Part shown: positions 1 through 64,000 of the stretch, in pieces
How positions within the stretch are numbered: position 1 is the first letter of the stretch
Layout of the letters: each line of letters starts with the position of its first letter
Origin: a virus
IMG/VR virus record: IMGVR_UViG_3300038436_000248
Coordinates: 1 to 64,000 of that record
Direction: 5' to 3' (one strand)
Length of the DNA: 64,000 nucleotides
Translations under genes and position numbers: made by a program
Notes under the pieces: model-generated
What the model saw: only the letters and a program-made list of their open reading frames with translations
What the model was told of the DNA's origin: nothing
Databases searched by the model: none

Positions 1-1044
1 CTAGCGACCTTCCCTGTTTCTGAGGGGCAATCGACTAAAAAGATCTTCCAGTACCTCCTGGGGAACCACGGGAATGTCCGGTATAAAGGGCACCACTAAA
101 ATATCTGAGATAAACTCCCTACCGTTGGGGTCAATGGACTTTCTGGTAACCTCTACCTCAAGCCAATCCTTCTCAAAGTTCCAGCGGTACCTGATCTCCG
201 GCTGACCTGCAAGGTCATGCTGTACAAAATCCACAGCATCCCTGGTGCTCTGGTGGTTGGAGACTTCCTCAACGGCCTGTGCAATCAGAGGCTTCACAAG
301 CTCAAGGTACTTCCCATGGGCATCCTCTTCAGCGGAGACATTGTTTTCAGCTGATGCGTCATCAACCCTTTGAATAACGCTCTCTATTTCATCAGCTTTA
401 TCAGGGGCAAACTTTTCCGTAAGCCGCCGGGCAACATTTGGGGCGACATCAACAAGGTCACCCCTGTGCCAATCCCCCATCAGCAGCAGTACCTTGCGGA
501 TTGCAGAGGGCTTTCTAAGGATGATGTTGTAAGAATCTTCCAGACTGAAGCCCAGGGAGAGTAGGCGATCATAGGTGGACATTCTTTGGAACAAAAGGGA
601 GCGGGGAGCGTGTGCATTTGTACAAAACCAGATAATGAAGTCCTCTCTGCGAGCAAAAGGCTCATTCGTTTCTGGGTCTGTCAGCATGCTGAACATCGGT
701 ACAAGATCAATTTCACCAGTAACAGGATCAGGCACTTCTGTGACAGTATTCAATAAACGATACACACGGGCCAGGCCACGCTCCTTGAGCAAGCGAGACA
801 TATTGAAGTCTCTGGAGGCCTGGCGGAGGGTTTCGAGTGGGTTATCCCCAAGGGCAGGCAGGCCCCCATCGAACATATCTGCTACTGTCAGGAACATGGA
901 CTGGATCTTTTCTGCATACTCAGCAGGAAGGGAGTTGCTTTTGCTGAGCATATCCGCAACGCCTGCGAAGTCCATTTCCCTCATCAGGACAGACACTTCC
1001 TCCTGTGCGGAATCTGTGAATTTTATAAGTGAGTTTATTTGCAT
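1..1044 (-). CDS. Hypothetical phage protein, 347 aa
   Basis: Complete 347-residue frame; its TAG stop is the first three bases of the window. An AGGAG lies 9 bases before the ATG. I recognise no domain. The N-terminal two thirds looks alpha-helical and charged; the C-terminal 80 residues look beta-rich. It is the last visible gene of a minus-strand run starting from the promoter at 1488-1516, downstream of the helicase-like gene, so a replication or accessory role is possible but not shown. Confidence 0.8.
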   Translation of the reverse strand: MQINSLIKFTDSAQEEVSVLMREMDFAGVADMLSKSNSLPAEYAEKIQSMFLTVADMFDGGLPALGDNPLETLRQASRDFNMSRLLKERGLARVYRLLNTVTEVPDPVTGEIDLVPMFSMLTDPETNEPFARREDFIIWFCTNAHAPRSLLFQRMSTYDRLLSLGFSLEDSYNIILRKPSAIRKVLLLMGDWHRGDLVDVAPNVARRLTEKFAPDKADEIESVIQRVDDASAENNVSAEEDAHGKYLELVKPLIAQAVEEVSNHQSTRDAVDFVQHDLAGQPEIRYRWNFEKDWLEVEVTRKSIDPNGREFISDILVVPFIPDIPVVPQEVLEDLFSRLPLRNREGR

Positions 1045-1108
1045 AGCATAATATCTCCTGTGATTTGTGCCGCATAAAGCGGCACTGATTTCTTGGGGGA
1101 GTAATTAT

Positions 1109-1423
1109 TTAGTCTGTCTCAAAAATTTGATCTTCCGGCAGTCTTGTGAAGAACACATGGGACTTTTTGTCCTCAGACTTTTCAGCCGGGATGAGGCGGG
1201 TGCGAATCTCTGCCAGCTCCAACCGGGCATTCATCAGGTCTCGCACAGCATTGCGAGCTCTGTTTGCAACCGCAGTTGTGTCAAAGGCTACTTCGAGGGC
1301 CTCTCCTGGAGCCAGGAGTTCGATCTCCTGAATTAGATCGTCCCATTTTGACTCACGCCGCACCCAACTTGGAACATCGGAAGCGGTTATTTTTCTTTTT
1401 ATTTCATACTCTAAATTCGACAT
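1109..1423 (-). CDS. Hypothetical protein, 104 aa
   Basis: A 104-residue charged, mostly helical protein with GGGGAG before the ATG. It is the first gene downstream of the promoter at 1488-1516, about 60 bases from the predicted start of transcription. No known domain or catalytic motif is visible. Confidence 0.75.
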   Translation of the reverse strand: MSNLEYEIKRKITASDVPSWVRRESKWDDLIQEIELLAPGEALEVAFDTTAVANRARNAVRDLMNARLELAEIRTRLIPAEKSEDKKSHVFFTRLPEDQIFETD

Positions 1424-1487
1424 AATTGTCTCCCCGGATTGCGTTACAAAAAGGTGTTTTTATTCTCCTCCAAGAGAACCTAATATA

Positions 1488-1516
1488 AGTATACTAATTT
1501 TACCTTGAATTGTCAA
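1488..1516 (-). promoter_or_regulatory. Sigma70-type promoter
   Basis: On the minus strand TTGACA (1511-1516), a 17-base spacer and TATACT (1488-1493). It overlaps the end of the 190-aa gene and points at the 104-aa and 347-aa genes. It is one of the clearest members of the repeated promoter family. Confidence 0.75.
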
Positions 1517-2072
1517 GTTTATAAGCGGCCAAATAGTCACTCAATGGAAGCTTTTCTAAAAACTGGGAATACACTCCGTCTATAAAAGCAAGTCTTGACA
1601 TGGCTACCCACCAGTTCAAGGGGCACACATTTTCCTCCAACACAGTTCCTTCGTCATCTGTGAACATAATCCCATAGTGTTCCCCGCAGGGGCAGACATC
1701 AGTTTTCGTGAGTCTACATTTGGACAAGCGTCTTCTGTGATCCACGTTTTGCCTGATTTGCTGCTTTCGCACAAACTTCATAGAGTGATACAGGGCATTG
1801 CTGGTTTTTGTGAGCTCCATGACAGGGTCTTTCCCTGACTCTTCAAGCATCTGATTGACGGCGTATGTCAATTCAGACACGCCCTCCAGTACATCCCTGT
1901 GATTTTGCACGGCCTGCGTGAGCATGGCTTTGTCGTCCACCTGGGTGAGCGAGCGAATGCGCTGGACTGCGGTGTTATTGGCTTGCAGTTGTCGCTTCAC
2001 AGTATCCAGTTCAGCGAGAAGATATTGAACCTGTGTGTCTGTTCGGGGTGCAGCTTGTGTTTGCGTGCTCAT
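1500..2072 (-). CDS. Hypothetical protein with coiled coil and Cys cluster, 190 aa
   Basis: Residues 10-90 are heptad-like and predicted to be coiled coil; residues 119-150 hold C119, C127, C129, H132 and C150, a possible metal site. The ATG overlaps the TAA of the upstream helicase-like gene (TAATG) and has its own AAGGAG, so the two are translationally coupled and may act together. No family is recognised. Confidence 0.8.
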   Translation of the reverse strand: MSTQTQAAPRTDTQVQYLLAELDTVKRQLQANNTAVQRIRSLTQVDDKAMLTQAVQNHRDVLEGVSELTYAVNQMLEESGKDPVMELTKTSNALYHSMKFVRKQQIRQNVDHRRRLSKCRLTKTDVCPCGEHYGIMFTDDEGTVLEENVCPLNWWVAMSRLAFIDGVYSQFLEKLPLSDYLAAYKLDNSR

Positions 2073-3139
2073 TAGTGTTTGCTCCTTCTCACGTCGTCCA
2101 TTCCTTCTCGATAGACTGATTTTTGACCCTGTGTGGCATCCCCATAGAAAGCTCCGCTTGCATCTTCAAGCGTCTGGAACACAGAGAACGACTGGTACTT
2201 GCGGCTCTCTTCCAGGGTGATCGTCATGCGCCCTGATCCTGGGGCGTAATCAACCGAAAACACAGAAGTGGCTTCTGCTTCTGCTTTCTGACCGCCCATG
2301 GCTGTGTACTTACCAGTGCCTGCGGCAGCCTCTCTTTGGGATGTTAGAGATACTTGAGAAAGCAGGAACAAAACCGTTTTGTATTGTGCAACGATACGAG
2401 AGCTCTCTTCAACAACCAGAATTTGCTTCTCATAATCTGAAAGCTTTGCGCCTGTAGGGATAATGTACTGCTGTAGATGATCGGAAATGATTACCTTTGC
2501 TCCGAACTCTTCAATCAGGTACTCCCACCGAGAGCGCCCCTTATCAGAGGGCAACATCGTGGTTGTGAGATCCCGAGTATTTCCTGCTTGCTTGCTTGCA
2601 GAGTACAAGAGCAGGGGCCAGCTACTCATTACTTCCATGGCCTCCTCAATGGCGGTGGCTTGCACTCCCGTGCGTGTGTTGTATCGCAGGTAGTCCGGCG
2701 TCAAACCCAAGTGCTGACACTTTGGAGTGCCACATGCAGGACATGCTTCAAGATATTTGTGCCCATCCCGCAGCAGGAGGCGGGTAGCCAGGTTGCACAA
2801 AATCGTATCCCGGTAACGCTTCTCATTCATACCGGACTCCAGGGTGTCAATCACCGTTGTGGGTACGTGTGTCCGGGCACCCATGGTCATAAAGTTGATC
2901 AGAATATTCACGACAGCCGTGGTCTTGCGGCGCTTTGGAGGGCCCTGGAAGACAAGCACCTCCCCATTCACAATGTCAATGCCATACAAGGCAATATCCA
3001 GGGGCCGGATACCATAAGGGAGCAGTAACTTACGGTTATCCTCAGGGCGGCCCCAATCGTCCTCACACTGTGCCAATAGTGACCCAATGCGTGGGTCATA
3101 TCCGGGGGTGATTGAAAGAAGTGCTTCTTGTTGGATCAT
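2072..3139 (-). CDS. DnaB/RecA-like ATPase, probable replicative helicase
   Basis: Resembles the C-terminal ATPase domain of DnaB-family helicases. Residues 42-75 carry the hairpin-then-P-loop arrangement, with P-loop GPPKRRKT (66-73). KVIISDH (215-221) is a Walker-B-like strand. An LLSQVSLTSQRE stretch near 260 resembles the DnaB H3/H4 region. The second P-loop glycine is Arg, which is unusual, and C133, C136, C141 and H143 form a zinc-like insertion. There is no DnaB N-terminal domain. Known family role: hexameric unwinding at the fork; a RecA-like recombinase is the alternative. It is close to the DNA polymerase gene and uses AAAGGAC as ribosome site. Confidence 0.75.
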   Translation of the reverse strand: MIQQEALLSITPGYDPRIGSLLAQCEDDWGRPEDNRKLLLPYGIRPLDIALYGIDIVNGEVLVFQGPPKRRKTTAVVNILINFMTMGARTHVPTTVIDTLESGMNEKRYRDTILCNLATRLLLRDGHKYLEACPACGTPKCQHLGLTPDYLRYNTRTGVQATAIEEAMEVMSSWPLLLYSASKQAGNTRDLTTTMLPSDKGRSRWEYLIEEFGAKVIISDHLQQYIIPTGAKLSDYEKQILVVEESSRIVAQYKTVLFLLSQVSLTSQREAAAGTGKYTAMGGQKAEAEATSVFSVDYAPGSGRMTITLEESRKYQSFSVFQTLEDASGAFYGDATQGQKSVYREGMDDVRRSKH

Positions 3140-3381
3140 TTGGACAAGTCCTTTTTTGTGGGATTTTCAATGCGTCTCCGCACTTGAGAATAACGAAAGC
3201 TCCGTGGGTCAGGCGGAACAAGCTGCTGTTCAATGGGGGCATCTGGCATTTCATCCAGGCTTTCCATGGTTTCAAGAATCTCACGCAACTTGGCACGCTC
3301 AGCGCTGGAGTGCATGCGCTTTAGAGCTTTGAGGGAATTGGCTTCCTTCTTGTACGGTGCTTTACGGAATGAATCAGACAT
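3136..3381 (-). CDS. Small basic protein, 81 aa
   Basis: The ATG at 3381 was chosen over an upstream in-frame ATG because AAGGAG sits 8 bases before it. The stop overlaps the helicase-like start (ATGA), so the genes are coupled. Rich in Lys/Arg at both ends with a central helix; it could be a helicase partner or nucleic-acid-binding protein, but no family is recognised. Confidence 0.75.
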   Translation of the reverse strand: MSDSFRKAPYKKEANSLKALKRMHSSAERAKLREILETMESLDEMPDAPIEQQLVPPDPRSFRYSQVRRRIENPTKKDLSK

Positions 3382-3589
3382 GAGTTTTCTCCTTGTTGTT
3401 TTCATAGTTCCTGACAAGCGTTTCCAACTCTGTTCCAAGTATCTTTGAAGAGATCAGGTCACTGACCTTGTGTGCAATCAGCAACCTGACCCTACTTTCT
3501 ACTTCTGGGGGAAGCCGCAAGTCCACTGTAATGATGAACCCCGGTTTCCGTTTATTATCGCCCGCTTCGATACCGTTTTTATATTCCAT
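3374..3589 (-). CDS. Small protein, 71 aa
   Basis: Starts just downstream of the promoter at 3596-3624; the -10 is only 7 bases from the ATG, so either the mRNA is nearly leaderless or an internal start is used. It overlaps the next gene by 8 bases. Sequence is strand-helix-helix, weakly like ribbon-helix-helix DNA-binding proteins (TVDLRLPPEVESRVR). No clear ribosome site. Confidence 0.65.
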   Translation of the reverse strand: MEYKNGIEAGDNKRKPGFIITVDLRLPPEVESRVRLLIAHKVSDLISSKILGTELETLVRNYENNKEKTHV

Positions 3590-3595
3590 AGAATA

Positions 3596-3624
3596 AATAT
3601 AGCATCGAAATAACTTATTGTCAA
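3596..3624 (-). promoter_or_regulatory. Sigma70-type promoter
   Basis: Minus-strand TTGACA (3619-3624), 17-base spacer, extended -10 TGCTATATT (hexamer 3596-3601). Lies in the gap between the polymerase stop and the small genes leading to the helicase. Confidence 0.75.
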
Positions 3625-3627
3625 GGG

Positions 3628-5487
3628 TTACTTTGTTTCCGCCCAGGATCTCCCAATTGAGGGATCAGCAATGATAGGAACCTTGAGGTTGTGGAGCTGT
3701 TGGATGCTCTCCATCTCCCGCTTCACAATGGGTGCAAACTCTGCGGATGATTCTTTTGGGACCTCGAAAGAGATTTCATCATGCACAGTTGAGACCATCT
3801 TTGCCCCATACCATTCAGCGTAATTACTCAAGGAGATCATCACGACTTTTGCTGCATCCCCGCAGGAGCCCTGAATGCGGGCGTTGACACACTGCCGCTC
3901 AGCAGCCCCACGCAGGCCGGATACAGGAGAGCCAAGATCAGGCAGGCGGCGGCGGCGTCCGCCCATTGTTTCAACATAGCCAAGGGCTCGGGCTTTGCGG
4001 ATCAGATTACGCTTCCATGCAACCAGAGTTGGGTACGTTCTGTCAAATTGTTGAAGCCAGGCCTTTGCATCCGCTTCCCTTGGCCGAGGCTTGCCAGAAT
4101 TTTCCATGAGATCACATAAGCCCCGGGGCCCAATGCCATATCCCCACGCAAAATTGAGGTGCTTCCCAACGCCACGATCCACATCCATGTCATCGGCAGT
4201 TTTCTTGTGAAGATCTCCCCCCTCAATGAAGGTGTCGATCATTTTTATTTCCCCACTGTCAGAGGCCATATATCGGAGCTCCATTTGAGACCAGTCGCAA
4301 GTCAGGTAGTCCATCCCCTCAGGGGCGATGAACAAGGTTCTCAATTGAGACCCCAATTCTCCATGGGCTGGCACGTTTTGCAGGTTGGGGTTGGATGAAC
4401 TCAGCCGTCCTGTCACTGTGCCTGTTTGGTTGTAGTTGCAGTGGATACGTCCATCCACCATTTTTTCCGCATAAGAATGAAGGTAAGTCTCCAGGAGCTT
4501 TTCGTACTTCTTCATCTCAAGCAGCGTTGCAACTGCTCCGGTTTTATCCTTCTGGATAAGGCGCTGCAGAACCATTTCTGATACTTGAGGGGCGCCACCG
4601 GGTGTTTTTGTTTGTACAGGCAAGCCAAGAGTCCCGAAGAGATACTTTCCTAAGGCCGGAGACGATCTGTAATTCACCCCGTTGGTCATGTCGATCCATT
4701 TGGATTGCGCCTTGGAAAGCCCTGCGGAAAACTCAATTTCAAGAGCACGCATAGCGACCTGATCAATGCAGATGCCATTACGTTCCATTTGAAGGATCAC
4801 TTTGGCGAAGGGCATTTCTACATCCCAGAACACCTTCTCCATTTCCTCTTGATACAGGTCATAAACAAGCTTGTTCCACAGCTCCAGGGTCAAGCGGGAA
4901 TCCATTGCCCCGTATCTGGCTAGTTGTCCCAAGGGCAGTTCAAATATAGAGACGTCTTCAAGGCGTTTTTTGCCAAGGGATTTCTTGTTTTCCTTTCGCA
5001 AGTCATTGAACTCTGGGAGGTTCTCATACCCGAGGCGTGCCTCCGCAAGGTGCTTCAAGCCAAGCTTCTCGTTTTCATTGACCAACCACTGAGCTACCTG
5101 TGTATCCGCATAGTGTGCTGGCACACTCAGATGGTTGTACAACATGTGCACATCAAACATCACATTGTGTCCCACAAAAAGCTTATTCGGGTTTCTCCAC
5201 ATCCCACGGACGCCTTCCATGCAAGCCGCCAAAGCTTCCCCGCACACGTACCACTCATGCTCACGATCCGTATCTGTTGCGAAGGAAACCCCATGCACGG
5301 AGTCCCGCATGAAATCCAATCCAGTTGTCTCTGTATCAAAGGCAATCACATCCGCTGCATCCAATTGCTGGAGAAGAACGGGCACTTGTTCATATGTGTT
5401 GATAAGCCCAGGGAAAGCAACGTCACCTTCAGTGGAGCTGTTTCTTGTCACTTCAATATCCGGTAATAAATACGTCTGTATATCCAT
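3628..5487 (-). CDS. DNA polymerase I-family replicative polymerase (family A)
   Basis: 619 residues with a DEDDy 3'-5' exonuclease and an A-family polymerase, without the 5' nuclease domain of bacterial Pol I. Exonuclease motifs: DTETTGL (51-57), GHNVMFD (106-112), YGAMD (192-196). Polymerase motifs: TGRLSSSNPNLQN (359-371), motif A DWSQMELR (398-405), motif B with R438, K442, F446 and Y450-G451 at the exact R-x3-K-x3-F-x3-YG spacing, motif C VHDE (568-571). All catalytic residues are present, so it should be an active proofreading replicase. Phe446 corresponds to the E. coli Pol I Phe762 position. Ribosome site TAGGAG. Confidence 0.97.
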   Translation of the reverse strand: MDIQTYLLPDIEVTRNSSTEGDVAFPGLINTYEQVPVLLQQLDAADVIAFDTETTGLDFMRDSVHGVSFATDTDREHEWYVCGEALAACMEGVRGMWRNPNKLFVGHNVMFDVHMLYNHLSVPAHYADTQVAQWLVNENEKLGLKHLAEARLGYENLPEFNDLRKENKKSLGKKRLEDVSIFELPLGQLARYGAMDSRLTLELWNKLVYDLYQEEMEKVFWDVEMPFAKVILQMERNGICIDQVAMRALEIEFSAGLSKAQSKWIDMTNGVNYRSSPALGKYLFGTLGLPVQTKTPGGAPQVSEMVLQRLIQKDKTGAVATLLEMKKYEKLLETYLHSYAEKMVDGRIHCNYNQTGTVTGRLSSSNPNLQNVPAHGELGSQLRTLFIAPEGMDYLTCDWSQMELRYMASDSGEIKMIDTFIEGGDLHKKTADDMDVDRGVGKHLNFAWGYGIGPRGLCDLMENSGKPRPREADAKAWLQQFDRTYPTLVAWKRNLIRKARALGYVETMGGRRRRLPDLGSPVSGLRGAAERQCVNARIQGSCGDAAKVVMISLSNYAEWYGAKMVSTVHDEISFEVPKESSAEFAPIVKREMESIQQLHNLKVPIIADPSIGRSWAETK

Positions 5488-5540
5488 AGCATCAATACTC
5501 CTAAAACCAAATGGCCTGTTCGGCCATCGGGTATAAATTC

Positions 5541-6026
5541 TTATGCGAAGATGTCTTCTCGTTCTGAAAGGGCAGCGAAGGCGGTACTGCTTTGGGCCTC
5601 CCCCTCTTTGCGCTTTTGAATAATCGCATAAGCTATGGCCGACATCAATGGCAAGTCCTTGTTGATGTGCGCCAGGGACGTGCGTGTCTTGAACTCAAAC
5701 TGCTTGTTTGTGAACGCCACATTGAGAGACTCAAGGACAAGATCAAGGTCATATTCACAAGCGCTCAGAAGATGCTGTGCGTAAACAAGTTCCATGCGGT
5801 AGGCGTTTGACTTTCTTGGGAACCGAAAAGAAACAGGGATGCCTTGCTTCTTGCTGGTTTGTTGTGAGACAAGAACTTCAAAAGCCTTGACAATGGCCTC
5901 CACAGGATTGCCTACATCTGCACGAAAATAGACGCCCTTATATGCTTGTAGTTCAACTCCGCACAAAGGACAGCACCCCTCTTTTCTGCGAGCAAACTCC
6001 TCATGGCATGCAGGACAATTAGGCAT
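5541..6026 (-). CDS. Zinc-ribbon hypothetical protein, 161 aa
   Basis: The N-terminus carries C4-x2-C7 and C19-x2-C22, a treble-clef or zinc-ribbon pattern, followed by a mostly helical body. Directly upstream of the polymerase gene in the same transcript. A nucleic-acid-binding accessory role is plausible; no family is recognised. A short hairpin (ATGGCC/GGCCAT, 5509-5525) separates it from the polymerase. Confidence 0.75.
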   Translation of the reverse strand: MPNCPACHEEFARRKEGCCPLCGVELQAYKGVYFRADVGNPVEAIVKAFEVLVSQQTSKKQGIPVSFRFPRKSNAYRMELVYAQHLLSACEYDLDLVLESLNVAFTNKQFEFKTRTSLAHINKDLPLMSAIAYAIIQKRKEGEAQSSTAFAALSEREDIFA

Positions 6027-6034
6027 AGTACCCC

Positions 6035-6292
6035 CTATACAAAGCCCAGGCTGCGCAGGGTTTCAAATGTGGCATCTTCCTGCAGATCGGATACAAGGCC
6101 GTCTGCTTTCATCTGATTGTACAAAGCCAGGCGCAGGTAATCACTGTCGATCAAGCCATGATGATCGCAGCCAGCAATAAATGCATTTTGCACACCGATG
6201 GTGACCAGACAGCGCAACGGGATTTGCACTTTGTTCTTTTGCTTCTTGGGCGGACGCCCGGGTGTTCTATAAACTGCTTCTTGTTCTGACAT
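6035..6292 (-). CDS. Small protein with AT-hook-like N-terminus, 85 aa
   Basis: Start at 6292 is set by AAGGAG 8 bases upstream; a longer in-frame start at 6322 has none and lies in the promoter region. Residues 10-20 contain GRPPKK, like an AT hook, followed by a strand and two helices that could be ribbon-helix-helix. Possible DNA-binding regulator; unproven. Confidence 0.7.
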   Translation of the reverse strand: MSEQEAVYRTPGRPPKKQKNKVQIPLRCLVTIGVQNAFIAGCDHHGLIDSDYLRLALYNQMKADGLVSDLQEDATFETLRSLGFV

Positions 6293-6310
6293 TATGTTCT
6301 CCTTGGTATA

Positions 6311-6339
6311 TGTATAGCACAATTATTATACTGCATAAA
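6311..6339 (-). promoter_or_regulatory. Probable promoter (extended -10 only)
   Basis: Minus-strand TGCTATACA (hexamer 6311-6316) matches the family, but the -35 position reads TTTATG. Points at the 85-aa gene and the polymerase operon. Confidence 0.45.
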
Positions 6340-6976
6340 TGCGGCCAAGCGCAAGGGAGTCTTTAGCCAGGCCCAGGGATGCCAACATCAGCATACAGGG
6401 CCTCCTGTAATCCTGTCGTTTGCTTGGAGGAATCTCTTCCATTATCCGCCATGTAGAAGCCGTGGCCTTGATAAGATGCACGCTGCCCCCGTAAAGGTTA
6501 TACATCTTCAGAGACTGTACCAGTGAGGCGAATGATGAAGGGGCATACTTTTCAATACCTACATTGGTGAGTTCCAGGAGGGCAAAGGGGGCAGTGGAAG
6601 TGATCTTTACCTTGTCCTCCAATAGGGAATAGGCCTCATTGGCAGTTTCAGCAAACTCACACTCCCCCAAGGACGTGCGCTTGGTCAAGGTCATCCCAAA
6701 GGTATCTATGGCCCAGGAATCTGCCCGTTTCTTTTCGATGGTGTCCTTAGAGGCACCCTGGTACCACTCTTCCTCTGGCATGCGGCGGAGGATCTTGCTG
6801 CCATCTACAATCAAAAACCCCCGATGGGCGCCCCGATGGATAGAAACCGGAGGGTCAATGATATTGAACAGTTCAAACACACCCTCTGATGTTCCTTGGG
6901 AGGTCTCCAGGTAGAGCCCATATTCTTTCCGACGCCCACATCCACGCACGGGTTGGGTAATTGTTTGGACGGCCAT
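6326..6976 (-). CDS. Hypothetical protein, 216 aa
   Basis: Start overlaps the stop of the upstream gene (TAATG). Mixed alpha/beta sequence without known motifs. Co-transcribed with the 176-aa gene from the promoter at 7537-7566. Confidence 0.75.
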   Translation of the reverse strand: MAVQTITQPVRGCGRRKEYGLYLETSQGTSEGVFELFNIIDPPVSIHRGAHRGFLIVDGSKILRRMPEEEWYQGASKDTIEKKRADSWAIDTFGMTLTKRTSLGECEFAETANEAYSLLEDKVKITSTAPFALLELTNVGIEKYAPSSFASLVQSLKMYNLYGGSVHLIKATASTWRIMEEIPPSKRQDYRRPCMLMLASLGLAKDSLALGRIYAV

Positions 6977-7506
6977 TACTCTTCCTCCTGATACTTGACA
7001 TGGATCAACTGGACTTTACCTTCAAGGTGCTTCATGTTCTCCGGAAGCTCCTCAACACCATCAGGCAGCACAACACGGGGATTTTGCAGGGAAGTGTACC
7101 CAAACACCCCACCCTGCCAAGTCAAATCCAGGGCGGCTGTGATGTCCCCTTGCACGTCCTTTTCTGCACTCCAGAAAGCACAGGTTAGATCAATCATGCC
7201 CTTGTTGCTTGGATCCCCTTCAAGGATCTCTTCTGGAATTGCGTCACGTGCAATACAGCCATTCTGGATCAGCAGCTCCGCAAGATCCTGGTACGTTCGC
7301 CCAGGGGCATTGATAACGGGGATCGCTTGAGGGTGCCACAGAAACAGGCGTGACAGGTTCGGCACCAGCCCTTCAGGGATACTGTTGATAGGGATCCTCT
7401 TTGAAACACCCCACTCTTTAGCCTCAGCAATAAACTGAGGGACGGTGTAGTGCTCTTTGCCTACCATCATCAGGAAATCATTTATAACCAGACCGGGATC
7501 ATCCAT
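6976..7506 (-). CDS. Hypothetical protein, 176 aa
   Basis: ATG at 7506 has AAGGAGG; the longer frame to 7584 would run through the promoter, so it is rejected. First gene after the promoter at 7537-7566. No domain is recognised. Confidence 0.75.
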   Translation of the reverse strand: MDDPGLVINDFLMMVGKEHYTVPQFIAEAKEWGVSKRIPINSIPEGLVPNLSRLFLWHPQAIPVINAPGRTYQDLAELLIQNGCIARDAIPEEILEGDPSNKGMIDLTCAFWSAEKDVQGDITAALDLTWQGGVFGYTSLQNPRVVLPDGVEELPENMKHLEGKVQLIHVKYQEEE

Positions 7507-7536
7507 GGCACTTGCCTCCTTATGTCTTGTGAAATA

Positions 7537-7566
7537 AGTATAGCATAGAAATCTTTTTATTGTCAA
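7537..7566 (-). promoter_or_regulatory. Sigma70-type promoter
   Basis: Minus-strand TTGACA (7561-7566), 18-base spacer, TGCTATACT (hexamer 7537-7542). Near-consensus extended -10. Confidence 0.75.
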
Positions 7567-7595
7567 GACTTCTATGCATACCAATCTGTTTATAT

Positions 7596-7784
7596 TTATT
7601 TTTTTACAATGGGGTTGTACTTCCTGGGCTTGTTCATAATGACATGCTCAAGAATGTCCAGCTGGTGGAGGGCGATGGTAAGTTTTTCTTTGTCTGCTTT
7701 TACATCAGGGTTATCTACAGCATCCTTGAGATCAATGTACAACATGTCAAACTCGTAAAGAACTTCTGCGTCACTTCTAGCCAT
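7596..7784 (-). CDS. Small helical protein, 62 aa
   Basis: 62 residues with AAAGGAGG before the ATG, immediately downstream of parB in the same orientation (39-base gap). Acidic, all-helical; no family is recognised. Position suggests it could be a partner of the ParB homologue, but nothing in the sequence shows it. Confidence 0.7.
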   Translation of the reverse strand: MARSDAEVLYEFDMLYIDLKDAVDNPDVKADKEKLTIALHQLDILEHVIMNKPRKYNPIVKK

Positions 7785-7823
7785 AGCGCCTCCTTTCGTG
7801 CTGGTGTGGGAATCTTACCATAT

Positions 7824-8606
7824 TTACATAGAGCTTTCCAGTCGCCGTGCCAACTCCAGTAACTCTTTCACGGCCAGGCGGCCCCGCTTTTTTAGTTCTG
7901 CGTCTGTGACAGGCAGATCGGCAACCATGGAGAGGTCATTCTTTGCGGTCTCCAGGGCGGTTAGAACCAGCATGCCCACGCCATCCTCCGCAGATTCTAC
8001 TGTCTCTTCTGGGGCATGGCTCTTCGTGAGAGACTTTCTTTTCTCGGTTTCTACAAGATCCCGAATTTTCCGCACCGTCTTGAGACGGATGGCAGTGTCC
8101 GCCAGGGCTTCCTGCTGTTCCAATGGCAGAGGAAGGAGAGGCTCAATTGCAGAAGGGGCCAGGCGGCCATCAGCCACGGCCTTTTGTAATTTCGGAGAGG
8201 CTTCCAGGGTGGCAAGGGCAAGGGAAACATCTGCGCTGGTAGTTCCAAAGCTGGCAGCAATTTCCTTCTGAAGCATCCCAAGTTCCTTGAGTTTGGCGAA
8301 CGTCTTTGCCATATCCAGGTACCCAATAAGCTTCCGCTCATTGTTGATGATCACCTGCTGGATCACGTAATCACTTTCATACTCCACTTGCTCGACCTCA
8401 ACGTAGGGCACAAACTGCATGCCCAAGGATAAGGCCGCTTTGAGCCGACGATGCCCGTCTTTGACTTCATAAAAGCCATCGTCTGCCGGGGAGACAATGA
8501 TCGGCACCATGATACCCCTCTCAGCAATAGACGCCGCAAGAGAATCGTCCACCTCTTCACGTACATTCCCACGAGACCGGATATATTGCACGTCTATATA
8601 TTCCAT
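7824..8606 (-). CDS. parB: ParB-family partition/regulator protein
   Basis: 260 residues. Residues 1-70 are the ParB/Spo0J N-terminal nuclease-like (CTPase) domain with DGHRRLKAA (50-58), the counterpart of the GERRxRA nucleotide motif. Residues 111-135 form the parS-binding helix-turn-helix and are followed by the usual LxxAVADGRL segment; the C-terminus is charged and helical. Known family role: binds parS, loads CTP-dependently and spreads on DNA, normally with ParA. No ParA is visible here. A perfect parS-core palindrome lies 18 bases upstream of the start, overlapping its promoter, so autoregulation is likely. AGGAGG ribosome site. Confidence 0.92.
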   Translation of the reverse strand: MEYIDVQYIRSRGNVREEVDDSLAASIAERGIMVPIIVSPADDGFYEVKDGHRRLKAALSLGMQFVPYVEVEQVEYESDYVIQQVIINNERKLIGYLDMAKTFAKLKELGMLQKEIAASFGTTSADVSLALATLEASPKLQKAVADGRLAPSAIEPLLPLPLEQQEALADTAIRLKTVRKIRDLVETEKRKSLTKSHAPEETVESAEDGVGMLVLTALETAKNDLSMVADLPVTDAELKKRGRLAVKELLELARRLESSM

Positions 8607-8624
8607 ATTATCCTCCTGTTTTAT

Positions 8625-8638
8625 TTTTCACGTGAAAA
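8625..8638. promoter_or_regulatory. parS-like palindrome 1 (parB upstream)
   Basis: TTTTCACGTGAAAA, a perfect 14-bp palindrome with the parS core TTTCACGTGAAA. Its last base is the first base of the promoter -10, so ParB bound here could repress its own gene. Confidence 0.75.
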
Positions 8639-8666
8639 GTATAGCCTAAATATTAGAATCGGTCAA
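8638..8666 (-). promoter_or_regulatory. Sigma70-type promoter of parB
   Basis: Minus-strand TTGACC (8661-8666), 17-base spacer, GGCTATACT (hexamer 8638-8643). The palindrome at 8625-8638 abuts it. Confidence 0.7.
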
Positions 8667-9022
8667 GACAAATTGATCTTCTTGTGTTCACAAATCGTCT
8701 TTGCGGCGGCCACGCAACGCCTGCCGAGTGAGGCATGTACGCAGTCAAATGTTTCATCCCCGTCTCTGGTGAGGTGCTTCAAATAAATGTCATGCAGGCA
8801 CATCACCCTGATCCGTTCCTCCACCTCCCACATGGCCTCAAAATCCCTGGAGTAGTGGGGCACAAACTTGTACAAAGACTCCGCAAGCTGAATGTCCGTT
8901 GCTTGCTTCTTACTCAGAACCAGCGCCCGCTGCCCGTTGTCGATGGTCTCCCACTTGAAACCCATCAGGTGTTCAGCGACCAAAATTCGGGCCTGGTGCT
9001 CCTCAATGTATACATCTTTCAT
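8663..9022 (-). CDS. Hypothetical protein, 119 aa
   Basis: Start overlaps the upstream stop (ATGA) and lacks a good ribosome site, so it is probably translationally coupled. Two cysteines and several histidines near the C-terminus; no known domain. Its end overlaps the parB promoter. Confidence 0.7.
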   Translation of the reverse strand: MKDVYIEEHQARILVAEHLMGFKWETIDNGQRALVLSKKQATDIQLAESLYKFVPHYSRDFEAMWEVEERIRVMCLHDIYLKHLTRDGDETFDCVHASLGRRCVAAAKTICEHKKINLS

Positions 9023-9204
9023 CGCAGGGGGAACCTTATCTTTCTGCCTTTATAGGCTTCCACGTCTGTGCCACGCCAGAACTCAAAGACGCAAGGGATA
9101 TTCAGTGAGCGCCCGTATTGCAGGGCGCTCTCCTGAGTATCAAATGGCTTTGAGATAAGGGCTACCTGGAAAGGCAGCTCTAACACAAGATGCCACTTAT
9201 CCAT
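9019..9204 (-). CDS. Small protein, 61 aa
   Basis: Start at 9204 is fixed by GGAGGAGT. A single small alpha/beta domain with KPFDTQESALQYGRSL, which looks like a strand-helix unit. Coupled to its neighbours on both sides (8-base and 4-base overlaps). Confidence 0.7.
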   Translation of the reverse strand: MDKWHLVLELPFQVALISKPFDTQESALQYGRSLNIPCVFEFWRGTDVEAYKGRKIRFPLR

Positions 9205-9730
9205 TGACAATACTCCTCCAGCCGTTGTCCTGAACTGCGGCCAGCTCAACTGTTTCTCCAGGGGAAGGATCCTCCAGGAGGAAAGACAAGTCGGTGTCGA
9301 TATTGATTGCAGGCTCTTTGCCGAGCTTCAAGAATGGCATGGGGCTGCCTGCCTTGTGCATTTTCCCTGCGATTCCCTTGAAGAGTTTGAGGTCCAGCTT
9401 TTTTGTAACTGCCACAGGGGCGTTCTCTTCACACCATTGGATGGCCTTTGCCTCATCCTTGACCTCAAAGATTGTCTTATCCACCTTCTTTACACCCTTC
9501 ACGAGACCTTCCTGCCCCAACTTCTTGAAGCGCTCCAGGGCGAATTGACGTACTTCAGCATCCAGGGTGGTCTCCTGTGCGCTGGCGGCTTTGAATTTGC
9601 TGCTTGCTTCCTGCCATGCAGGTGTACTGTGAAGCTGCTCCAGCAAGGCCTTCTGTTCCGCTGAGGCTTCTTCTTTGGCCCGTCGGGTACGGGCCAGGCC
9701 AATGAGCGAATCTGTGAGTTTATTTTCCAT
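9197..9730 (-). CDS. Conserved phage protein, 177 aa
   Basis: N-terminal 90 residues are coiled-coil-like and charged. The C-terminal part (KKVDKTIFEVKDEAKAIQWC and a late strand ending in INIDTDL) matches, from memory, a widespread uncharacterised family in phage replication regions with a W-C-x-E-N-x-P signature. No enzymatic motif. AAGGGAG ribosome site. Confidence 0.75.
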   Translation of the reverse strand: MENKLTDSLIGLARTRRAKEEASAEQKALLEQLHSTPAWQEASSKFKAASAQETTLDAEVRQFALERFKKLGQEGLVKGVKKVDKTIFEVKDEAKAIQWCEENAPVAVTKKLDLKLFKGIAGKMHKAGSPMPFLKLGKEPAINIDTDLSFLLEDPSPGETVELAAVQDNGWRSIVNG

Positions 9731-9866
9731 TACTGAGCTCCCTTTTTTGAATATTCAAGAACATCTTCAGAAAGTTCTTGTTACTGGTATAACTTGGTGC
9801 TTTTGCACCTGGAAGAAGCACAAGCACTAAGCCCTGATCATATGCCCATCGGGCTGTGGGTGTCAT
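9720..9866 (-). CDS. Small ORF, 48 aa
   Basis: A 48-codon frame filling the gap between two genes: ATG at 9866 with AGAGG 7 bases upstream, TAA at 9720-9722 overlapping the next start. Hydrophobic stretch LVLVLLPG near residue 13-20, then basic. Likely real by position and ribosome site, but too short to test by composition. Confidence 0.5.
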   Translation of the reverse strand: MTPTARWAYDQGLVLVLLPGAKAPSYTSNKNFLKMFLNIQKRELSNGK

Positions 9867-9882
9867 TTTAGAAACCTCTTCT

Positions 9883-10443
9883 TTAGTTGCTTCTCATCCC
9901 ATACTTTTTTCTCCTCAGCCCAATGATGTGCCAGGTAGGGACCCGCAGGTCTTTTTCTTCGGAGAAGTGCAGAACTGCATACTGCTTGTCCTCACTGAAC
10001 CCATGGATCACCCCTGTCTTTTCCATACAACGGGCGACATGTTCATTTTGGGGAGCACACAATAAGCGCACGGGCTGCCCAACAAACAGGCGTCTCCCAT
10101 TTATGTCCTTTGGTAGCTCCGCCGGGATCTCTGCTTGCTTCAGCAGTACTTGTTGCGCCCTGTACGCAGGAGCTGCGACCTGGCTAAAGGTGTCAGCAAT
10201 TTGTTTGGGGGGCGCATTTTTTGCCAGGCTGGCGCTTCCCGGCGCACGCACGCCCAGAGCTGATCTTGGGCCGGTTACCGTGAGGGTGATTTTGTCCTCC
10301 ATTTCCTCCACCTCTACGGACACCTGCATCTTGTCTCCGTAAGCAAGCGTGCATTTCTTTGGAGAATTGAAGGTGACTTCAACCTTTTTGAACAGCTCAG
10401 CGGCAGCAAAAACACGTTCTTGAAAATCATTTCCTATACCCAT
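9883..10443 (-). CDS. Hypothetical protein, 186 aa
   Basis: Overlaps the nucleotidyltransferase stop by 10 bases. The C-terminal 70 residues (GQPVRLLCAP to YAVLHFSEEK) look like a small SH3/KOW-type beta barrel, with a separate beta-rich N-terminal part. Ribosome site is a distant GGAG. No family is recognised. Confidence 0.75.
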   Translation of the reverse strand: MGIGNDFQERVFAAAELFKKVEVTFNSPKKCTLAYGDKMQVSVEVEEMEDKITLTVTGPRSALGVRAPGSASLAKNAPPKQIADTFSQVAAPAYRAQQVLLKQAEIPAELPKDINGRRLFVGQPVRLLCAPQNEHVARCMEKTGVIHGFSEDKQYAVLHFSEEKDLRVPTWHIIGLRRKKYGMRSN

Positions 10444-11150
10444 AGGTCTATCAGCTCCAGGTAAAGTTCAGCGACGTAATCTTTATCCACTTCGTCAGGC
10501 AATTTGGAAATACTCAAGTTCTCCGTACACTGCTGGATCAAGCTTCCCGCACGATCTTTGAACTGCTCCAGTGTCCATTCACCGTTCAGTATCTCTCTAA
10601 GGGAGATCCAGCAGTTCGGAATGGGGAACCGCATTTCTCCGTACATATCCAGCTGGAGAAACTGGTAGCATAATCTACAGGTATTCATGGCGGCCTTGGT
10701 ATCATAGCCATAGGCATCAACGAGTACCTGGCGTTTTGAGGAGGCCTTGGACTTCCCGATGGCCTCTGTGAGCTGTCCGGATGCGTATTTCACGAATGCC
10801 TGGAGCGCATATTTTGTGATGAACCTGTCCCGTTCCCTGACAATGACATTCCATGCGCCTGTTTGATAAAGGACATTATCCTGGGGGGCGAAAAGCAACT
10901 CAAGAATGTTTGGGTTCCCGTTGGCACACAGAAAGAGGAAGTGCTTCAGGGCGTAGTAGGCCTCATCAAGGTCTTTCCTTTGCAATACTTTGTCCTCTTC
11001 AAAAGGGTCATTGCGCATGGCTCTTGAAGGAACAAACACCCCCCGGATGTCCCAATCGGAATCGGGTTTATGTGTGCCATACAAACGACTGCCAGACAAA
11101 ACTTTTGAAATCAGGTATTTCTCAACGGTATTCACTGTCACATGTTCCAT
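10434..11150 (-). CDS. Predicted nucleotidyltransferase (Pol beta superfamily)
   Basis: 238 residues. The N-terminal fold has the GS motif (20-21) followed by D32-x-D34 in the context THKPDSDWDIRGVF. This is the signature of the COG3541 branch of the polymerase-beta nucleotidyltransferases found in phages and bacteria. Known family chemistry is transfer of a nucleotide from NTP, or, in defence-related relatives, modification of RNA or protein; the substrate here is unknown. A helical C-terminal domain follows. AGGAGG ribosome site. Confidence 0.85.
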   Translation of the reverse strand: MEHVTVNTVEKYLISKVLSGSRLYGTHKPDSDWDIRGVFVPSRAMRNDPFEEDKVLQRKDLDEAYYALKHFLFLCANGNPNILELLFAPQDNVLYQTGAWNVIVRERDRFITKYALQAFVKYASGQLTEAIGKSKASSKRQVLVDAYGYDTKAAMNTCRLCYQFLQLDMYGEMRFPIPNCWISLREILNGEWTLEQFKDRAGSLIQQCTENLSISKLPDEVDKDYVAELYLELIDLWV

Positions 11151-11155
11151 TACGT

Positions 11156-11569
11156 TTATCCTCCTATCGGGGAGATCAATTCAATCCAACTGCACCAGAT
11201 CGCACCATTGAAACCAGTGGTCACCTTTGTGTAGTTATACAGATCATTGGCGTACCAGTTCTCTTTCCAGAAGGTGGTGAAGTCTCTCTCCCAGAAAGCG
11301 CCTGGCGCAGATGCTGCCACGATATTCCCACGAGCACTCCACAAGCTGAGCGTCCGCTCTTTTGGGTTGATGCAGTTCTCGATATATTTGATGTACTCCT
11401 CTGCATATTTCTGGTTTGAGAAGGCGTACAGCATGGAACCCTCAATGGGGGGCGTGGTCACCACGTTTGGCAGGTACTCCACGGCCCATGCAGAGGGAAA
11501 GGAGCTGAACATTCGCCCTTGGTTTTCTCCAGATATACATGCGTTTATTACTTTGTATATTATATCCAT
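11156..11569 (-). CDS. Hypothetical protein, 137 aa
   Basis: The ATG at 11569 is only 8 bases from the promoter -10 (11577-11582), so it would be leaderless; an internal ATG at 11512 has AAGGG a few bases upstream and may be the real start. Aromatic-rich, Trp-rich sequence with no known domain. Confidence 0.65.
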   Translation of the reverse strand: MDIIYKVINACISGENQGRMFSSFPSAWAVEYLPNVVTTPPIEGSMLYAFSNQKYAEEYIKYIENCINPKERTLSLWSARGNIVAASAPGAFWERDFTTFWKENWYANDLYNYTKVTTGFNGAIWCSWIELISPIGG

Positions 11570-11576
11570 GTCAATT

Positions 11577-11605
11577 AGTATAGCATAGAATAGTAGAAAA
11601 GAAAA
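11577..11605 (-). promoter_or_regulatory. Probable promoter (extended -10 only)
   Basis: Minus-strand TGCTATACT (hexamer 11577-11582) is a perfect family -10; the -35 position (TTTTCT) is poor. Confidence 0.5.
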
Positions 11606-11612
11606 GGGAGGA

Positions 11613-11900
11613 TCAGTTCTTCAAGATCTCGTTCCACGGGATGCCACCAACATCCTCTGCGTCAGAGTCGTCATCCTCCTGCGCAGGCAATTCCCAAGGC
11701 CAGAACCCTGTCTTTTGATAGATCTTTGCGGCCTGGCGGGCCTCTGCTTTGGTCAGGGTGTTTTGCATGATTATCTTGCCCGTAGCATTGATGAGCTCTC
11801 CCTTTTCCGTAACCAGGACTACGGCATTCTCATTGGTGAGCACTTCTGCTGTTTCGACCCAGCCACCATCGCTTAGAAACGTGTACAATTTTTTATCCAT
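11613..11900 (-). CDS. Hypothetical protein, 95 aa
   Basis: GAGGAGG ribosome site. N-terminal half beta-rich (two short hairpins), C-terminal tail very acidic (EDDDSDAED). No known domain. Confidence 0.75.
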   Translation of the reverse strand: MDKKLYTFLSDGGWVETAEVLTNENAVVLVTEKGELINATGKIIMQNTLTKAEARQAAKIYQKTGFWPWELPAQEDDDSDAEDVGGIPWNEILKN

Positions 11901-11909
11901 TGCTCCTCC

Positions 11910-12107
11910 TCAGATAATTAGAAAACTAAAACTTGTTATTCCTGCAATGATAAGGGCAATTATACCCACAATCACACAGGTGATCACAGCAAAGATGAAC
12001 AACCCGATCAGGGTGGTTACAATAAGCTGAACGAAAGCGATCAGCATGGCAAGTACTGCGCAAAACACATTGAATAGATTGACAGACGCTTCAACGAATT
12101 TCAACAT
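11910..12107 (-). CDS. Small membrane protein, 65 aa
   Basis: Almost entirely hydrophobic: two predicted transmembrane helices (about residues 12-33 and 36-63) and no long soluble part. AAAGGAG ribosome site; overlaps the upstream gene by 17 bases. Such phage peptides can be holin-like, spanin-like or superinfection-exclusion factors; nothing here decides. Confidence 0.75.
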   Translation of the reverse strand: MLKFVEASVNLFNVFCAVLAMLIAFVQLIVTTLIGLFIFAVITCVIVGIIALIIAGITSFSFLII

Positions 12108-12411
12108 GACTCTCCTTTTCTAGTGGACGTCCGTTTTTCTTCCCCAGAGGGGAGATAACGGTGTAATAACCAAGCCACTGCAACTGTAAGCCGTAAAAAG
12201 TAGGCTTATGAAGGTACTTCCAAAGACCATCAAGGTCAGTTACGTTTGCTATGATGTACCCATCTTGAAGGTGGGTGACAAACTCATAGCGGTCATGCTT
12301 TTTGTAGACCTGAAACAAGAGGGGTCTCCACCTGTACCTGCGAAGGTACCGATAAACACTCACGGTCTTTTTTTTGCCATGGTTCCTTCTTAGAACTCCC
12401 GCAAGCTCCAT
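12091..12411 (-). CDS. Hypothetical basic protein, 106 aa
   Basis: GGGAGG ribosome site, overlapping both neighbours. Strongly basic N-terminus (RRNHGKKK, RYLRRYRWR) followed by a beta-rich domain; may bind nucleic acid. No family is recognised. Confidence 0.7.
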   Translation of the reverse strand: MELAGVLRRNHGKKKTVSVYRYLRRYRWRPLLFQVYKKHDRYEFVTHLQDGYIIANVTDLDGLWKYLHKPTFYGLQLQWLGYYTVISPLGKKNGRPLEKESHVEIR

Positions 12412-12623
12412 AGGAGATCCTCCCTTCCAACACCAAGATACTGCGCTGCAACTTTGTACATATGCCTGATGCGGAAGGGCCTGGTACTACTGGACTGCAT
12501 TGTTCCTAGCGCCTCCCCTCCGTAGCATACAGCCCAGAGGGTATTATCGGCACGAGTGAATACGCAGACCCTTCCCTTATTTGAAACTTGCACCTGATTA
12601 CAATTGATCTGTTTCATCTCCAT
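12390..12623 (-). CDS. Hypothetical protein, 77 aa
   Basis: Start at 12623 (MEMKQ) is supported by AGAGGTG; the longer frame to 12686 lacks a site. Short beta-rich core then a helix. Overlaps neighbours on both sides. Confidence 0.65.
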   Translation of the reverse strand: MEMKQINCNQVQVSNKGRVCVFTRADNTLWAVCYGGEALGTMQSSSTRPFRIRHMYKVAAQYLGVGREDLLWSLREF

Positions 12624-12765
12624 TTGCAGGCACCTCTTCCAGGGATATTGAGAACGGGCTTTCGCACTTCTCACATACCACTTCAATGATCAGCGGATCA
12701 TTCAGGTTTAGATGCTTGCAAACTGGACACTCCCAGATGCCCAGCGCTTCCCGTAAACTGGACAT
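12598..12765 (-). CDS. Zinc-ribbon protein, 55 aa
   Basis: Start at 12765 is set by AGAGGTG. C13-x2-C16 and C31-x2-C34 form a complete zinc ribbon occupying most of the protein. Likely nucleic-acid or protein binding. ATG overlaps the upstream stop (TAATG). Confidence 0.7.
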   Translation of the reverse strand: MSSLREALGIWECPVCKHLNLNDPLIIEVVCEKCESPFSISLEEVPANGDETDQL

Positions 12766-13133
12766 TAGAACACCTCTGCGGGGAGGACATTCCCCAGAAC
12801 CGGAAGGGTGGCCTCCTGCGTCTCGAGGGCTGATTGAATCAGGTTGGTCAGCTCGACAAGTTGGCGGGAGTTTCCCATTACCCAATCACGGTACTTGCTC
12901 ATGTTCCCAACGGGCACCCAATGGTTGTTCCCAGGGGTCATGTCCAAGGCCCAGACCAGCATGCTTTCCCGCCCCTGGGTAACGTACATATTTACCACGC
13001 CATTCCCACGAGAGAGGAAGACCCCGTGAACTTTCCCGTCTTGATCAGTGACCTTACAAAGCCAGTGGGTCTCTGCGGGCCATTGGGTTTTTACTACCTG
13101 ATGGGCCAGTTCAAGCCAATTGATCTCTTTCAT
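12765..13133 (-). CDS. Hypothetical protein, 122 aa
   Basis: AAGGAGG ribosome site; first gene after the promoter at 13160-13188. Begins with a short helix, then a beta-rich domain with several Trp residues. No known domain. Confidence 0.75.
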   Translation of the reverse strand: MKEINWLELAHQVVKTQWPAETHWLCKVTDQDGKVHGVFLSRGNGVVNMYVTQGRESMLVWALDMTPGNNHWVPVGNMSKYRDWVMGNSRQLVELTNLIQSALETQEATLPVLGNVLPAEVF

Positions 13134-13159
13134 TGCGCCTCCTTATTTCAGCATGAGTA

Positions 13160-13188
13160 AGTATAGCATAGAAACAAGATATTGACAA
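13160..13188 (-). promoter_or_regulatory. Sigma70-type promoter
   Basis: Minus-strand TTGTCA (13183-13188), 17-base spacer, TGCTATACT (hexamer 13160-13165). Confidence 0.7.
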
Positions 13189-13211
13189 GGCATAAAAACT
13201 ACTTTACTTTC

Positions 13212-13694
13212 CTACTGGTTGAGCATGATGCTGTAGCCCTTCAGGTTGTGGGTCTTGCCCTGGGGGGTAATGTTATGCAGGTCAATGGAAACCTGATCTG
13301 CTTGCGTGTACTCCATGGCGGAGCAGGCATTCTCAAAGGCCAGCAGGGCCATTTGCAGCACCGCACGTTTGGAGGTTTTAGGTGTGCCCTTTGTTTCCTG
13401 GAGGGCAATTGTTGCCTGCTGATGAAGAAGCTCAATATCCCAATTGGGGAGGGATACTTCTTTGGCCGTTTTCGGGAGGGTCACTTCAGTACTGGCGGAG
13501 TTGTTTTCTTTCAGCCATGGGTCAAGGCCCTGCACTTCGTAGATTTTGCAGATAGCATCTTCAATGGCTTCAAACCCGTGAAGCAGGCCTTCCAGTTCCT
13601 CATTGGCAGGGGAGTTTGCGGCCAGCTCAGCCAGGGTATCTACAATTTCTACCATTTGAGACAAAGAGGTGGTGATTTTCAGTGTTTTTACCAT
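13212..13694 (-). CDS. Hypothetical helical protein, 160 aa
   Basis: Start at 13694 is set by AAAGGAG; the longer frame to 13796 would run through a hairpin region. Mostly helical, acidic in the first half. No known domain. Confidence 0.75.
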   Translation of the reverse strand: MVKTLKITTSLSQMVEIVDTLAELAANSPANEELEGLLHGFEAIEDAICKIYEVQGLDPWLKENNSASTEVTLPKTAKEVSLPNWDIELLHQQATIALQETKGTPKTSKRAVLQMALLAFENACSAMEYTQADQVSIDLHNITPQGKTHNLKGYSIMLNQ

Positions 13695-13771
13695 AAGGGT
13701 CTCCTTTTGATTGTTTGGGTGCCGCCAAATCAGGGGCACAATGAGGTAAGTTGGGTACGTTGGTACAAATT

Positions 13772-13804
13772 GGGGCTTACGCCCCAGAGTCCACATTTGG
13801 ACTC
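13772..13804. repeat. Twin-hairpin intergenic element
   Basis: GGGGC-TTAC-GCCCC (13772-13785) next to GAGTCCA-CATT-TGGACTC (13787-13804). Same two-hairpin design as the 23-31 kb elements, but with the hairpins in the opposite order, and adjoining the stop of the next gene. Confidence 0.7.
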
Positions 13805-14087
13805 AACCCCTGCGGAAGAGGCCCCACTTGCGGCGGGTAGTGCGTTTGCTTTCCTCTGCCCCGCCCAGATCGGCACCCTGTGCAACCCAGGTGTTGATGT
13901 CAGGCCAGAAAACAAGGCGTGGGGTACCATCTTCAATGACGATATTTACCACGTCCCCATTGGGTTCGTACCATTTCCCCAGGCCTTCGATCTTGATGCT
14001 GATCACATCGGGGTGGCAGGTGACGGTCACTTCTCGTTGTGTACTCATTTGGGCGTCTGACAGGATTGATTTGATTCTTTTAGTCAT
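13803..14087 (-). CDS. Hypothetical protein, 94 aa
   Basis: GAGGAGG ribosome site, 8-base overlap with the upstream gene. Beta-rich centre (VTVTCHPDVISIKIEG), very basic C-terminus (RTTRRKWGLFRRG). No family is recognised. Confidence 0.75.
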   Translation of the reverse strand: MTKRIKSILSDAQMSTQREVTVTCHPDVISIKIEGLGKWYEPNGDVVNIVIEDGTPRLVFWPDINTWVAQGADLGGAEESKRTTRRKWGLFRRG

Positions 14088-14418
14088 GGATGACCTCCTC
14101 TGATATATTGAAGTGTTGCAGCATGTTCTTGATGCTCTCCCGCATGTTTTTTTTGCGGGCCCACCGGGCTTTGAGCAGGGTTTTCAAAGAGCCGATTTGT
14201 TCAGGAGTCGGGGGATGTTCTCCGTGGCATATAGTGCCATCCACGGAGTAGAACAGCCAGCCATTCTTCGCCAGAGTTTCCCAGCTTTCATAGTTGAGCT
14301 CTGTTCCAATTTCTCCCACGCCCTCAGCGTCATTCAGCCGATCTCCCGTATGAATAACGTACCCATCGGGTTTGATCCAGCCCATGTGTACCATAGACCG
14401 TTTTGTTTTCTCTGTCAT
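14080..14418 (-). CDS. Hypothetical protein, 112 aa
   Basis: ATGA overlap with the upstream gene and GAGGTG ribosome site. C-terminal half is a basic helix pair. No domain is recognised. Confidence 0.75.
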   Translation of the reverse strand: MTEKTKRSMVHMGWIKPDGYVIHTGDRLNDAEGVGEIGTELNYESWETLAKNGWLFYSVDGTICHGEHPPTPEQIGSLKTLLKARWARKKNMRESIKNMLQHFNISEEVIHD

Positions 14419-14780
14419 TCGTGCACCTCATTTTCAAGTTCTTCAAGATAATCTTCAACATGCCACCGCAGCAATTCTGCTCGACGGGACACTGCCCAGG
14501 CTTTCTGTGCGGGTGTGTACTTCTCAAAGAGTTCAGGATCATTCTCTCTTGGGTCAAGGGTCAGGAAAAAGAGAAGTTCATAAACTGTCCTCTCGCTTGC
14601 GGGGTTGATATGGGGAGCAGGGCAGAACCGTTCACCCTCAAAGAGTAGTTGATCCCCATCGAAGAGGCGATAAGCCAGCTCATGCTTACCATACTCATCC
14701 TGCTTGCCAGTTGCGTACAGACGTACTGTGTACTGCTCATGCTGCCACTCAATAAGCGGCGTTTGGTCAAAGGCACTCAT
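14415..14780 (-). CDS. Hypothetical protein, 121 aa
   Basis: GGAGG ribosome site; first gene after the promoter at 14868-14896. Beta-rich N-terminal half, helical acidic C-terminal half. No known domain. Confidence 0.75.
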   Translation of the reverse strand: MSAFDQTPLIEWQHEQYTVRLYATGKQDEYGKHELAYRLFDGDQLLFEGERFCPAPHINPASERTVYELLFFLTLDPRENDPELFEKYTPAQKAWAVSRRAELLRWHVEDYLEELENEVHE

Positions 14781-14867
14781 TTGAACCTCCGTGAATAACG
14801 AGTTGGATTACAGGGTGCAAATGGAGATATTCAATTTGTAAGGTACGGTTTTCTCAATTGCTGAATA

Positions 14868-14896
14868 AGTATAGCATAGAAACTGTATTACACAAG
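14868..14896 (-). promoter_or_regulatory. Probable promoter with conserved leader
   Basis: Minus-strand TGCTATACT (hexamer 14868-14873), weak -35. Downstream, 14823-14850 holds a leader block (CTTACAAATTGAATATC on the minus strand) that recurs after the tRNA-region promoter at 44.83 kb. Confidence 0.55.
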
Positions 14897-14946
14897 GGTA
14901 AAGATGTCACAATATTTGCATGACATAGATCACCCGAAATGGGGGC

Positions 14947-15201
14947 TTATTCTGCCCCCTGCCTGAAGTGCACGACGGCTTCTTGCTTGTGATCTTGAAT
15001 CGCCTGCGTGCATGCGTTTTTGATCGCCTCTGCCATGGCATCCACGGACACATCCAGAGTACCAGTACTGATGCTCACAAACCAGGGCATACCATCAGAG
15101 GGCAAGCACAGGACAAACATACCAGGGAGGAGGCTAAGTACAAGGGGTTCTTGATGCCCTGCTTTCACTGCCGCTGCTTCAACTTGTTCTTTCTCAACCA
15201 T
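14947..15201 (-). CDS. Small paralogous protein, 84 aa
   Basis: AGGAGG ribosome site. Aligns along its length with the adjacent 104-aa protein (VEKEQVEAAAVKAG against VERNKIESACAQAG), so the two are a tandem duplicate pair. Function unknown. A GGGGGC/GCCCCC hairpin overlaps its stop. Confidence 0.75.
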   Translation of the reverse strand: MVEKEQVEAAAVKAGHQEPLVLSLLPGMFVLCLPSDGMPWFVSISTGTLDVSVDAMAEAIKNACTQAIQDHKQEAVVHFRQGAE

Positions 15202-15209
15202 ATTTCCTC

Positions 15210-15524
15210 CTAGTATAAAAGCTCGCCCATAACGATAGACAGGTGATGTTCCGCCCCGATGATCAGCGCCCTTTCAATGTACTCTTTATACGCACCCACG
15301 GAAAAGGTCATGCCCTGGGTTTTGATAAGGATTGTTGTCGTTACCTGTGAAGGGGTAAGGCACACAGCAAAGATTTCCTTTCTCTCGGAGTAGTCCATAC
15401 ATACAACAGTGCAATCCTCTATGCCTGCCTGGGCGCAAGCGGACTCAATTTTATTCCGTTCTACTGACGCATAGGTACATCCTGATCCCTGTGCTGCCCG
15501 ATCTGCCTTTTCTAAAGTGCTCAT
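15210..15524 (-). CDS. Small paralogous protein, 104 aa
   Basis: AGGAGG ribosome site. Paralogue of the 84-aa gene 9 bases downstream; both have a short helix, a hydrophobic strand pair and a C-terminal helix. No known domain. Confidence 0.75.
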   Translation of the reverse strand: MSTLEKADRAAQGSGCTYASVERNKIESACAQAGIEDCTVVCMDYSERKEIFAVCLTPSQVTTTILIKTQGMTFSVGAYKEYIERALIIGAEHHLSIVMGELLY

Positions 15525-15560
15525 TGAAACCTCCTGATAGATAGTGGTACGATTTTGTTT

Positions 15561-16004
15561 TCACCAATCAAGCAAAGCAGAGTTGCTCACCCGAAGGGCC
15601 CTATGGGATTGAAAAGTCCCTCCTCTTGAAACGCTGGTTTGGGTGAAGCTGACCTGAAGAAAGACCCTCACGTCCCCTACTGGCCTGACAACATCCACAG
15701 TAAAGAGTGCTGTTTCATATTCCGCCTCATCCTCCGGAGGCATGTGATAAACGCACCCCCAGACCTCTTTTACCATATTCCGGTTTGCCCACTCCTCAAG
15801 CTGCTCACTTCCAGAGAGAAAAACCTGCACCTCAGAAGTAGGCAAGGGCATTATCAAAGGCGCACCACCAAGTGGCTGCCTGATAGACTGCAAAGCCTGA
15901 ATACGATACTGCACACTATCCGAGTAACGGACAAGGGCATAAAAGCCACGGCTCTCCTGGACAGGGCCAGTAATCGACTGAAGGGGAACAACCAGGTATT
16001 TCAT
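15561..16004 (-). CDS. MKYLVVP-family tandem paralogue A, 147 aa
   Basis: Start at 16004 is chosen because the protein then begins MKYLVVPLQS, like its neighbours, with GGTGAGG upstream. Shares FxxLVRYSDSVQYRIQAL with paralogue B (FVRYSSAMEQRIRAL). Mixed alpha/beta; no known family. Confidence 0.75.
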   Translation of the reverse strand: MKYLVVPLQSITGPVQESRGFYALVRYSDSVQYRIQALQSIRQPLGGAPLIMPLPTSEVQVFLSGSEQLEEWANRNMVKEVWGCVYHMPPEDEAEYETALFTVDVVRPVGDVRVFLQVSFTQTSVSRGGTFQSHRALRVSNSALLDW

Positions 16005-16011
16005 ACTACCC

Positions 16012-16419
16012 TCACCTTTCCATGATCCAGGAAGCGCCAATCGACATAACAGGGGGAGTATTGGCCCCAACTTTCACATACAAGAACAATTCACTCCCCT
16101 CTGTCGCCCCATTTCTGCACAAAGACACAGCATAAGGCACAGCTCTCTTCAAACCCTTCCCCAACGCAGGGAGACGATCCACAACCCCCCAAGCATACTC
16201 ATTCACAAACTCATCCACCAGCTCCTCCAAGCGACCACTCTTCCCCCAAACCAACTCCACCTCATGGGAAAGCAAAAAAAGCCACAAAGAGGGATGCCTG
16301 AGACAACTTATATCCCGCAAAGCCCGTATACGCTGCTCCATAGCAGAGGAATACCGCACAAAAGCACACGTAGGGACTGTGTCAAGGGTGCCAGGGAAGG
16401 GAACAATCAAGTATTTCAT
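16012..16419 (-). CDS. MKYLIVP-family tandem paralogue B, 135 aa
   Basis: Begins MKYLIVPFPG; GGAGG sits about 12 bases upstream, so initiation may be weak. Clear similarity to paralogue A over most of the length. Followed upstream by a 200-base gap that holds a parS-like site. Confidence 0.7.
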   Translation of the reverse strand: MKYLIVPFPGTLDTVPTCAFVRYSSAMEQRIRALRDISCLRHPSLWLFLLSHEVELVWGKSGRLEELVDEFVNEYAWGVVDRLPALGKGLKRAVPYAVSLCRNGATEGSELFLYVKVGANTPPVMSIGASWIMER

Positions 16420-16470
16420 AAGGATACCAAGCCTCCAAAGGGTATAGAATGTGACCATAGGAATACTTAT

Positions 16471-16484
16471 TTTTCACGTGAAAA
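16471..16484. promoter_or_regulatory. parS-like palindrome 2
   Basis: Perfect TTTTCACGTGAAAA in a noncoding gap (16420-16625) in which I see no gene; the rest of the gap is G-run and C-run rich. Confidence 0.75.
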
Positions 16485-16625
16485 CAAATTCTGAATCCCT
16501 ATGTTCGGGGGGGTTGAAAATTTGGGGCGGGGGGTGGTAAAAAGTACCTGTTTTGCCCGCTCGCCCAACAGTAAGGGCCCCCCTCAACCCCTCACCGTAG
16601 CATTTTCCCCTGGAATATCCCTCCC

Positions 16626-17039
16626 CTAGCCCATAGGCACACCCCCTCTCACGATGTGCATTGCTGCGGGTGAGAAGAGCACCCCGCTTTCATTGGTGAC
16701 CATGAGGGTCCAGAGGCCCTTTCCCTTACGCAGGCGCAGGGTAGCCAGTTTGGGGTGATCTGTGGCTTGTTCCTTGCAGGGGTTCTCCGGGCACAGCACC
16801 CATGCTTTACTGTTACCCGTGTACTGTTTTTGCAGGGCATCATACAGGGTGGGGTTGGTGCACAGGTGTACACTGGCTTCAGGGAATATGACTTCGGTGT
16901 CACCCTTGCTTACGCCCGCACGGATGGATTTGACGGCTTCTTTTGCGATCAGTCCTGACACCTCCTCTGTGTAGGGGATTACTGCGATGCGGTTCACGTT
17001 GGACACAGCGGAGCGGACGGGGAGGATTAGGTATTGCAT
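16626..17039 (-). CDS. MQYLILP-family tandem paralogue C, 137 aa
   Basis: GAGGAG ribosome site. Starts MQYLILPVRS and keeps the family plan: N-terminal hydrophobic strand, an IPYTEEV segment aligning with VRYSDSV, then helix and beta-rich C-terminus. Confidence 0.75.
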   Translation of the reverse strand: MQYLILPVRSAVSNVNRIAVIPYTEEVSGLIAKEAVKSIRAGVSKGDTEVIFPEASVHLCTNPTLYDALQKQYTGNSKAWVLCPENPCKEQATDHPKLATLRLRKGKGLWTLMVTNESGVLFSPAAMHIVRGGVPMG

Positions 17040-17049
17040 AGGTCTCCTC

Positions 17050-17493
17050 TTATTGGATGTCAGGGAGTTTGACAGGGACGGTGGGCAGCTCTTCCAGGCG
17101 GAAGTTGGTGGAGGAGAAGGCGATCCCTTCCCATGTCACCTCTACCAGCAGGTAGTCATTGGGGGTGTAGGCGATCATAACCTGGTCAAAGCGTACGTCA
17201 AAGTAACGATCACGGAAGATGTCCCGTTCGCACAGGAAGGCGGGCTCTCGAAACTCCTGACGAATGCCCGGGACGTAACAAGGGTGGTAGACTCCCGGAT
17301 AGAACTCAAGCAGCCCTTCTACTTCTTCATTCTTTACCCATCGGGTGAAGGGGGCGCCCCACTTGCCCTCTGTGCCCAACCGTTCAAAGGCTGCTTTTAC
17401 ACCCTGGGTGAGGGGGATGCGTGCGTAGGCACTTCTTATGTCCCCTTTAGGTTCAGGGGAGCGGTATGTCATGTGGAGGATAATACTATGCAT
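17050..17493 (-). CDS. Tandem paralogue D, 147 aa
   Basis: AAAGGAAGG ribosome site; 8-base overlap with the upstream gene. N-terminal strand MHSIILHMTY and the IPLTQGVKAAFERL segment suggest distant membership of the same family. Function unknown. Confidence 0.7.
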   Translation of the reverse strand: MHSIILHMTYRSPEPKGDIRSAYARIPLTQGVKAAFERLGTEGKWGAPFTRWVKNEEVEGLLEFYPGVYHPCYVPGIRQEFREPAFLCERDIFRDRYFDVRFDQVMIAYTPNDYLLVEVTWEGIAFSSTNFRLEELPTVPVKLPDIQ

Positions 17494-17923
17494 GGTGTCC
17501 TTCCTTTCTTGGGTAAACTTTCAGGCCTTGCGATTCCCGTGGGGGCATGTAGACATCATCCAGGGTGAAGGCGTGGCTGGTGAGGAACTCCCCATTTGCC
17601 AGTACGGTTATGGTGCTTTCAGCCTGGGCTTGCGTGCCGTCTATTTCAAGGATGACCCGATCTGGCCTGACTGCTTCCAGCTCTGATAGGGGGGAGTAGT
17701 TTGGTGTGACCACGCCGAACCTGTTCAGTAGGGGTATCCAGACGGGTTGGCAGTTGCGCTTTTCGATGATGATGTCCTTGTAAAAGAAGGCAGTGCCTGC
17801 TTTCAGTTCTACTTTGGTGCGGCGCTTCCGTGAGGACAACATGCTTTCCGCTATTTCAGGGATGAGGCGGGCCGCTATATAGCAGCCCTCTCTCCCTTGC
17901 ACGCCGATTGTAAAGGTGGGCAT
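17486..17923 (-). CDS. Tandem paralogue E, 145 aa
   Basis: GAAGAGG ribosome site. Begins with a short strand (MPTFTIGVQG) and has IPEIAESML at the position of the family helix; C-terminal half beta-rich. The most divergent member, so membership is uncertain. Confidence 0.65.
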   Translation of the reverse strand: MPTFTIGVQGREGCYIAARLIPEIAESMLSSRKRRTKVELKAGTAFFYKDIIIEKRNCQPVWIPLLNRFGVVTPNYSPLSELEAVRPDRVILEIDGTQAQAESTITVLANGEFLTSHAFTLDDVYMPPRESQGLKVYPRKEGHHA

Positions 17924-17926
17924 GAC

Positions 17927-18415
17927 TTATACCTCTTCCGGAGTGAAGATGCGGTGCAGTTCTTCAGCAGGGGTGACTTCTTGCTGCCCTGCAAAGAAAG
18001 CAGGGGGGATGGCTGCGTATTCACGGGTTGGGCCATACTCCTCAAAGGATACGAACCGCAGGTATCCGTGAACATTTTCTACCTGGACGGCGTGGGTTGC
18101 ACCAGCTTGCCCCCCGTCAACATCTTCCAGAATCCCCTCGAATGGGTCACTTTCTGTGAGCAGGGCCAGATCGTCGTATTCCTCTTCATAGGTGGTTACG
18201 TCGATTACGTAGATTCTTGCAAGGGCTCTGGGAACTTCATGGCGCACAAGGAACGGTTCCCCAAAGAGGGGTAGGGGTTCCGATGAGAGGCCCTCTAAAG
18301 CGTCCAGGCCTTCCCGCATTTCTTTCGTGAGTTCCACGACCAGAACTTCATTTGGATTTTCGTACTCGTCGTCGATATACGTGCAGGGCATTACAAGGTA
18401 CTTGTTCTCTGACAT
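17927..18415 (-). CDS. Tandem paralogue F (KYLVMP), 162 aa
   Basis: GGAGG ribosome site. Residues 5-10 KYLVMP, then VLVVELTKEMREGLDAL matching the strand-helix of paralogues A-C. Very acidic. First gene of the array in transcription order. Confidence 0.75.
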   Translation of the reverse strand: MSENKYLVMPCTYIDDEYENPNEVLVVELTKEMREGLDALEGLSSEPLPLFGEPFLVRHEVPRALARIYVIDVTTYEEEYDDLALLTESDPFEGILEDVDGGQAGATHAVQVENVHGYLRFVSFEEYGPTREYAAIPPAFFAGQQEVTPAEELHRIFTPEEV

Positions 18416-18427
18416 GGTTTCCTCCGT

Positions 18428-19015
18428 TTAGTTTGATTGTTCGGTTTCGTACTGCGCACAAACTGCGATGATGCGGGTCAGCAGGTCTACCGGGGCATAT
18501 AGCAGGTTCAGTGACCCGTGGGTTGCTCCGCTGTGTAACTGGACACTTCCTTCAGTGAGACCATTCACCACCTCAAAAGACCCTTGAGTCTTCGTGCTGC
18601 ACTTGCGCCCGTCAAAGACCCGCCCACCCACAGGGGCAACCAGATTCCCCAATACTTCTACTTCACGGTCAAGGATGGCCTGCCGCTTGTGGGCAAACTC
18701 AATGAGATTCCTCTGCATTTCGACGACATGGGCAACGAGCTTGCGCTGAATGTCTTTGGCGATGGCTTCAGCACCCCGCTTGACCGCTGCGGTGATGGTG
18801 ATCTCGTTACCTATTCGACGCACCCCACCCTGATCTGCATGGGTATAGAACGGCCTGATCTCAATGCGATCTGTGGGCCACATGAAAGACAGCACCAGAC
18901 CTGCCCCCGATTCCGCATGTGTCAGGAAAGCAACCTCTCCGTTGGGGGTGGCATCCCACCCGTCAAGATGCTTTGCGATTCCCATAACCAGCTCTTCCAT
19001 CGTCAGCTCACTCAT
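18428..19015 (-). CDS. Hypothetical protein, paralogue of the adjacent gene, 195 aa
   Basis: GGAGG ribosome site and 8-base overlap with the upstream gene. Residues 8-110 align with residues 9-110 of that 300-aa protein (GRP-EAIA-x-RR core). A duplicated N-terminal domain with different C-termini. No known family. Confidence 0.75.
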   Translation of the reverse strand: MSELTMEELVMGIAKHLDGWDATPNGEVAFLTHAESGAGLVLSFMWPTDRIEIRPFYTHADQGGVRRIGNEITITAAVKRGAEAIAKDIQRKLVAHVVEMQRNLIEFAHKRQAILDREVEVLGNLVAPVGGRVFDGRKCSTKTQGSFEVVNGLTEGSVQLHSGATHGSLNLLYAPVDLLTRIIAVCAQYETEQSN

Positions 19016-19910
19016 TGAATTCCTCCATGCAATCTACACAGACCCAGCCTTCATGGTCATTGGGGAGGGGCTCTCCGCACATATCGCAGTTGTCCCCGTC
19101 ATAGTCGATGATCTCTACTTCGACCCCGTCCGATTCCTCCGCAACCTCTGCAACCCCACCCCGTACAGTGATCACCACTTTCTTTTTGTCCACATTTGGA
19201 CTCTGCGCCCCACGCAGGCGCACCTCAGCAACTACACCCGATTCTGTGTCCCGTACTGTGCTATACCCGTCCGCAAGGTGCTCCACTTCCCACTCTGGGG
19301 TGATCTCCGTGATTGCATTCAAGGCATGAATAAGGTGCCAGGCTTGTTCTTTCGTGACACCCTCCCCAGACTTCAGCAGGGCAGCCATAACCGCCTCGGC
19401 CTGGTCACGGGTCAACCAGTGCATGGTCATGGAAACACCGGAGGTATAACGGGGATAGTCAAGGGAGATTCTTGCCTCCCCTACTGTGCACGATACACCG
19501 GACACATTCCTGCTGTGATCGTGCTCCAAGTGAAGGGCATCATACTTTTCTGTAAGGCCAGTGACCCATGCCGCCTGCTCATTGGCCGCTGCTTCCCGTT
19601 TGGCAACCCGTTCCTGCCCCGCAATGAAAGCCTCAATATATCCTGGCAGCACACGCCGCCTGATCTCGTTGGCAATCGCTTCCGCAGGCCGTGAAGCGGA
19701 CACGGATATTTTTTGATAGGTCTCCATGCCCCAGATACCATTGATGGCAGAGGACACTTGCAACCGCCCCTTTTCCAGACGCATACTGATCTTTGCCCCC
19801 GTGGCAAGGTGCGCAAGGTAGCCATAGTGTTCGTACTCATCACAGACCGCCCAGCCCTCAAAGTAGAAGGCCACTTCCCCCAGAACCTGACTCAGCTTCA
19901 CTTCGCCCAT
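19008..19910 (-). CDS. Hypothetical protein with C-terminal zinc ribbon, 300 aa
   Basis: Start at 19910 is set by AGGAGGAG. N-terminal domain shared with the 195-aa neighbour; middle is helix-rich; the last 30 residues hold CDMCGEPL and CVDCMEEF, a zinc ribbon. A copy of GTCCACATTTGGAC, otherwise found in gaps, lies inside its coding sequence (19189-19202). Function unknown. Confidence 0.75.
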   Translation of the reverse strand: MGEVKLSQVLGEVAFYFEGWAVCDEYEHYGYLAHLATGAKISMRLEKGRLQVSSAINGIWGMETYQKISVSASRPAEAIANEIRRRVLPGYIEAFIAGQERVAKREAAANEQAAWVTGLTEKYDALHLEHDHSRNVSGVSCTVGEARISLDYPRYTSGVSMTMHWLTRDQAEAVMAALLKSGEGVTKEQAWHLIHALNAITEITPEWEVEHLADGYSTVRDTESGVVAEVRLRGAQSPNVDKKKVVITVRGGVAEVAEESDGVEVEIIDYDGDNCDMCGEPLPNDHEGWVCVDCMEEFNE

Positions 19911-19942
19911 TTGCTCCTCCTGTTTTATCGTAAGGTTGAATA

Positions 19943-19971
19943 AGAATAGCATACAAACTAAAAAAGGTGAT
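19943..19971 (-). promoter_or_regulatory. Possible promoter (extended -10 only)
   Basis: Minus-strand TGCTATTCT (hexamer 19943-19948) without a recognisable -35. Confidence 0.35.
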
Positions 19972-19981
19972 AGGATGAATG

Positions 19982-20311
19982 TCACTCCTCCGGTATTACA
20001 TGCGTCCTGTGTATTTCATCGTAACGCTTTTTATACATAGCATAGGAAGCCCGCTTCTTTTCCGTGATCACATACTCGAAAAGAGATTCCAGCTCACGAC
20101 GCAAGGGAGCGGATTCCTCTGGGGTGGCTGGCCTGCTGCCCCGAATAACCCCGTCATAGTCCGCTGCCCCATGCTGCCCCACGTGCATATAACTCAAACA
20201 GTGGGGAGGGTAGTTGTCAGCGACCACTTCAGGGAATAGGGCAATGACTTCTTTCATTCCACTTTTGAATACTCTAAAGATAGCAGTGATGGGTTCGGGT
20301 TCAATTGGCAT
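19982..20311 (-). CDS. Hypothetical protein, 109 aa
   Basis: AAGGAG ribosome site, first gene after the promoter at 20356-20384. Helical, with a basic Tyr-rich C-terminus (SYAMYKKRYDE). No known domain. Confidence 0.75.
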   Translation of the reverse strand: MPIEPEPITAIFRVFKSGMKEVIALFPEVVADNYPPHCLSYMHVGQHGAADYDGVIRGSRPATPEESAPLRRELESLFEYVITEKKRASYAMYKKRYDEIHRTHVIPEE

Positions 20312-20355
20312 GGCACACTCCTTGTATAATAACAGGGCTTTCCGAAGGTTGCATA

Positions 20356-20384
20356 TTTATAGCATCGAAACTCTAATTCGTCAA
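20356..20384 (-). promoter_or_regulatory. Sigma70-type promoter
   Basis: Minus-strand TTGACG (20379-20384), 17-base spacer, TGCTATAAA (hexamer 20356-20361). A parS-like site lies 15 bases upstream. Confidence 0.7.
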
Positions 20385-20398
20385 GGGTATTCGTTTAC

Positions 20399-20412
20399 TT
20401 TTCATGTGAAAA
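20399..20412. promoter_or_regulatory. parS-like palindrome 3 (one mismatch)
   Basis: TTTTCATGTGAAAA, one C-to-T change in the palindrome, just upstream of the promoter at 20356-20384. Confidence 0.6.
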
Positions 20413-20809
20413 CTTTCTTTATTGTTCATATTTGGACTCTTTCCCCTTATAATGAAGGGCTTCCTGTGGGGGCGATTCCCCTGCCGCCTGCCGCCTTCGG
20501 GGTGGTGCTCCTCCTGTCCCCTGTCCCCTGCCGGACGTCCAGCGCCACCGGGGGCGTGTCAAGCCTGCAACCAGGCACAATACGGCACACGGGATTATAA
20601 AAGGGGATGCGAAGGAAACTGGCTGCATCCAGGTTGAAGTGGGCTGTCCGTTGCCAACGTGACCACGCATGCGGGACGTGCCTGCGACGCAGACGATTCC
20701 CGTGCCCTGTATAGGTCTATCGTTCAAGGGCATTCCCTCTCGGAGTGAGGGTGATCCTCTGGGGATCAAATAGCCCCTTGCGGGGCTGGTGCTGCAGGTT
20801 ACTGGCTTT
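20413..20809 (-). other. Noncoding hairpin-rich region, possible RNA
   Basis: About 400 bases without a credible gene. It holds several perfect stems: GGATGC/GCATCC (about 20606-20632), CCCTC/GAGGG (20735-20751), GATCC/GGATC (20753-20767) and AGCCCC/GGGGCT (20772-20787) with a GCAA tetraloop on the minus strand. The last two form a twin-hairpin element next to the gene stop. The remainder may be a structured RNA; orientation is assumed from the neighbours. Confidence 0.4.
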
Positions 20810-21190
20810 CTAAGTGTGGGCACCCCTTCTTTGTAGGTCTGGCCTAAGCCAGAGGCGGTAGGCCTTTCCCTTCCAGGTGAAGTCCACGGGTTTCTTTATG
20901 GTGTACACAGGAGGCAGTTCACTCTCGTACATCCACAGAGTTTCATATTCATCTTCTTCATATGGTGCCTCTATACAGATCCAGATGTGGGATGGTTTGA
21001 TGTCATCTGTACGTGTGTCCTTTCTGTACAGCCCAACCCATAACCGCATCTTATCTGAGACAGGGATAATCGTGCGATCTTGCAGCAGGTAGTGCCTGTT
21101 GTTCACGAGCTCACCACGAAGCACTCTGCACCACGCTTCTATGTCAATGCTCTTTGTGTCAAGCTGGATCACAGTTGGTTCTTCTGGCAT
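20810..21190 (-). CDS. MPEE-family tandem paralogue 1, 126 aa
   Basis: GAGAGGAAG ribosome site; overlaps its neighbour by 22 bases. Shares with paralogue 2 the plan strand, W-C/R-x-IL-RGE, RLWV-x-Y-KDT, and a C-terminal YTI/YCFVF-x-G-KAY strand pair. Function unknown; probably a small cytoplasmic accessory protein. Confidence 0.75.
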   Translation of the reverse strand: MPEEPTVIQLDTKSIDIEAWCRVLRGELVNNRHYLLQDRTIIPVSDKMRLWVGLYRKDTRTDDIKPSHIWICIEAPYEEDEYETLWMYESELPPVYTIKKPVDFTWKGKAYRLWLRPDLQRRGAHT

Positions 21191-21555
21191 GGGGCTTCCT
21201 CTCTTTCTTGGGGCTCTTCTTGAAAGATCAGCGTATACTTCCTTCCCTCAAACACAAAGCAATAGGGCTCAGCCATTGTGTACAGTTTAGGCAGGAACCC
21301 TTTTGGCCTCCATTCTCCATCATCATCCAGCATCTCGATAATGGGGCTGATGTAAGCGGGCTTGAAGGGGTATTCGTTTGTGTCCTTTGCATAGATCGGC
21401 ACCCATAGGCGGGCATGCTTATGGATTGGCAACCTGCAGGCAGCCTGCAGAAGCATCGCTCGTTGTGGCTGGTGATTCCCCCGCAATATCTTGCGCCACT
21501 GGTTTGTTGTTTCCTTGTCCATCCTGACCCGCAGTTCGATTGTTTTATCAGGCAT
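21169..21555 (-). CDS. MPEE-family tandem paralogue 2, 128 aa
   Basis: AGGAGG ribosome site. WRKILRGN and RLWVPIYAKDT match paralogue 1; the similarity covers the whole chain. No known domain. Confidence 0.75.
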   Translation of the reverse strand: MPDKTIELRVRMDKETTNQWRKILRGNHQPQRAMLLQAACRLPIHKHARLWVPIYAKDTNEYPFKPAYISPIIEMLDDDGEWRPKGFLPKLYTMAEPYCFVFEGRKYTLIFQEEPQEREEAPCQKNQL

Positions 21556-21572
21556 TTGGTTCCTCCTTTAGG

Positions 21573-22004
21573 TTACGGTACGTTTGCGTCTATCCATTTT
21601 TCGCAACAGTTGTTGCAAGGCTCCCCTTCGCACAGTGGTTCCCCACACACTTCACAAACTTCTTCGGGATCTTCTTCCTTTGTGATGCGTTTTCCATTGT
21701 GGTAGAGGTGCACCTCGTAGGTTGTTCCCTGGCAGGTTGCAGTCATGGGGTGTTCCATGTCGTGCGCCATATTGCTTACAGCCAGGAGGTTATTTGATAC
21801 TGGCTCGATGATCAGGAAGCCAAGGAATGGCCTGGCCGCATCAGGGAAACTCCCATACAAAAAGAAGTTGAGTCTCTTCGCTGGGCTTTGCCGAAGAACT
21901 GAGACCATCTCTGATGGGCGATCCTTCGACGTGAACACGGACAATATCCCCGTGAGCTCTTGCTCATTCAAGTCGAACTTGATCACATGGTTTGTTTCAG
22001 GCAT
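21573..22004 (-). CDS. MPEE-family tandem paralogue 3 with zinc tail, 143 aa
   Basis: Start at 22004 is set by AGGAGG. Family core, then GKRITKEE and a Cys-rich tail (CEVCGEPL, CNNCCEKW) that looks like a zinc ribbon. Confidence 0.75.
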   Translation of the reverse strand: MPETNHVIKFDLNEQELTGILSVFTSKDRPSEMVSVLRQSPAKRLNFFLYGSFPDAARPFLGFLIIEPVSNNLLAVSNMAHDMEHPMTATCQGTTYEVHLYHNGKRITKEEDPEEVCEVCGEPLCEGEPCNNCCEKWIDANVP

Positions 22005-22359
22005 TTGGTTCCTCCTTTGTGATTTGCTCACCCCCACAAGTGAGGATGATCTTGTAAAGAACGCCCTCATATGTCAAAAACATAGGGTCTTCCAGGTTTG
22101 CGATCTTGTTCCCCTGAGCCAGGCAAGTTGGGCAGAGGACACCTTTGACTTCAACCAGGCCCCATGCGGACGCTTGCAGGTATGCCTCATCACGAAGCTT
22201 ATAGTTGTGGGACATTACAACTATATCGGTTTCTTCATTCAGAGGAACCCTTGCTATGGTGTTGATCAGTGCGTTTCCCGGTTCATCCAGAAAGCGTTCG
22301 AGATTGTCCTTCTGGGCGGGGTGAAGATCTATTAGTACAACACGGGTTTCTTCAGGCAT
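21997..22359 (-). CDS. MPEE-family tandem paralogue 4, 120 aa
   Basis: AAAGGAG ribosome site, 8-base overlap downstream. Starts MPEETRVV, ends GGEQITKEE like paralogues 3 and 6; CPTC in the middle. Confidence 0.75.
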   Translation of the reverse strand: MPEETRVVLIDLHPAQKDNLERFLDEPGNALINTIARVPLNEETDIVVMSHNYKLRDEAYLQASAWGLVEVKGVLCPTCLAQGNKIANLEDPMFLTYEGVLYKIILTCGGEQITKEEPNA

Positions 22360-22371
22360 CTGATTTCTCCT

Positions 22372-22848
22372 TTAGATGTTCAGATAGGATACGTTGATGT
22401 ACTCGGAGATTGTGCTTGTCACCACAACAAAGCAGTACTTGTTGGCAAGCACGAGCTCATGCTCATCTGAGAAGATGTTCACCTTCACCCGCCATTCGTG
22501 CTCGCTGGGGTTCAGGCCTGCGACGAACATCCACTGGCACCGAACAGATGCAGCGCCAGCAGCGTTGGCAAACAAGGCCACATCAAACAGATAGGTTGTG
22601 CTCTCCAGGTCTGTGTACACCTTGAGGATGCGCCCCTGTTCTGCCGGGGAGATCTCCACTGACAAAGGCTCCAGGCGATCCTCATGTCTTTGGTGGTTTA
22701 GCTCTTCAATAAAGCATCCTCGACAGAGCAGCTCCATTTCCTCCAGTTCACCAGACAGAACCCAGGGGTACAGCCAAGTCACACGACCACATTTCAGACA
22801 GCGTGCAACAGTCCTTGCGTAGACGATCTCAACCTTTGTGTCAGTCAT
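22372..22848 (-). CDS. Tandem family-related protein 5 with zinc motif, 158 aa
   Basis: Start at 22848 is set by AGGAGG. N-terminal CLKC and LCRGC form a likely zinc site; the region after residue 60 (VEISPAEQGRILKVY) aligns with the start of the other paralogues, so it looks like a zinc domain fused to a family member. Confidence 0.7.
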   Translation of the reverse strand: MTDTKVEIVYARTVARCLKCGRVTWLYPWVLSGELEEMELLCRGCFIEELNHQRHEDRLEPLSVEISPAEQGRILKVYTDLESTTYLFDVALFANAAGAASVRCQWMFVAGLNPSEHEWRVKVNIFSDEHELVLANKYCFVVVTSTISEYINVSYLNI

Positions 22849-23221
22849 TTGATTCCTCCTTGGTGATTGGTTGTCCATTACAGAACAGGATGTACTCATA
22901 TTCTTCCTGCTCATCCGGTAATACCAGAACGTGCGGGCCAGCAAGAGACTCACTGGCAGCAGTTGATCCAAGCCATTTCCATGCACGGGCTTCCCCGATG
23001 TAGGACGTGACTTCTATGCACATATAGGGCGTGTGCCCTCCCCCACGATTCCCTGCAAGATGGGCAGCCATGCCCCGGTAGGTGTGGATCCGAACACTCT
23101 GTTTCCTGTCCTCTTCACCAGGCTTTGATGGCCGTGACAGGAACTCTTCCCACTTGCGCTTCTCGTTTTCCGTGAGATTGATGTGGATGGTGTACTTCAT
23201 GGTAGCGGATGTGCAGTACAT
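22841..23221 (-). CDS. MPEE-family tandem paralogue 6, 126 aa
   Basis: GAGGAGG precedes the ATG at 23221; the ATG seven codons later has none. Family plan with EKRKWEEFL near the start and NGQPITKEE at the end. Confidence 0.75.
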   Translation of the reverse strand: MYCTSATMKYTIHINLTENEKRKWEEFLSRPSKPGEEDRKQSVRIHTYRGMAAHLAGNRGGGHTPYMCIEVTSYIGEARAWKWLGSTAASESLAGPHVLVLPDEQEEYEYILFCNGQPITKEESND

Positions 23222-23455
23222 TTACTCCTCCTCACATTCGGGGGCGTTGTCATCGGCAAGAAGATCAATTCCTGTCAGGGTGTACAGATCCTGCCACTCT
23301 GCACCACAGTCCCTGCAGGCAATGTCCTGCCATGCGCTCATGCCGTCCGCCTGCACGAAGTCGATTGAACTGATGTTTGTGGAGCCACATTTTGGGCAGG
23401 CATTTCCGTTATGCCCTTTGTAGGTATCCCATAATTCTTGATTTGTTTTTGGCAT
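23222..23455 (-). CDS. Zinc-ribbon protein, 77 aa
   Basis: Start at 23455 is set by AAAGGAA. CPKCGS and CRDCGAEW form a complete zinc ribbon. Stop sits one base from the next ATG. Function unknown. Confidence 0.75.
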   Translation of the reverse strand: MPKTNQELWDTYKGHNGNACPKCGSTNISSIDFVQADGMSAWQDIACRDCGAEWQDLYTLTGIDLLADDNAPECEEE

Positions 23456-23476
23456 TTCCAATTCCTTTCGAGTCCA

Positions 23477-23510
23477 GCCACCGGATTGTGGCAAATGGGG
23501 CTTGCGCCCC
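23477..23510. repeat. Twin-hairpin intergenic element
   Basis: GCCAC-CGGATT-GTGGC (23477-23492), AAAT, GGGGC-TTGC-GCCCC (23497-23510). Adjoins the stop of the radical SAM gene. Confidence 0.8.
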
Positions 23511-23514
23511 TGCT

Positions 23515-24645
23515 CTATGCAACTTCCATCAACTCCTCTTCCTCATCTTCTTCACACTCCCAGGGTTCTTCTTCCAGCACGTCAGGCTGTTCCAGGAGCT
23601 CATCTGCATCGAAGGTGTTGAGGTGGGCCTTCGCCTTGCGGGTCTCTTCAAGATGATCCGTTCTCCACAGGTCTGCCTGAAAGCGACAGTCCCAGCAACC
23701 ACTCCCATCCTCTCGCTGGCGGAAGAACTCCTTGGTGACCTCGGCCAGGAAGATCGGGGAGTCATCCACAGTGCCAAACTCACACCAGCTCCCACGCCCA
23801 CACACATCCATGAGCCGTCCATCTGGCAGATAGGTCAGGAAAGTTACCCCACCAGAGCCCTTGCTCCCACTGTCGGACATAGTGGAAACACCCACGCCAC
23901 GTCCATTCGGTGCGATTCCTGATGTGTTGGTATAGAAAGGTTCCACATGTATCCAGGGGTCGCTTGAGTCTGGGGGAGGGGCATAGACCGTGTCCTCATC
24001 GGGGAACTCATACTCCCCATCTACACCGCAATCTTCACAGTAGCCATCAGGGAGCTTCTCTCCACATTCAGGGCATACACAGACCTCCTCATCAAACAGC
24101 GTTCCATCTTCCCATATCCCTTCAAGAGCTGTGTGGAGCTTGTCCCCTTGTCCGGTTGCGTAGTAGGGGATAGCCGCCCCTGTCAGGTAGTGCGGGCGGA
24201 ACTCATTATGATAGGGGTCATTGGAGATACGCACAGAGATCCGATCACCAGTCTCCATGCACTCGCTTCTTCCGCTTTCCTCTACATAGGGCGCCATGAT
24301 TTCCATAAAGCGCTTGGTGGCATCAGAGTCTGCCAGCCACCATCCATTGGTGGTCATCTCGAGGTCAACAGGCCAGTGACCCACAATGTTCAGGACATGT
24401 GCAAACTTTTCCATGTCCATTGTTGGCTCCCCACCAATCAGGTTTATTATCACCTTTATTTCCAGGTCTTGAAGCAGGTCTACCTGCTGCTTTACTTTGT
24501 ATAGCATATCATCCCCCATATAAACAGGGTCGCTCTTTGGCGAGCATTCATACATGCAGTGCCGACAGGCAAACGTGCAGGCTTCTGTCAACAGCAGGCT
24601 GATGGTCACACCATCTTCTTTGTACTTCTCAAGATGCACAGTCAT
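23515..24645 (-). CDS. Radical SAM protein with zinc-ribbon insert
   Basis: 376 residues; start fixed by GGAGG. CxxxCxxC (C23, C27, C30) binds the [4Fe-4S] cluster that cleaves S-adenosylmethionine; GGEP (71-74) and TTNG complete the N-terminal half of the radical SAM barrel. A CVCPECGEK...CEDCG insert sits near residues 195-215 and a further Cys pair (CWDC) near 330 could hold an auxiliary cluster. The C-terminal 40 residues are extremely acidic. Target unknown: peptide, nucleoside or RNA modification are all possible. No precursor peptide or queuosine gene is visible nearby. Confidence 0.88.
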   Translation of the reverse strand: MTVHLEKYKEDGVTISLLLTEACTFACRHCMYECSPKSDPVYMGDDMLYKVKQQVDLLQDLEIKVIINLIGGEPTMDMEKFAHVLNIVGHWPVDLEMTTNGWWLADSDATKRFMEIMAPYVEESGRSECMETGDRISVRISNDPYHNEFRPHYLTGAAIPYYATGQGDKLHTALEGIWEDGTLFDEEVCVCPECGEKLPDGYCEDCGVDGEYEFPDEDTVYAPPPDSSDPWIHVEPFYTNTSGIAPNGRGVGVSTMSDSGSKGSGGVTFLTYLPDGRLMDVCGRGSWCEFGTVDDSPIFLAEVTKEFFRQREDGSGCWDCRFQADLWRTDHLEETRKAKAHLNTFDADELLEQPDVLEEEPWECEEDEEEELMEVA

Positions 24646-24668
24646 GGGATACCTCCGTGTAATAAACG

Positions 24669-24702
24669 CTCCCGGATTGGAGCAAATCGGGGCCGAAGCC
24701 CC
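24669..24702. repeat. Twin-hairpin intergenic element
   Basis: CTCC-CGGATT-GGAG (24669-24682), CAAATC, GGGGC-CGAA-GCCCC (24689-24702). On the minus strand the second loop is the stable UUCG tetraloop. Confidence 0.8.
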
Positions 24703-24706
24703 TGTG

Positions 24707-25273
24707 TTACACTGCTTGTGGTGCCCATTGCAGATCAGTGCGGATGACAGCATCCATCAGGTATCCCTTGTTGAGCTTCGCCAGGCTGCAGGACACTCTT
24801 ACGCCACCATCCACTTCCTGGGCAAGGCGGACATGGAAGGGCTTCTTACTCTCCACGTAGAAGAGTTTCACGGTACGCCCACTGTTGAAGGTGATCTCTT
24901 CAGGGAGTTCGATGAACGCTCCCTTCTTGACCTTCCCCCAATTCTCCGCCAGCCTGCGGTTGTCCTCCCGCCATTTGATAGCATGCGGGTACTCGGTAGG
25001 CGTGAGCTTGTCCAGGATGGATAGGGGACAGCCATACACATATGGACCAGACGATTCGTCCATGTCCTTGAACGTGAGGTTGAAACCATCCCGGTTATTT
25101 GGTGTCCATTTGAGCATCACCACCAGGGCGAACACCGTACCGTCTGGCTTGCGCAGAGCCGCAAAGTACTTGTTGCGCTCAAGGTGGTCCTCAACCACTT
25201 CATACGGGCGTGCAAGCCCTCGCATGATCCGACGGCACTCCCCTTTACCGCAGCGCATTCCAGTCCAACCCAT
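24707..25273 (-). CDS. MGWT-type conserved protein (DUF6927-like), 188 aa
   Basis: Begins MGWTG and has FALVVMLKW, LTFKDMDESSGPY and CPLSILDKLTPT. From memory these match an uncharacterised family common in phages and mobile elements (DUF6927-like). No catalytic motif is evident. GGAGGTG ribosome site. Confidence 0.75.
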   Translation of the reverse strand: MGWTGMRCGKGECRRIMRGLARPYEVVEDHLERNKYFAALRKPDGTVFALVVMLKWTPNNRDGFNLTFKDMDESSGPYVYGCPLSILDKLTPTEYPHAIKWREDNRRLAENWGKVKKGAFIELPEEITFNSGRTVKLFYVESKKPFHVRLAQEVDGGVRVSCSLAKLNKGYLMDAVIRTDLQWAPQAV

Positions 25274-25656
25274 TAGTTCACCTCCGTTGGGTATCCCATA
25301 TCCAGGGCGTCTTGATAGTACGGTGCGTAATGCCCTTTCTTGCGTTCTGTCTCAACAGCCTCTGCAAAGCCCTTGTACCCAAGCTCCAGGGCACGCTTTG
25401 CATTTGCGATGGCCTCTGCACGGACACGGCCTCTGTGCATCATATATCCCGTTTTGGCTTCAGTGATAATCCAATCCCCGGGAAGGCCAGACGGGGTAAC
25501 ATCCCTGCGAATGTGCGCATCCACAAACTCAAACCCAGGGATAACCACCTTGCTTGCGTTGCATGGGGTGAAGATTGCCCCGTTCACAACCTCAGACCCT
25601 TCCGGCGCAGGGCGCTCTGGATTATGCCGGGTGTAGTACCTTGCGTTTGCAGCCAT
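25273..25656 (-). CDS. Hypothetical protein, 127 aa
   Basis: Start at 25656 is set by AGGAGG; its stop overlaps the next ATG. Basic N-terminus, then WIITEAKTGYMM and an Ala-rich helix. No known domain. Confidence 0.75.
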   Translation of the reverse strand: MAANARYYTRHNPERPAPEGSEVVNGAIFTPCNASKVVIPGFEFVDAHIRRDVTPSGLPGDWIITEAKTGYMMHRGRVRAEAIANAKRALELGYKGFAEAVETERKKGHYAPYYQDALDMGYPTEVN

Positions 25657-25657
25657 C

Positions 25658-25960
25658 TTATTTTGCCTCCTGAGCGATTTCTTGTGCCCATTCCTCAGCT
25701 TCTGCACGAGCCCTGTTTAGGGTTGCGAATGAGCCACGACTATTGACGGTCACAATGCCGTCCGAGAAAACACGGCGTACCTTGTACAAGCGCTTGCCGT
25801 GCGGCGGTTTGATGCTGTGAATAAAGAGTGCCCCACCATCCGGCAGGTTCCAGAGATCCGGATAGGTGATGTCTTTGAAGGCCCTGACCGCACCCTTGGA
25901 GAAGAAGTGGTGCCCAATCTTCTCATTCGCTTCTTTGATCTGCTCAACACTGTAGAACAT
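25658..25960 (-). CDS. Conserved phage accessory protein, 100 aa
   Basis: Start at 25960 is set by GGAGG. MFYSVEQIKEANEKIGHHFF followed by a short beta sheet (KRLYKVRRVFSDGIVTV) resembles small accessory proteins frequent in phages and plasmids; function unknown. Confidence 0.75.
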   Translation of the reverse strand: MFYSVEQIKEANEKIGHHFFSKGAVRAFKDITYPDLWNLPDGGALFIHSIKPPHGKRLYKVRRVFSDGIVTVNSRGSFATLNRARAEAEEWAQEIAQEAK

Positions 25961-25982
25961 AGCAACCTCCATAAACTAGACG

Positions 25983-26016
25983 CTCCCGGATTGGAGCAAA
26001 TAGGGGCCAGAGCCCC
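25983..26016. repeat. Twin-hairpin intergenic element
   Basis: CTCC-CGGATT-GGAG (25983-25996), CAAATA, GGGGC-CAGA-GCCCC (26003-26016). Confidence 0.8.
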
Positions 26017-26019
26017 TGT

Positions 26020-26418
26020 TCATCCCAGAACTCTCCTCTTCTCAGGAGGGATGTAGTCTGGATGATCTTTGTACCTGGGGCAATATCCAGATGTTTCCAG
26101 CCATCCACGCAGTTCCTCCTGTACTTGTTTTGGGTGTGCAGTGATTTCATTGAGCACTCTTTGAACAGCCTGCTCTTTTGTTTCTCCATTCATTATGAGG
26201 TACCCTGTGCGCCCGTCGTATATTCGCCACAGGCACCCATAGGGGGAAGGAGTGGCCCACATATCATCAAACTGCTCGTATCCCTCAAGGACAACAGGCT
26301 CCCCGTTGGGTTCATGTACGAACATGGGCTCTCCATCTTTGTCCCTGATGTACTCAACGTCCCATAGTGGGCTCTTCCGCTCACTCCACAGTACCCTGCG
26401 GTAATAACCTTCTGGCAT
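26020..26418 (-). CDS. Hypothetical protein, 132 aa
   Basis: Start at 26418 is set by AAAGGAG. Aromatic and Pro-rich, with YLIMNGETKEQAVQRVL, a strand-helix unit also seen in small DUF accessory proteins. No family is named. Confidence 0.75.
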   Translation of the reverse strand: MPEGYYRRVLWSERKSPLWDVEYIRDKDGEPMFVHEPNGEPVVLEGYEQFDDMWATPSPYGCLWRIYDGRTGYLIMNGETKEQAVQRVLNEITAHPKQVQEELRGWLETSGYCPRYKDHPDYIPPEKRRVLG

Positions 26419-26441
26419 AATTGCACTCCTTTTGTGTAGGG

Positions 26442-26475
26442 CTCCCGGATTGGAGCAAATCGGGGCCGAAGCCCC
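26442..26475. repeat. Twin-hairpin intergenic element
   Basis: CTCC-CGGATT-GGAG (26442-26455), CAAATC, GGGGC-CGAA-GCCCC (26462-26475). Nearly identical to the copy at 24669. Confidence 0.8.
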
Positions 26476-26479
26476 TTGG

Positions 26480-26884
26480 TTAGATGTACCCAAGTTTCTC
26501 TGCAACATCCTTCATGCTGTCCCAGAACAGATCCATGTAGGCGTCCTCCATTTCCTGTGCCATGTCATAAAGCTGATGGATGGTCGGCTTGAAGCCCAGG
26601 TGGCGTTCAACATCCTCAACGGACATGGCGGCGATATACATTGAACTTGCGGAGACCTGATTGGATTTCCAGGGGCCTACATAGTGTCCCTGGGCAATGT
26701 CGTTGAAGTTGTAACGAACTTCCTTGAAGTACGCACGGGACAGTGCTCCTGCAAGGCTCTCACATTGCTCCTCAAACAGGCTATCCACGAAGCCCTGGTT
26801 CTCAAGAACACACACGACGGGGGCTTGCTCCCATTTCTCACCAAACTGACGTGCTTTGAAGGTTGCTTTCTCGAAGGTAGGCAT
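26480..26884 (-). CDS. Hypothetical protein, 134 aa
   Basis: AAAGGA ribosome site. Helical protein with a C-terminal acidic helix (MAQEMEDAYMDLFW). No known domain. Confidence 0.75.
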   Translation of the reverse strand: MPTFEKATFKARQFGEKWEQAPVVCVLENQGFVDSLFEEQCESLAGALSRAYFKEVRYNFNDIAQGHYVGPWKSNQVSASSMYIAAMSVEDVERHLGFKPTIHQLYDMAQEMEDAYMDLFWDSMKDVAEKLGYI

Positions 26885-26905
26885 TTCATTGTCCTTTCAT
26901 TTGCA

Positions 26906-26942
26906 GCCACCGAATTGTGGCAAATGGCGGGATATACCCGCC
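26906..26942. repeat. Twin-hairpin intergenic element
   Basis: GCCAC-CGAATT-GTGGC (26906-26921), AAAT, GGCGGG-ATATA-CCCGCC (26926-26942). The second stem differs in sequence from the others but keeps pairing. Confidence 0.8.
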
Positions 26943-26947
26943 AGGAT

Positions 26948-27310
26948 TTAGCTTTCACTTGGGAGGTGTAGCACCCAATATTCCCCCGATTGCCCTACCC
27001 AGATGTCAATGTCCCCGGGGATGTCCGTGAACTCGATCTTCTGGGATGTCAGGGGCCGGTAGTTCCCATCCTCACAGGTCAGCACAGCCCCACCTTCAGG
27101 AAGCTTTCGTAACTTCCAGACCTGGAAGGGCTCGTTGCGCAGCTTCTTGGCATAGGATGCGATGGCGTCCATCAGCCAAAAGGCCTTGTATGTCTCAGCT
27201 GCGTACTTTGCCCCGTCCGTGAGCAGGTGGGTGGGATACAGTTGAGGGCTCCAGCGGTGATACGCCTCAGTCCCATAGAAGCCTTCCATTGAGTCGTTGA
27301 GTAAAGCCAT
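26948..27310 (-). CDS. DUF6876 family protein, 120 aa
   Basis: FYGTEAYHRW, the LLTDGAKYAAETYKAFWLMD helix, DAIASYAKKL, FQVWKL and a VLTCEDGN strand match, from memory, the DUF6876 family of phage and mobile-element proteins. Function is unknown for the family. AGGAGG ribosome site. Confidence 0.8.
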   Translation of the reverse strand: MALLNDSMEGFYGTEAYHRWSPQLYPTHLLTDGAKYAAETYKAFWLMDAIASYAKKLRNEPFQVWKLRKLPEGGAVLTCEDGNYRPLTSQKIEFTDIPGDIDIWVGQSGEYWVLHLPSES

Positions 27311-27322
27311 GGTGATCCTCCT

Positions 27323-27541
27323 TTATTCCGCTTCAGTGATTTCGATGATCCGCCCCAGCGAGTCATCCTCAATAAGAACAGGCAAGTCACGTGCGCTGCC
27401 GTACACTTCCAGACCATCGTCGAGATACTCCTCGATCAGATCTTCCACAGTCTCCCGTGCTTCCCGAAGACTGTCACACTCAATCACGGTGTCCGCCAGG
27501 TACCCACCCTGTATCCCGTCAGTGACAATAAAGAGTGCCAT
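27323..27541 (-). CDS. Small acidic protein, 72 aa
   Basis: AAAGGAG ribosome site. A strand, an acidic helix (REARETVEDLIEEYL) and two strands; very acidic, compatible with a DNA-mimic or inhibitor, which is speculation. Confidence 0.75.
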   Translation of the reverse strand: MALFIVTDGIQGGYLADTVIECDSLREARETVEDLIEEYLDDGLEVYGSARDLPVLIEDDSLGRIIEITEAE

Positions 27542-27568
27542 TTGAAGCTCCTTTCAGTAGTAAAACGG

Positions 27569-27603
27569 GCCCATCCATGGGCAAATAGGGGGCCAGAGCC
27601 CCC
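27569..27603. repeat. Twin-hairpin intergenic element
   Basis: GCCCA-TCCA-TGGGC (27569-27582), AAATA, GGGGGC-CAGA-GCCCCC (27588-27603). Confidence 0.8.
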
Positions 27604-27607
27604 TGCA

Positions 27608-27961
27608 TTACTGTGCTGCCCTCACCATGTCAGCAGCTTCGATTGGAACGTAGGCGTTGATCTCTGCTGCATCCGCCTTGCGCACCAGCTCCTGACAGAA
27701 CTTGACCGCCCACTCATTGCGGGCGTCATAGTGATTGCCACTCTCGGCTGCGTACCAGAACAGCACGGACACCAGGAACTTGATGACCTCTTGCTGCAGG
27801 TAACGGTGCTGATACTTCAAGGCCTTGGCTGTTTCACGGGCCTTCAAGCGGTTGATGTTCGCCATGTCTCCAAGTAGCTCGCCCATAAACTCTGGCGTGA
27901 CCTCTTTCCGTAGGTCATAAGCAGAGATGGCAGCATCATTGACGGTGATTGTTTTAGGCAT
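27608..27961 (-). CDS. Hypothetical helical protein, 117 aa
   Basis: Start at 27961 is set by AAAGGAG. All-helical with LKARETAKALKYQHRYLQQE and Trp-Tyr rich centre. No known domain. Confidence 0.75.
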   Translation of the reverse strand: MPKTITVNDAAISAYDLRKEVTPEFMGELLGDMANINRLKARETAKALKYQHRYLQQEVIKFLVSVLFWYAAESGNHYDARNEWAVKFCQELVRKADAAEINAYVPIEAADMVRAAQ

Positions 27962-27991
27962 AGTGAAGCTCCTTTCAGGAGTAAAGAAGGT

Positions 27992-28027
27992 GCCCATCCG
28001 TGGGCAAATCAGGGGCATGTAGCCCCT
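27992..28027. repeat. Twin-hairpin intergenic element
   Basis: GCCCA-TCCG-TGGGC (27992-28005), AAATC, AGGGGC-ATGTA-GCCCCT (28011-28027). Confidence 0.8.
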
Positions 28028-28362
28028 GTCCTGGATTCGATGACCCCCATGGTCAGGTCATATACACGGCGCAGGAAGTCCCTTTCCTGTATCGGCAGGA
28101 AGTAGTCTTCCTTGTAGGCCACGTCGAAGACACGAGCGTCCGGGCACTCATCAGGAGCAAAGACACCATGGCATGCCCAGCACTCTTCATTGTCCTGGCC
28201 GATCAGGACAGCGCCACAGTGTGGGCATTCTGTGAGGAGACCCGTCACCATCACGGTGTTCTCAAGGTCTGAAACGAAGCCAATGGTCTCGATCTTGGCG
28301 GGGTTTGAACCATCCAGGTTCTCCAGGAAGCTCTTGGTTGAAGGGCGGATGTCAGTTTTCAT
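28009..28362 (-). CDS. Zinc-motif hypothetical protein, 117 aa
   Basis: Start at 28362 (MKTDIRPS) is set by GAAAGGAA; the longer frame runs through the intergenic repeat. CPHCGA and CWACHG form a zinc site in the middle. A parS-like site overlaps its start codon. Confidence 0.75.
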   Translation of the reverse strand: MKTDIRPSTKSFLENLDGSNPAKIETIGFVSDLENTVMVTGLLTECPHCGAVLIGQDNEECWACHGVFAPDECPDARVFDVAYKEDYFLPIQERDFLRRVYDLTMGVIESRTGATCP

Positions 28363-28369
28363 GTGAAAA
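28356..28369. promoter_or_regulatory. parS-like palindrome 4 (one mismatch)
   Basis: TTTTCATGTGAAAA overlapping the start codon of the 117-aa gene. It could act as a translational or transcriptional roadblock, or be a chance degenerate copy. Confidence 0.5.
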
Positions 28370-28397
28370 GTTCCTTTCGGGAATGGTAGATAGGGAT

Positions 28398-28431
28398 GTC
28401 CACATTTGGACAAATCGGGGGCAATGCCCCC
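28398..28431. repeat. Twin-hairpin intergenic element
   Basis: GTCCA-CATT-TGGAC (28398-28411), AAATC, GGGGGC-AAT-GCCCCC (28417-28431). Confidence 0.8.
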
Positions 28432-28435
28432 TTGA

Positions 28436-28756
28436 TCAGTCAAACATCGTGCCAAAGCGCTGATTGTGAGCCTTCAGGCGGTCAGGGGTGATAGAGAACA
28501 TGATCTCATTCACACGATCCACGAAGTCCTGGCTGCGCTTCTTTGAGCAGATCCCTGTAGGATCCACGTGCCGATCTTTTATTTCCCAATCCACCAGATG
28601 GGCAAGCCGTGCGTGGACCTGAGCGTACTCCATCAGGCTGTAGGAGTGGCCGTAATCATGCTCGGCGTACTCGACTTCAGGGAAGTGACCAGCCAGGAGG
28701 ATCTCCCGCAGTTTTGCTTTTGTGGCGGTGTGAACGATCTTGTTTGTTTTAGGCAT
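28436..28756 (-). CDS. Hypothetical protein, 106 aa
   Basis: AAAGGAG ribosome site. Helical, His-rich (EHDYGHSY, VHARLAHLVDW). No known domain. Confidence 0.75.
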   Translation of the reverse strand: MPKTNKIVHTATKAKLREILLAGHFPEVEYAEHDYGHSYSLMEYAQVHARLAHLVDWEIKDRHVDPTGICSKKRSQDFVDRVNEIMFSITPDRLKAHNQRFGTMFD

Positions 28757-28789
28757 AGCAATCTCCTTTCAAGAGACAAAGCGGTCTGT

Positions 28790-28823
28790 GCCCATCCGTG
28801 GGCAAATCGGGGGCATTGCCCCC
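28790..28823. repeat. Twin-hairpin intergenic element
   Basis: GCCCA-TCCG-TGGGC (28790-28803), AAATC, GGGGGC-ATT-GCCCCC (28809-28823). Confidence 0.8.
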
Positions 28824-28827
28824 TTGT

Positions 28828-29343
28828 CTAATCCATGTGGGTCCAGACACTCATCTGGAAGCCCGCATCCCGAAAGACCTTGGCGAACGCTTCCGCAAAG
28901 GCCTGGTTCAGATCGTAGGATTGTCTGGCCGTACCATCCAGGCCAGCTTCTTCCGGGTGCCACGTAACACCCCGTGCGACTCCCCCGTAGTAGTGCTTGG
29001 AGAACTCATGGAACTTCGCAGCCCATTTAGCCAGGCTCGAATTGCCGGGGGTGATGACCAGGGCGGCGTACCCGCAGGGGCCGTGCTTCACGACCTCTAT
29101 CAGGCCCCTGTCAGGATCCACAACACCCATTGGGGTGCAGACGGTGTTCTTGATGGCCTCAATCCCTGCGTTGTGAGCTTCCGCCCATAGCTTTGCAAAC
29201 TGACTGTACCGATCTTCTCTCTCGGCAGCCTGATCGGCAATCATCTGCTTCCAGGCCTCACGTGCGGCCTTGCGATGCTCCTTGCAGTAGGAGCTACCCT
29301 TATGAGTCGGGTTTGAACATCCGTTATATTTGCAGGTAGTCAT
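28828..29343 (-). CDS. Hypothetical protein with N-terminal zinc motif, 171 aa
   Basis: GGAGG ribosome site. The first 25 residues contain CKYNGC and YCKEH, a compact zinc knuckle like those in HNH-associated and RNA-binding proteins; a helical Lys/Arg-rich segment and a C-terminal alpha/beta part follow. No HNH catalytic histidines. Confidence 0.75.
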   Translation of the reverse strand: MTTCKYNGCSNPTHKGSSYCKEHRKAAREAWKQMIADQAAEREDRYSQFAKLWAEAHNAGIEAIKNTVCTPMGVVDPDRGLIEVVKHGPCGYAALVITPGNSSLAKWAAKFHEFSKHYYGGVARGVTWHPEEAGLDGTARQSYDLNQAFAEAFAKVFRDAGFQMSVWTHMD

Positions 29344-29390
29344 GCGTTCCTCCGTATGGTTGATAGAGTTGGATTATACCACGCTGTATA

Positions 29391-29419
29391 AGTATAGCGT
29401 AAAAACTAGAACAGGGGAA
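29391..29419 (-). promoter_or_regulatory. Possible promoter (-10 only)
   Basis: Minus-strand CGCTATACT (hexamer 29391-29396), no -35. It would start the 28.8 kb and downstream genes. Confidence 0.4.
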
Positions 29420-29996
29420 GCTGTTCTATGGATGTTCTGGCGAACACCCGTGTCCTTGCGGCCATCCATGTAACCGCCTGGATTTGATGGGGCATAAGCC
29501 CTGTGACCTCGGATGCTTCCAGGTACCCATCTGCGATCTCGTTGTATCGCTTACCTGCCAGGGTGCCGGGGTTGACACTGAGGTCTCCCATGGCAATACG
29601 TGCTGCCCATACATCGACAGTCACCGCCTTGGAACTGTCAGGCCGCAGGATGTTATCCCAGAAGGACGTCACCTTGACCCCGCTCAGCACATCCAGATGG
29701 CCTGCAGCGATCTGAAAGGCCTTGAGCTTGTTCGTGCCATAAGTGGCAACCTTGATGCTGTTCGGGTGGATCCCGACCTTATGGGCACGCAGCACCGTCA
29801 AGGTGTCCGACAGATTGCGTTCCCACTTATTGCGTGGGCTCAATACTGCCAGGACACCTGCCACGTTCTCGAGCGGCAGCATCAACTCAGTCGCCCAGGT
29901 GCGGCACCAGTTGTGCGCTTGCTGGTACCACGTCATCCCCGCCTGGCGGTCCATGCCATCTGCACGGGTGAACAGGGCCATAATGTTCTCAAGCAT
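29406..29996 (-). CDS. DUF7178-type phage protein, 196 aa
   Basis: TWYQQAHNWC, VAGVLAVLSPRNKWERNL, the KAFQIAAGHLDVLSGVKVTSFWDNIL block and VTVDVWAARIAMG match, from memory, the DUF7178 family of phage proteins. All-helical, reminiscent of helix-hairpin-helix DNA glycosylase folds, but catalysis is unproven. GGAGG ribosome site. Confidence 0.8.
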   Translation of the reverse strand: MLENIMALFTRADGMDRQAGMTWYQQAHNWCRTWATELMLPLENVAGVLAVLSPRNKWERNLSDTLTVLRAHKVGIHPNSIKVATYGTNKLKAFQIAAGHLDVLSGVKVTSFWDNILRPDSSKAVTVDVWAARIAMGDLSVNPGTLAGKRYNEIADGYLEASEVTGLMPHQIQAVTWMAARTRVFARTSIEQLPLF

Positions 29997-30017
29997 ACGT
30001 ACCTCCGAAGAAAGTCA

Positions 30018-30053
30018 CCGCCGAATTGCGGCAAATCAGGGGCATATGCCCCT
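30018..30053. repeat. Twin-hairpin intergenic element
   Basis: CCGC-CGAATT-GCGG (30018-30031), CAAATC, AGGGGC-ATAT-GCCCCT (30038-30053). Confidence 0.8.
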
Positions 30054-30056
30054 GTC

Positions 30057-30419
30057 CTACTCAGTGAACGTTGTCCACGCCTTGAACAGGTCTTTATAGT
30101 TCACGGTGGCGGAGGGGTATGCCTCCGACTTCAGGAGTGCCCCGTGGCTGTAGAACGTCACGGAACAACCATAGGTGGCACGCCCATCTCCGAACGGGCA
30201 ATCTTGCGTGACCAGGCCACGATCCTCCGGGATGCCCAACCCTGGGACGTAATTCCTGACCACACACCCCTCAATTTGAGGGATGCACACAATATGTGGG
30301 GACCTCTTGACCAATCCCGCAAGCTCAATCATCTGGGCCAGGGTGCCCCTGTCAACTGCAAGGGTGTAAAGGAAGCTCACGCCATGCTGATTAGACTCAG
30401 ATACGACAGTAATAAACAT
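30057..30419 (-). CDS. Hypothetical protein, 120 aa
   Basis: Start at 30419 is set by GGAGG. Beta-rich with four cysteines; no known domain. Confidence 0.75.
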   Translation of the reverse strand: MFITVVSESNQHGVSFLYTLAVDRGTLAQMIELAGLVKRSPHIVCIPQIEGCVVRNYVPGLGIPEDRGLVTQDCPFGDGRATYGCSVTFYSHGALLKSEAYPSATVNYKDLFKAWTTFTE

Positions 30420-30439
30420 ATGCACCTCCAAGGAAGAGT

Positions 30440-30474
30440 GCCACCGGATTGTGGCAAATAGGGGCATGCGCCCC
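30440..30474. repeat. Twin-hairpin intergenic element
   Basis: GCCAC-CGGATT-GTGGC (30440-30455), AAATA, GGGGC-ATGC-GCCCC (30461-30474). Confidence 0.8.
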
Positions 30475-30478
30475 TGTC

Positions 30479-30730
30479 TTATGCGTTCACCGTGAGGAAG
30501 TCTTCAAGGTGAAGGTTCTCGATTACCTGCCATGCAGGCACGTGGGCAATCATCCCACTCTGGGATCTCACCAGGCCATCAGAATTGATCCAGCGTTCCG
30601 GGTCATCCTCATTTACGGCCTCAATCGCCTTTTTAGCAACGCCCATCCACTCGGGCATCGGGGGGTAGACGTTATGCTGCAGGTGATTCGTAAGAGCCAC
30701 ATGAAACCGAATTGCAGTTGCTCCAGTCAT
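30479..30730 (-). CDS. Hypothetical protein, 83 aa
   Basis: Start at 30730 is set by AAAAGGAG; the longer frame crosses a repeat and the next gene. Helix-rich, no known domain. Confidence 0.7.
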   Translation of the reverse strand: MTGATAIRFHVALTNHLQHNVYPPMPEWMGVAKKAIEAVNEDDPERWINSDGLVRSQSGMIAHVPAWQVIENLHLEDFLTVNA

Positions 30731-30749
30731 TTTCAACTCCTTTTGAAAC

Positions 30750-30788
30750 GCCACCGGATTGCGGCAAATGGGGGGCTTATCGCCCCTT
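30750..30788. repeat. Twin-hairpin intergenic element
   Basis: GCCAC-CGGATT-GCGGC (30750-30765) and GGGGC-TTATC-GCCCC (30772-30786). The A-C mismatch on the plus strand is a G-U wobble on the minus strand, which argues that the minus-strand RNA is the folded form. Confidence 0.8.
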
Positions 30789-30959
30789 GTGATACTCAAC
30801 CATGGCGTCCCAGGCGTCACTCCATGAAGCATGGGGCCCAGAAACCATATCCCATGACCCACGGCCATGCAGTGCGTCATTCCCTGGGGTCTCTGATACA
30901 ATCGCGTACTCATCATTCCGATGTAGCACATAGAACTCAACATGTGTTTCTTCAGGCAT
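30777..30959 (-). CDS. Small protein, 60 aa
   Basis: AGGAGG ribosome site. Begins MPEETHVEFYVLHRND; the DAWDAMVEYHKGR tail resembles small DUF accessory proteins. Its stop lies inside the second hairpin of the adjacent element. Confidence 0.7.
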   Translation of the reverse strand: MPEETHVEFYVLHRNDEYAIVSETPGNDALHGRGSWDMVSGPHASWSDAWDAMVEYHKGR

Positions 30960-30960
30960 A

Positions 30961-31281
30961 CTATCCTCCTATATAGATCTTGCTGCGATTGCGGGGCTGA
31001 TTTGAACCACGCAGGATGATATTGACAATATCGCCCCGCTTGGTACCGTCTGGGCGCTTGCAGACAATCCAGATCTCATCACCCCAGGCACCGGGTGCAT
31101 TCACAGGCGCATCCAGGCGCTTCACGAACACCCAGGTCTCTTGCCCGACCTCAAGTTCAGGAATGCATTCCAGAACTGCAGCTGCTTCCTGCACGGTCAC
31201 AAGACCCGCCAGGCGCAGGTGCAGGCGCTCCTGAAAATGGGCCGTGACTTTCAGGCCCGATTTGAAGAATGTTTTGAACAT
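30961..31281 (-). CDS. Hypothetical protein, 106 aa
   Basis: Start at 31281 is set by GGAGG. HFQERLHLR and a helical VTVQEAAAVLECI segment precede a beta sheet (WVFVKRLD, IWIVCKRPDG); this layout is seen in RelE/HigB-like and phage homologues, but no active-site set is visible. Confidence 0.7.
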   Translation of the reverse strand: MFKTFFKSGLKVTAHFQERLHLRLAGLVTVQEAAAVLECIPELEVGQETWVFVKRLDAPVNAPGAWGDEIWIVCKRPDGTKRGDIVNIILRGSNQPRNRSKIYIGG

Positions 31282-31300
31282 ACGTACCTCCTTGAAAATG

Positions 31301-31317
31301 GGGGGCACAAGGCCCCC
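31301..31317. repeat. Single intergenic hairpin (GGGGGC family)
   Basis: GGGGGC-ACAAG-GCCCCC next to a gene stop. It is the second hairpin of the twin element without its partner. Confidence 0.7.
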
Positions 31318-31320
31318 TGA

Positions 31321-31548
31321 TTATTTGGACAGAATGCCCTGGACCACGTCCAGGTTTTGGCCGCCATTCATGCGGCCTACGACTGCAGTGGCACCATCAA
31401 CCACTGCACCATTGACGGCACTTGATGCACCGTCGGAAGCCCCATCAAGGAGCTGGTTAGCTTCGTTTTCCATGCGCTCACCAAAGACCCCCAAGGCCGC
31501 CAGAATAATAATGACGGCAATCAAGAACAGCAAACCCAAGACTTTCAT
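31321..31548 (-). CDS. Small secreted or membrane-anchored protein, 75 aa
   Basis: Start at 31548 is set by AAAGGAT. Residues 2-20 are one hydrophobic helix (VLGLLFLIAVIIILAALG), followed by an Ala/Gly/Ser-rich acidic stretch. Type II membrane anchor or phage membrane peptide; function unknown. Confidence 0.75.
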   Translation of the reverse strand: MKVLGLLFLIAVIIILAALGVFGERMENEANQLLDGASDGASSAVNGAVVDGATAVVGRMNGGQNLDVVQGILSK

Positions 31549-31566
31549 CACAGATCCTTTCTGAAC

Positions 31567-31588
31567 AAGCTTGCCGGATTGCAAGCTT
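31567..31588. repeat. Hairpin with CGGATT loop
   Basis: AAGCTTGC-CGGATT-GCAAGCTT: an 8-bp stem with the same six-base loop as the twin-hairpin elements but a wholly different stem. Confidence 0.75.
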
Positions 31589-31589
31589 C

Positions 31590-31617
31590 AAAAATGCCCA
31601 AGCTACGCACTTGGGCA
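31590..31617 (-). terminator. Rho-independent terminator
   Basis: Minus-strand TGCCCAAG-TGCGTAG-CTTGGGCA followed by TTTTT. Would end the candidate RNA before the 75-aa gene. Confidence 0.8.
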
Positions 31618-32115
31618 CTTGTGAAGCCCCCGCAAGCGCAACCTTGCGGGTCTGATATGATTCCCCGGTCTCGTTCACCCCTTGACCAGGGTCGGTTTGT
31701 GCAATCGCACTGCACACAAGGGCTCTCATTATCTCTGGCCCCCGAAGGGGCAGCCACTGGCTCCGGCTCTTTTGGACAGCTCTCGGCTCCCCGGCGGTTT
31801 GCCCGCCAGGCCCGTGCCCTAAGATGACCGCTCCAGGCATCACCCGTTGTTTGATTTCCCAGTTTGTTCATCTGGGGGGGTATCGCAGACCAGTTCCACG
31901 CTTTCCGCTCCGATTCCGTTACCGCTGGCGCTGCTCCCGTGTATGGCACTACCGTTCTCACATTACCCTCAGACTTCGAACCACTCGCCCGCTTAGGGCA
32001 CACCTAAGCCGCCCCCCACCTACCGGATTCTCTAGTCCTACTCTATTCCTGAGTAAGGCCTTGCCAATTTTTAAAGTTCAGGTACTACCCAATAGGCCGT
32101 CCTTGGCCGCCCGGA
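31590..32115 (-). ncRNA. Candidate large structured noncoding RNA
   Basis: About 525 bases after the 127-aa gene with no credible reading frame. GC-rich, with perfect stems GCTTAGG/CCTAAGC (31991-32009), GGCGG/CCGCC (31793-31807), CCCC-GAA-GGGG (about 31740), TGTGCA/TGCACA (31698-31716), CCCGCAAG/CTTGCGGG (31629-31650). It ends in a terminator stem (31595-31617) followed by UUUUU on the minus strand. Size and phage location recall the ROOL and GOLLD classes, but I cannot confirm a match. Confidence 0.55.
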
Positions 32116-32499
32116 CTACTTGCGTCCGCCGGGATTCTTCAAATTCGAGACCTTGATCAGGCCTTGGTACGTGACCACCCGCCCGCCCTTGCGATAGGTC
32201 ACCCGCCCGGAAACCACGTTCACAAACAGGTGTCCAAAAGCTTCATTCGCACGGGCGTTGTAGCCCTCGCTGGCGTCCAGCTCCAGCTCTATCGGGTCAA
32301 TCTGAAGCCACTTGGGCACCCGGCGCCCGTCCTTGTCAAGGGCTTTGCAATAGCCCTCAATTATCAGGACGTGAGTCCGCTCGGGCTTGGGCTTGGCGGG
32401 GGCGAGACTGCGAAACTCGCCCGTGTTGCCCAATTCCTTTGCTTCCCGGCGCCGGGCGGCGAGATCTGCCGCTTGACGCAATTTGCCCTCTTTACTCAT
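32116..32499 (-). CDS. Hypothetical basic protein, 127 aa
   Basis: Start at 32499 is set by AAAGGTGAGG. Lys/Arg-rich N-terminus (QAADLAARRREAKELG), then a beta-rich domain; a putative nucleic-acid-binding protein. Directly upstream of the candidate structured RNA. No family is recognised. Confidence 0.75.
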   Translation of the reverse strand: MSKEGKLRQAADLAARRREAKELGNTGEFRSLAPAKPKPERTHVLIIEGYCKALDKDGRRVPKWLQIDPIELELDASEGYNARANEAFGHLFVNVVSGRVTYRKGGRVVTYQGLIKVSNLKNPGGRK

Positions 32500-33220
32500 T
32501 CCAGACCTCACCTTTCTGCCCCGCCGGGGCGCTGTGTTTTGTTCGATGACCTAATAATAGCGATACCACACGGTATTAGGTTAGTAGATATTTGCATAGC
32601 CTAAAAATAGGTGGTGGGATGCCAGGTGCCAAAAAAGGGCAAAAACAGGGACGCCGTCCCCCAAAAGTGGCAAAAAATGGTGCCAAAGTGGGGGAGTGTT
32701 GGGGAAAAGTGCGCAGGAGCGCCCAAAGTGAATCCCCTCAGAAATCGGTGTTTTTGTTTTCAAATTTTTAAATTTTTCACGTGAAAATTTTCCGCCCCCC
32801 AAATTTCCCCCTCTCGCAACCCCCTCCCTTCGAGCGTCAAGAATTTCCTCCATCCCACAGTTCCATTCTCATATGTTCCAAAGTTCCCCCCACGTCTCAG
32901 TGCCCTTCTCTATGCAGCATGGAATCTCTCACGCCCCCTTGATTTTTATCCCCCGCCGTTTTTGCTTTTCCCCCCGCCGTGCACATGAACTTATTGCCCC
33001 CCGCCGCTGTTCCACTTATATCAATGTCTGCATATCAGAAGGAATGCAAGCGACTACCTCTATTGTTGTGAATCAGGTACAATGGTTAGTGGGATGGCCT
33101 TTGGACTACAAGCTTTGGATGGGTGGGAATATAATATCCTTGTATCAGGATGCTGAATAATCAGTAGTTGGTTGACTGTGATTGGTATTTCTTTGGGAAA
33201 TGTAAAGGAAGCGTCAAGCC
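32500..33220. other. Strand-switch intergenic region, possible origin
   Basis: 720 bases without a credible gene, where the leftward block meets the rightward methyltransferase module. It contains an inverted repeat CCTAATA/TATTAGG (32550-32580), a weak minus-strand -10 (TATGCA, 32593-32598), repeated GGTGCCAAA (32625, 32679) and GGCAAAAA (32638, 32669), an AT-rich tract and the parS-like site at 32774. Runs of C follow. Origin function is inference. Confidence 0.35.
32774..32787. promoter_or_regulatory. parS-like palindrome 5
   Basis: Perfect TTTTCACGTGAAAA extended to AATTTTTCACGTGAAAATTT, in the AT-rich part of the strand-switch region. Confidence 0.75.
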
Positions 33221-34174
33221 ATGGCAAAAACAAAAGGAAACAGTAATTTACATTTATCCCGTGCTGGTAAGACTGATGAGTTTTACACAGAAATATCCCT
33301 CATTGAGAAAGAGCTCCGCCATTACAAACACTTTTTCAAGGGGAAGACGGTTTTTTGTAACTGTGATGATCCCCAAGAAAGTAATTTTTGGAAATATTTC
33401 GAATTGAATTTTGAACGACTTGAATTGAAAAAACTTATCTCCACCCATTACGAAACAGATATTCCGTCTTATAAACTGGAGCTCAAACAGGATGTCAACA
33501 ATGACGGCAAGGTGACTGCGCTTGATATTATACATACCCCGCTCCGGCAGAACGGGGACTTCCGAAGCCCCGAGTGCAAAGAGATTATGCAAAACGCAGA
33601 TGTGATTGTTACCAACCCCCCCTTCTCTTTGTTTAGGGAATATGTTGCCCAGCTAATAGAATATGAAAAACATTTTTTAATAATTGGCAACCAGAATGCG
33701 ATTACATACAAGGAAATTTTCCCTCTCTTCAAGGATAATAAAACATGGCTTGGTTATACGAGTGGGCATTTCTGGTTCAGAGTCCCCGATGACTATGAAG
33801 TAAAGAAAACAGACTTCAAAATTGATGAGGTGGGCAAGAAGTGGCGGCGCATGGGAAATATTTGCTGGTTTACAAATATTGATATAGAAAAACGTCACGA
33901 AAACCTCACGCTTTTTAGAAACTACACACCGGAAAAGTATCCCAAATATGATAATTATGATGCCATCAATGTTGATAAAACAGTCGATATACCATGTGAT
34001 TACTTTGGGGTCATGGGTGTGCCAATTACTTTTATTGACAAACACAATCCGGAACAGTTTGAACTTTTAGGATTGGATGACCATAGATGCCCATGGCTTG
34101 GTCATGGTCCTTCTCTCAACGGCAAGACACTGTATAGGCGAATAATAATCCGCCGCCGACAGCAGGGTAATTAG
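33221..34174 (+). CDS. EcoRI-type DNA adenine methyltransferase
   Basis: 317 residues. The N-terminus (LHLSRAGKTDEFYTEISLIE) and FKGKTVFCNCDDPQESNFWK (40-58) are the hallmarks of the EcoRI methylase family; NPPF (132-135) is motif IV. Family reaction: SAM-dependent N6-adenine methylation of GAATTC in EcoRI itself; specificity here is untested. Plus-strand and AT-richer than its neighbours, so probably acquired as a module with the next gene. AAAGGA lies 12 bases upstream of the ATG. No EcoRI endonuclease is visible. Confidence 0.9.
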   Translation: MAKTKGNSNLHLSRAGKTDEFYTEISLIEKELRHYKHFFKGKTVFCNCDDPQESNFWKYFELNFERLELKKLISTHYETDIPSYKLELKQDVNNDGKVTALDIIHTPLRQNGDFRSPECKEIMQNADVIVTNPPFSLFREYVAQLIEYEKHFLIIGNQNAITYKEIFPLFKDNKTWLGYTSGHFWFRVPDDYEVKKTDFKIDEVGKKWRRMGNICWFTNIDIEKRHENLTLFRNYTPEKYPKYDNYDAINVDKTVDIPCDYFGVMGVPITFIDKHNPEQFELLGLDDHRCPWLGHGPSLNGKTLYRRIIIRRRQQGN

Positions 34175-34182
34175 GAGTACCA

Positions 34183-35274
34183 ATGAAAATTGAATTGAAT
34201 GAGATAAAGATTGAGGAAGTTGTGGACGGATATGCGGACAGCGCAGAAAATGGCGTTGTAGGCTATGGGGGATTGCTGAACATTCGTCCGGCTTTCCAGC
34301 GTGAGTTTATCTATAAAGAAAAGCAAAGGAATGAAGTTCTAAACACCGTTCGTCACAATTTCCCTCTGAACGTTATGTATTGGGTAAAAAGTGAGGGGGG
34401 TAAATTTGAGATGCTTGATGGACAACAGAGAACGATAAGTATTTGTCAATACATCAATGGGGACTACTCAATCGACTATCAATATTTTCACAACCTCACT
34501 ACAGACGAGCAGCGGCAGATATTAGAATACAAGCTGATGATTTATATTTGCGATGGAACAGACAAGGAAAAACTGGACTGGTTCAAGATAATCAACATCG
34601 CTGGGGAGCAGCTGACAATGCAGGAATTGAGAAACGCCATTTATACAGGGGAGTGGCTGACAGATGCTAAAAAGTATTTTAGTAAAAGTGGTTGCCCCGC
34701 CTATAATATTGCCAGCCATTACCTGAAAGGATCAGCTATCCGGCAGGACTATCTTGAAACTGTAATTTACTGGATTGCAGCAAAGGAGAATAAACAAATT
34801 GAAGACTATATGGCTGAGCATCAACATGAACCTTCGGCCAATGAATTATGGCTCTACTTCAGTTCTGTTATAAATTGGGTGAAAGTCACATTCCCAAATT
34901 ACCGCAGTGAAATGAAAGGGCTTGATTGGGGTTTGTATTACAATAAATTCGGTTCTGAAAAATACGACCCGAGAGCCCTTGAAAGCAGGGTTGTTTCCCT
35001 CATGGAAGATGAAGATGTAACACGCACTGCTGGAATTTATGAATACCTTCTTGATGGTGAAGAGAAACATTTGAACATACGAGCATTTTCAAAAAAAATG
35101 AGGCGTGCGGGCTATGAGCGGCAAAAAGGGATTTGTCCCGTATGTAAAAAGCATTTTGAGTATGAGGAAATGGAAGCAGACCATATAAAACCATGGCATG
35201 AAGGAGGGACTACATCTGCGGACAATTGCCAGATGTTATGCAAAGATGATAACCGCAGAAAATCAGGGAAATGA
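34183..35274 (+). CDS. DUF262-HNH nuclease-like protein
   Basis: 363 residues. N-terminal DUF262 (ParB-like) fold with MLDGQQRTIS near residue 77-86, and a C-terminal HNH motif: CPVC, then EADHIKPWHEGG and the N of TTSADNCQM. The family includes GmrS/BREX-type nucleotide-dependent nucleases. Immediately downstream of the methyltransferase (8-base gap, AGGAG), so the pair may act as a modification-dependent nuclease or anti-host system. Confidence 0.85.
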   Translation: MKIELNEIKIEEVVDGYADSAENGVVGYGGLLNIRPAFQREFIYKEKQRNEVLNTVRHNFPLNVMYWVKSEGGKFEMLDGQQRTISICQYINGDYSIDYQYFHNLTTDEQRQILEYKLMIYICDGTDKEKLDWFKIINIAGEQLTMQELRNAIYTGEWLTDAKKYFSKSGCPAYNIASHYLKGSAIRQDYLETVIYWIAAKENKQIEDYMAEHQHEPSANELWLYFSSVINWVKVTFPNYRSEMKGLDWGLYYNKFGSEKYDPRALESRVVSLMEDEDVTRTAGIYEYLLDGEEKHLNIRAFSKKMRRAGYERQKGICPVCKKHFEYEEMEADHIKPWHEGGTTSADNCQMLCKDDNRRKSGK

Positions 35275-35297
35275 AACACGTGCAGCGTAAAAGAAAA

Positions 35298-35320
35298 GAC
35301 CAGCCTTATTGGGGCTGATC
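35298..35320 (+). terminator. Possible terminator of the methyltransferase module
   Basis: Imperfect hairpin GACCAGCC...GGCTGATC followed by CCTGTTTTGCTT, between the DUF262-HNH stop and a convergent gene. Confidence 0.4.
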
Positions 35321-35347
35321 CTGTTTTGCTTATTTACTGCTGCGTTT

Positions 35348-35749
35348 TTACCCGTCCTGGGACTGCTCCATGGGCCTGCCGCATTTCGGGCAGTAGTTGT
35401 ACCCATGTTCTTTCGGGGTGGCTATTTCAAAGATAAATGCCTCCCCACAGTTTGTTTCCCAACGATCCCCATATTCATCGTATACATATTTCCACAGACA
35501 AACGTCAGGGTTGTCCACTTTTGGATATGCCCTGGTGCTCCACTTTTTGATGGCCTCTTCCTTTGTGGGGAATAGATCTGTCATTGGCCCCTCCAGTGGA
35601 CATGGGGCTGCTGCGCCCAGCGCTTCCTTCATCGGGTTCCAGGAGCATCCAGCAGTCCAACCACCAGCTCGTTCAATTGCTTCCCCAGGGTTTCCACAAA
35701 ACGGGCATGATGGAATAGGGAGCTCTTTGGGTTCTTCAAGGGTATCCAT
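35348..35749 (-). CDS. Lar-like zinc protein, 133 aa
   Basis: CPFCGNPGEAIER near residue 15 and AIKKWSTRA near 65 are the pattern of Lar-type restriction alleviation zinc fingers; a second zinc knuckle, YCPKCGRPM, ends the chain. Possible restriction alleviation role is inference. AGGAGG ribosome site. Confidence 0.7.
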   Translation of the reverse strand: MDTLEEPKELPIPSCPFCGNPGEAIERAGGWTAGCSWNPMKEALGAAAPCPLEGPMTDLFPTKEEAIKKWSTRAYPKVDNPDVCLWKYVYDEYGDRWETNCGEAFIFEIATPKEHGYNYCPKCGRPMEQSQDG

Positions 35750-35756
35750 AAGCCTC

Positions 35757-36296
35757 CTAAAAAAGTTCTGTGAGAGAGCTGATGCCCTTCTTCATTTCAC
35801 GGCTATCCTGCGCTGATGAGACATCTAATAGCATCTGCGTGGAAATCTGCTCCATTCCAATTGAGCGGGAGAGGAGATCAAAATAATCCAGTGCCGCCTC
35901 TATGTCCTTCAAAATGATCGAAGTGGACTGCTTGACAAATGCGTGGTTGTGGGGGTTGGCGTCCTCCATGGTCACGACAATATGCTTGCCTGCCTGGAAC
36001 GCCCACGCCATTTCCATGATCGTACCAATGGATACCCGCCCCGCCCAGAGAAAGTTTGCCCACATAATGTCCGCCTGGGAAACGAACCACTTGTCCCTGG
36101 ACACAATCACGGGGTCTTCCAGAAGGGTTTTCATGCTATGCGCAGGTAAGTTTTCGTTTCTAAGGAGATCCATATCCATGAAGGGAAGGATTACCTGGTA
36201 GCCCATAGCTTCTAAGGCATCTTTTCTCCCAAGGAAGTCCTCCCGTATGGCTTCCTTGCTTTTCCCTGTGATAGGTCCTGCCAAATAGACTTTCAT
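35757..36296 (-). CDS. Nucleoside 2-deoxyribosyltransferase-like protein
   Basis: 179 residues. MKVYLAGPITG at the N-terminus, SRDKWFVSQADIMWANF in the centre and GTIMEMAWAFQAGKHIVV match the NDT/DRTGG fold: the YLAGPI strand, the D-x-ADI segment and the GTxxE helix. Likely salvages or hydrolyses deoxynucleosides. It sits with dUTPase and ribonucleotide reductase, consistent with nucleotide-pool control. Confidence 0.8.
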   Translation of the reverse strand: MKVYLAGPITGKSKEAIREDFLGRKDALEAMGYQVILPFMDMDLLRNENLPAHSMKTLLEDPVIVSRDKWFVSQADIMWANFLWAGRVSIGTIMEMAWAFQAGKHIVVTMEDANPHNHAFVKQSTSIILKDIEAALDYFDLLSRSIGMEQISTQMLLDVSSAQDSREMKKGISSLTELF

Positions 36297-36305
36297 ATGG
36301 CCTCT

Positions 36306-36458
36306 CTAGTAGTACTCTTGCTGTGTGCGTTTGGCACACGCTGTCAGAACAAGGATGGCGATGTAGACCAGGAAAATGTGAATGTCCACGTGCTTTACTG
36401 ATACCAGCATAAGCAGCGTGGACAACACTTGGATACTAAACAGGATTTTATTTCTCAT
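36306..36458 (-). CDS. Small membrane protein, 50 aa
   Basis: 50 codons from an ATG with AAAGGAG 9 bases upstream, TAG at 36306-36308. Two hydrophobic helices separated by a short charged loop (KHVDIH); ends basic. TAC after LVL resembles a lipobox, but it lies too far from the N-terminus. It fills the gap after the promoter at 36502. Confidence 0.65.
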   Translation of the reverse strand: MRNKILFSIQVLSTLLMLVSVKHVDIHIFLVYIAILVLTACAKRTQQEYY

Positions 36459-36501
36459 TTATCTATGCTCCTTTACAGACTGCTTGAAATACTGTAAAGT
36501 A

Positions 36502-36530
36502 ATTATAGCATAGATAATATATATTTACTA
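36502..36530 (-). promoter_or_regulatory. Probable promoter (perfect -10)
   Basis: Minus-strand TGCTATAAT (hexamer 36502-36507), weak -35. Points at the 50-aa membrane protein and deoxyribosyltransferase genes. Confidence 0.55.
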
Positions 36531-36953
36531 GCCCCAGATCCCCCCTGTGCTGCCTCGTGAGGAATTTGTTTCATACAGTTCCTGGTAGGGCACGTCGATC
36601 AGTTTTGGCGTGAGGACAGGAAGAAGCACCAGCTGGGCTACAGCGTCCCCTCTCTGGAAAACAATGAAGCGGGGGTACGGATTTACGACACGGATCAGTA
36701 TTTCCCCTTGGTACCCTGCATCAATAACGCCAGCGCCAATCAGGAAATCGTGACGCCCCTTGGGCTTCGCCAGAAGCATTGTTCCTTCAGGGATGTCGAA
36801 GAAGGCGCCCGTTGGGACAATGCGGCTTGAGAACGGAGGGACAATCACTTTCTTGTTTGCGTGCACATCCACCCCTGCGTCGGATAAATGTTTGCGCTCA
36901 AGACGATCCCAATACATCGTTGTTGCATAGCGCAGTTCTTTTACATCGTGCAT
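36528..36953 (-). CDS. dut: dUTP diphosphatase
   Basis: 141 residues with the five trimeric dUTPase motifs in order: DAGVDVHA, KPKGRHDFL, GVIDAGYQGEI, RGDAVAQLVL and the C-terminal RGSTGGIWG. Hydrolyses dUTP to dUMP, keeping uracil out of DNA and feeding thymidylate synthesis by the ThyX encoded at 45 kb. Motif 2 reads GRHDFL where many enzymes have PRSG. GAGGAG ribosome site. Confidence 0.95.
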   Translation of the reverse strand: MHDVKELRYATTMYWDRLERKHLSDAGVDVHANKKVIVPPFSSRIVPTGAFFDIPEGTMLLAKPKGRHDFLIGAGVIDAGYQGEILIRVVNPYPRFIVFQRGDAVAQLVLLPVLTPKLIDVPYQELYETNSSRGSTGGIWG

Positions 36954-37570
36954 GGCTCTCCTCTTTCTGAAAGTTCTTCAACTTTATCTTCACTAAAAGC
37001 ATTCCTGGTTATTCCAATCTGAACCACGGTCACAACAGATTGCATATCAATATTGACCCCGTAGGTAGAGGATAAAAATTCTGTGGCATTCCCAGGGGTA
37101 ATAATAAGCTTGTCATGCAGAAGAGACATACCTTTCAGTTCTTCCCTTGATAAATCCTTGAGTGCTACCAGGCGTGTACTCTGCACTTCCCCACTAATCC
37201 TTGATTCCGTCCGAGTGTCGTTGATGTTGAAAATCTCTACGGGATCTCCAATACGCATGCAGTACCCATATTCTTCAAATGGGCGAACAAGCGTTATTTC
37301 TGGAAAAGACTTTATCTCTTTCGGCAATTCCTCAAATACAGGCAATTGCCACGGTACAACAATAAACTGGTCAAACATCCTTGCGTCTCCCACACTAAAA
37401 TAATTTGGTTTGTAGTAAACCACTTCAACGAATGCCTCCATGTGCCCCTGGCAGCCAAGGAGTTTCCAGCCATGTGCCCGGTGGTGAATCATGGAGGTCT
37501 CTACCCAAAAGGATATGTCCTTTGTTACAAGTAGCACAGCCCTTTGTTTGGATACAGCTTTAGTTTTCAT
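36941..37570 (-). CDS. Hypothetical protein, 209 aa
   Basis: Start placed at 37570, overlapping the stop of the upstream gene; no clear ribosome site, so coupled translation is likely. Mixed alpha/beta with a central strand-rich domain (HDKLIITPG). No known family. Confidence 0.65.
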   Translation of the reverse strand: MKTKAVSKQRAVLLVTKDISFWVETSMIHHRAHGWKLLGCQGHMEAFVEVVYYKPNYFSVGDARMFDQFIVVPWQLPVFEELPKEIKSFPEITLVRPFEEYGYCMRIGDPVEIFNINDTRTESRISGEVQSTRLVALKDLSREELKGMSLLHDKLIITPGNATEFLSSTYGVNIDMQSVVTVVQIGITRNAFSEDKVEELSERGEPCTM

Positions 37571-37949
37571 GGATATTCTGCGCCAAAGCACCCCAGGCAT
37601 CCTCTGGAGTGCTTTCAGGCCAGTTGTTGGAAAGAAGCAAACACCCAATTAGGGCATAGTTTGCCAAGTCCTCCAACGTGTCGTAAAGGGATTCCCCACA
37701 AGCGGAGCCTCTGGCACCTTTCAAAAGATTATGAAGCCTCGATGTTTTGTCACCAATTCTTACAGCGACCCCTGCCAGGCCGCCTACGCCAATGTTATGT
37801 GGACCGTAGTCATGCTGTTTTTTTACGAAGGTTTCAAAAGACCTTGCGAGCAGCTGGAGGAACGCTTTCTCAAGTTCGACGCTCCCTGACAGGCCAGTTG
37901 GCTGAAAAGCGGGGTGATTGTACTCAGTATTTTGGATTTTGTCAACCAA
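37560..37949 (-). CDS. Nucleotide modification associated domain 1 protein (DUF1599-like)
   Basis: 129 residues starting with TTG (AGAGGTG upstream). KKQHDYGPHNI, VRIGDKTSRLHNLL and ESLYDTLEDLANYALIGCLL match PF07659, a MazG-like all-alpha family of phages. Probably acts on (d)NTPs or modified nucleotides; fits the nucleotide-metabolism block. Confidence 0.8.
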   Translation of the reverse strand: MVDKIQNTEYNHPAFQPTGLSGSVELEKAFLQLLARSFETFVKKQHDYGPHNIGVGGLAGVAVRIGDKTSRLHNLLKGARGSACGESLYDTLEDLANYALIGCLLLSNNWPESTPEDAWGALAQNIHEN

Positions 37950-38028
37950 GATACACCTCTATTAGTTGATTGTGTGCTCCCATTTGAGAACATTCATGTA
38001 TAATTACCCAATATAAAGGAGCCTGCAA

Positions 38029-38385
38029 ATGAAAATTATGCATTCCCCTGGTATGGGCGTTCACTACGTCAACGATAATGTACAATTTTTCGAGGATGGT
38101 TCCTGGCAAACAGGAGATTCCTCTGATAATTGCATCCTTTGGCATGTACAGGTTATTTGTGAAGCATTTGGGTTGCCTCCTTTTTGGCAATTGTGGACAG
38201 AAGTGTATCCGGATGATCCACTAAACGAGTCGGACGGGGCGTTTATACTTTCTTCCGCTGAGCCTTACACGGCATTCTGTAACCCCTATAAAGACTTGGC
38301 ACTTGTCCTAAAAGATCTTGCGGCAATTGGCAGGCAAGAGCTCGCAGTAGTCATTTGCCAGTGTGTCAAAGACAGGGTGCATTAG
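38029..38385 (+). CDS. Hypothetical protein, 119 aa
   Basis: The only rightward gene between 35.3 and 51.1 kb. AAAGGAG lies 7 bases before the ATG and TATAAT (37999-38004) is close upstream, though without a paired -35. It ends in a terminator. Alpha/beta with no known domain. Likely a moron gene. Confidence 0.75.
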   Translation: MKIMHSPGMGVHYVNDNVQFFEDGSWQTGDSSDNCILWHVQVICEAFGLPPFWQLWTEVYPDDPLNESDGAFILSSAEPYTAFCNPYKDLALVLKDLAAIGRQELAVVICQCVKDRVH

Positions 38386-38394
38386 CACCCCGTC
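38371..38394 (+). terminator. Terminator of the rightward 119-aa gene
   Basis: GACAGGGTGC-ATTA-GCACCCCGTC then TGTTATTTT, overlapping the gene's stop codon. The convergent minus-strand reductase gene ends at 38439, so it may act in both directions. Confidence 0.7.
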
Positions 38395-38438
38395 TGTTAT
38401 TTTAGCACATATGTTCTACGATTTCAATTGTGAAAAGC

Positions 38439-40328
38439 CTATGTATTACATAGGCCAGTTCCGCAGTCTTTGCACTCCTTACACCCACCATGATGAATAA
38501 GTTCTCCACCACAGTTTGGACATACCTCCCCTTCCCCTTCTCTGTATAAAACAGCCTCGTCCCTGCTGCCGTCTCTGTAAACCGTGATGCCCTTCAGCCA
38601 AAGCTCCCATGCAAGCATATAAAGATCCGCAATATCCTGGACGGAAGCGTCCTTTGGAAGGTTCACAGTTTTGCTGATGGCTGAATCTACATGGCTCTGA
38701 ATAGCTGCCTGCACCTTGATGTGGTCGCTCGGTGAAACCTCATAGGAGGTTTGCCAAACGGAATCAGGAATGCCCATGGAGCGGGACAGGAGAGCTCCTG
38801 GGTGGACATAATCCACAAAGGTATCCTCCCCATGGATGCGAGTACGCCGTTTGTATTCCAGGGCAAACACGGGCTCAATTCCGGAGGATGCACCAAGCAG
38901 ATTTGAGATCGACCCCGTTGGGGCGATGCTGAGCAGTGTAATGTTCCGGGTACCGTGCAGAATAATCTCTCTTTTCAGCTTGTCTGGAAGAGTTTTGTAG
39001 AACCCTTCTTCCACAATTTGGCTGCGAGTGTGGATGTCTGTGCCTTCCCATACACCACAGGCACCCCGCTCTTTCGCAAGGTGGATCGTTGTTTGGTAGG
39101 CGGTACGCTTGGCAGTTCCAAAAATCTCGTCCGCCAGATCTTCAGACTCTTCATATCGCTCCCCAAGGAACGCTACCATATCAGCGTACCCCATAACGCC
39201 AAGACCAATCCTGCGCAGGGCAATATCCGATTCCATCTGTGTGTTTGTTACAGCCCTGTGATCCTGGATTTCTTTCTCAATCACATTGTCAAGAAAGGTT
39301 ACTGCCATTTCTACGGTGTCCCGGAAGCCCTCAATGTCAAAATAAGCATCCTTCGTGAAGGGGTCTACTACGAAAGCTCCTAAATTGATAGAGCCCAGAT
39401 TGCAAACGCCATCCTGGTCAAGCACAACTTCTGAGCAGGCATTCGTGCCAACGACCTTCCACCGATCCCCAAAGGCGTCGGAGTTTGATAAATCCCGCTG
39501 CGTGTCAATAAACAACACTCCAGGTTCCGCTGAGCGCCAGGCGCATGCAGCCAGCTCTGTGAACAAATCAATTGCTCGCACGGTTTTTTTCACGTGAAAA
39601 CTTTTGCCCCCGCTCTCTCCATCAAACGTCAATTCCCATGGCTGATCATTTTTTACTGCATACATAAAGTCATCAGAAACCATCACGCTGATGTTTGCGT
39701 TTTCTACACGCCCAGGGAGTGTTTTGATCCGTAAAAAGTCGTAGGGTACTTTACCGGAAAACCTGCATTCCATGCATCCCCCGCCACGACATTTTGGGCA
39801 CTCAACATCACCAGCGCCTGGCCTGTAAATATCAGGATGCTTCACATCCATAGAAAACAAAAGAGCAGCTCTGCGGCCTTCCTGCCCAATAACACCCCCA
39901 ACATGATTGAATAATTCCATAAATGATAAGGCGCCAGTAGATGTCTTGGCAGCGTTCGCAACAGGGGAATCCTTTGGGCGCAGCTTGCTGATATTGACAC
40001 CGATTCCCTGCCCTCTGCTGGAGGCTTTCATAATTGTGCTCATCGTTTTTGAAATGCTTTCAATGGTGTCCCCTTCAACTGCGTGTGTTGTGCAATTCAT
40101 CAAGGACAAACCCCCAACATCATCCCTGCCAGCAAAGGCCAGTATACGCCCACCTGGGCAAAACTTTTTGCTGGAGAGGGCTTCGTAAATACGTTCCTCC
40201 ATCTTCGCATCGCCAGCACAAAACGTTGCTGCCAGGAACTTGTGCATCCCATCAATATTTTTTGAAAATCTTCCTGCATATTTGGTCTCGTAGACCTCTT
40301 CTGCAAATGGGTCGGTAAAAAATGACAT
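38439..40328 (-). CDS. nrdJ: B12-dependent (class II) ribonucleotide reductase
   Basis: 629 residues. N296-x-C298-x-E300 (NACSE) and CNLGSINL (309-316) are the catalytic loop; C79 is the first redox cysteine. Reduces ribonucleotides to deoxyribonucleotides using adenosylcobalamin, so works with or without oxygen. An unusual CPKC/CMEC zinc-like insert lies at 177-188, and the C-terminus has CPNC...CKECKDCG, the usual redox tail of the family. A parS-like site lies within the gene at 39587-39600. ACAGGAG ribosome site. Confidence 0.95.
   Translation of the reverse strand: MSFFTDPFAEEVYETKYAGRFSKNIDGMHKFLAATFCAGDAKMEERIYEALSSKKFCPGGRILAFAGRDDVGGLSLMNCTTHAVEGDTIESISKTMSTIMKASSRGQGIGVNISKLRPKDSPVANAAKTSTGALSFMELFNHVGGVIGQEGRRAALLFSMDVKHPDIYRPGAGDVECPKCRGGGCMECRFSGKVPYDFLRIKTLPGRVENANISVMVSDDFMYAVKNDQPWELTFDGESGGKSFHVKKTVRAIDLFTELAACAWRSAEPGVLFIDTQRDLSNSDAFGDRWKVVGTNACSEVVLDQDGVCNLGSINLGAFVVDPFTKDAYFDIEGFRDTVEMAVTFLDNVIEKEIQDHRAVTNTQMESDIALRRIGLGVMGYADMVAFLGERYEESEDLADEIFGTAKRTAYQTTIHLAKERGACGVWEGTDIHTRSQIVEEGFYKTLPDKLKREIILHGTRNITLLSIAPTGSISNLLGASSGIEPVFALEYKRRTRIHGEDTFVDYVHPGALLSRSMGIPDSVWQTSYEVSPSDHIKVQAAIQSHVDSAISKTVNLPKDASVQDIADLYMLAWELWLKGITVYRDGSRDEAVLYREGEGEVCPNCGGELIHHGGCKECKDCGTGLCNT
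39587..39600. promoter_or_regulatory. parS-like palindrome 6 (inside nrdJ)
   Basis: Perfect TTTTCACGTGAAAA inside the coding sequence of the reductase, where codon constraint makes chance retention unlikely. Confidence 0.7.
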
Positions 40329-40385
40329 AAGGCGTCTCCTGTATAGTTGATAAAAACCCAGCGAAAGCAGGGTTTATTTACGGAT

Positions 40386-40396
40386 ATATTAGCATA
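40386..40396 (-). promoter_or_regulatory. Possible promoter upstream of nrdJ
   Basis: Minus-strand GGCTATGCTAATAT, a degenerate family -10, with no clear -35. Confidence 0.35.
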
Positions 40397-40398
40397 GC

Positions 40399-40839
40399 CT
40401 ATAAAATCTGAAAAAGTTTTATGTGGGTTCTTGGGTTTTCTGTATCCACCTGGCCGAAAACAAAATGCGTCTTTATCCAGCGGTCATCACTGACTACCTC
40501 AGACTTTTGAAGCAAGTCTTTGAGGAGCTCAATGGATACATCGGATCGGTTGGATTGGTAAAAGATATTCGCCCACAGCATAAGAGGAAGTTTTTTGCTT
40601 CCAAATTTCTGCTTGAACTCCACCGGAGTGAGTGAAATGAATGCCTGGGCATATGCCAGTGCATCTTCGCTTTTGATTACCAGGGGCTTCCCTGTTTTCT
40701 TGTTGGTTACAATCTGCCTTCCATTGTCTTTCCTGCGAAGGTTCCCAGGGACAACAAAATCCACAATAAGCTTGTAGCGATCTGCAAAAACTTCCATTGG
40801 GTCAAATGGTGGATCAAATATCTGAACCTCTCCTGCCAT
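40399..40839 (-). CDS. RusA-like Holliday junction resolvase
   Basis: 146 residues. The N-terminal half is strand-rich (VDFVVPGNLRRKDNG); SNRSDVSIELLKDLLQKSEVVSDDRWI resembles the RusA core in which two acids precede a helix and a third pair (DD) follows. Family role: dimeric endonuclease resolving four-way junctions in phage recombination and packaging. The match is weaker than for canonical RusA. AAGGAG ribosome site. Confidence 0.65.
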   Translation of the reverse strand: MAGEVQIFDPPFDPMEVFADRYKLIVDFVVPGNLRRKDNGRQIVTNKKTGKPLVIKSEDALAYAQAFISLTPVEFKQKFGSKKLPLMLWANIFYQSNRSDVSIELLKDLLQKSEVVSDDRWIKTHFVFGQVDTENPRTHIKLFQIL

Positions 40840-41200
40840 GTAATTGCTCCTTGATAGGTTTATCGTTCATTGCTTTGCGCAAATCTTCTACCCAGGAAAG
40901 ATTTGCACTTCCCCCAGGGAATTGAATAGGCAGCGGGTGGTGGCCTGGCAGGCTGCAAACACACATAAGGTTTTCGTGATGTTCCCGCCAGTCCCCCGCT
41001 GCCCTTCCTCTTGAGTATACGTGGTGTACCTGGGATGCCTGTCGAAGTTTGTTGTGCAGGAAGAAGCACACTACACAATAGCCTGCGTCACGCTGCTTTG
41101 CAAGCACATATTGGGCGTCCCTGTAATCTCTAAGATCCCTCTTCTTCGTCTCTTTCGCCCTGATGCGATCTTCTTTCGTTGGCTTGGGCGCACAAATCAT
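40814..41200 (-). CDS. HNH endonuclease
   Basis: 128 residues. C-V-V-C zinc pair, VHHVYSRGRAAGDWREHHENLMCVC: the HH, N and H of the HNH fold with a second zinc pair. Overlaps the RNase H stop (ATGA) upstream and the resolvase downstream. Could be a homing-type or packaging-associated nuclease; no intron is visible. Confidence 0.85.
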   Translation of the reverse strand: MICAPKPTKEDRIRAKETKKRDLRDYRDAQYVLAKQRDAGYCVVCFFLHNKLRQASQVHHVYSRGRAAGDWREHHENLMCVCSLPGHHPLPIQFPGGSANLSWVEDLRKAMNDKPIKEQLHGRRGSDI

Positions 41201-41682
41201 GCAACCGCCGCCAGCATCTGCTTGGCTTCTTTCTTTGTTTTAGGGGCGTCATCTAAACAGAAGTCCTCCCCCGCCTTTTTCTCTCTTGCTTTTGACGCCA
41301 AAGAATCCGCCAACTCATTCAGGGAGTTCCCGTTATGGCCCTGCACATGAATAGCGTGCACCTGATGAGTTCTCATAAGGGGGGCCAGCCGCTTCCAACG
41401 ATCCTGATTCGTTTTCAGTAAACGTCCGCACTGGAGGGCTCTAATGCCCCGGATAACATACATGCTATCTGTGTAGAGATCAACCACGCAAGGGAGCTTC
41501 AGTAACTCAAGCGCCTTGATCACTGCCTCTGCTTCAGAAACATTATTTGTCGCAACGGGTAAGTACCCGGAAATGCATCGGGTTTTCCCTTTGTATTGAA
41601 GGATTGCTGCCCATCCACCCTCACCAGGGTTTGGAAAGACTGAGCCATCCGTGTGAATGATTACTCTTCGGATCTCAGTCAT
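41197..41682 (-). CDS. rnhA: Ribonuclease HI
   Basis: Start at 41682 is set by ACAGGAG. IIHTDGSVFPNPG (first Asp), NNVSEAEAVIKAL (Glu), LYTDSMYVI (Asp) and NELADSLAS (Asp) give the DEDD active site, with HVQGHNG as the flexible histidine. Degrades RNA in RNA-DNA hybrids, such as primers. 161 residues is the usual length. Confidence 0.93.
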   Translation of the reverse strand: MTEIRRVIIHTDGSVFPNPGEGGWAAILQYKGKTRCISGYLPVATNNVSEAEAVIKALELLKLPCVVDLYTDSMYVIRGIRALQCGRLLKTNQDRWKRLAPLMRTHQVHAIHVQGHNGNSLNELADSLASKAREKKAGEDFCLDDAPKTKKEAKQMLAAVA

Positions 41683-41908
41683 CTGCGGCTCCTGTGTAGG
41701 ATTCTCCAATTATGCCCGCAATATCAGCGGCGAGTTCCTGCGTTCTTTGATTTACTAAATTGCCGAGTTCTTCTGGCCCGTACCCGAAGGCTTCTGCCAG
41801 CAACTTCTGCTCTTGGCTTACCTTTATGGACACTTCCAGGCGTGCCAATATCGGATGCTCCGATCCCTCGCTTGTAAGCTGAAATGGTAAAGTTATCTTT
41901 AGACTCAT
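41675..41908 (-). CDS. Small protein, 77 aa (overlaps a second frame)
   Basis: TGGAG ribosome site, ATG at 41908. Protein-like sequence (VSIKVSQEQKLLAEAFGYGP). It overlaps the 162-aa frame by 185 bases in another frame; one of the two ends, or a frameshift joining them, is likely misread. Confidence 0.6.
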   Translation of the reverse strand: MSLKITLPFQLTSEGSEHPILARLEVSIKVSQEQKLLAEAFGYGPEELGNLVNQRTQELAADIAGIIGESYTGAADD

Positions 41909-42212
41909 GGATCACTCCAGTTTTTGAAATAGTGACTCTTCTTGAAATGTCATTCGCCATAATTTCTGGCGACACCCTATGTAAGCGCACATAGAGTAGT
42001 TCTCTCCAGGCTTGCTTTATTGCAGGGGCAACAATCTGGGTGACACCATTTTGAGCTTTTAGGATAACTCCTAATTTCTCCAATCGAGTCAGACAGTAAA
42101 ACGCCCATGCCAAATGGTAAGCCGCTTCAACTGACCAATCCAACTCGATCTCTTCTGCCTCCCAGGAGATTTTCTTTGCAAGCTCCTCAATATCAGCTCC
42201 GTAGACTGGCAT
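41724..42212 (-). CDS. Hypothetical protein, up to 162 aa
   Basis: AGGGG ribosome site. The first 115 residues look like a folded helical protein; the last 45 are Arg/Ser/Gly-rich and look out of frame, coinciding with the start of the 77-aa gene. Either a true overlap, or a frameshift that would join the 115-residue head to that gene. Confidence 0.6.
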   Translation of the reverse strand: MPVYGADIEELAKKISWEAEEIELDWSVEAAYHLAWAFYCLTRLEKLGVILKAQNGVTQIVAPAIKQAWRELLYVRLHRVSPEIMANDISRRVTISKTGVIHESKDNFTISAYKRGIGASDIGTPGSVHKGKPRAEVAGRSLRVRARRTRQFSKSKNAGTRR

Positions 42213-42216
42213 GGGA

Positions 42217-43218
42217 CTACCCCTGGCTTATCCCATTATTATTGAGCCAATCAAGTCGCACACGGGACACTGTGGATTTTGGGAGTCCCGTAGCCCGAAC
42301 AGTCTCAGCTACAGTTGGGACTCTCCCGGATACCTGGTACTCAGTGTCCAAATGTGTACAAATTTCTGCCTTGTTGCGGGTGGCTCTTTTAGGGCCTAGT
42401 GAGACGTCCCGCCCATGTTTTGCCTCTGCCTGATAAAAACGTCCCATGTCCCGTCCCACTGGCTGTCCCACGTCCCGTCCCACTGGCTGTCCCAATTGGG
42501 ACAAACGGGACTGCTTATTAGGGCTCTCGTCTTGTGGGCCACGGATGATACGAAGCTCTCCACGAGAGATTTTTCTCTCGTCTGATTTGGCCCAAGCGGC
42601 GTTCATTGAGGAAATGTATTTTGCGTACTCCCCTTTGAATGCACGCAAGTTTTCTTGATAGGCGGATAGCACAACCGCAATCTGCCCACCAAGCACATCG
42701 CCGCTCACGTACACAACAACAGAGGATCCCAGGCCCAGGATTATCGCAAGGAGATACTGAAAGTACAGCAGGACAGAATGATCCATATTCTCCACAAGAG
42801 AGATAGATTGTCCCAGGCCCGCAATTGCTGAGATCATTGCCATAAAAACCAGGGCAACAACCAGGGTTCTTCCGGACGTTTTCTTTTCGTTTATTGCTCT
42901 GGCTGCAGCATAAACAACAATGCCACCCTCAATTGCGAATACTGCAGCACCAGCCTCAAGTTGTGCAAGAAGAACGGATCCGCTTGCAGCAGCAGCAAGG
43001 TAAAACATAGAGGCTGTGCGTGAAGCACCCAAAATGATTGCTGCAACAGATTGCAGCAAGTATAGCCAGAACATAAATCCAACACTGGTTATGTCAAGCG
43101 CCTTCGGTGTAACAGGAGGAGGCACACGAAGCTCATAGTTTGTTTTGAAGAGCTCGTATGCCTCCTGTTCTGCTTGTGCTACAACCGAGAGGCGGTCAGA
43201 AGTAACTGTTTCTCCCAT
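42217..43218 (-). CDS. Membrane protein with C-terminal winged-helix-like domain, 333 aa
   Basis: Residues 45-190 hold four to six hydrophobic helices; residues 190-260 are a charged linker with two copies of QPVGRDVG/QPVGRDMG; the last 50 residues (ICTHLDTEY...TVAETVRATGLPKSTVSRVRLDWL) are a helix-turn-helix of winged type. Membrane-bound transcription regulator is the natural reading. Fused membrane and DNA-binding domains are rare in phages. Confidence 0.75.
   Translation of the reverse strand: MGETVTSDRLSVVAQAEQEAYELFKTNYELRVPPPVTPKALDITSVGFMFWLYLLQSVAAIILGASRTASMFYLAAAASGSVLLAQLEAGAAVFAIEGGIVVYAAARAINEKKTSGRTLVVALVFMAMISAIAGLGQSISLVENMDHSVLLYFQYLLAIILGLGSSVVVYVSGDVLGGQIAVVLSAYQENLRAFKGEYAKYISSMNAAWAKSDERKISRGELRIIRGPQDESPNKQSRLSQLGQPVGRDVGQPVGRDMGRFYQAEAKHGRDVSLGPKRATRNKAEICTHLDTEYQVSGRVPTVAETVRATGLPKSTVSRVRLDWLNNNGISQG
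42444..42492. repeat. Direct repeat in the membrane-HTH gene
   Basis: Two consecutive copies of CCCGTCCCACTGGCTGTCCCA encode the QPVGRDxG repeats of the linker. Confidence 0.7.
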
Positions 43219-43236
43219 ACCGCCACCTTTCTTTTG

Positions 43237-43788
43237 TTAGAACGGGGGTTCCCAGGCGTCAGCTTCCTCGTAATCCATGGGGGCTTCCTGTGCAACTGGA
43301 GCCTGCCCACCACGGGGATACCCGCCGCCTTGCTGGTTCCCACCATTGCGATTCCAATTACCCCGCTGGTTTCCGCCACCATTGTTGCGGTTTCCTGAAC
43401 CCTGCTGGTTCCAACCACCACCACGAGAAGAATTTTGGCGGGAACGACCACCACCATTTCCGTTTGCTTCAGAGCCCGCAAAAGCCCAATCGGACACCTT
43501 CAAGTTGAAGGCTGTGACTTTGCTGCCGTTTTCCAGTGTGCGCTCGTAGGTACTCAGAGTACCCTCCAGGGAAACTGCACGTCCGGCATGCACATACTCA
43601 TTGAACGCCTCTGCCCGCTTGCCAAACATTGTGCAGTTGAACCAGTGCGTTTTCTTTTTGTCCCCGAAACCTTCTGTGACGGCGACTGAAAAGGACACCA
43701 TTGCGGTTCCCTTTTCGTTTGGCAGGTACTGCATATTGGGATCTTTCCCAACGTTGCCCAGGATGTGAAAAGAATTATTTGCTGCCAT
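43237..43788 (-). CDS. ssb: Single-stranded DNA-binding protein
   Basis: 183 residues. N-terminal OB fold with ILGNVGKDPNMQY, THWFNCTMFGKRAEA and LEGTLSTYER; a Gly/Asn/Gln-rich linker; acidic tail DAWEPPF resembling the DDDIPF protein-docking tip. Coats single-stranded DNA in replication and recombination. AAGGAG ribosome site. Confidence 0.95.
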   Translation of the reverse strand: MAANNSFHILGNVGKDPNMQYLPNEKGTAMVSFSVAVTEGFGDKKKTHWFNCTMFGKRAEAFNEYVHAGRAVSLEGTLSTYERTLENGSKVTAFNLKVSDWAFAGSEANGNGGGRSRQNSSRGGGWNQQGSGNRNNGGGNQRGNWNRNGGNQQGGGYPRGGQAPVAQEAPMDYEEADAWEPPF

Positions 43789-43823
43789 TTACCATTTTCT
43801 CCTTGTTTTCGTAAAGTAAGATT

Positions 43824-44402
43824 TTACAAATGCTGCATTCTTCGCCAGATCTCGTAGTAGTTTCTCCGGCACGATTCCGCACCACCACGGGCAAGATGAA
43901 GTTCTCCCTCTTCTTCAATACCGAGACCACGAGAAATACCTGCGCCATGGAAACTTGGAAACTTCACGTTCGGATCCTTTGATGCAAGCTCCTTTGCCAG
44001 GTCAATTACATCTGTGCTCACTCGAGGAAAGCAGGCGAACTCCAGCTCCTGGGGCATAAGGTGCCACAGAAACTTCTGGTCAAACTTGGGGTTTTGTCCA
44101 ATGAACTCCGTCGTTTCATGCGTGATATTGTGTTGAAGGATCCAGGACAGGATCTTTTGAATTGCTTGAGGTCGGGGGACGCCAGTTTCCTGCAAGAGTT
44201 CCCAGGTAAAACCATTTACCTCAAGAGCTTTTGGGGAGGCATTTGCAAACTCCTCTTCTGTTGGCTGAATAACAAACTCCAGCATTTCGCTGTTCACGTC
44301 TGCATCAACCCTGTCCAGGATAAAACACCCGGAGAGTACGACGGAACCCTCGTCGGGCTTTAGACCTGTGGTTTCTAAATCTACGAACAACCTGTGCTTC
44401 AT
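43824..44402 (-). CDS. DnaQ-like 3'-5' exonuclease with changed last Asp
   Basis: 192 residues. Exo I DLETTGL (8-14), exo II EFIGQNPKFDQKFL, and an exo III HLARGGAE, where the usual HxAxxDA aspartate is Gly. The other residues are intact. It may be weak or inactive, or use a nearby acid. Likely a proofreading or trimming exonuclease, separate from the polymerase's own domain. AGGAGGTG ribosome site. Confidence 0.8.
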   Translation of the reverse strand: MKHRLFVDLETTGLKPDEGSVVLSGCFILDRVDADVNSEMLEFVIQPTEEEFANASPKALEVNGFTWELLQETGVPRPQAIQKILSWILQHNITHETTEFIGQNPKFDQKFLWHLMPQELEFACFPRVSTDVIDLAKELASKDPNVKFPSFHGAGISRGLGIEEEGELHLARGGAESCRRNYYEIWRRMQHL

Positions 44403-44423
44403 TTTTTCTCACCTCCTGAAATA

Positions 44424-44445
44424 AAAAACCCCGCCTTGGCGGGGT
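44424..44445 (-). terminator. Rho-independent terminator of the tRNA region
   Basis: Minus-strand CCCCGCC-AA-GGCGGGG followed by TTTTTTATTT. It ends the short RNA transcript started at 44871-44900 before the exonuclease gene. Confidence 0.85.
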
Positions 44446-44489
44446 GGGATACATATCTTTATGCAGCACCACGGCCATAAAGTAAATAA

Positions 44490-44582
44490 GTGTGACGGGC
44501 TAGGCGGACGAAAGGATCCATACGAGAAACTCATCTTCAAGGCACAGGACGGCAAATGGGAGAATGCCTGAGCCCGTCACAC
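44490..44582 (-). ncRNA. Structured RNA between tRNA-like gene and terminator
   Basis: A perfect 12-bp stem GTGTGACGGGCT (44490-44501) with AGCCCGTCACAC (44571-44582) encloses 69 bases. Not a standard tRNA: stem too long and no clear arms, though GGATCCTTTCGTCC recalls a T arm. Co-transcribed with the tRNA-like genes. Confidence 0.5.
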
Positions 44583-44585
44583 GAC

Positions 44586-44657
44586 TCCTTTCGGCGGGGT
44601 TCAAACCCGCATCTCCCCCCGTTATGGCAGGCGGAATATCGGTTTTCCTACGAAAGG
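44586..44657 (-). tRNA. tRNA-like gene, anticodon uncertain
   Basis: 72 bases. Acceptor CCTTTCG/CGAAAGG perfect; D arm GGAA/TTCC; T arm GCGGG-TTTGAAC-CCCGC perfect. The anticodon arm is weak (CCTGC with GGGGG, one mismatch), and position 33 is A instead of U, so the identity cannot be read. No CCA encoded. Confidence 0.65.
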
Positions 44658-44745
44658 ATGTTGCAATCGGCCTGGCTGCTTGGGATTTGTAGATTTTCTT
44701 TATATCGCCAGACCTGCGGGTATACATAAGGCGCCGTAGCGCTTG

Positions 44746-44817
44746 AGCCACCCCCAGGAGTCGAACCTGGCCCCCCAGCATTCACTTCTACTGGCGTGCT
44801 CTATACACCAGGGCGGC
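44746..44817 (-). tRNA. tRNA-like gene, anticodon uncertain
   Basis: 72 bases. Acceptor GCCGCCC/GGGTGGC; T arm CCAGG-TTCGACT-CCTGG perfect. The D arm is short and the anticodon arm is 6 bp with an eight-base loop GAAGTGAA, so GUG or another triplet is possible. No CCA encoded. Confidence 0.6.
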
Positions 44818-44870
44818 TTGGTAATAAGGATATTCAGTTTGTAAAGAACCGTTTATCTTTATCTTTTATA

Positions 44871-44900
44871 AGTATAGCATGGTATGTTTGAATTTGTCAA
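44871..44900 (-). promoter_or_regulatory. Sigma70-type promoter of the tRNA region
   Basis: Minus-strand TTGACA (44895-44900), 18-base spacer, TGCTATACT (hexamer 44871-44876). Confidence 0.75.
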
Positions 44901-45142
44901 GCATCATTTTTATTAGAAAAGGATTCTACTTTCACGCTCTTTACGGATTTAGAAGTGGCAATAATTACCGTGGGTAATATGTTGCCTATGTTTTGCAGTT
45001 CAAGGAGACTTTGATGGAGTTTCTGGGCAGTCTGATCCTCGTCTACAATAATGATATGCAGTGATTCTCTGTCCAGGGTGAGAATGTGAAGCGCCAGGTC
45101 TTCTGTGGTTTTCTTGCTTTTTTTCTTGAATATGGAGAACAT
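44897..45142 (-). CDS. Small protein, 81 aa
   Basis: AAAGGAA ribosome site; overlaps the ThyX stop. Lys-rich start, then strand-helix-strand (HIIIVDEDQTAQKLHQSL). No known family. Confidence 0.7.
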   Translation of the reverse strand: MFSIFKKKSKKTTEDLALHILTLDRESLHIIIVDEDQTAQKLHQSLLELQNIGNILPTVIIATSKSVKSVKVESFSNKNDA

Positions 45143-45843
45143 TATTTTTTCCTTTCAAGCCAGACTGTGTGCAGCTCGGGGAGGTTCTCGTGGAGAAAGT
45201 ACTCCAAAACTTCTGCGTACAAACGGGTTTCCTCCATGGCGTGTGGGGATAACCGTTCTTCCAGCATATGAAACAACGCCTGCAAGCTTATTGTCATCGT
45301 CCAGGTAATATAGAGGGTGTTGACAGGAAGGAATAGACGTGCCATTTCAGGGGCAACGTTTTTATTCAGGGCCTTTTCGTAAAGATCCAGAGAGAGATCA
45401 ATAAAATCAGACAAGTCCCCGGACAGCTCCAGTCCCTCTTCAAAATGCAAGCACTCAGCGGACGATCCGTCTTTTGCTTTTCCTGCTGCCTGTCTCCACG
45501 ACGCCGCCTTTGGAATGTAGAACCGTTCCTTGTCAACCTTTTTCATGTACCGCAAAGACATCTCAGACCATGCAGACATTGTGTCTGGCTGGGCCGTACC
45601 AATAACATAGCGCTGAATTTGGCGCATCACAATAAAGGGGGCTTTCATTTCAAAGGTGAGGAGTACATGTCGAAACGGGTGGTACTCTTTTCTGTCGATC
45701 AGCTTTTGAAGAAACTCACGGTGTTCTTTCTTGTAAAAACTCTCATGGGCATCAAATGACTGGCGTGCAGCATTGACAACCGTAAGCTCATCCCCGAGCA
45801 CGCCTTTTAGATCTACATAACCCGATAACACTTTCTTTCTCAT
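45142..45843 (-). CDS. thyX: FAD-dependent thymidylate synthase
   Basis: 233 residues. HPFRHVLLTFEMKAPFIVMRQIQRY and SAWSEMSLRY outline the ThyX fold; the classical RHRxxSxNExSxRY motif is altered (QRY, then a nine-residue insert, then SAWSEMSLRY). Converts dUMP to dTMP using methylenetetrahydrofolate and FADH2. GGAGG ribosome site. Confidence 0.88.
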   Translation of the reverse strand: MRKKVLSGYVDLKGVLGDELTVVNAARQSFDAHESFYKKEHREFLQKLIDRKEYHPFRHVLLTFEMKAPFIVMRQIQRYVIGTAQPDTMSAWSEMSLRYMKKVDKERFYIPKAASWRQAAGKAKDGSSAECLHFEEGLELSGDLSDFIDLSLDLYEKALNKNVAPEMARLFLPVNTLYITWTMTISLQALFHMLEERLSPHAMEETRLYAEVLEYFLHENLPELHTVWLERKK

Positions 45844-46907
45844 TGCTTCTGATCCTCCATTATTTTGCGAGCGGCAATTCTTTTCTCATTGAGGGCGTGA
45901 AATTCCTTACCCTTCAAAAAATACCAGTTCTCCCACCCATTGCATGGGGCGCCATCTGAAAGGGCTTTTCCGACCTGGTGAATAGATCCCCGGGCATCCC
46001 CTGCCATTAGAGACCCGTCCGCCATGACCAGTGCCGCAACCTGTTTCTTTTCCCCGAAAAACAGATAATCCCCGGGGTTTATAAGTCCAAGCTCCAACAG
46101 TTTCGGGAAAGGGACTTTCCGCTCTTTCGGGCGCTCAACCATGACCTCTACCAGTCCAAGGTGCTGCACGGAGGCTATCCTCTGCTTTGCAAGATCAATA
46201 TACTCCGCAGAATTATCAATCCCAACAAAGCGTCTATGCAGCTTCTTTGCAACCGCACCCGTTGTGCCTGTGCCAAGGAAAGGATCCAACACAAGGTCAT
46301 CCTTTTTTGATGAGGACAAAATCACACGGTATAAAAGAGCTTCTGGCTTCTGAGTTGAGTGGGCCTTTTTGCCATCCTTCTTCAAGCGTTCCTTCCCGGA
46401 GCAAATAGGAAGTTCCCAATCACTTCTCATTTGCTTGTCCCCGTTCAGGGATTTCATGGCATGGTAATCAAAATAGGGCTTTCCAGATTTATTTTTTGCT
46501 GCCCAAATCAGAGTCTCGTGTGCATTGCAAAACCTGGTGCCCTTGAAGTTTGGCGTTGGATTGCTCTTGACCCATACAACATCATTGAGTAGCCAAAATC
46601 CAAGCTTCTGCATAAGATACCCAATCAGAAAAATGTTGTGATAAGAGCCAATAACCCAAATGGATCCTGTGGGCTTCAAGACTCGCTGGCATTCGGCAAG
46701 CCAACTTTCACAGAATTTCAGATAAGATTCCTGATCAGGGAAGGAATCCCAATCATCCCTTGTGCCATCAAATAAGGTTTGGTCTGGTCTATAAAGCTTT
46801 GTGTCTGATAACTGCAAGTTGTATGGGGGGTCTGCAAAGATCAAGTCTATTGAAGCTGTCTCAAGTGTTTTGAGAGTTTCGACAACATCTCCTTTTATAA
46901 GACTCAC
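45840..46907 (-). CDS. CcrM/HinfI-like DNA adenine methyltransferase
   Basis: 355 residues, GTG start (AAGGAG upstream). DPPY (25-28) precedes FLGTGTTG, the beta-class order. The C-terminal part (INPGDYLFFGEKKQVAALVM to NGWENWYFLKG) matches the RAMA-type target-recognition domain of CcrM and HinfI enzymes, which methylate the A of GANTC. The site here is untested. Protects phage DNA or acts in regulation. Confidence 0.88.
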   Translation of the reverse strand: MSLIKGDVVETLKTLETASIDLIFADPPYNLQLSDTKLYRPDQTLFDGTRDDWDSFPDQESYLKFCESWLAECQRVLKPTGSIWVIGSYHNIFLIGYLMQKLGFWLLNDVVWVKSNPTPNFKGTRFCNAHETLIWAAKNKSGKPYFDYHAMKSLNGDKQMRSDWELPICSGKERLKKDGKKAHSTQKPEALLYRVILSSSKKDDLVLDPFLGTGTTGAVAKKLHRRFVGIDNSAEYIDLAKQRIASVQHLGLVEVMVERPKERKVPFPKLLELGLINPGDYLFFGEKKQVAALVMADGSLMAGDARGSIHQVGKALSDGAPCNGWENWYFLKGKEFHALNEKRIAARKIMEDQKQ

Positions 46908-46924
46908 AACTAATATTCTCCTTT

Positions 46925-47760
46925 TCTATTATGGAATATCTCTATTTTTGAAAACTTTATATTCTTGGGGGCTTCTCTACCAGCTGGAGTTCTATCAATA
47001 ATGGATAACCCCTCAGCCCCCTCAAGGGTATGGTTTCACGGAAGACAGCTCCCCCCACAGAAGGCAAACAGATACATTTTTCCTGTATGCTTCTGTGGGG
47101 GAAGGAACTGTATATTCATAGTATCACTATGCGGTGTTGATGGGTTGGGTCACCCAAGGCTTGAAATGTGACAAGGAAGTCACACACCGATCCTCTCTCT
47201 CCTGCGCCTGCCGCACGTACAACTCCAAGCATTTCTGCTATCCTGCCCAGGTCCGTAATTTACCAGGAATCTGTCGCTACCTTCTCGGAGGCCCTTTGTA
47301 GGGGACATATTTGTTGTACGCCCTCGAATAACGGGACGGGGGGTTTCTTATGTTTAGACCTACTTCTTGCGTGATAACTTTGTAGGCTCTGGGATGTTAT
47401 CACACCAATGGAGCGGCCTCTGTCTTCTTTACAGGTTCCCGCTCAGACGTTTTACTTATGCCTCCGCCGTTGCCGCCGAGCGCATAAGAGCCAGCACAGT
47501 GATAAAAAACACATCGGGCAAACGTGTTTCGGCACACCAATCGACGTCCTATTTTGGCTCACTCCGACTGGCACGGGAGGGAGCGATGGAGAAGTAGGTT
47601 TGTAGATAATTGATGCTGTTCTTTTCGACCCATGCCCACGTGTTTGTTTACAGTGTGCACCCTACGAATTTGTTTTCTTTATGGCTATGGGCTCTTTGTT
47701 TTTATTGGGGGGTGCCCCGCATCATTCACACATATAAAAATGCCCTTTTTATATGCGTTT
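46925..47760. ncRNA. Candidate large structured noncoding RNA near the tRNA region
   Basis: About 830 bases without a credible gene between the methyltransferase and terminase. It has a 12-bp stem CCCCCACAGAAG/CTTCTGTGGGGG (47052-47101) with an inner ATACA/TGTAT stem, GGGGGCT/AGCCCCC (about 46967 and 47014), CTTATGC/GCATAAG (about 47455-47488), TGTGAC/GTCACA (about 47167-47184). At its right end an AT-rich stem is followed by a T run on the plus strand. The phage and tRNA-neighbour setting recalls GOLLD; orientation is unclear. Confidence 0.5.
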
Positions 47761-47763
47761 TTA
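47731..47763 (+). terminator. Possible plus-strand terminator
   Basis: CATATAAAAA-TGCCC-TTTTTATATG followed by CGTTTTTAT. It sits at the right edge of the noncoding region and faces the terminase gene from the opposite direction. Confidence 0.5.
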
Positions 47764-47773
47764 TCTATGGTTA

Positions 47774-49711
47774 TTATATATCGTTATTACTGAAAGAGTC
47801 AAGCCCCTGTTTTATTTTTCCCTTTATCATCACATTTAGTATCACCCAGAAGACATGTTCTTTTTTATGCTTCTCTACAGCCCTCTGCAGTTTTACTGAT
47901 AACGGGAAGGGTATTGGGTTGTCCTCTTTATTCATTACACCTTTTACGAAATCAATAATTTGCTGTTCAGGAACCTCAGCAAGGATCGCAACAATATCAG
48001 CCGCCTCCTTGTCCCTCATATCAGACGGAGGAGCTTTTTGTTCCTCTTCTGCCATGTCTTTTTCTTCATCCTTCACGGTCACTTTTGCAACTGCGGCCTT
48101 GAAATTTCTTTTACCCGTAGCCTCTGCGGCTGCCTGAAGGTACAACATAGAATGCGCAAGGTGGTCTGCACGAATACTACGCCAGACGCCAACCTCAACC
48201 TCTGTTGATCCCCGTTTTCTTCGCTCTATATCTCTGCGAATTGCGCTTGCTTGATCCATGAGAATTTCCACTTCCTGTAAGGGGGCAGCAGCGGATCCAG
48301 GAAGAGCAAACAAGCCATCCTTTATAGATTCCACAAGACCATCAAAACCCATAGTCCTGTCAATCAGGATTCCCTCAGGGATTTTCTTATCCCCAAACCG
48401 TATACTGTATGTCTGTTTTTGCTCCACATAGTCCGCCATCAAGATACGAGAGGGGAAGTCTGTTTGCAGCGCCTTTACAGAATGCCTGTTTGGGTCACCG
48501 TCAATAACAGCTCTCTTGATACGAAATGCTTTTATCAGCTTTGCTACTTTATCAAACCCCTCATCGAATGGCACAATCTCAATGTGGACAATTTTCAGTC
48601 GTCGAGATCCTTTTTCTATTTTGCCAACAACAAGTTGAAGTTGATTGCCTTGATCCACACCCATATAGTATGTTGATGACCCATCATGGTGAGTCTCTGG
48701 TGCGTAGGGCTCATCAAAACAGTTCTCCAGGAAATCTGTGCGTTCCAAGGATCCCCCAGCGTATGTATAGGGCCTTCCAAGACGCTTTCTGTAGAACTCC
48801 GCCATGGTTTGATTTGGATCACGGAAATGCTTGTACATTACATGTGCAGGGGATGTCATCATTTGTGAAATGTGATACCCAACAAGTTCCATTGATCTGT
48901 CCGGGCGCTGTGCAACCCACTGCCCTTGTTGAACATCCTCAAGAGTCAGCTCCCTGTTACACTTCACGCACCCATAGAAAACCTTATCAGGGTTGTCCGG
49001 GGGGCCAGATATACGGAGGGTCTTTTCCCAATCAAGGGGCTGCTTTTCTCCACACTGAGGACAGGGGACGAGCCATTCCCTTTGATCCGAGTCATTATAG
49101 ACAGCATCAATCCCATAGTTCGGAAGGGTTGGCGTGGATAAATACATGAGTATTTGCCAGGTACTCGCATCAAGGCGGTTGATTGCCGTACCAACATGCT
49201 CAGGAGCACAAAGATCCACTTCATCCAGGAGCAGAGCGTCTGCTGGCATTGAGCGGGGTTCTACACTACCCTCAAGCAGGAACAGATAGCTTTTACCTAT
49301 CCGCTTTGTATACACGGAATTTGGCTTACCAAGCTTTGCTTTCAGGAAGGGGGAGTTGTCAATTACTGGATCAAGACGTGTATTTGAGAAGTCCTGGCAG
49401 TCTTTTTGGCGAGGCTCCATCATCATCACACGCACTTCCCAATAGCTTAGAAAGTGTAAGGCCTTTACAAGCGCCATAGTTGTAATGCCCGCTTGGGTTG
49501 ATTTTGTGAAGCATACTTTTCTGGGCTCTCCGAAAGAATTTTTTTCAATCCTATACGGGTTGACCATATTGTATGGCTCAACAATCCATTTACGTGAGCT
49601 GATTTCCCATTTCTTTCCGTCAAGCAAGTCCACATGGGAGATGCCAAAAGCAAGCGGATCCCGCTTGTTCAGGGAATCTAACTCAGCTGCGGGCAGCAAG
49701 TTACTCCCCAT
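47774..49711 (-). CDS. terL: Terminase large subunit (lambda GpA type)
   Basis: 645 residues from the ATG at 49711 (GGGGGG upstream). ATPase with P-loop-like STQAGITT and DALLLDEVD; CPQCGEK and CVKCNREL give the zinc ribbon of GpA terminases; GVDQGNQLQLVV begins the nuclease. Powers DNA packaging and cuts concatemers. It is transcribed away from the portal, on the opposite strand. Confidence 0.93.
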   Translation of the reverse strand: MGSNLLPAAELDSLNKRDPLAFGISHVDLLDGKKWEISSRKWIVEPYNMVNPYRIEKNSFGEPRKVCFTKSTQAGITTMALVKALHFLSYWEVRVMMMEPRQKDCQDFSNTRLDPVIDNSPFLKAKLGKPNSVYTKRIGKSYLFLLEGSVEPRSMPADALLLDEVDLCAPEHVGTAINRLDASTWQILMYLSTPTLPNYGIDAVYNDSDQREWLVPCPQCGEKQPLDWEKTLRISGPPDNPDKVFYGCVKCNRELTLEDVQQGQWVAQRPDRSMELVGYHISQMMTSPAHVMYKHFRDPNQTMAEFYRKRLGRPYTYAGGSLERTDFLENCFDEPYAPETHHDGSSTYYMGVDQGNQLQLVVGKIEKGSRRLKIVHIEIVPFDEGFDKVAKLIKAFRIKRAVIDGDPNRHSVKALQTDFPSRILMADYVEQKQTYSIRFGDKKIPEGILIDRTMGFDGLVESIKDGLFALPGSAAAPLQEVEILMDQASAIRRDIERRKRGSTEVEVGVWRSIRADHLAHSMLYLQAAAEATGKRNFKAAVAKVTVKDEEKDMAEEEQKAPPSDMRDKEAADIVAILAEVPEQQIIDFVKGVMNKEDNPIPFPLSVKLQRAVEKHKKEHVFWVILNVMIKGKIKQGLDSFSNNDI

Positions 49712-50540
49712 CTGTTGCACCCCCCTGCGCAGGACGGTTTTTGTTTATGGATTTCAGGGTGCCCATGGGCAGCATGAATACAGTTTCATATTCATGGGAC
49801 TTCATCTTGTGCTTGCCGATCACGTGTATACCTGGAGCCCACGTTCTATCTCCACATATGTGACACAGGAGACCGTCTTCATTGACGTCAGCGGTACCTA
49901 CTACACCAAAAGCAGAATTACCCTCATGGTCTAATAATGGGGCGTCCTCTTTGGAAATCTCTTCTACAACGAATACGCCCTCAATAGGTTCTTCTTCTTC
50001 CCTCTTTGCCGCAATACTGGACGCCAAGTACTCCAGGGCATCCTCTTTAGCTTTCAGCGTTTGATCCTCTCCCCGCATGTGAATATTCACATCAATTTCT
50101 TTTCCTGCAAACAAACCAAGAATGTATCTTGCATGCAGGCCCACTGCGGAAACAAGTTTAGGATCTACTGTATCATCACGCAAACTAAGGCCGAGTATCT
50201 CTCCGGACTTTTCAACCGCCATAGCAAACTGCTGCTCCATGGTATTCATCCTCCATGCGGTGAGCAGCTTTCTTCCGTTTGATACGGCCATTGCCATTCT
50301 TGGGTATTTCGATAACCAGCCCTTTACTTCAGATGGTTTTGCTCCCAGCTCTTTTGCTATTTTGTATATGGGCCACCCACAGACCATCAGTTCTGTTGCC
50401 CGAATAACCTTGTCCGGAATGTCATCATCCACCAGGTCATCAACAATTGAATCCACAATACTAGCCCATTCAACATCTTGAATTGGGCCATCTATAACTG
50501 CTAGAGCTTTGTCTTTGGTTACGGGGTGTTTATTCGTCAT
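49701..50540 (-). CDS. Probable terminase small subunit with zinc-finger tail
   Basis: 279 residues; ATG at 50540 with GAGG upstream. Residues 40-75 form a helix-turn-helix (MVCGWPIYKIAKELGAKPSEVKGW) and middle helices could oligomerise, as in small terminases. The tail has CHICG...HVIGKHKMKSHEYE, a MucR/ROS-like zinc finger. Adjacent to and overlapping terL. Identity rests on context and the HTH. Confidence 0.7.
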   Translation of the reverse strand: MTNKHPVTKDKALAVIDGPIQDVEWASIVDSIVDDLVDDDIPDKVIRATELMVCGWPIYKIAKELGAKPSEVKGWLSKYPRMAMAVSNGRKLLTAWRMNTMEQQFAMAVEKSGEILGLSLRDDTVDPKLVSAVGLHARYILGLFAGKEIDVNIHMRGEDQTLKAKEDALEYLASSIAAKREEEEPIEGVFVVEEISKEDAPLLDHEGNSAFGVVGTADVNEDGLLCHICGDRTWAPGIHVIGKHKMKSHEYETVFMLPMGTLKSINKNRPAQGGATDGE

Positions 50541-50787
50541 CAATCACATCCTCAAGCTGCGCTTTTGTGATCTCGGAGCGTGTGAGGTCTGTGAATGTGA
50601 CTTCATGTTTTTTTACACGGCTCTCCCTTCGGCGCTTTCTTTGTTCATCACGCCACAAAAAGGAAAGCCATTCAGGCCAGCTTGCAATTTTGTTCCCGTA
50701 AATCTTCTCGCATTCAGAACAAATTGCAAACCGCCAAGTAATCATCTTCCCACAACCACCGAGGCAAAAGTGCATTTTTCTACCCAT
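50530..50787 (-). CDS. Zinc-motif small protein, 85 aa
   Basis: CLGGCGK...CSECEK gives a zinc knuckle in the first 30 residues; the rest is basic (RDEQRKRRRESRVKK). Overlaps both neighbours. Possible DNA-binding accessory to packaging. Confidence 0.65.
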   Translation of the reverse strand: MGRKMHFCLGGCGKMITWRFAICSECEKIYGNKIASWPEWLSFLWRDEQRKRRRESRVKKHEVTFTDLTRSEITKAQLEDVIDDE

Positions 50788-51013
50788 AAGAACTACAAAT
50801 GGGTTTAGCCCGAAGTTGTCCAGCTAAAGCATTTATAGCGTTCTTTTTATGTGCCCCGACGGTTGCCCTAGAAACCCCCAGCAGGGTGACGATGTGCTTT
50901 TGCTGAAATCCTGCATAGACAAGAGAAATGACAGCTACTTGCCCCTCAGGGAGCTCATCCATTGCCAGGGCAATTTCAGCTTCCAAAAATGATTCATCTA
51001 TATTTTCATGCAT
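50780..51013 (-). CDS. Sigma-70 region 4-like helix-turn-helix protein, 77 aa
   Basis: LPEGQVAVISLVYAGFQQKHIVTLLGVSRATVGAHKKNAINALAGQL matches sigma region 4 in layout (helix, HTH recognition at LLGVSRATVG). Too short to be a full sigma factor; likely a regulator at the divergent promoter of the terminase and structural operons. Confidence 0.7.
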   Translation of the reverse strand: MHENIDESFLEAEIALAMDELPEGQVAVISLVYAGFQQKHIVTLLGVSRATVGAHKKNAINALAGQLRAKPICSSYG

Positions 51014-51045
51014 ACCATTAGTCCGTTATTATATGTGTTTATATA

Positions 51046-51073
51046 AGCATAGCACAAAAATCAAATTTGTCAA
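51046..51073 (-). promoter_or_regulatory. Sigma70-type promoter of the terminase operon
   Basis: Minus-strand TTGACA (51068-51073), 16-base spacer, TGCTATGCT (hexamer 51046-51051). Divergent from the portal gene. Confidence 0.7.
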
Positions 51074-51116
51074 TCGTATATAGAAAGCAATTGTAGACTT
51101 TAGATGAGGCGTGTAA

Positions 51117-52703
51117 ATGACTGTATATCTACTTGGCGGAACAAAAGAAAAGACCTTTCAGTCTAAATCAATAAGTGCCTTCCGGGGAGAGAACATGCTT
51201 TCAAAAAGTAGCCCCGCAGGGATGCACAAGTTTTATTTGTTTTGGGACCTGATGGATACTGTTGAGGCTCATGGCTATCTACGGGCCTCAATGAGCATCA
51301 TTGGTCGTTCAACCATTGGCACCTGGTGGAAGCTTGTAGAAAATCAGGAGGCCCTATCTGCGGCGACAGCTCGCAAAAAGAATCGCCTCTATCGGTTCTA
51401 TAACTTTGAGGGGCGCTCCTGGGATAATATCAAGGACTTCCAAACACTCGCTCACAAGTTCCTTCTTGCAGCGATGTACCTGCGCTACTTTGGGCAGGCA
51501 GCTTTTTACATTGTCAGAAACAAGGAAGGGGCAGCCATTGGCCTTGATACTCTTTATGGGTTTATCCAGCCCAACGTAGACTCTGAGGGATATTTCAAAT
51601 CCCCTGCTTTTTACCAATACCCAACCCGCAATCCATCGGACAGAGTCGCCTTTGAAGATCCAAGGGATATTGTTTTTATTACAAATCCTGACTGGAATGG
51701 ATACCCATCCGGCGGCACAGACATAGAATCCTTGTCTCAATTTGCCCTCCCAACGGACATTTATTTACAAACAATCGCAAGGGAGTACTTGAAGAACAGA
51801 GATCGCCCTGAGCATTTATACATCCTCCCAAGTGATATTAGTGACGAGGCGTTCAATGACTTTTCAAACATGATCGCCACACGATACGCTGGCCCAAAGA
51901 ATGTCGGGAAAGCTCCCATAGTTGTTCAAGGGGATCTCGAGGTAAAAGAGCTTTCTAAAATGCCTGCTGATCTTCCATACCAGGAGGCAAGAACTGCCGC
52001 ACGGGAAGAGGTTTTGTCCGTTAGCGGTGTAAGCGGGGCTAAGCTTGGATTGACAAATTCTCTTTCCTCAGCAAACTTTCGGGAAGCCCGTAGGGAATTT
52101 CACGAAACAGAGATGCTGCCTTTGTTTACGCTTATCGAACAAGGTTTCAATGAGCAGATCCATCTTCGAGAGTTCGGCATCAAGGGGTGGTTATTCAAAT
52201 TCAATAACCCCGACTTCTTGACCGCTGTAGAAAAAGCCACTGTCCACATGCGCTACCACAATATGGGTGTTCTGAACCCGAATGAGATTCGGCTTGAATT
52301 AGGTCGGCGTCCAAGGGAGGACGAACAAGGGAATGCGTATATTGACCCTGTCCCGAACGATTCATTACCTGACGGGGAACAAGGCAGTCCTCCGGAAGGG
52401 CGGGAGGATAATCCAGATTCTCCCTCTCACGTAGGCGAGCCAACCCTGGACGACCAGGATCCTCCACGAGGTGACCAGCATGACGAAGAGGGTCTTCTTT
52501 TGGCCTTACGAGATTGGGAGCAGTACTCCGTCAGCCGTATTCGTAGGGGGAAGGGCTTCCGCAAATTCTATGCAGAAGAAATACCAGCTTGTTTATCAGA
52601 TGCCATCCAAGCCCAGCTTGAAAAGGCGGGCACAATACAAGAGGTTCGGAATATCTTTTCAGAGGTCCGAAACCTAATTGAGGAAGAGGAAATCAATGCC
52701 TAA
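51117..52703 (+). CDS. Portal protein
   Basis: 528 residues, GAGG 8 bases upstream of the ATG. ISAFRGENMLS, the YEYL-like REYLKNRDRPEHLYIL segment and GLTNSLSSANFREARREF resemble PBSX/HK97-like portal proteins. Forms the dodecameric ring through which DNA enters and leaves. The tail after residue 420 is acidic and Pro-rich. First gene of the rightward structural operon. Confidence 0.88.
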   Translation: MTVYLLGGTKEKTFQSKSISAFRGENMLSKSSPAGMHKFYLFWDLMDTVEAHGYLRASMSIIGRSTIGTWWKLVENQEALSAATARKKNRLYRFYNFEGRSWDNIKDFQTLAHKFLLAAMYLRYFGQAAFYIVRNKEGAAIGLDTLYGFIQPNVDSEGYFKSPAFYQYPTRNPSDRVAFEDPRDIVFITNPDWNGYPSGGTDIESLSQFALPTDIYLQTIAREYLKNRDRPEHLYILPSDISDEAFNDFSNMIATRYAGPKNVGKAPIVVQGDLEVKELSKMPADLPYQEARTAAREEVLSVSGVSGAKLGLTNSLSSANFREARREFHETEMLPLFTLIEQGFNEQIHLREFGIKGWLFKFNNPDFLTAVEKATVHMRYHNMGVLNPNEIRLELGRRPREDEQGNAYIDPVPNDSLPDGEQGSPPEGREDNPDSPSHVGEPTLDDQDPPRGDQHDEEGLLLALRDWEQYSVSRIRRGKGFRKFYAEEIPACLSDAIQAQLEKAGTIQEVRNIFSEVRNLIEEEEINA

Positions 52704-52986
52704 TGATCATAGTAGTAATGTTTGGGTTTGCGTAAAATGCTCCGCTCCGCTCGGAACCGTTTTTGGGGGGGAATTTATTCCTTCTGATGTTCCATCGAAA
52801 AACATTCGCACAAGTGGCCCTAATTTGCTTGTGACCTGTCCCAAATGCGGGGCACAGAAAACCTGGTACACCGCAGATCAAACTGTTCGTGCGGTTTACC
52901 AATTGATAGAGGTCATTTCGTCCGCCATTGTAACCAGGGCTGTTCGCCAAGCGAGTGAAAAGACCCTGCCAACAAAGGGAGAGTAG
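52696..52986 (+). CDS. Small zinc-ribbon protein, 96 aa
   Basis: Start at 52696 (GAGG upstream), overlapping the portal stop. CVKCSAPL and CPKCGAQK form a zinc ribbon. Small zinc proteins between portal and protease are known in several phages, sometimes as translational regulators (Com-like); not shown here. Confidence 0.7.
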   Translation: MPNDHSSNVWVCVKCSAPLGTVFGGEFIPSDVPSKNIRTSGPNLLVTCPKCGAQKTWYTADQTVRAVYQLIEVISSAIVTRAVRQASEKTLPTKGE

Positions 52987-53028
52987 ACAAATTTTCCCTT
53001 ATTCCGATTGGAGTAAATAGGACTAATT

Positions 53029-53292
53029 ATGAAAGATACTATTGTTCAGGTAACCGGATTCACCGCCCCATTCCGAGGCTCTCCTGCAGAGATGTTTCTC
53101 AGCGAAGAGGATGCTGCTGTTCTGCACGAGCGATGGAATGACAGTGCTTGGAGTGAGCGTCTCGATTGCGGTGGTGGGGAATACTCAATTTCTTGTGAAC
53201 AGATATTAGAGGTTCCTCTTCAGGACTTCGCCAGAGTTTATGGCAAGACCCTGTCGAGCAGAATCCTGTCCGCTGTCAGGGGGGGCATTTAG
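53029..53292 (+). CDS. Hypothetical protein, 87 aa
   Basis: Ends one base before the protease start. AGGA ribosome site. Preceded by a copy of the CCGATTGGAG/TAAAT motif seen in the intergenic repeats. No known domain; the context is a morphogenesis block. Confidence 0.65.
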   Translation: MKDTIVQVTGFTAPFRGSPAEMFLSEEDAAVLHERWNDSAWSERLDCGGGEYSISCEQILEVPLQDFARVYGKTLSSRILSAVRGGI

Positions 53293-53293
53293 C

Positions 53294-54511
53294 ATGAAGC
53301 ACATCGACAAGACTGCCCAGACTGTTGCAAGGAAAGTCATTGGTGTCCGTCTCTACAAGACCCTTGAAAAGCAGGATGATGGTTCTATTCTCATCCGAGG
53401 GAAGTTTACCTCTGACAACAAAGATGAGATCGGGGACATTATCACTCGTAGTGCTACGGAGGCAGCCATCCCCTCCTATCGGGCATGGGGAAACATCCGT
53501 TATATGCATCTCCCCCGCCCCGTTGGAAAAGTTACCCGGATCGGCACTGAGGATGGCCTTGAATGGAACGAAGTAGAAATTCGAGTCATTGATCCACAGG
53601 CAGTATTTGAAGTTGAGAACGGACTGCTGACGGCTCTGTCCGTGGGTATCATTATCAATTTTGAAGACATTGAACTTTCCCCTGATGAAGACGGGGGCTG
53701 GATTATCCATAATTACAAATTGGCAGAAATTTCTCTTGTTGATCATCCGGCGAACTATGACGCAAAGCTTGATTTAGGCGCTATGCCAGACGCATTTCGC
53801 ACATTGGCCCGAGAAAAAGGACTTCTGAAGGCCCTTGGTGAATATCAGAATTTAGGAGACCCCATGACACGTACAAAGAAAGACCTTACTCCCCAGGTTG
53901 AGGATACTGCTGAAGTTTCTGCAATGGCGCCTGAAGCCATCCTGGACGAAGAAGTGGTCGATAAGGCCATTGAGGCCCAGGAAGTTCCTGATGCCCCCGC
54001 AGAAGAAGTTGTCCCTGCAGAAGCTGAGAAAACCCTGGCTGACGCAGATATGCCGGAGGCCGCAGAGGTTATCTCGGAAGACAAAGATCTCCCTGAGGAA
54101 GAAGTCACCTTCGCAGAAATCCCTGCACCTGAAAAAGTTTCTTCTCCCATTCCCGATGCAAGTGAAGTTTTTCTTGCCGCAGCGAGCTCCTTGGAGAAGG
54201 TAGTGGCATCCCTTGAGGTTCACTTGAAAGCTTTGGCCCCGATTGCGCAGGAAGTCCCAGCGGAGGCTCCGAGTACAGCGGAGCGGTCTGTGGAGACTGC
54301 GGATCCAGCCGACAGCATTCGTGCACTCCAGGAGAAAGTCGCTTCTCTGGAAGCCCAGCTTGCCGATTTGGAAAAACCTTCCGCTCGAAAGGGTGTAATT
54401 CAAGCTGAGGGCGTGGAAGACGAGACTGTTGATGGTGATGAGAAGGAAACTCCTCAAGCCTCCACCTTGAGGGATGCGGTTCGCAATTACATGCTTTCCC
54501 GCAGCCAGTAA
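53294..54511 (+). CDS. Prohead protease, S78 family, fused to scaffold
   Basis: 405 residues; start at 53294 with a G-rich site. Residues 1-180 hold the S78 fold: YMHLPRPVGKV (catalytic His), LLTALSVGI (Ser) and ISLVDHPAN. Residues 200-405 are very acidic, Ala/Pro-rich and coiled, as scaffold parts are. It cleaves scaffold and capsid tails during head maturation. An internal in-frame start (53864) probably makes free scaffold. Confidence 0.88.
   Translation: MKHIDKTAQTVARKVIGVRLYKTLEKQDDGSILIRGKFTSDNKDEIGDIITRSATEAAIPSYRAWGNIRYMHLPRPVGKVTRIGTEDGLEWNEVEIRVIDPQAVFEVENGLLTALSVGIIINFEDIELSPDEDGGWIIHNYKLAEISLVDHPANYDAKLDLGAMPDAFRTLAREKGLLKALGEYQNLGDPMTRTKKDLTPQVEDTAEVSAMAPEAILDEEVVDKAIEAQEVPDAPAEEVVPAEAEKTLADADMPEAAEVISEDKDLPEEEVTFAEIPAPEKVSSPIPDASEVFLAAASSLEKVVASLEVHLKALAPIAQEVPAEAPSTAERSVETADPADSIRALQEKVASLEAQLADLEKPSARKGVIQAEGVEDETVDGDEKETPQASTLRDAVRNYMLSRSQ
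53864..54511 (+). CDS. Nested scaffold start inside the protease gene
   Basis: ATG at 53864 is in frame with the protease and preceded by AGGAG at 53854-53858, spacing 5. It would yield the last 215 residues, the acidic coiled scaffold, as a separate protein, as lambda C/Nu3 does. Confidence 0.55.
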   Translation: MTRTKKDLTPQVEDTAEVSAMAPEAILDEEVVDKAIEAQEVPDAPAEEVVPAEAEKTLADADMPEAAEVISEDKDLPEEEVTFAEIPAPEKVSSPIPDASEVFLAAASSLEKVVASLEVHLKALAPIAQEVPAEAPSTAERSVETADPADSIRALQEKVASLEAQLADLEKPSARKGVIQAEGVEDETVDGDEKETPQASTLRDAVRNYMLSRSQ

Positions 54512-54558
54512 TCTGATTTTACGCTGTCCATATTTAGACAAATACAAGGAATTTGAAA

Positions 54559-55878
54559 ATGCCCAAACCTTTTGAACTTCGCAAAGCTTTGACCACCTCT
54601 TCGGAAAGCGGAGCAGCCTTGCTGCCCTGCGATCTGGAGAACTTCTTGAACGAAGAGCTCCTGGAGCTGCAGCCCCTGGCCGTTCTCCTGGATGTTGTCC
54701 CCGCCAAGAGTCTCATGCACGAATACACCGTGCGCACCTCCCATCCGCAGGGTTGGTTTGAGGGTGAGACGACCCCTGCAAATCCTTTGAACTCCACCTA
54801 CAAGCGGAAGTTCACCCAGCTCAAGATCCAGCGTATTTGGGGCTCCGTGCCAGGCTTCCAGCAGGCCTTGTCCGAGGAGTTCATTGACGCTTTGGAAGCA
54901 GAGCTCCGTGGCTCACTTGAGGGCATGTCAAATGTCCTGGAATACGGTTGTATGTGGGGCGCAGCGGATGACCTGGGATTCACTGGCGATGCCTATCAGT
55001 ACTCCGGCCTGTTCGCTCATTTGGCGGCCTACGCTGAGGAAAACATCATCAGCGCAGGTGGTGCCAAGATCAGCCTGGACGCCTTGGATGAGGTTGTGGC
55101 AACTGTCACTCGCTTCCGTGGCGTGGACAGCGACCTCAAGCTGTGGCTGATGGGCCTGCGCATGAAGCAGGTGCTGGATGGCTTGCAGACCAAGGTCTCC
55201 ATCCCCCTGACCAACTCGGTGCTTGCAGACGGCAAGATCACCATGCGCAACTATGCCGACATCCCGATCAATCCCACCGCCTACACTGTGCCCGCATCCG
55301 TGAGCACCTCCCCGGCTGATCTGGCTGGCACTGCTGCCGCAGGCGGTACTCTGGGCGCTGGCTCCTACACCTACCGGATCTCCTCGGTGACCGTGATGGG
55401 TGAACAGGAAGCCTCTGCCGCCACCAGCGCAGTAGTACTCGCTGACGCAAACAAGAAGGTCAACCTGGCCTGGAGCAAAGATCCGAACGCCAAGTTGTAC
55501 TACATCTGGCGCCAGAAAGCCACTGCTGGCTGGCAGCTGATCGACATCGTCCCTGCCCTGACCTACTCCGCAGACGGCACGGTCAATGGCGCCATCGAGA
55601 CCTATGTCGATGACGGCACCAAGACCCCCCGCAACATCAAGCCTCTGGAAGCAGGCGAGCAGAACATCTTCCTGGCGAACCGCCACAAGGATCGTGGCGT
55701 GCAGTTCCTGGGCAAGATGGACGACATGGGCGTCCCCATGGACAACCTGTTCTCCTACGTCGAGTTGGCCCGTGTCAAGGACACCTATGACTACATGCTC
55801 AAGGGATACCTGGGCTTCCGGGCGAAGTACCCGAATACTGCGGGTGCAATTCTCCGCAACGTGAAGCTGAAGGCGTAA
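54559..55878 (+). CDS. Major capsid protein (HK97 fold) with Ig-like insert
   Basis: 439 residues; AAGGA upstream of the ATG at 54559. The N-terminal arm and central helices resemble HK97-type capsids; YVELARVKDTYDYMLKGYLGFRAKYP closes the chain. Residues about 245-345 (AGSYTYRISSVTVMGEQEAS, NKKVNLAWSKD, YYIWRQK) look like a fibronectin/Ig-type domain inserted into the capsid fold. The gene is visibly richer in G and C than its neighbours, as expected for very high expression. Confidence 0.88.
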   Translation: MPKPFELRKALTTSSESGAALLPCDLENFLNEELLELQPLAVLLDVVPAKSLMHEYTVRTSHPQGWFEGETTPANPLNSTYKRKFTQLKIQRIWGSVPGFQQALSEEFIDALEAELRGSLEGMSNVLEYGCMWGAADDLGFTGDAYQYSGLFAHLAAYAEENIISAGGAKISLDALDEVVATVTRFRGVDSDLKLWLMGLRMKQVLDGLQTKVSIPLTNSVLADGKITMRNYADIPINPTAYTVPASVSTSPADLAGTAAAGGTLGAGSYTYRISSVTVMGEQEASAATSAVVLADANKKVNLAWSKDPNAKLYYIWRQKATAGWQLIDIVPALTYSADGTVNGAIETYVDDGTKTPRNIKPLEAGEQNIFLANRHKDRGVQFLGKMDDMGVPMDNLFSYVELARVKDTYDYMLKGYLGFRAKYPNTAGAILRNVKLKA

Positions 55879-55897
55879 GCCAAAAGCAGGTAAATCT

Positions 55898-55926
55898 GGG
55901 GAGGCGAGAGCCTCCCCATTTTTATT
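55898..55926 (+). terminator. Rho-independent terminator after the capsid gene
   Basis: GGGGAGGC-GAGA-GCCTCCCC followed by ATTTTTATT. Likely limits read-through from capsid to neck genes. Confidence 0.9.
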
Positions 55927-55947
55927 CACAACACACCCCACAAATAG

Positions 55948-55961
55948 TTTTCACGTGAAAA
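55948..55961. promoter_or_regulatory. parS-like palindrome 7
   Basis: Perfect TTTTCACGTGAAAA in the gap between the capsid terminator and the neck genes. Confidence 0.75.
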
Positions 55962-56030
55962 CTCCTATACAAAAAATTCCTCCACAGATTGTAGATATTA
56001 GAAGTCTACATTTAGACATTTGGAGATGTT

Positions 56031-56624
56031 ATGGCCTGGACATTATGTAAGAAAGAAGACGTCATTGCCCTCTCACCTTCCTCTGCTGCGAGCATCCCAG
56101 ATTTTTTTAGTGACATCGTAGAGGGGTTGATCCGTGAGAGGCTTGGCGCACCTGGTATCGGGACGCACAGCCTTGTGGAACGAGAGCAGCATAGAGGGAC
56201 TGGCACGAATATGCTTTTTGTGAACAGGCCTCCCATTATTGGTGTATCTGAATTACGCATCCACAACAACCTAATTCCTCCTGATAGCTTCCTTGTAGGA
56301 AAACGAGCCCTGGAGTTGAAATATGGCATGTTCCCAGATGACTGCTATGACATTTTTGTTTCCTATGAGTCCGGAACATTTATGCCTGAAGGTGAAGAAG
56401 ACACTACGCTTTATGTTGAATCGTCCGTGCGCCTGGCAGCAGCCTCTATGATCGTTGCCTTACTGAACTATCGTGGCAAGGCAGGAGCAGACCAAAGCAT
56501 CAAGTGGTCTAATGTGGATCAGAAAGAAGGGGAGGCGTCCCCGAATGTAAACATCGGCCTAACGTCACACCTCACAAAGATCATGGATCGCATGCTGAAG
56601 AGAGAGACCATCAAGGTGCGGTAA
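56031..56624 (+). CDS. Head-tail connector protein, 197 aa
   Basis: GGAG 5 bases upstream of the ATG. Helical N-terminus, a strand set (LELKYGMFPDDCYDIFVSYESG) and a helical C-terminus fit the gp6/gpW-like adaptor size and position after the capsid gene. Identification is positional. Confidence 0.65.
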   Translation: MAWTLCKKEDVIALSPSSAASIPDFFSDIVEGLIRERLGAPGIGTHSLVEREQHRGTGTNMLFVNRPPIIGVSELRIHNNLIPPDSFLVGKRALELKYGMFPDDCYDIFVSYESGTFMPEGEEDTTLYVESSVRLAAASMIVALLNYRGKAGADQSIKWSNVDQKEGEASPNVNIGLTSHLTKIMDRMLKRETIKVR

Positions 56625-57436
56625 TGCCAGAACCAATAGCCAATATTTACATCTCTTACAGCAGCAGGGAGATAAAAAGGTATCCTCGGGGTCAGGCAGT
56701 GCAGGTCAGGCTTGACAGGGTCGCAGAGGATTTCTCAAAAGAGGCCTCTTACTATACCTTGAGGCTTTTTCAAACGTGGCTGGCCCCTAAAGGCAAATAC
56801 AACGTGGGCTATAAAGGGCGGGCCGCCAAGGCTTTATATGTTTCCCAGATACCCATGGGTTCAAAAAAATCCTGGGCTGTCCTGGAAAAGCCTACCCCAT
56901 CTGGTACCGCAATAAAAGAAGGTCGCATGGGCAACCCCAACAAGTGGTGGAAAAAGCCCAAGGAGCTGAACCCAAATCGTGGCAGGTATAAGGGGGGCAA
57001 GGTAAAGCGCACAAACACGTTCAATTACGGTCCAAACACATTTCTCGGGCGTATCCAGGGATGGATTAGGGCACGGGGGCTCTCTCATTTCATCGCAGAT
57101 GACGGAAAGAAGAAGAACTCCAAACGCATGCTGCGGGACGCAACCTTTCGTGTTGCTCGGGAGCTCGTAACCTACGGTGCATCAGGCGACTATTCCAAGA
57201 GAGGTTTGCCATTTACGAGCCGCAGAGGGCGGGGTGTGTTTGACTATCCCTCCTATTTTTCAAGCCATCTCAGCGCATATCATATGGACAAAATTTACAA
57301 AAATGGCCCCTACACTGAGCAGGTTGTGGACATTATGAACGATGCAGCGATAGACCATCTGGACAGCTGGTTCAAAAATATACATCGAACAGGCTATTAC
57401 AAGAAAGCTATCATGTCCTCATGGAGTACGAATTAG
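56624..57436 (+). CDS. Neck or tail completion protein, 270 aa
   Basis: TAATG overlap with the connector. Strongly basic, with a Tyr/Arg/Lys-rich middle (KWWKKPKELNPNRGRYKGGK). Position suggests a neck protein such as HK97 gp10-like. No catalytic motif. Confidence 0.6.
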   Translation: MPEPIANIYISYSSREIKRYPRGQAVQVRLDRVAEDFSKEASYYTLRLFQTWLAPKGKYNVGYKGRAAKALYVSQIPMGSKKSWAVLEKPTPSGTAIKEGRMGNPNKWWKKPKELNPNRGRYKGGKVKRTNTFNYGPNTFLGRIQGWIRARGLSHFIADDGKKKNSKRMLRDATFRVARELVTYGASGDYSKRGLPFTSRRGRGVFDYPSYFSSHLSAYHMDKIYKNGPYTEQVVDIMNDAAIDHLDSWFKNIHRTGYYKKAIMSSWSTN

Positions 57437-57445
57437 GAGTATACG

Positions 57446-57880
57446 GTGAGTTACAGCGCTATCGAAGAAGAACTACGGAAGTGTTTTATAAATCATTTTC
57501 CAGAGCTATCAGAAGCCACCTGCAAGATCTCTGACCTGGATGGTGTATTTCTTAGCATGATGGAAAAGGATTTGCCGCTTGGTTGCATCCTTGATTTTGC
57601 CGGGGGCGGTAAGCAGCCAGTTCACCCTTTCAAAGATCCTATCTGGTCATGGGAAATAGGTGGGGTCTTTTACATCCGCTTTATGGGAGACCCTAAAAAA
57701 ACAGACGACTTGTTGCGGGAGACTGTGGATGGCCTCCAGACTGTTTTGGATAAGGATCCCAGGCTCAACGGGACTTCTGCCCTGGCAACAATGATCGTCA
57801 TAGAGCCCCCTGAGCCAGGGAAAATAAATGACATGCCTTTTTATTTTCTCCCGTTTCTTGTCAGGGCTTTAGATAAATAG
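57446..57880 (+). CDS. Tail terminator-like protein, 144 aa
   Basis: GTG start with TAGGAG upstream. IWSWEIGGVFYIRFMGDPKKTDDLLRETVDGL is typical in size and layout of phage tail terminators. Inferred from position between neck and tail tube. Confidence 0.6.
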   Translation: MSYSAIEEELRKCFINHFPELSEATCKISDLDGVFLSMMEKDLPLGCILDFAGGGKQPVHPFKDPIWSWEIGGVFYIRFMGDPKKTDDLLRETVDGLQTVLDKDPRLNGTSALATMIVIEPPEPGKINDMPFYFLPFLVRALDK

Positions 57881-57888
57881 GAGACAAC

Positions 57889-58284
57889 ATGGGTAAAAAA
57901 ACTTATTTCCAAACGAAAGAAGATCCTCAAGAAGTCCTTCCTGATGCAGATGAAGTTCAGGGCGCTGCTATCGCAGAAAGCGATGGGGGATCCCAGGAAG
58001 AATTTGTTGAAGCCGAGTTTGTGATGACAAACCCTGTCGCAGAACAGTGGCTAAAAAACGCAGGCTTTCGGAAAGTCGAATCATTTTCATCCATCCGGTT
58101 TGCTGTTGAATCAGATGTGGCAGATTTTGAACGCATGGCCGCATTCCTGGCTGAAAAGGCCCTGCGAAAAGACGGCAGCCTTTTTGTTCCAGAAAGCAAA
58201 AGATCCTTGGGCGCATTCAACCGCATGGTGCGGGACAGGGATGCTGCTGGCTCCCTGGTGGTCTTGAAGAAGCCGAACAAATAA
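57889..58284 (+). CDS. Hypothetical protein, 131 aa
   Basis: TAGGAG ribosome site. Acidic N-terminal half, alpha/beta C-terminal half with SSIRFAVESDVADFERMA. No family is recognised; a minor head or tail component by position. Confidence 0.65.
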   Translation: MGKKTYFQTKEDPQEVLPDADEVQGAAIAESDGGSQEEFVEAEFVMTNPVAEQWLKNAGFRKVESFSSIRFAVESDVADFERMAAFLAEKALRKDGSLFVPESKRSLGAFNRMVRDRDAAGSLVVLKKPNK

Positions 58285-58417
58285 GCAAAATGTATTCGTT
58301 TTGGTTTGTAGGTAGTGAGAGAGTTTGTATGTGAGAGAGTTCCACGTAAATTATTGAGAATTTTTCGTCCGAGTGTGAAGGAGGGCGCTTTCTATGAAAT
58401 AAAAGGAAGGTATATAA

Positions 58418-58837
58418 ATGGCTGCTATTGTAGGGATTGACGCCAAGATTGAGGTTTCCACTGACAATGGTGTGACTTGGGTAGAGATGCCCCAGCGCAA
58501 TAATTTCCAAATCAACATTCAGGTGGACACCGCTGAGCACAAAACTTTCAAAGCATCACTTGCTGAGGCATGGAAGAACAGTGCTCGCACATGGATGAGC
58601 TGGTCAGGCTCAATGAGCGGTTATTACGACGATGCAGATACCACAATTTTTGACAGCGTCGTTGAAGGTGCCGCAGTGAAATTACGGTTTTATACCAGTC
58701 GCAACTCCCCTGGGAAGCGCTGGGTGGGCACTGGAATTTTGACCAGCATCAACCACACAACCAATACAGATGACTTCGCAAGTTTGGACGTGGACTTTTC
58801 AGGAAATGGTCCCCTGCTCCAAGAAGCCGTCGCCTAA
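58418..58837 (+). CDS. Major tail tube protein
   Basis: 139 residues. AAAAGGAAGG upstream of the ATG. Beta-rich (IVGIDAKIEVSTDNGVTWVEM, AVKLRFYTSRNSP), small, followed by a terminator and the chaperone pair: the standard place for the tube protein of siphoviruses. Confidence 0.8.
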   Translation: MAAIVGIDAKIEVSTDNGVTWVEMPQRNNFQINIQVDTAEHKTFKASLAEAWKNSARTWMSWSGSMSGYYDDADTTIFDSVVEGAAVKLRFYTSRNSPGKRWVGTGILTSINHTTNTDDFASLDVDFSGNGPLLQEAVA

Positions 58838-58862
58838 TTATTGGTACCGCATTATTGGTAAT

Positions 58863-58897
58863 CCGTCCCCTGCCTTGTCTGGGGACGGTTTATTTTA
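58863..58897 (+). terminator. Rho-independent terminator after the tail tube gene
   Basis: CCGTCCCC...GGGGACGG followed by TTTATTTTA. Confidence 0.85.
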
Positions 58898-58907
58898 GGA
58901 GAGAAGA

Positions 58908-59315
58908 ATGGAAGAAAATAAAACTGTATTTACGGTTGGAGAAAAAGAGTACGACGTTGTGAAGACGGGCATCGGCCAGGCGCAGCAGGTAGCAAATCTG
59001 AGCAACTGGTTATCCAAGCACGGATCCAGCGTAGCAAAGACCTTGTCTCTCGAGGGAGATAGCTTCTCCGCAGAAAATGTACTGGAAATCGCCACCGCAT
59101 TACTTGGATCCCTGGACACGGAGAGCATGCTCAGCCTGTTCATCATCGTGTTTGGTTGTTCAAGAAAAGAAACAGAGGCATATTTCGACATTTCCCTGCT
59201 TTTGGAAGGTGCTGTTGCCCTGTTTGAGAATCAGCCCTCCTTCAAAAGGATCATTGATCGTTTTTTCTCAGGGCACACCTCACAGCCTGCTATGGAAGAA
59301 TCCTCCACGCAATAA
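58908..59315 (+). CDS. Tail assembly chaperone, upstream part (gpG-like)
   Basis: 135 residues; helical, Ser/Leu-rich. A T-TTT-TTC slippery heptamer lies at 59261-59267, near the end, before a second frame open from 59258. The shorter product is the analogue of lambda gpG. Confidence 0.8.
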   Translation: MEENKTVFTVGEKEYDVVKTGIGQAQQVANLSNWLSKHGSSVAKTLSLEGDSFSAENVLEIATALLGSLDTESMLSLFIIVFGCSRKETEAYFDISLLLEGAVALFENQPSFKRIIDRFFSGHTSQPAMEESSTQ

Positions 59316-59662
59316 GATCTGCCTATGGCTGGTCTGATGAGCAAATCCTGGATGCTTACGAGTTGTTTGGTGAGCCCTGGCTTCAGCAGACATACAACTA
59401 CATTCAGGAAGATAAGACCTACTTCTTTACATCTTTGCTGAATTTGATGCCTCTTGCAAGAACACCCTTATCAAGAGAATCTGGGAATGCATTAGGGAAG
59501 TGGAGAGATACATTAGAAAAATCATTTGCTGAGTTGACGCCCAACCACCGCAAGAGAAACGCTTTGCAAGGCAGAGTGAAGAGCGGAGAGGTTGTTGTGA
59601 TTGCCGATGCGTTTGAACGTAAGCACCCCATGTTCACAGGAGTGGACATAACTGAGGGATGA
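59258..59662 (+). CDS. Tail assembly chaperone, frameshift extension (gpT-like)
   Basis: No ATG and no ribosome site; the frame is -1 relative to the upstream chaperone and open through the slip site. After slipping on T-TTT-TTC it reads ...YGRILHAIRSAYGWSDEQIL, giving a 251-aa fused product. Analogue of lambda gpGT, which helps assemble tape measure and tube. Confidence 0.8.
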   Translation, partial: SFFLRAHLTACYGRILHAIRSAYGWSDEQILDAYELFGEPWLQQTYNYIQEDKTYFFTSLLNLMPLARTPLSRESGNALGKWRDTLEKSFAELTPNHRKRNALQGRVKSGEVVVIADAFERKHPMFTGVDITEG

Positions 59663-59666
59663 TAAT

Positions 59667-62600
59667 ATGGCAAGAAACAACGTAGTAAACTTTCTACTCA
59701 ATGTCCAGGCCAATGCAAGTGGTGTTGCAGGGGTACTCAATGGCGTAACAAAGCAACTTACCAGTGTGCAAAAAGCAGCTTCTACCGCCCTGACAGGGCC
59801 AGGGCGGCAGTCTGCTACCCCTCAAACCTCCTCACCCACCAATAATTCAGTCTCCCGAGAGCTGGGGCCGATTCAGCCGTACACGCAGAGAGCGGCTGAG
59901 GTTCTGAATACTGTTGTCCCACAGATGATTGCTGATGCGGACAAGGTTGCCAGCTACATAAGCAAACGGTTACCCGCTGGCATTTCTGAAGCAGCTACCA
60001 AAATGAAGGCAGTGGAAATTACCTATGCCTCAGAAAGTGTACAGCGAGCTGTTGATGCAGCAGAAAAGAAAGTTGCTGCTGAGAAGGAGGCATTGGATAA
60101 GGTTGCCCGGCTCACTGAAAAGAAAGCCGTACTGCAGGGGAAATACAACCGAGCCAGAGTCAACAAGCCAAAGTACGCTGCTGAACTTACGGTCACTGAG
60201 GGTGAACTCAAAAAGGCCACCGGAGATTATGAGAAGGCCGCAAAAGAACGCCTGAACGCAACAAAAAAAGTTGAAGCAGAAATCTCTAAGGTTGTAAAAA
60301 ATGCAGCCTCAGCGAACTCTGCAGCTCGCAGGGAAGAAACAAAAGACGCTATCGCTGAAGCTAAAAAGCTCAACGCAGAAAAGAAGAACTCCGAAGGGAA
60401 AGCTTTCCAGATGGGGGCGCAGTACAAACAGGTAGCGAACGCCATAAAGACCTCCTTCTCTGCTGCAGGGAGTGCAATCAAGAGCATGGCTGGCGTTGTT
60501 GAGGCGTCTGCGAACTCTGTAAGGTACATTACCCAGGGTATATCAGAGGCTGGCAGGGCCCTCTTGTACTCTGTTGCTATTCCTGCAGGGGCTGCTCTAA
60601 CAAAGTCCACCATGTTTGCAGTCGAGTTTGAATCTGCAATGACCCGTGTTCGCAAAACAACGGGACTTACAAAGCGGGAGATTGCAGAGCTCGGCGCATT
60701 CGCCCAGGAATTTTCACAATACACCCCGACAAACCAGGTGGGTATTGCTGAGTATATGGAGCAAATTGGTCAGCTCGGTGTGCGTAGCGTCAATGGCTTG
60801 AAGCGCCTGGCTGTCGTTTCGGAAAAGCTGTCAGCATCCACTGACATTGACTCTAAAGAGGTTGCGCTTTCTATCGGGCGTATTGCCAATGCTTTTGGGT
60901 ACAACCTGAACACGGAGCAGGGTGTAAAGAATGTAGAGCGCCTGGCGAGTGTAGTCAACTTATTGGAAAACACTACAGCTTCTTCCGCTGGAGAGATCAT
61001 TACAGCCATGGAAGATGTTGCCGCCGTTGGCAACATGCTGAAGATCCCCGAGCAGAAACTTGCTGCCATTGTTGCCACGATGATTTCATCTGGCACGGAA
61101 GCAAGCACGGCTGGCACGCAGCTCACCAGATGGTATACAACGATCATTCGGAAAACTGAAGAGTTTGCGAAGATCATGGATGGGTATACCAATGAAGTAG
61201 GAGAATCCTACGATGACATGGAGAGCGTCATCAACAAGATCAATGTTGATCCGGTAGGCGCTCTCACAGACGCAATTGACGCTTTGTACCGCACAGGGGA
61301 TGATGAACGGGCGCAAAAACTTGCGAACTTCTTTGAGGTTTCCGGCCATGTAGGCGGTAAAGTTGCTGTTCTTGCAGGCTCCTATAATAACCTGAAAGAC
61401 GCCATCAAGGCTGCGTCTGCAGAGTGGGAAAATGGCACGTCCCTCAATGAGGAATATAACATTGCGGTGATGACGACAGATTCCCATTTGAAAGCCTTGA
61501 AGAATAACTTGAGCATGCTCGCAAATACTGTAGGTTCCGTCCTGCTGCCTGTCATTACGAAAGGAACAGAGTACGCTATTCCTCTCATTCAAATGCTGGC
61601 AAAATCTTTTTCAAGCCTGGATCGGAAAACACAGCTCCTCATTATTGGCGTGCCCTTATTGGTTGCTGTGCTGACACCTGTGCTGTTGCTATTCGGCCAA
61701 CTAGGGCATGCAGCCTCCCTGATGATGATGGGCGTCCTGACATCTTTTGGTACCGTAGGAAAAGTAGTAACCTCTGTAAGCAGGCTCCTATTTAGCGCTC
61801 TTCCTGCACTGATCTCCTCCCTAACAACTGCAGGGGGTGCTGCTGCCGGATTGACCGGAATCGGATCCTCTCTATTGGGATTGGTTGGCCCCATTGCTGC
61901 TGTTATTGCTGTCATAGGTGGGGCGATTTTTGCGATCAAATCCTTGCAGGCCGCTGGCGTTGACATTTCCAAGTTCTTTCTCGACCTTGCCATGAAAGCT
62001 CAGAAGTGGGGCGAGAACTTCTCCAAGATGATTGGGAATGGCATTCTTGGTGGAGGCGTCCGCTTTGTTGCCACTGCTGCCTCAAAGGTAGCAAAAATGA
62101 TCGCAAGGTTCTTCGAATCACATTCTCCCCCGGAGACAGGCCCCTTATCAACAATTGATCAATGGGGCAGATCCCTCATGGCTACATACCTTGAGGGCTT
62201 CGCCCTTGCAGATTTCGGTATCCTATCTGATGTGGCTGGCACAATCCGCCGGATGCTGGATATTTCCCATGTATTGGGTGAGATCGGGGAAGAGGCAATT
62301 GTTCCTGCGCTGCGGCAGGCAAAGACAGATATTGCCAATTTGATTGTCACCTTCAATAAAACCGGAGAGGTTGCGGCTGATGTTCTTGGCAAGATCGCCT
62401 CTAATTTTGGTGCGCTCGGAAAAGATGTACAGCACCTGATTGAGCTGTGGCTTGATTATGAGAAAATTCAGCGACGTATTGCTGAACTTGAGAAAGCCAA
62501 GAAAAAGACCCTATGGATATATGATGACGAGATTGCCAAAATCTCTCAGATGAATATATCTGCGGAACAAAAAGCAGAGCTCATGCGCCAGGCCATGTAC

Positions 62601-64000
62601 AACAGGGACCAAGAGCTCCGCACAATTGAAAAGCAGCTAAAGATCGAAGAGGAAAACGCTGCAGCGGCCAAAGAAAAGCTGGATTGGCAGAAGGCCTTTA
62701 TTGACGCCCAGCTGGATGACCTGGAGTTGCTGAAGGACATCAAAAAAGCAACTCAAGATGTGGCTGACATTATGTCCGGTCTCAGTTTCCCAATGCCTGA
62801 TCCCCAGGAGGGAGGGGAAGCAGTGGAGGAGATCACGGGCTATTTCAATGACCTACAAGAGGCTATTGATGGTGCTCGTGGCAAGCTCGCCTATTTCTTC
62901 ATGGGTTTCCGAGGGGAAGAGTTTAGCCCACAGGACAGGAAATTGATTCGGGATGATGACCCGGAGGCATACAAAGAGATTTCTAACCTGTATGATATGG
63001 GCAAAGATGCAGCGAAGGCCTGGGAGAACTTCTCTGGCATTCTGGATGGCTTCAACAATGGCCCCCTGGCGGGTTTGATTTCTGGATCCTCCGGTCTAAA
63101 AGACAGTCCCTTGTTCAAATTATTTGGCGGGGGCAAAGAAGAGGGAAGCAAAGAGCAGGGCGGTGGCCCGCTGAGCGAAGACAGCCAATTTATGCGATCT
63201 CTTGCCAATGCGAGAGTACAAATTGAGCTCTTCAAGGTGTCTTTCGGAGGGCTGCTAGTAACTCTTGGCCCTCTCGCCAGCGTGCTATTTGGCCTTCTCG
63301 GTGCTGTTATTGGCACGGCCATCAACTTTATTGTTGGTGCCTTCAGTGTTTTCATGGACGTTCAGCTCCTCCTGCAGGGCACAGTAGTGAACTTTATCGC
63401 CATCCTTGATGGCCTGGGCCAGATAATCAAAGGCATCTTTACGGGTAACGTCGGAGAAATAATTGATGGTATTTCAAAAATGATAACAAGTTTCCTCACG
63501 CTCCTCTTGGGTTTCGCCAGGCAGACTCTTCTTATTCTGGTAAGAGGGGGAGGCGTCTTAGTTGATGCTGCCCTTGGCATACTTGGGGGTCTTATCACCG
63601 CTGTCGTTTCCTTATTCTTGGGGGATGAAGCAGGAAAGGCCGTAGGAGAATGGTTTGCCAAAGCTCGAACGGAAGTAGAGAGGATCTTTGGCGGAATTGT
63701 CACCTGGGTGGAGGAACGGGCTGGTTATCTCCTGGGTGTTATCAACGGGGTCAAGGAAGCCTTTGCAGGAATAAAAGATCGTGTGCCAGGAGGAACGCAG
63801 CAGACATCGAACTCCGGCACAGTAAAGCTCCCGGGCACCGCAGGCATGTCTATAAACTTAGCCAGGGAACGAGGGATGGCTACTGGTGGCATCGCCATGG
63901 GGCCGACGCATGCCCTGATTGCGGAAGGAGGGGAGCCAGAAGTTGTTTCCCCCTTATCCAAGCTGCCACAGCTGTTCTCAGAGCTTTATGGAGACATGCA
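59667..64000 (+). CDS. Tape measure protein (partial, 3' end beyond window)
   Basis: Open from ATG at 59667 to the window end, more than 1,440 residues. Residues 120-280 are Lys/Glu coiled coil; FESAMTRVRKTTGLTK begins the TP901-type core. Hydrophobic segments near residues 650-760 and 1190-1310 are the usual transmembrane-like parts; ATGGIAMGPTHALIAEGG and EVVSPLSKL near 1410-1430 are the typical closing motif. It sets tail length and likely helps DNA pass into the host. GAGGG upstream. Confidence 0.92.
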   Translation, partial: MARNNVVNFLLNVQANASGVAGVLNGVTKQLTSVQKAASTALTGPGRQSATPQTSSPTNNSVSRELGPIQPYTQRAAEVLNTVVPQMIADADKVASYISKRLPAGISEAATKMKAVEITYASESVQRAVDAAEKKVAAEKEALDKVARLTEKKAVLQGKYNRARVNKPKYAAELTVTEGELKKATGDYEKAAKERLNATKKVEAEISKVVKNAASANSAARREETKDAIAEAKKLNAEKKNSEGKAFQMGAQYKQVANAIKTSFSAAGSAIKSMAGVVEASANSVRYITQGISEAGRALLYSVAIPAGAALTKSTMFAVEFESAMTRVRKTTGLTKREIAELGAFAQEFSQYTPTNQVGIAEYMEQIGQLGVRSVNGLKRLAVVSEKLSASTDIDSKEVALSIGRIANAFGYNLNTEQGVKNVERLASVVNLLENTTASSAGEIITAMEDVAAVGNMLKIPEQKLAAIVATMISSGTEASTAGTQLTRWYTTIIRKTEEFAKIMDGYTNEVGESYDDMESVINKINVDPVGALTDAIDALYRTGDDERAQKLANFFEVSGHVGGKVAVLAGSYNNLKDAIKAASAEWENGTSLNEEYNIAVMTTDSHLKALKNNLSMLANTVGSVLLPVITKGTEYAIPLIQMLAKSFSSLDRKTQLLIIGVPLLVAVLTPVLLLFGQLGHAASLMMMGVLTSFGTVGKVVTSVSRLLFSALPALISSLTTAGGAAAGLTGIGSSLLGLVGPIAAVIAVIGGAIFAIKSLQAAGVDISKFFLDLAMKAQKWGENFSKMIGNGILGGGVRFVATAASKVAKMIARFFESHSPPETGPLSTIDQWGRSLMATYLEGFALADFGILSDVAGTIRRMLDISHVLGEIGEEAIVPALRQAKTDIANLIVTFNKTGEVAADVLGKIASNFGALGKDVQHLIELWLDYEKIQRRIAELEKAKKKTLWIYDDEIAKISQMNISAEQKAELMRQAMYNRDQELRTIEKQLKIEEENAAAAKEKLDWQKAFIDAQLDDLELLKDIKKATQDVADIMSGLSFPMPDPQEGGEAVEEITGYFNDLQEAIDGARGKLAYFFMGFRGEEFSPQDRKLIRDDDPEAYKEISNLYDMGKDAAKAWENFSGILDGFNNGPLAGLISGSSGLKDSPLFKLFGGGKEEGSKEQGGGPLSEDSQFMRSLANARVQIELFKVSFGGLLVTLGPLASVLFGLLGAVIGTAINFIVGAFSVFMDVQLLLQGTVVNFIAILDGLGQIIKGIFTGNVGEIIDGISKMITSFLTLLLGFARQTLLILVRGGGVLVDAALGILGGLITAVVSLFLGDEAGKAVGEWFAKARTEVERIFGGIVTWVEERAGYLLGVINGVKEAFAGIKDRVPGGTQQTSNSGTVKLPGTAGMSINLARERGMATGGIAMGPTHALIAEGGEPEVVSPLSKLPQLFSELYGDM

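What the first reader, a model, noticed from the sequence alone, without database searches (positions are those of the whole stretch)
7824..55961. Phage ParB homologue with a dispersed network of parS-like sites
The sequence shows five exact TTTTCACGTGAAAA and two one-mismatch copies (8625, 16471, 20399, 28356, 32774, 39587, 55948), whose core TTTCACGTGAAA is identical to bacterial parS. A 14-bp palindrome occurring five times exactly in 64 kb is far beyond chance. One copy abuts the promoter of a gene coding a full ParB (nucleotide motif plus HTH). No ParA is seen. Possible roles: plasmid-like partition of a phage-plasmid, DNA organisation in the infected cell, or ParB-spreading regulation.
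Basis: partly seen in the sequence, partly recalled or inferred. Interest (0 to 1): 0.88.

Follow-up and report, generated by a model that had tools for sequence, protein, structure and literature searches.

The report
Phage ParB with scattered operator sites
A previously uncatalogued 86-kb bacterial virus carries a lone chromosome-segregation-type protein (ParB) and seven near-identical 14-bp landing sites spread over 47 kb, one sitting on the ParB gene's own promoter, which suggests that the virus has turned a DNA-partition protein into a genome-wide gene regulator.

Summary
Five exact TTTTCACGTGAAAA and two TTTTCATGTGAAAA sites lie at the stated coordinates. No 14-bp palindrome occurs twice in any of 200 dinucleotide shuffles of the whole 85.7-kb record. 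Five of seven sites are fully intergenic (P = 3e-4), and no further site with one mismatch or fewer lies in the last 21.7 kb. The gene at 7824-8606(-) is a genuine ParB/RepB/Spo0J protein (TIGR00180 above cut-off). It keeps all seven residues needed for CTP binding in Caulobacter ParB, but not the catalytic E102 and E135 positions. There is no ParA-type ATPase, no ParA-binding motif, no RepA_N and no HTH_3 repressor, but there is a Xer-like recombinase. The 8625 site overlaps the -10/+1 of parB's own promoter; 20399 sits 14 bp upstream of another promoter of the same phage family. The sites are not bacterial parS: the G:C at parS position 1 is T:A at every site, and the ParB residue aligned with R173, which reads that base, is Ser. 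Most other known parS contacts are also replaced, so binding is likely but unproven. Best reading: an orphan ParB clamp used as an autoregulated, dispersed-operator regulator, like plasmid KorB. Partition and capture by host ParB are live rivals. No close relatives were found.

The parts
7824..8606 (-). parB: 260-aa orphan ParB/RepB/Spo0J-family protein (P0001)
   Evidence: Pfam ParB_N and HTH_ParB over cut-off; TIGR00180 67.8 bits vs cut-off 58.45; PDB phmmer to Spo0J, ParB, Noc, KorB
8638..8666 (-). parB promoter TTGACC-N17-TATACT
   Evidence: consensus scans; same -10 family as promoters at 7566-7537, 13188-13160, 44900-44871
8625..8638 (.). palindromic site 1 TTTTCACGTGAAAA; overlaps last base of parB -10 and the expected +1; 18 bp upstream of parB ATG
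16471..16484 (.). site 2 TTTTCACGTGAAAA; intergenic, about 51 bp upstream of ORF 16012-16419(-)
20399..20412 (.). site 3 TTTTCATGTGAAAA; intergenic, 14 bp upstream of the -35 of promoter 20384-20356(-)
20356..20384 (-). promoter TTGACG-N17-TATAAA of ORF 19982-20311(-)
   Evidence: family member of the repeat D10
28356..28369 (.). site 4 TTTTCATGTGAAAA; straddles the ATG of ORF 28009-28362(-)
32774..32787 (.). site 5 TTTTCACGTGAAAA; in 721-bp divergent gap between 32116-32499(-) and 33221-35274(+)
39587..39600 (.). site 6 TTTTCACGTGAAAA; inside ribonucleotide reductase gene 38439-40328(-)
55948..55961 (.). site 7 TTTTCACGTGAAAA; intergenic, 69 bp after the major head protein gene, 69 bp before ORF 56031-56624(+)

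Best explanation
The phage encodes an orphan ParB-type clamp protein that recognises TTTTCAYGTGAAAA and uses the seven dispersed sites as operators and loading sites. At site 8625 it would cover the -10/+1 of its own promoter and shut off parB (negative autoregulation). At the other sites it would load, bind a nucleotide (probably CTP), close and slide, damping or organising transcription of early, middle and late blocks, in the manner of KorB on plasmid RK2. The changed outer base pair of the site and the changed recognition helix would keep it apart from the host's own ParB-parS system. Shown here: the sites, their non-randomness, their intergenic bias, the promoter overlap, the ParB family assignment, retention of the CTP-binding residues and absence of detectable ParA. 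Inferred: binding, clamp closure, repression and orthogonality to the host.
For: Sites far beyond chance. Five of seven fully intergenic, P = 2.6e-4. Site 8625 overlaps the parB core promoter, and 20399 lies 14 bp upstream of a promoter of the same family. All seven Caulobacter residues needed for CTP binding (R60, S74, G79, R103, R104, N136, R139; PMC8367383) have counterparts R16, S26, G31, R53, R54, N88, R91; R60=R16 rests on the MAFFT alignment. Position 1 of the half-site, read by R173 in ParB (PMC7383237), is T instead of G at all seven sites, and the aligned residue is S124. No ParA and no (L/F/I)G(K/R)G(L/F/I) motif. No HTH_3 repressor found. KorB precedent: operators 4-10 bp or 45 to >1000 bp from promoters, 12 sites on RK2 (PMC11790492).
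Against: Of the six parS-contact residues conserved in ParB and Noc (Q162, G170, K171, S172, N178, R204), only Q and G are kept (the others align with T122, T123, L129 and about E155), yet 12 bp of the site equal parS. That is odd if this ParB reads the site in the canonical way. There is no comparative support: no close ParB relative and no second phage with the same network. Among viral contigs holding one copy of the palindrome, ParB is at background (4/50 vs 3/50). Only two of seven sites lie at recognisable promoters.
Confidence: 0.55

Rival explanations
1. Partition: the phage is kept as a plasmid in lysogens, and ParB with dispersed centromeres segregates it, using host ParA or another motor, as in prophage N15 with its four IR sites.
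For: Real ParB-family protein; tyrosine recombinase nearest to XerA/XerC types, which could resolve dimers; N15 has four IR centromere sites and SopB silences nearby promoters (PMC7205306; their dispersal in the N15 genome is own knowledge).
Against: No ParA-type ATPase at E<=10 in the whole record, no ParA-binding motif in ParB, no RepA_N. Sites not clustered. The record is cut exactly at gene edges with the recombinase last, which suits an excised integrated provirus.
Confidence: 0.15
2. Host ParB (Spo0J-type) binds the phage sites, to segregate, silence or entrap the phage genome; the phage parB gene is a competitor or is unrelated to the sites.
For: The 12-bp core equals parS. Multi-copy canonical parS in phage contigs without ParB or ParA recurs in IMG/VR. 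Precedent: phi29 spore entrapment through Spo0J (cited in PMC9437464). Lysis genes suggest a Gram-positive host. A 54-kb viral contig without ParB has three such cores directly upstream of start codons.
Against: Those phages carry G1 (true parS); here position 1 is T on both sides of all seven sites, and R173 of ParB contacts G1 (PMC7383237). One site sits on the phage's own parB promoter.
Confidence: 0.14
3. Another phage or host DNA-binding protein (repressor, activator or nucleoid protein) recognises the palindrome, and its position at parB is coincidental.
For: ParB contact residues are diverged. Many phage proteins have no recognised domain.
Against: No HTH_3 repressor found; the coincidence with the parS core and with the parB promoter.
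Confidence: 0.1
4. The sites organise phage DNA physically (condensation, replication or packaging); any effect on transcription is secondary.
For: Sites are spread at 4-16 kb steps over 47 kb, one inside the ribonucleotide reductase gene.
Against: Intergenic bias and promoter overlap favour a regulatory role.
Confidence: 0.06

Closest known systems
KorB and its OB operators on plasmid RK2
   Same: ParB-family clamp with dispersed palindromic operators, some next to promoters and some distant; regulates many operons (PMC11790492)
   Different: Different operator sequence; KorB works with KorA and its plasmid has a ParA (IncC); only E=9e-4 sequence similarity; here phage-borne, and no KorA was identified
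Phage-plasmid N15 SopB with IR1-IR4 centromeres
   Same: Phage-encoded ParB-family protein with several sites; ParB silences adjacent promoters (PMC7205306)
   Different: N15 has SopA and is a linear plasmid prophage; here there is no ParA and there is a tyrosine recombinase
Bacterial ParB-parS (Spo0J, Caulobacter ParB)
   Same: Protein family; inner 12 bp of the site
   Different: Site lacks G:C at position 1; recognition-helix contacts replaced; no ParA; no ParA-binding motif
Noc-NBS
   Same: Orphan ParB relative, dispersed sites, non-parS base at position 1 (A in NBS)
   Different: Position 6 is A as in parS, not C as in NBS; Noc specificity residues Q/K/K/R absent; TIGR04285 far below cut-off (63 vs 315 bits)
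Orphan phage ParB-like proteins (Nyceiraevirus, Corndogvirus; survey PMC12704722)
   Same: ParB-CTPase fold in a phage without ParA next to it
   Different: Longer proteins (about 500 aa); no repeated 14-bp palindrome in Meyran or in the JangDynasty stretch examined
phi29-type capture by host Spo0J
   Same: A phage genome handled by a ParB-family protein
   Different: Host protein used there; here the phage has its own ParB and variant sites

Membership tests
ParB/RepB/Spo0J protein family | TIGR00180 and ParB_N/HTH_ParB models above curated cut-off | tested here: met
ParB/RepB/Spo0J protein family | CTP-binding residues (Caulobacter R60, S74, G79, R103, R104, N136, R139) | tested here: met
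   aligned R16, S26, G31, R53, R54, N88, R91; the R60 match depends on the alignment
ParB/RepB/Spo0J protein family | CTP hydrolysis positions E102 and E135 | tested here: not met
   aligned to H52 and I87; these are not required of all family members: a human-gut RepB-like protein read here also has GHRR
ParABS partition system | ParA ATPase encoded with ParB | tested here: not met
   PF13614 absent at E<=10 over 85.7 kb, rings in all 14 control genomes
ParABS partition system | ParA-binding motif (L/F/I)G(K/R)G(L/F/I) in ParB | tested here: not met
   no match in P0001; definition from PMC12704722
ParABS partition system | effect on inheritance | not testable with these tools
   needs lysogens
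canonical bacterial parS | G at position 1 (GTTTCAC half-site) | tested here: not met
   T on both sides at all seven sites; parS numbering from PMC7383237
KorB-type dispersed operator regulator | several palindromic operators dispersed over the element, at or near promoters | tested here: met
   7 sites, 5 intergenic, one on the parB core promoter, one 14 bp upstream of a -35
KorB-type dispersed operator regulator | partner KorA with its own operator | tested here: inconclusive
   many small proteins have no domain hit; no KorA was identified, and KorA was not searched for specifically
KorB-type dispersed operator regulator | CTP-dependent sliding clamp that represses | not testable with these tools
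   biochemistry needed
phage-plasmid | plasmid replication initiator or partition pair | tested here: inconclusive
   no RepA_N, no ParA; other initiator families were not tested
temperate phage | integrase | tested here: met
   tyrosine recombinase 84714-85676(-) in the record, beyond the window; activity unknown

The most novel reading that the evidence does not exclude
In a temperate phage without a detectable CI-type (HTH_3) repressor, a ParB clamp has become the master repressor. It loads at seven dispersed operators, silences its own promoter and the early, middle and late blocks by sliding, and, having lost the usual catalytic glutamates, stays locked on DNA as a long-lived lysogenic switch that is insulated from host ParB by a one-base change in the site.
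Probability: 0.13. Interest if true: 0.88.

Novelty: new variant of a known kind. Interest (0 to 1): 0.6.

Why it matters
ParB is known chiefly as a DNA-segregation clamp, and KorB shows that such clamps can regulate genes. A phage with its own ParB, no ParA and a variant-parS operator network would show that viruses have co-opted this switch for genome-wide control. It would also be a natural test of how ParB specificity moves away from parS at a single base pair and of whether a ParB with altered catalytic positions still clamps.

Tried and rejected
Close relatives were sought by ParB, DNA polymerase and terminase in IMG/VR, GTDB genomes and 50,697 phages; only remote ones turned up. A promoter-plus-operator pattern TATAMTTTTCACGTGAAAA gave no hit in IMG/VR. 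Association of the palindrome with ParB across viral contigs was tested against a control palindrome and found at background, so single copies elsewhere are probably chance. AlphaFold without an alignment failed (pLDDT 41.6) and was not used. The Noc-NBS assignment was rejected on the site sequence and model score. RNA families: none in the window. Chance, and a half-site network, were rejected by shuffles.

Full report
OBSERVATION. The palindrome TTTTCACGTGAAAA is present exactly at 8625, 16471, 32774, 39587 and 55948, and as TTTTCATGTGAAAA at 20399 and 28356. The window lies in an 85,676-bp virus record; the other 21.7 kb add only a two-mismatch match at 70365. It is the only 14-bp palindrome found more than once in the window and its most frequent 14-mer. 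In 200 dinucleotide-preserving shuffles of the full record no 14-bp palindrome reached two copies. TTTTC....GAAAA occurs 7 times against 0.18 expected, and isolated half-sites are not in excess, so the unit is the full 14 bp. Every TTCACGTGAA in the window is extended to the full 14 bp, so the outer T:A pair is part of the signal. Five of seven sites are fully intergenic where 10.8% of 14-mers are (P = 2.6e-4; gene models are my own).

THE PROTEIN. The ORF 7824-8606(-) has ParB_N and HTH_ParB above cut-off and passes TIGR00180. Solved relatives are Spo0J, ParB, Noc and, weakly, KorB. Paper-defined residues were mapped on the alignments. The seven residues whose mutation abolishes or weakens CTP binding in Caulobacter ParB (PMC8367383) are all matched; R60=R16 depends on the MAFFT placement, since phmmer aligns R12 there. 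E102, whose loss gives a clamp-locked, non-hydrolysing protein, is His52, and E135 is Ile87. In the recognition helix, Q162 and G170 are kept, but K171, S172, R173 and N178 are T, T, S and L, and R204 is about E155. The motif that binds ParA is absent (definition in PMC12704722).

SITE VERSUS parS. In the numbering of PMC7383237, parS half-sites are G1 T2 T3 T4 C5 A6 C7 and NBS half-sites A1 ... C6. The phage half-site is T1 T2 T3 T4 C5 A6 C7. R173 contacts G1. The one base that differs from parS in the exact copies is therefore the base read by the residue that is Ser here. This fits a shifted specificity, but it is one correlation, and the loss of other contact residues while the inner 12 bp stay those of parS remains unexplained.

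WHERE THE SITES ARE. The parB promoter reads TTGACC-17-TATACT, with the palindrome starting at the last T of the -10 and covering the expected +1, followed by AGGAGG and ATG. The same extended -10 family recurs at other minus-strand promoters without the palindrome. Site 20399 ends 14 bp upstream of TTGACG-17-TATAAA, another member. Site 16471 is about 51 bp upstream of ORF 16012-16419. Site 32774 is in a divergent gap beside an EcoRI-type methylase / DUF262-HNH cassette. Site 55948 follows the major head protein gene. Site 28356 straddles the start codon of 28009-28362. Site 39587 is inside the ribonucleotide reductase gene.

CONTEXT. The phage has a family-A DNA polymerase, ribonucleotide reductase, thymidylate synthase, dUTPase, SSB, RNase H, terminase, portal, head and tape-measure genes, a GH25 lysin, a holin of superfamily 6 (just below the family cut-off) and a Xer/XerA-like tyrosine recombinase. 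No ParA-type ATPase, HTH_3 repressor or RepA_N was found; the host is probably Gram-positive (inference from the lysis genes). The record begins at a stop codon and ends at a start codon, which suggests trimming to gene edges, as for a predicted provirus; this is an inference.

COMPARISONS. No close relative was found by ParB, polymerase or terminase. In 50 IMG/VR records that hold the palindrome, 48 have one copy; ParB is no more frequent than with a control palindrome. Two other phages with orphan ParB lack a repeated 14-bp palindrome in the stretches read. By contrast, canonical 16-bp parS recurs in several copies in clear phage contigs with neither ParB_N nor AAA_31, which suggests use of host ParB there and makes host capture a real rival here.

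EXPLANATION. I commit to an orphan ParB clamp acting as an autoregulated, dispersed-operator regulator (0.55 overall; about 0.7 that this ParB binds the sites). KorB on RK2 is the nearest working analogue (PMC11790492); N15 SopB is the nearest phage precedent for several ParB sites and silencing (PMC7205306; dispersal of IR1-IR4 is own knowledge). By membership it is a ParB-family protein; it is not shown to be a ParABS system, and two of that system's tested defining features are not met. Binding, sliding and repression need experiment.

Noticed in passing
window 23496, 24687, 26001, 26460, 26925, 27586, 28009, 28415, 28807, 30036, 30459 (minus strand): At least eleven twin-hairpin 5' leaders: hairpin GGGGC/GCCCC, linker ATTTG, then a second hairpin whose stem sequence varies but stays complementary (GCCAC/GTGGC, GCTCC/GGAGC, GCCCA/TGGGC, GTCCA/TGGAC), followed by a ribosome site and ATG. 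No Rfam match; looks like a repeated cis-acting RNA element (automatic alignment did not align the second stem).
   Followed up: partly
L276, L317, L283, L310, L270, L319, L305, L290, L329: IMG/VR contigs with two to six copies of the parS core (mostly canonical TGTTTCACGTGAAACA) and no ParB_N or ParA-type ATPase in the record; of those checked, L276 and L317 look phi29-like and L283, L310 and L270 carry terminases. In L276 a pair lies directly upstream of a gene.
   Followed up: partly
L080:1729-2274: A 54-kb viral contig without ParB has three TTTCACGTGAAA cores within 550 bp, directly upstream of start codons of small genes.
   Followed up: partly
window 33221-35274 (+): EcoRI-type adenine methylase followed by a DUF262/GmrSD_N-HNH protein, a pair that recurs on plasmids of many phyla; probably a mobile restriction-type cassette.
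   Followed up: partly
window 44585-44817 (-): Two tRNA-like predictions with abnormal anticodons.
   Followed up: no
window minus strand, e.g. 7566-7537, 13188-13160, 44900-44871, 3624-3596, 1516-1488: A family of near-consensus TTGACA / TATGCTATACTTA promoters, most without the palindrome.
   Followed up: partly

Follow-up and report, generated by a model that had tools for sequence, protein, structure and literature searches.

Six consecutive minus-strand ORFs of 135–162 aa occupy positions 15561–18415 of the IMG/VR virus record IMGVR_UViG_3300038436_000248, and they include a small orphan protein family with three certain members, one probable member and one possible member. Repeated local duplication would have made this family, and its copies would probably have arrived from more than one source. 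Our overall account, a locally duplicated, probably multi-source orphan family of non-enzymatic proteins that would bind host or rival-phage proteins, is given a probability of about 45%. The record is 85,676 bases long, and the window, which is the whole stretch of DNA that was analysed, comprises 64,000 nucleotides of it; genes are named below by their first coordinate. ORF calls confirmed the place that the sequence-only reading had assigned to the array. That reading's claim of five or six paralogues stood for 15561, 16012 and 16626, probably for 17927 and possibly for 17050, but did not stand for 17486, as judged by pairwise, profile and segment tests.

The source is an uncultured, tailed dsDNA phage of bacteria. 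The tailed-phage genes include those for the portal (51117), the head (53240 and 54559) and terminase (47774), and the phage also encodes a family A-like DNA polymerase, ribonucleotide reductase, a DNA methyltransferase and ParB. The array is placed away from the identified structural genes, within an extended series of small genes that point leftward. Most of its six ORFs have a ribosome-binding-site-like sequence, and they are spaced by short gaps or overlaps. The sole long gap gave no Rfam match, no significant RNA fold (z -0.8) and no terminator-like site. Opposite-strand ORFs, such as 16987–17568 (+), were set aside on account of their poor start signals and their overlap with the minus-strand genes. 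Elsewhere, no other gene of the genome comes close to the codon-usage deviation of the major head protein gene, 54559–55878 (+), whose z of 17 is likely a sign of high expression. A weak radical SAM-like protein is encoded at 23515–24645 (-), with a Pfam E of 1e-5 that lies under the curated cut-off.

Table 1. Coordinates of the array, of the parS-like sites and of the other tandem pairs in the leftward block. E values for the five other pairs range from 1e-3 to 1e-15.
Feature	Position	Strand	Evidence
147-aa paralogue, certain member, N-terminus MKYLVVP	15561–16004	-	phmmer E about 2e-7 with 16012–16419; alignment identity about 31%
135-aa paralogue, certain member, N-terminus MKYLIVP	16012–16419	-	phmmer; deviant codon usage
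Intergenic gap, 206 bp, border of two codon-usage strata	16420–16625	.	codon usage
parS-like palindrome in the gap, one of seven in the window	16471–16484	.	palindrome count
137-aa paralogue, profile-supported member	16626–17039	-	leave-one-out HMM; hhalign
147-aa ORF, possible distant member only	17050–17493	-	strand–helix segment match; low-confidence model
145-aa ORF, co-directional neighbour, membership unsupported	17486–17923	-	pairwise, N-terminal, hhalign and segment tests
162-aa ORF, probable member via first ~55 residues	17927–18415	-	HMM; hhalign; N-terminal rank
parS-like sites, TTTTCACGTGAAAA or CATG form	8625–8638, 16471–16484, 20399–20412, 28356–28369, 32774–32787, 39587–39600, 55948–55961	.	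palindrome count
Other tandem small-paralogue pair 14947/15210	14947–15524	-	paralogue E
Other tandem small-paralogue pair 18428/19008	18428–19910	-	paralogue E
Other tandem small-paralogue pair 20810/21169	20810–21555	-	paralogue E
Other tandem small-paralogue pair 21573/21997	21573–22359	-	paralogue E
Other tandem small-paralogue pair 25273/26020	25273–26418	-	paralogue E

Membership was assessed by comparing all 129 called genes against each other with phmmer. Here, the only immediate match among the six array genes was that between 15561 and 16012 (E 1.4e-7 and 2.6e-7, 129 genes), a pair that tblastn aligned at 33% over 95 aa (E 4e-6). A profile of this pair had 16626 as its best outside match (E 0.006–0.016), followed by 17927 (E 0.23–0.5), which stood ahead of all other genes. 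When each was left out of a four-member profile, 16626 was recovered at E 4.8e-4 and 17927 was the top match, yet at E 0.24. Profile–profile comparison by hhalign placed 16626 at rank 1 (E 6.7e-5) and 17927 next behind it (E 0.004–0.0065); the similarity of 17927 is limited to its N-terminal half. Further support came from the first 55 residues, in which 16626 ranked first and 17927 second among 116 genes for likeness to 15561/16012, and from the pattern M-x(0-4)-[KQ]YL, which only 15561, 16012, 16626 and 17927 match among the called genes.

The remaining two genes, 17050 and 17486, were unrecovered by pairwise or profile comparison (ranks 18–91). An ungapped test of the 20-residue strand–helix segment placed 17050 (YARIPLTQGVKAAFERLGTE) first among the non-seed genes, narrowly, and 17486 at rank 38. 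This test is crude, as the accepted member 16626 itself ranks just 12, and the position of 17050 lends modest support to its membership. Significant similarity extending across all six array proteins was found by none of the pairwise, N-terminal, profile and segment tests.

It could be argued that paralogy stops at the trio 15561/16012/16626, and that the N-terminal strand–strand–helix of 17927 and 17050 arose by convergence in small alpha/beta proteins of unrelated origin. The similarity does span just ~55 residues, the strand–strand–helix motif is common, 17050 is low in the profile rankings and 17927, taken alone, falls below ordinary significance, which also counts against the full family account. 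We consider the trio-only view somewhat unlikely, however, as 17927 was the best left-out match in every profile test and ranked 2/114 in the N-terminal test, and both it and 17050 share the gene block with the trio.

In the family account that we prefer, each protein would be a single small alpha/beta domain that begins with two strands and a helix whose cap is a YS/YT/LT motif, continues with two further strands and a second helix, and closes with a pair of C-terminal strands of lower conservation. Structure prediction weakly supports the alpha/beta fold. The partial 15561 model, made from a two-sequence alignment (mean pLDDT 54.7), runs from two strands through a helix, two more strands and another helix to the C-terminal strand pair. 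The single-sequence model of 17050 (pLDDT 39.0) resembles it in element order at both ends, a likeness that is only suggestive at that confidence. Fold searches against viral and PDB structures returned nothing at E below 0.001, and the array proteins had no match among PDB sequences.

The array is divided into two codon-usage strata, which meet at the 206-bp gap. On one side, 15561 and 16012 favour codons ending in G or T, and on the other, 16626, 17050 and 17486 favour C and avoid T. The codon usage of 16012 (z 5.6) is the second most deviant among all genes of at least 100 aa, and synonymous-codon deviation reaches z 3.5 in 16626, z 2.5 in 17050 and z 2.4 in 17486. Alone, 15561 is not significant after amino-acid correction (z 0.7), and its direction agrees with that of 16012. 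In the simplest reading, the strata suggest that related genes arrived on two separate occasions or had two different origins, short genes being noisy in such measures. A local strand or mutation bias might instead produce strata of this kind in the place of separate acquisition, and it is true that GC skew shifts gradually in places, that the genes are short and that 15561 is no outlier by itself; nevertheless, adjacent genes on the same strand are oppositely biased across only 206 bp, and strongly so in 16012 and 16626, which makes this explanation unlikely.

The same gap contains one of seven copies of the palindrome TTTTCACGTGAAAA in the window, vs 0.21 expected; five are exact and are perfect palindromes, and two carry one mismatch. 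One site lies directly upstream of the ParB gene 7824–8606 (-), another falls inside NrdA, and a third shares bases with the start codon of gene 28009–28362. Outside the window, the record holds one further, weaker copy at 70365. Twelve other viral records, chosen for holding a longer form of the palindrome, usually have one copy and at most three. The ParB-like protein has ParB_N and HTH_ParB domains, and it matches Spo0J in the PDB (E 4.8e-15) and the ParB-like partition protein of PHROGs; the scanned part of the gene set yielded no ParA.

Bacterial parS is TGTTTCAC-GTGAAACA and the Noc site is TATTTCCC-GGGAAATA, and the arginine of the GKAR sequence in the Spo0J HTH contacts the G at parS position 1 (PMC7383237). 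In the alignment to Spo0J, the phage protein reads GTTS in the place of GKAR, and the phage sites carry T instead of G at parS position 1; together, these substitutions suggest that the seven palindromes are the phage ParB's own parS. We regard as highly improbable the more elaborate view that genes are exchanged here as modules, with diverged members of one new inhibitor family, each with a different host target, having come in from separate sources next to a parS-like site bound by ParB.

Tandem duplication extends well beyond the array. Six paralogue pairs reach significance among the 67 leftward genes, and in every one the two partners are no more than 3 genes apart; 0 of 100,000 random placements were as good. 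As six of six pairs are near neighbours, tandem duplication is a general habit of the region, and the array is not singled out by its arrangement because tandem pairs are the rule for small genes across 14.9–26.4 kb. The five other pairs resemble the array in being adjacent, diverged copies in the shared leftward block, but they belong to different sequence families, and none matches the array genes significantly. Separately, the 21573/21997 group may have a third member in 22841–23221 (E 0.0035). The array shows that this phage assembles its accessory region by duplicating genes locally, and such a pattern would help to predict which uncharacterised genes group together.

The array documents a new orphan protein family. 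Its proteins had no homologue in PHROGs, Pfam, NCBIfam, PADLOC, the PDB, INPHARED phages or pattern scans of IMG/VR and GTDB. The IMG/VR scans used 15561, 17050, 17927, polymerase, terminase, NrdA and ParB as queries, the GTDB scan used the 15561/16012 pair, and the tblastn searches of INPHARED used 15561, 16012, 16626, 17050 and 17927. From IMG/VR, only distant polymerase loci were returned, and the family profile found nothing in four of their records. As close relatives of the terminase and polymerase were also absent in the IMG/VR pattern scans, the failure to find homologues may stem from searches of limited power, and in part from how isolated this phage is among database sequences. Searches of the literature returned nothing specific on tandem small phage paralogues.

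The accessory and early regions of large tailed phages carry tandem paralogous small ORFans. The array is like these in its short, co-directional genes, its adjacent diverged copies and its want of homologues, and it differs in that no named family could be linked to it by sequence. Family-library searches found no enzyme or structural family match for the array proteins. Their role would most likely be non-enzymatic: made early as accessory proteins, they would bind proteins of the host or of rival phages and modulate them, with the copies diverging so that each has its own partner. We infer the binding or modulating role only from size, position, divergence and the lack of enzyme or virion matches; early expression, like any anti-defence target, is presumed.

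Anti-defence, which the sequence-only reading had raised, is one form of this role; the array would then be a cassette in which each diverged copy binds and inhibits its own target, be it a separate host defence system or a variant of one. In general style, phage counter-defence loci are small, diverged, clustered accessory genes, and the array genes are likewise small, strongly diverged, homologue-free, clustered and apparently of mixed origin. They share small size, orphan status and clustering with Acr and similar inhibitor families, but differ from these in having no sequence or structure match and no telltale neighbour gene. Moreover, searches of PHROGs, Pfam, NCBIfam and PADLOC placed them in no known anti-defence or defence-associated family, and the identical tandem habit of the five neighbouring pairs means that the layout is no special mark. 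For the closest pair, 15561/16012, dS is about 1.4 (near saturation) and dN about 0.8, and the synonymous distances of the other array pairs tested are beyond correction; the dN/dS test for selection among the copies was abandoned for this reason. Orthologues of the array genes in other phages were not found in the searched sets. The term anti-defence is thus a guess for the array, quite unlikely to be right in this specific sense, and here it is indistinguishable from other forms of the binding or modulating role. If the copies are inhibitors with different targets, they would provide a naturally occurring set of related binders with which to study how phages are matched to host defences.

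Two observations concern the part of the record outside the window or at its end. In the rightward block, 69738–73752 (+) encodes three tandem proteins of ~400 aa that are strongly related (E about 1e-42 to 1e-50). The terminal ORF of the record, 84714–85676 (-), encodes a candidate tyrosine recombinase-like protein, as judged by eye.
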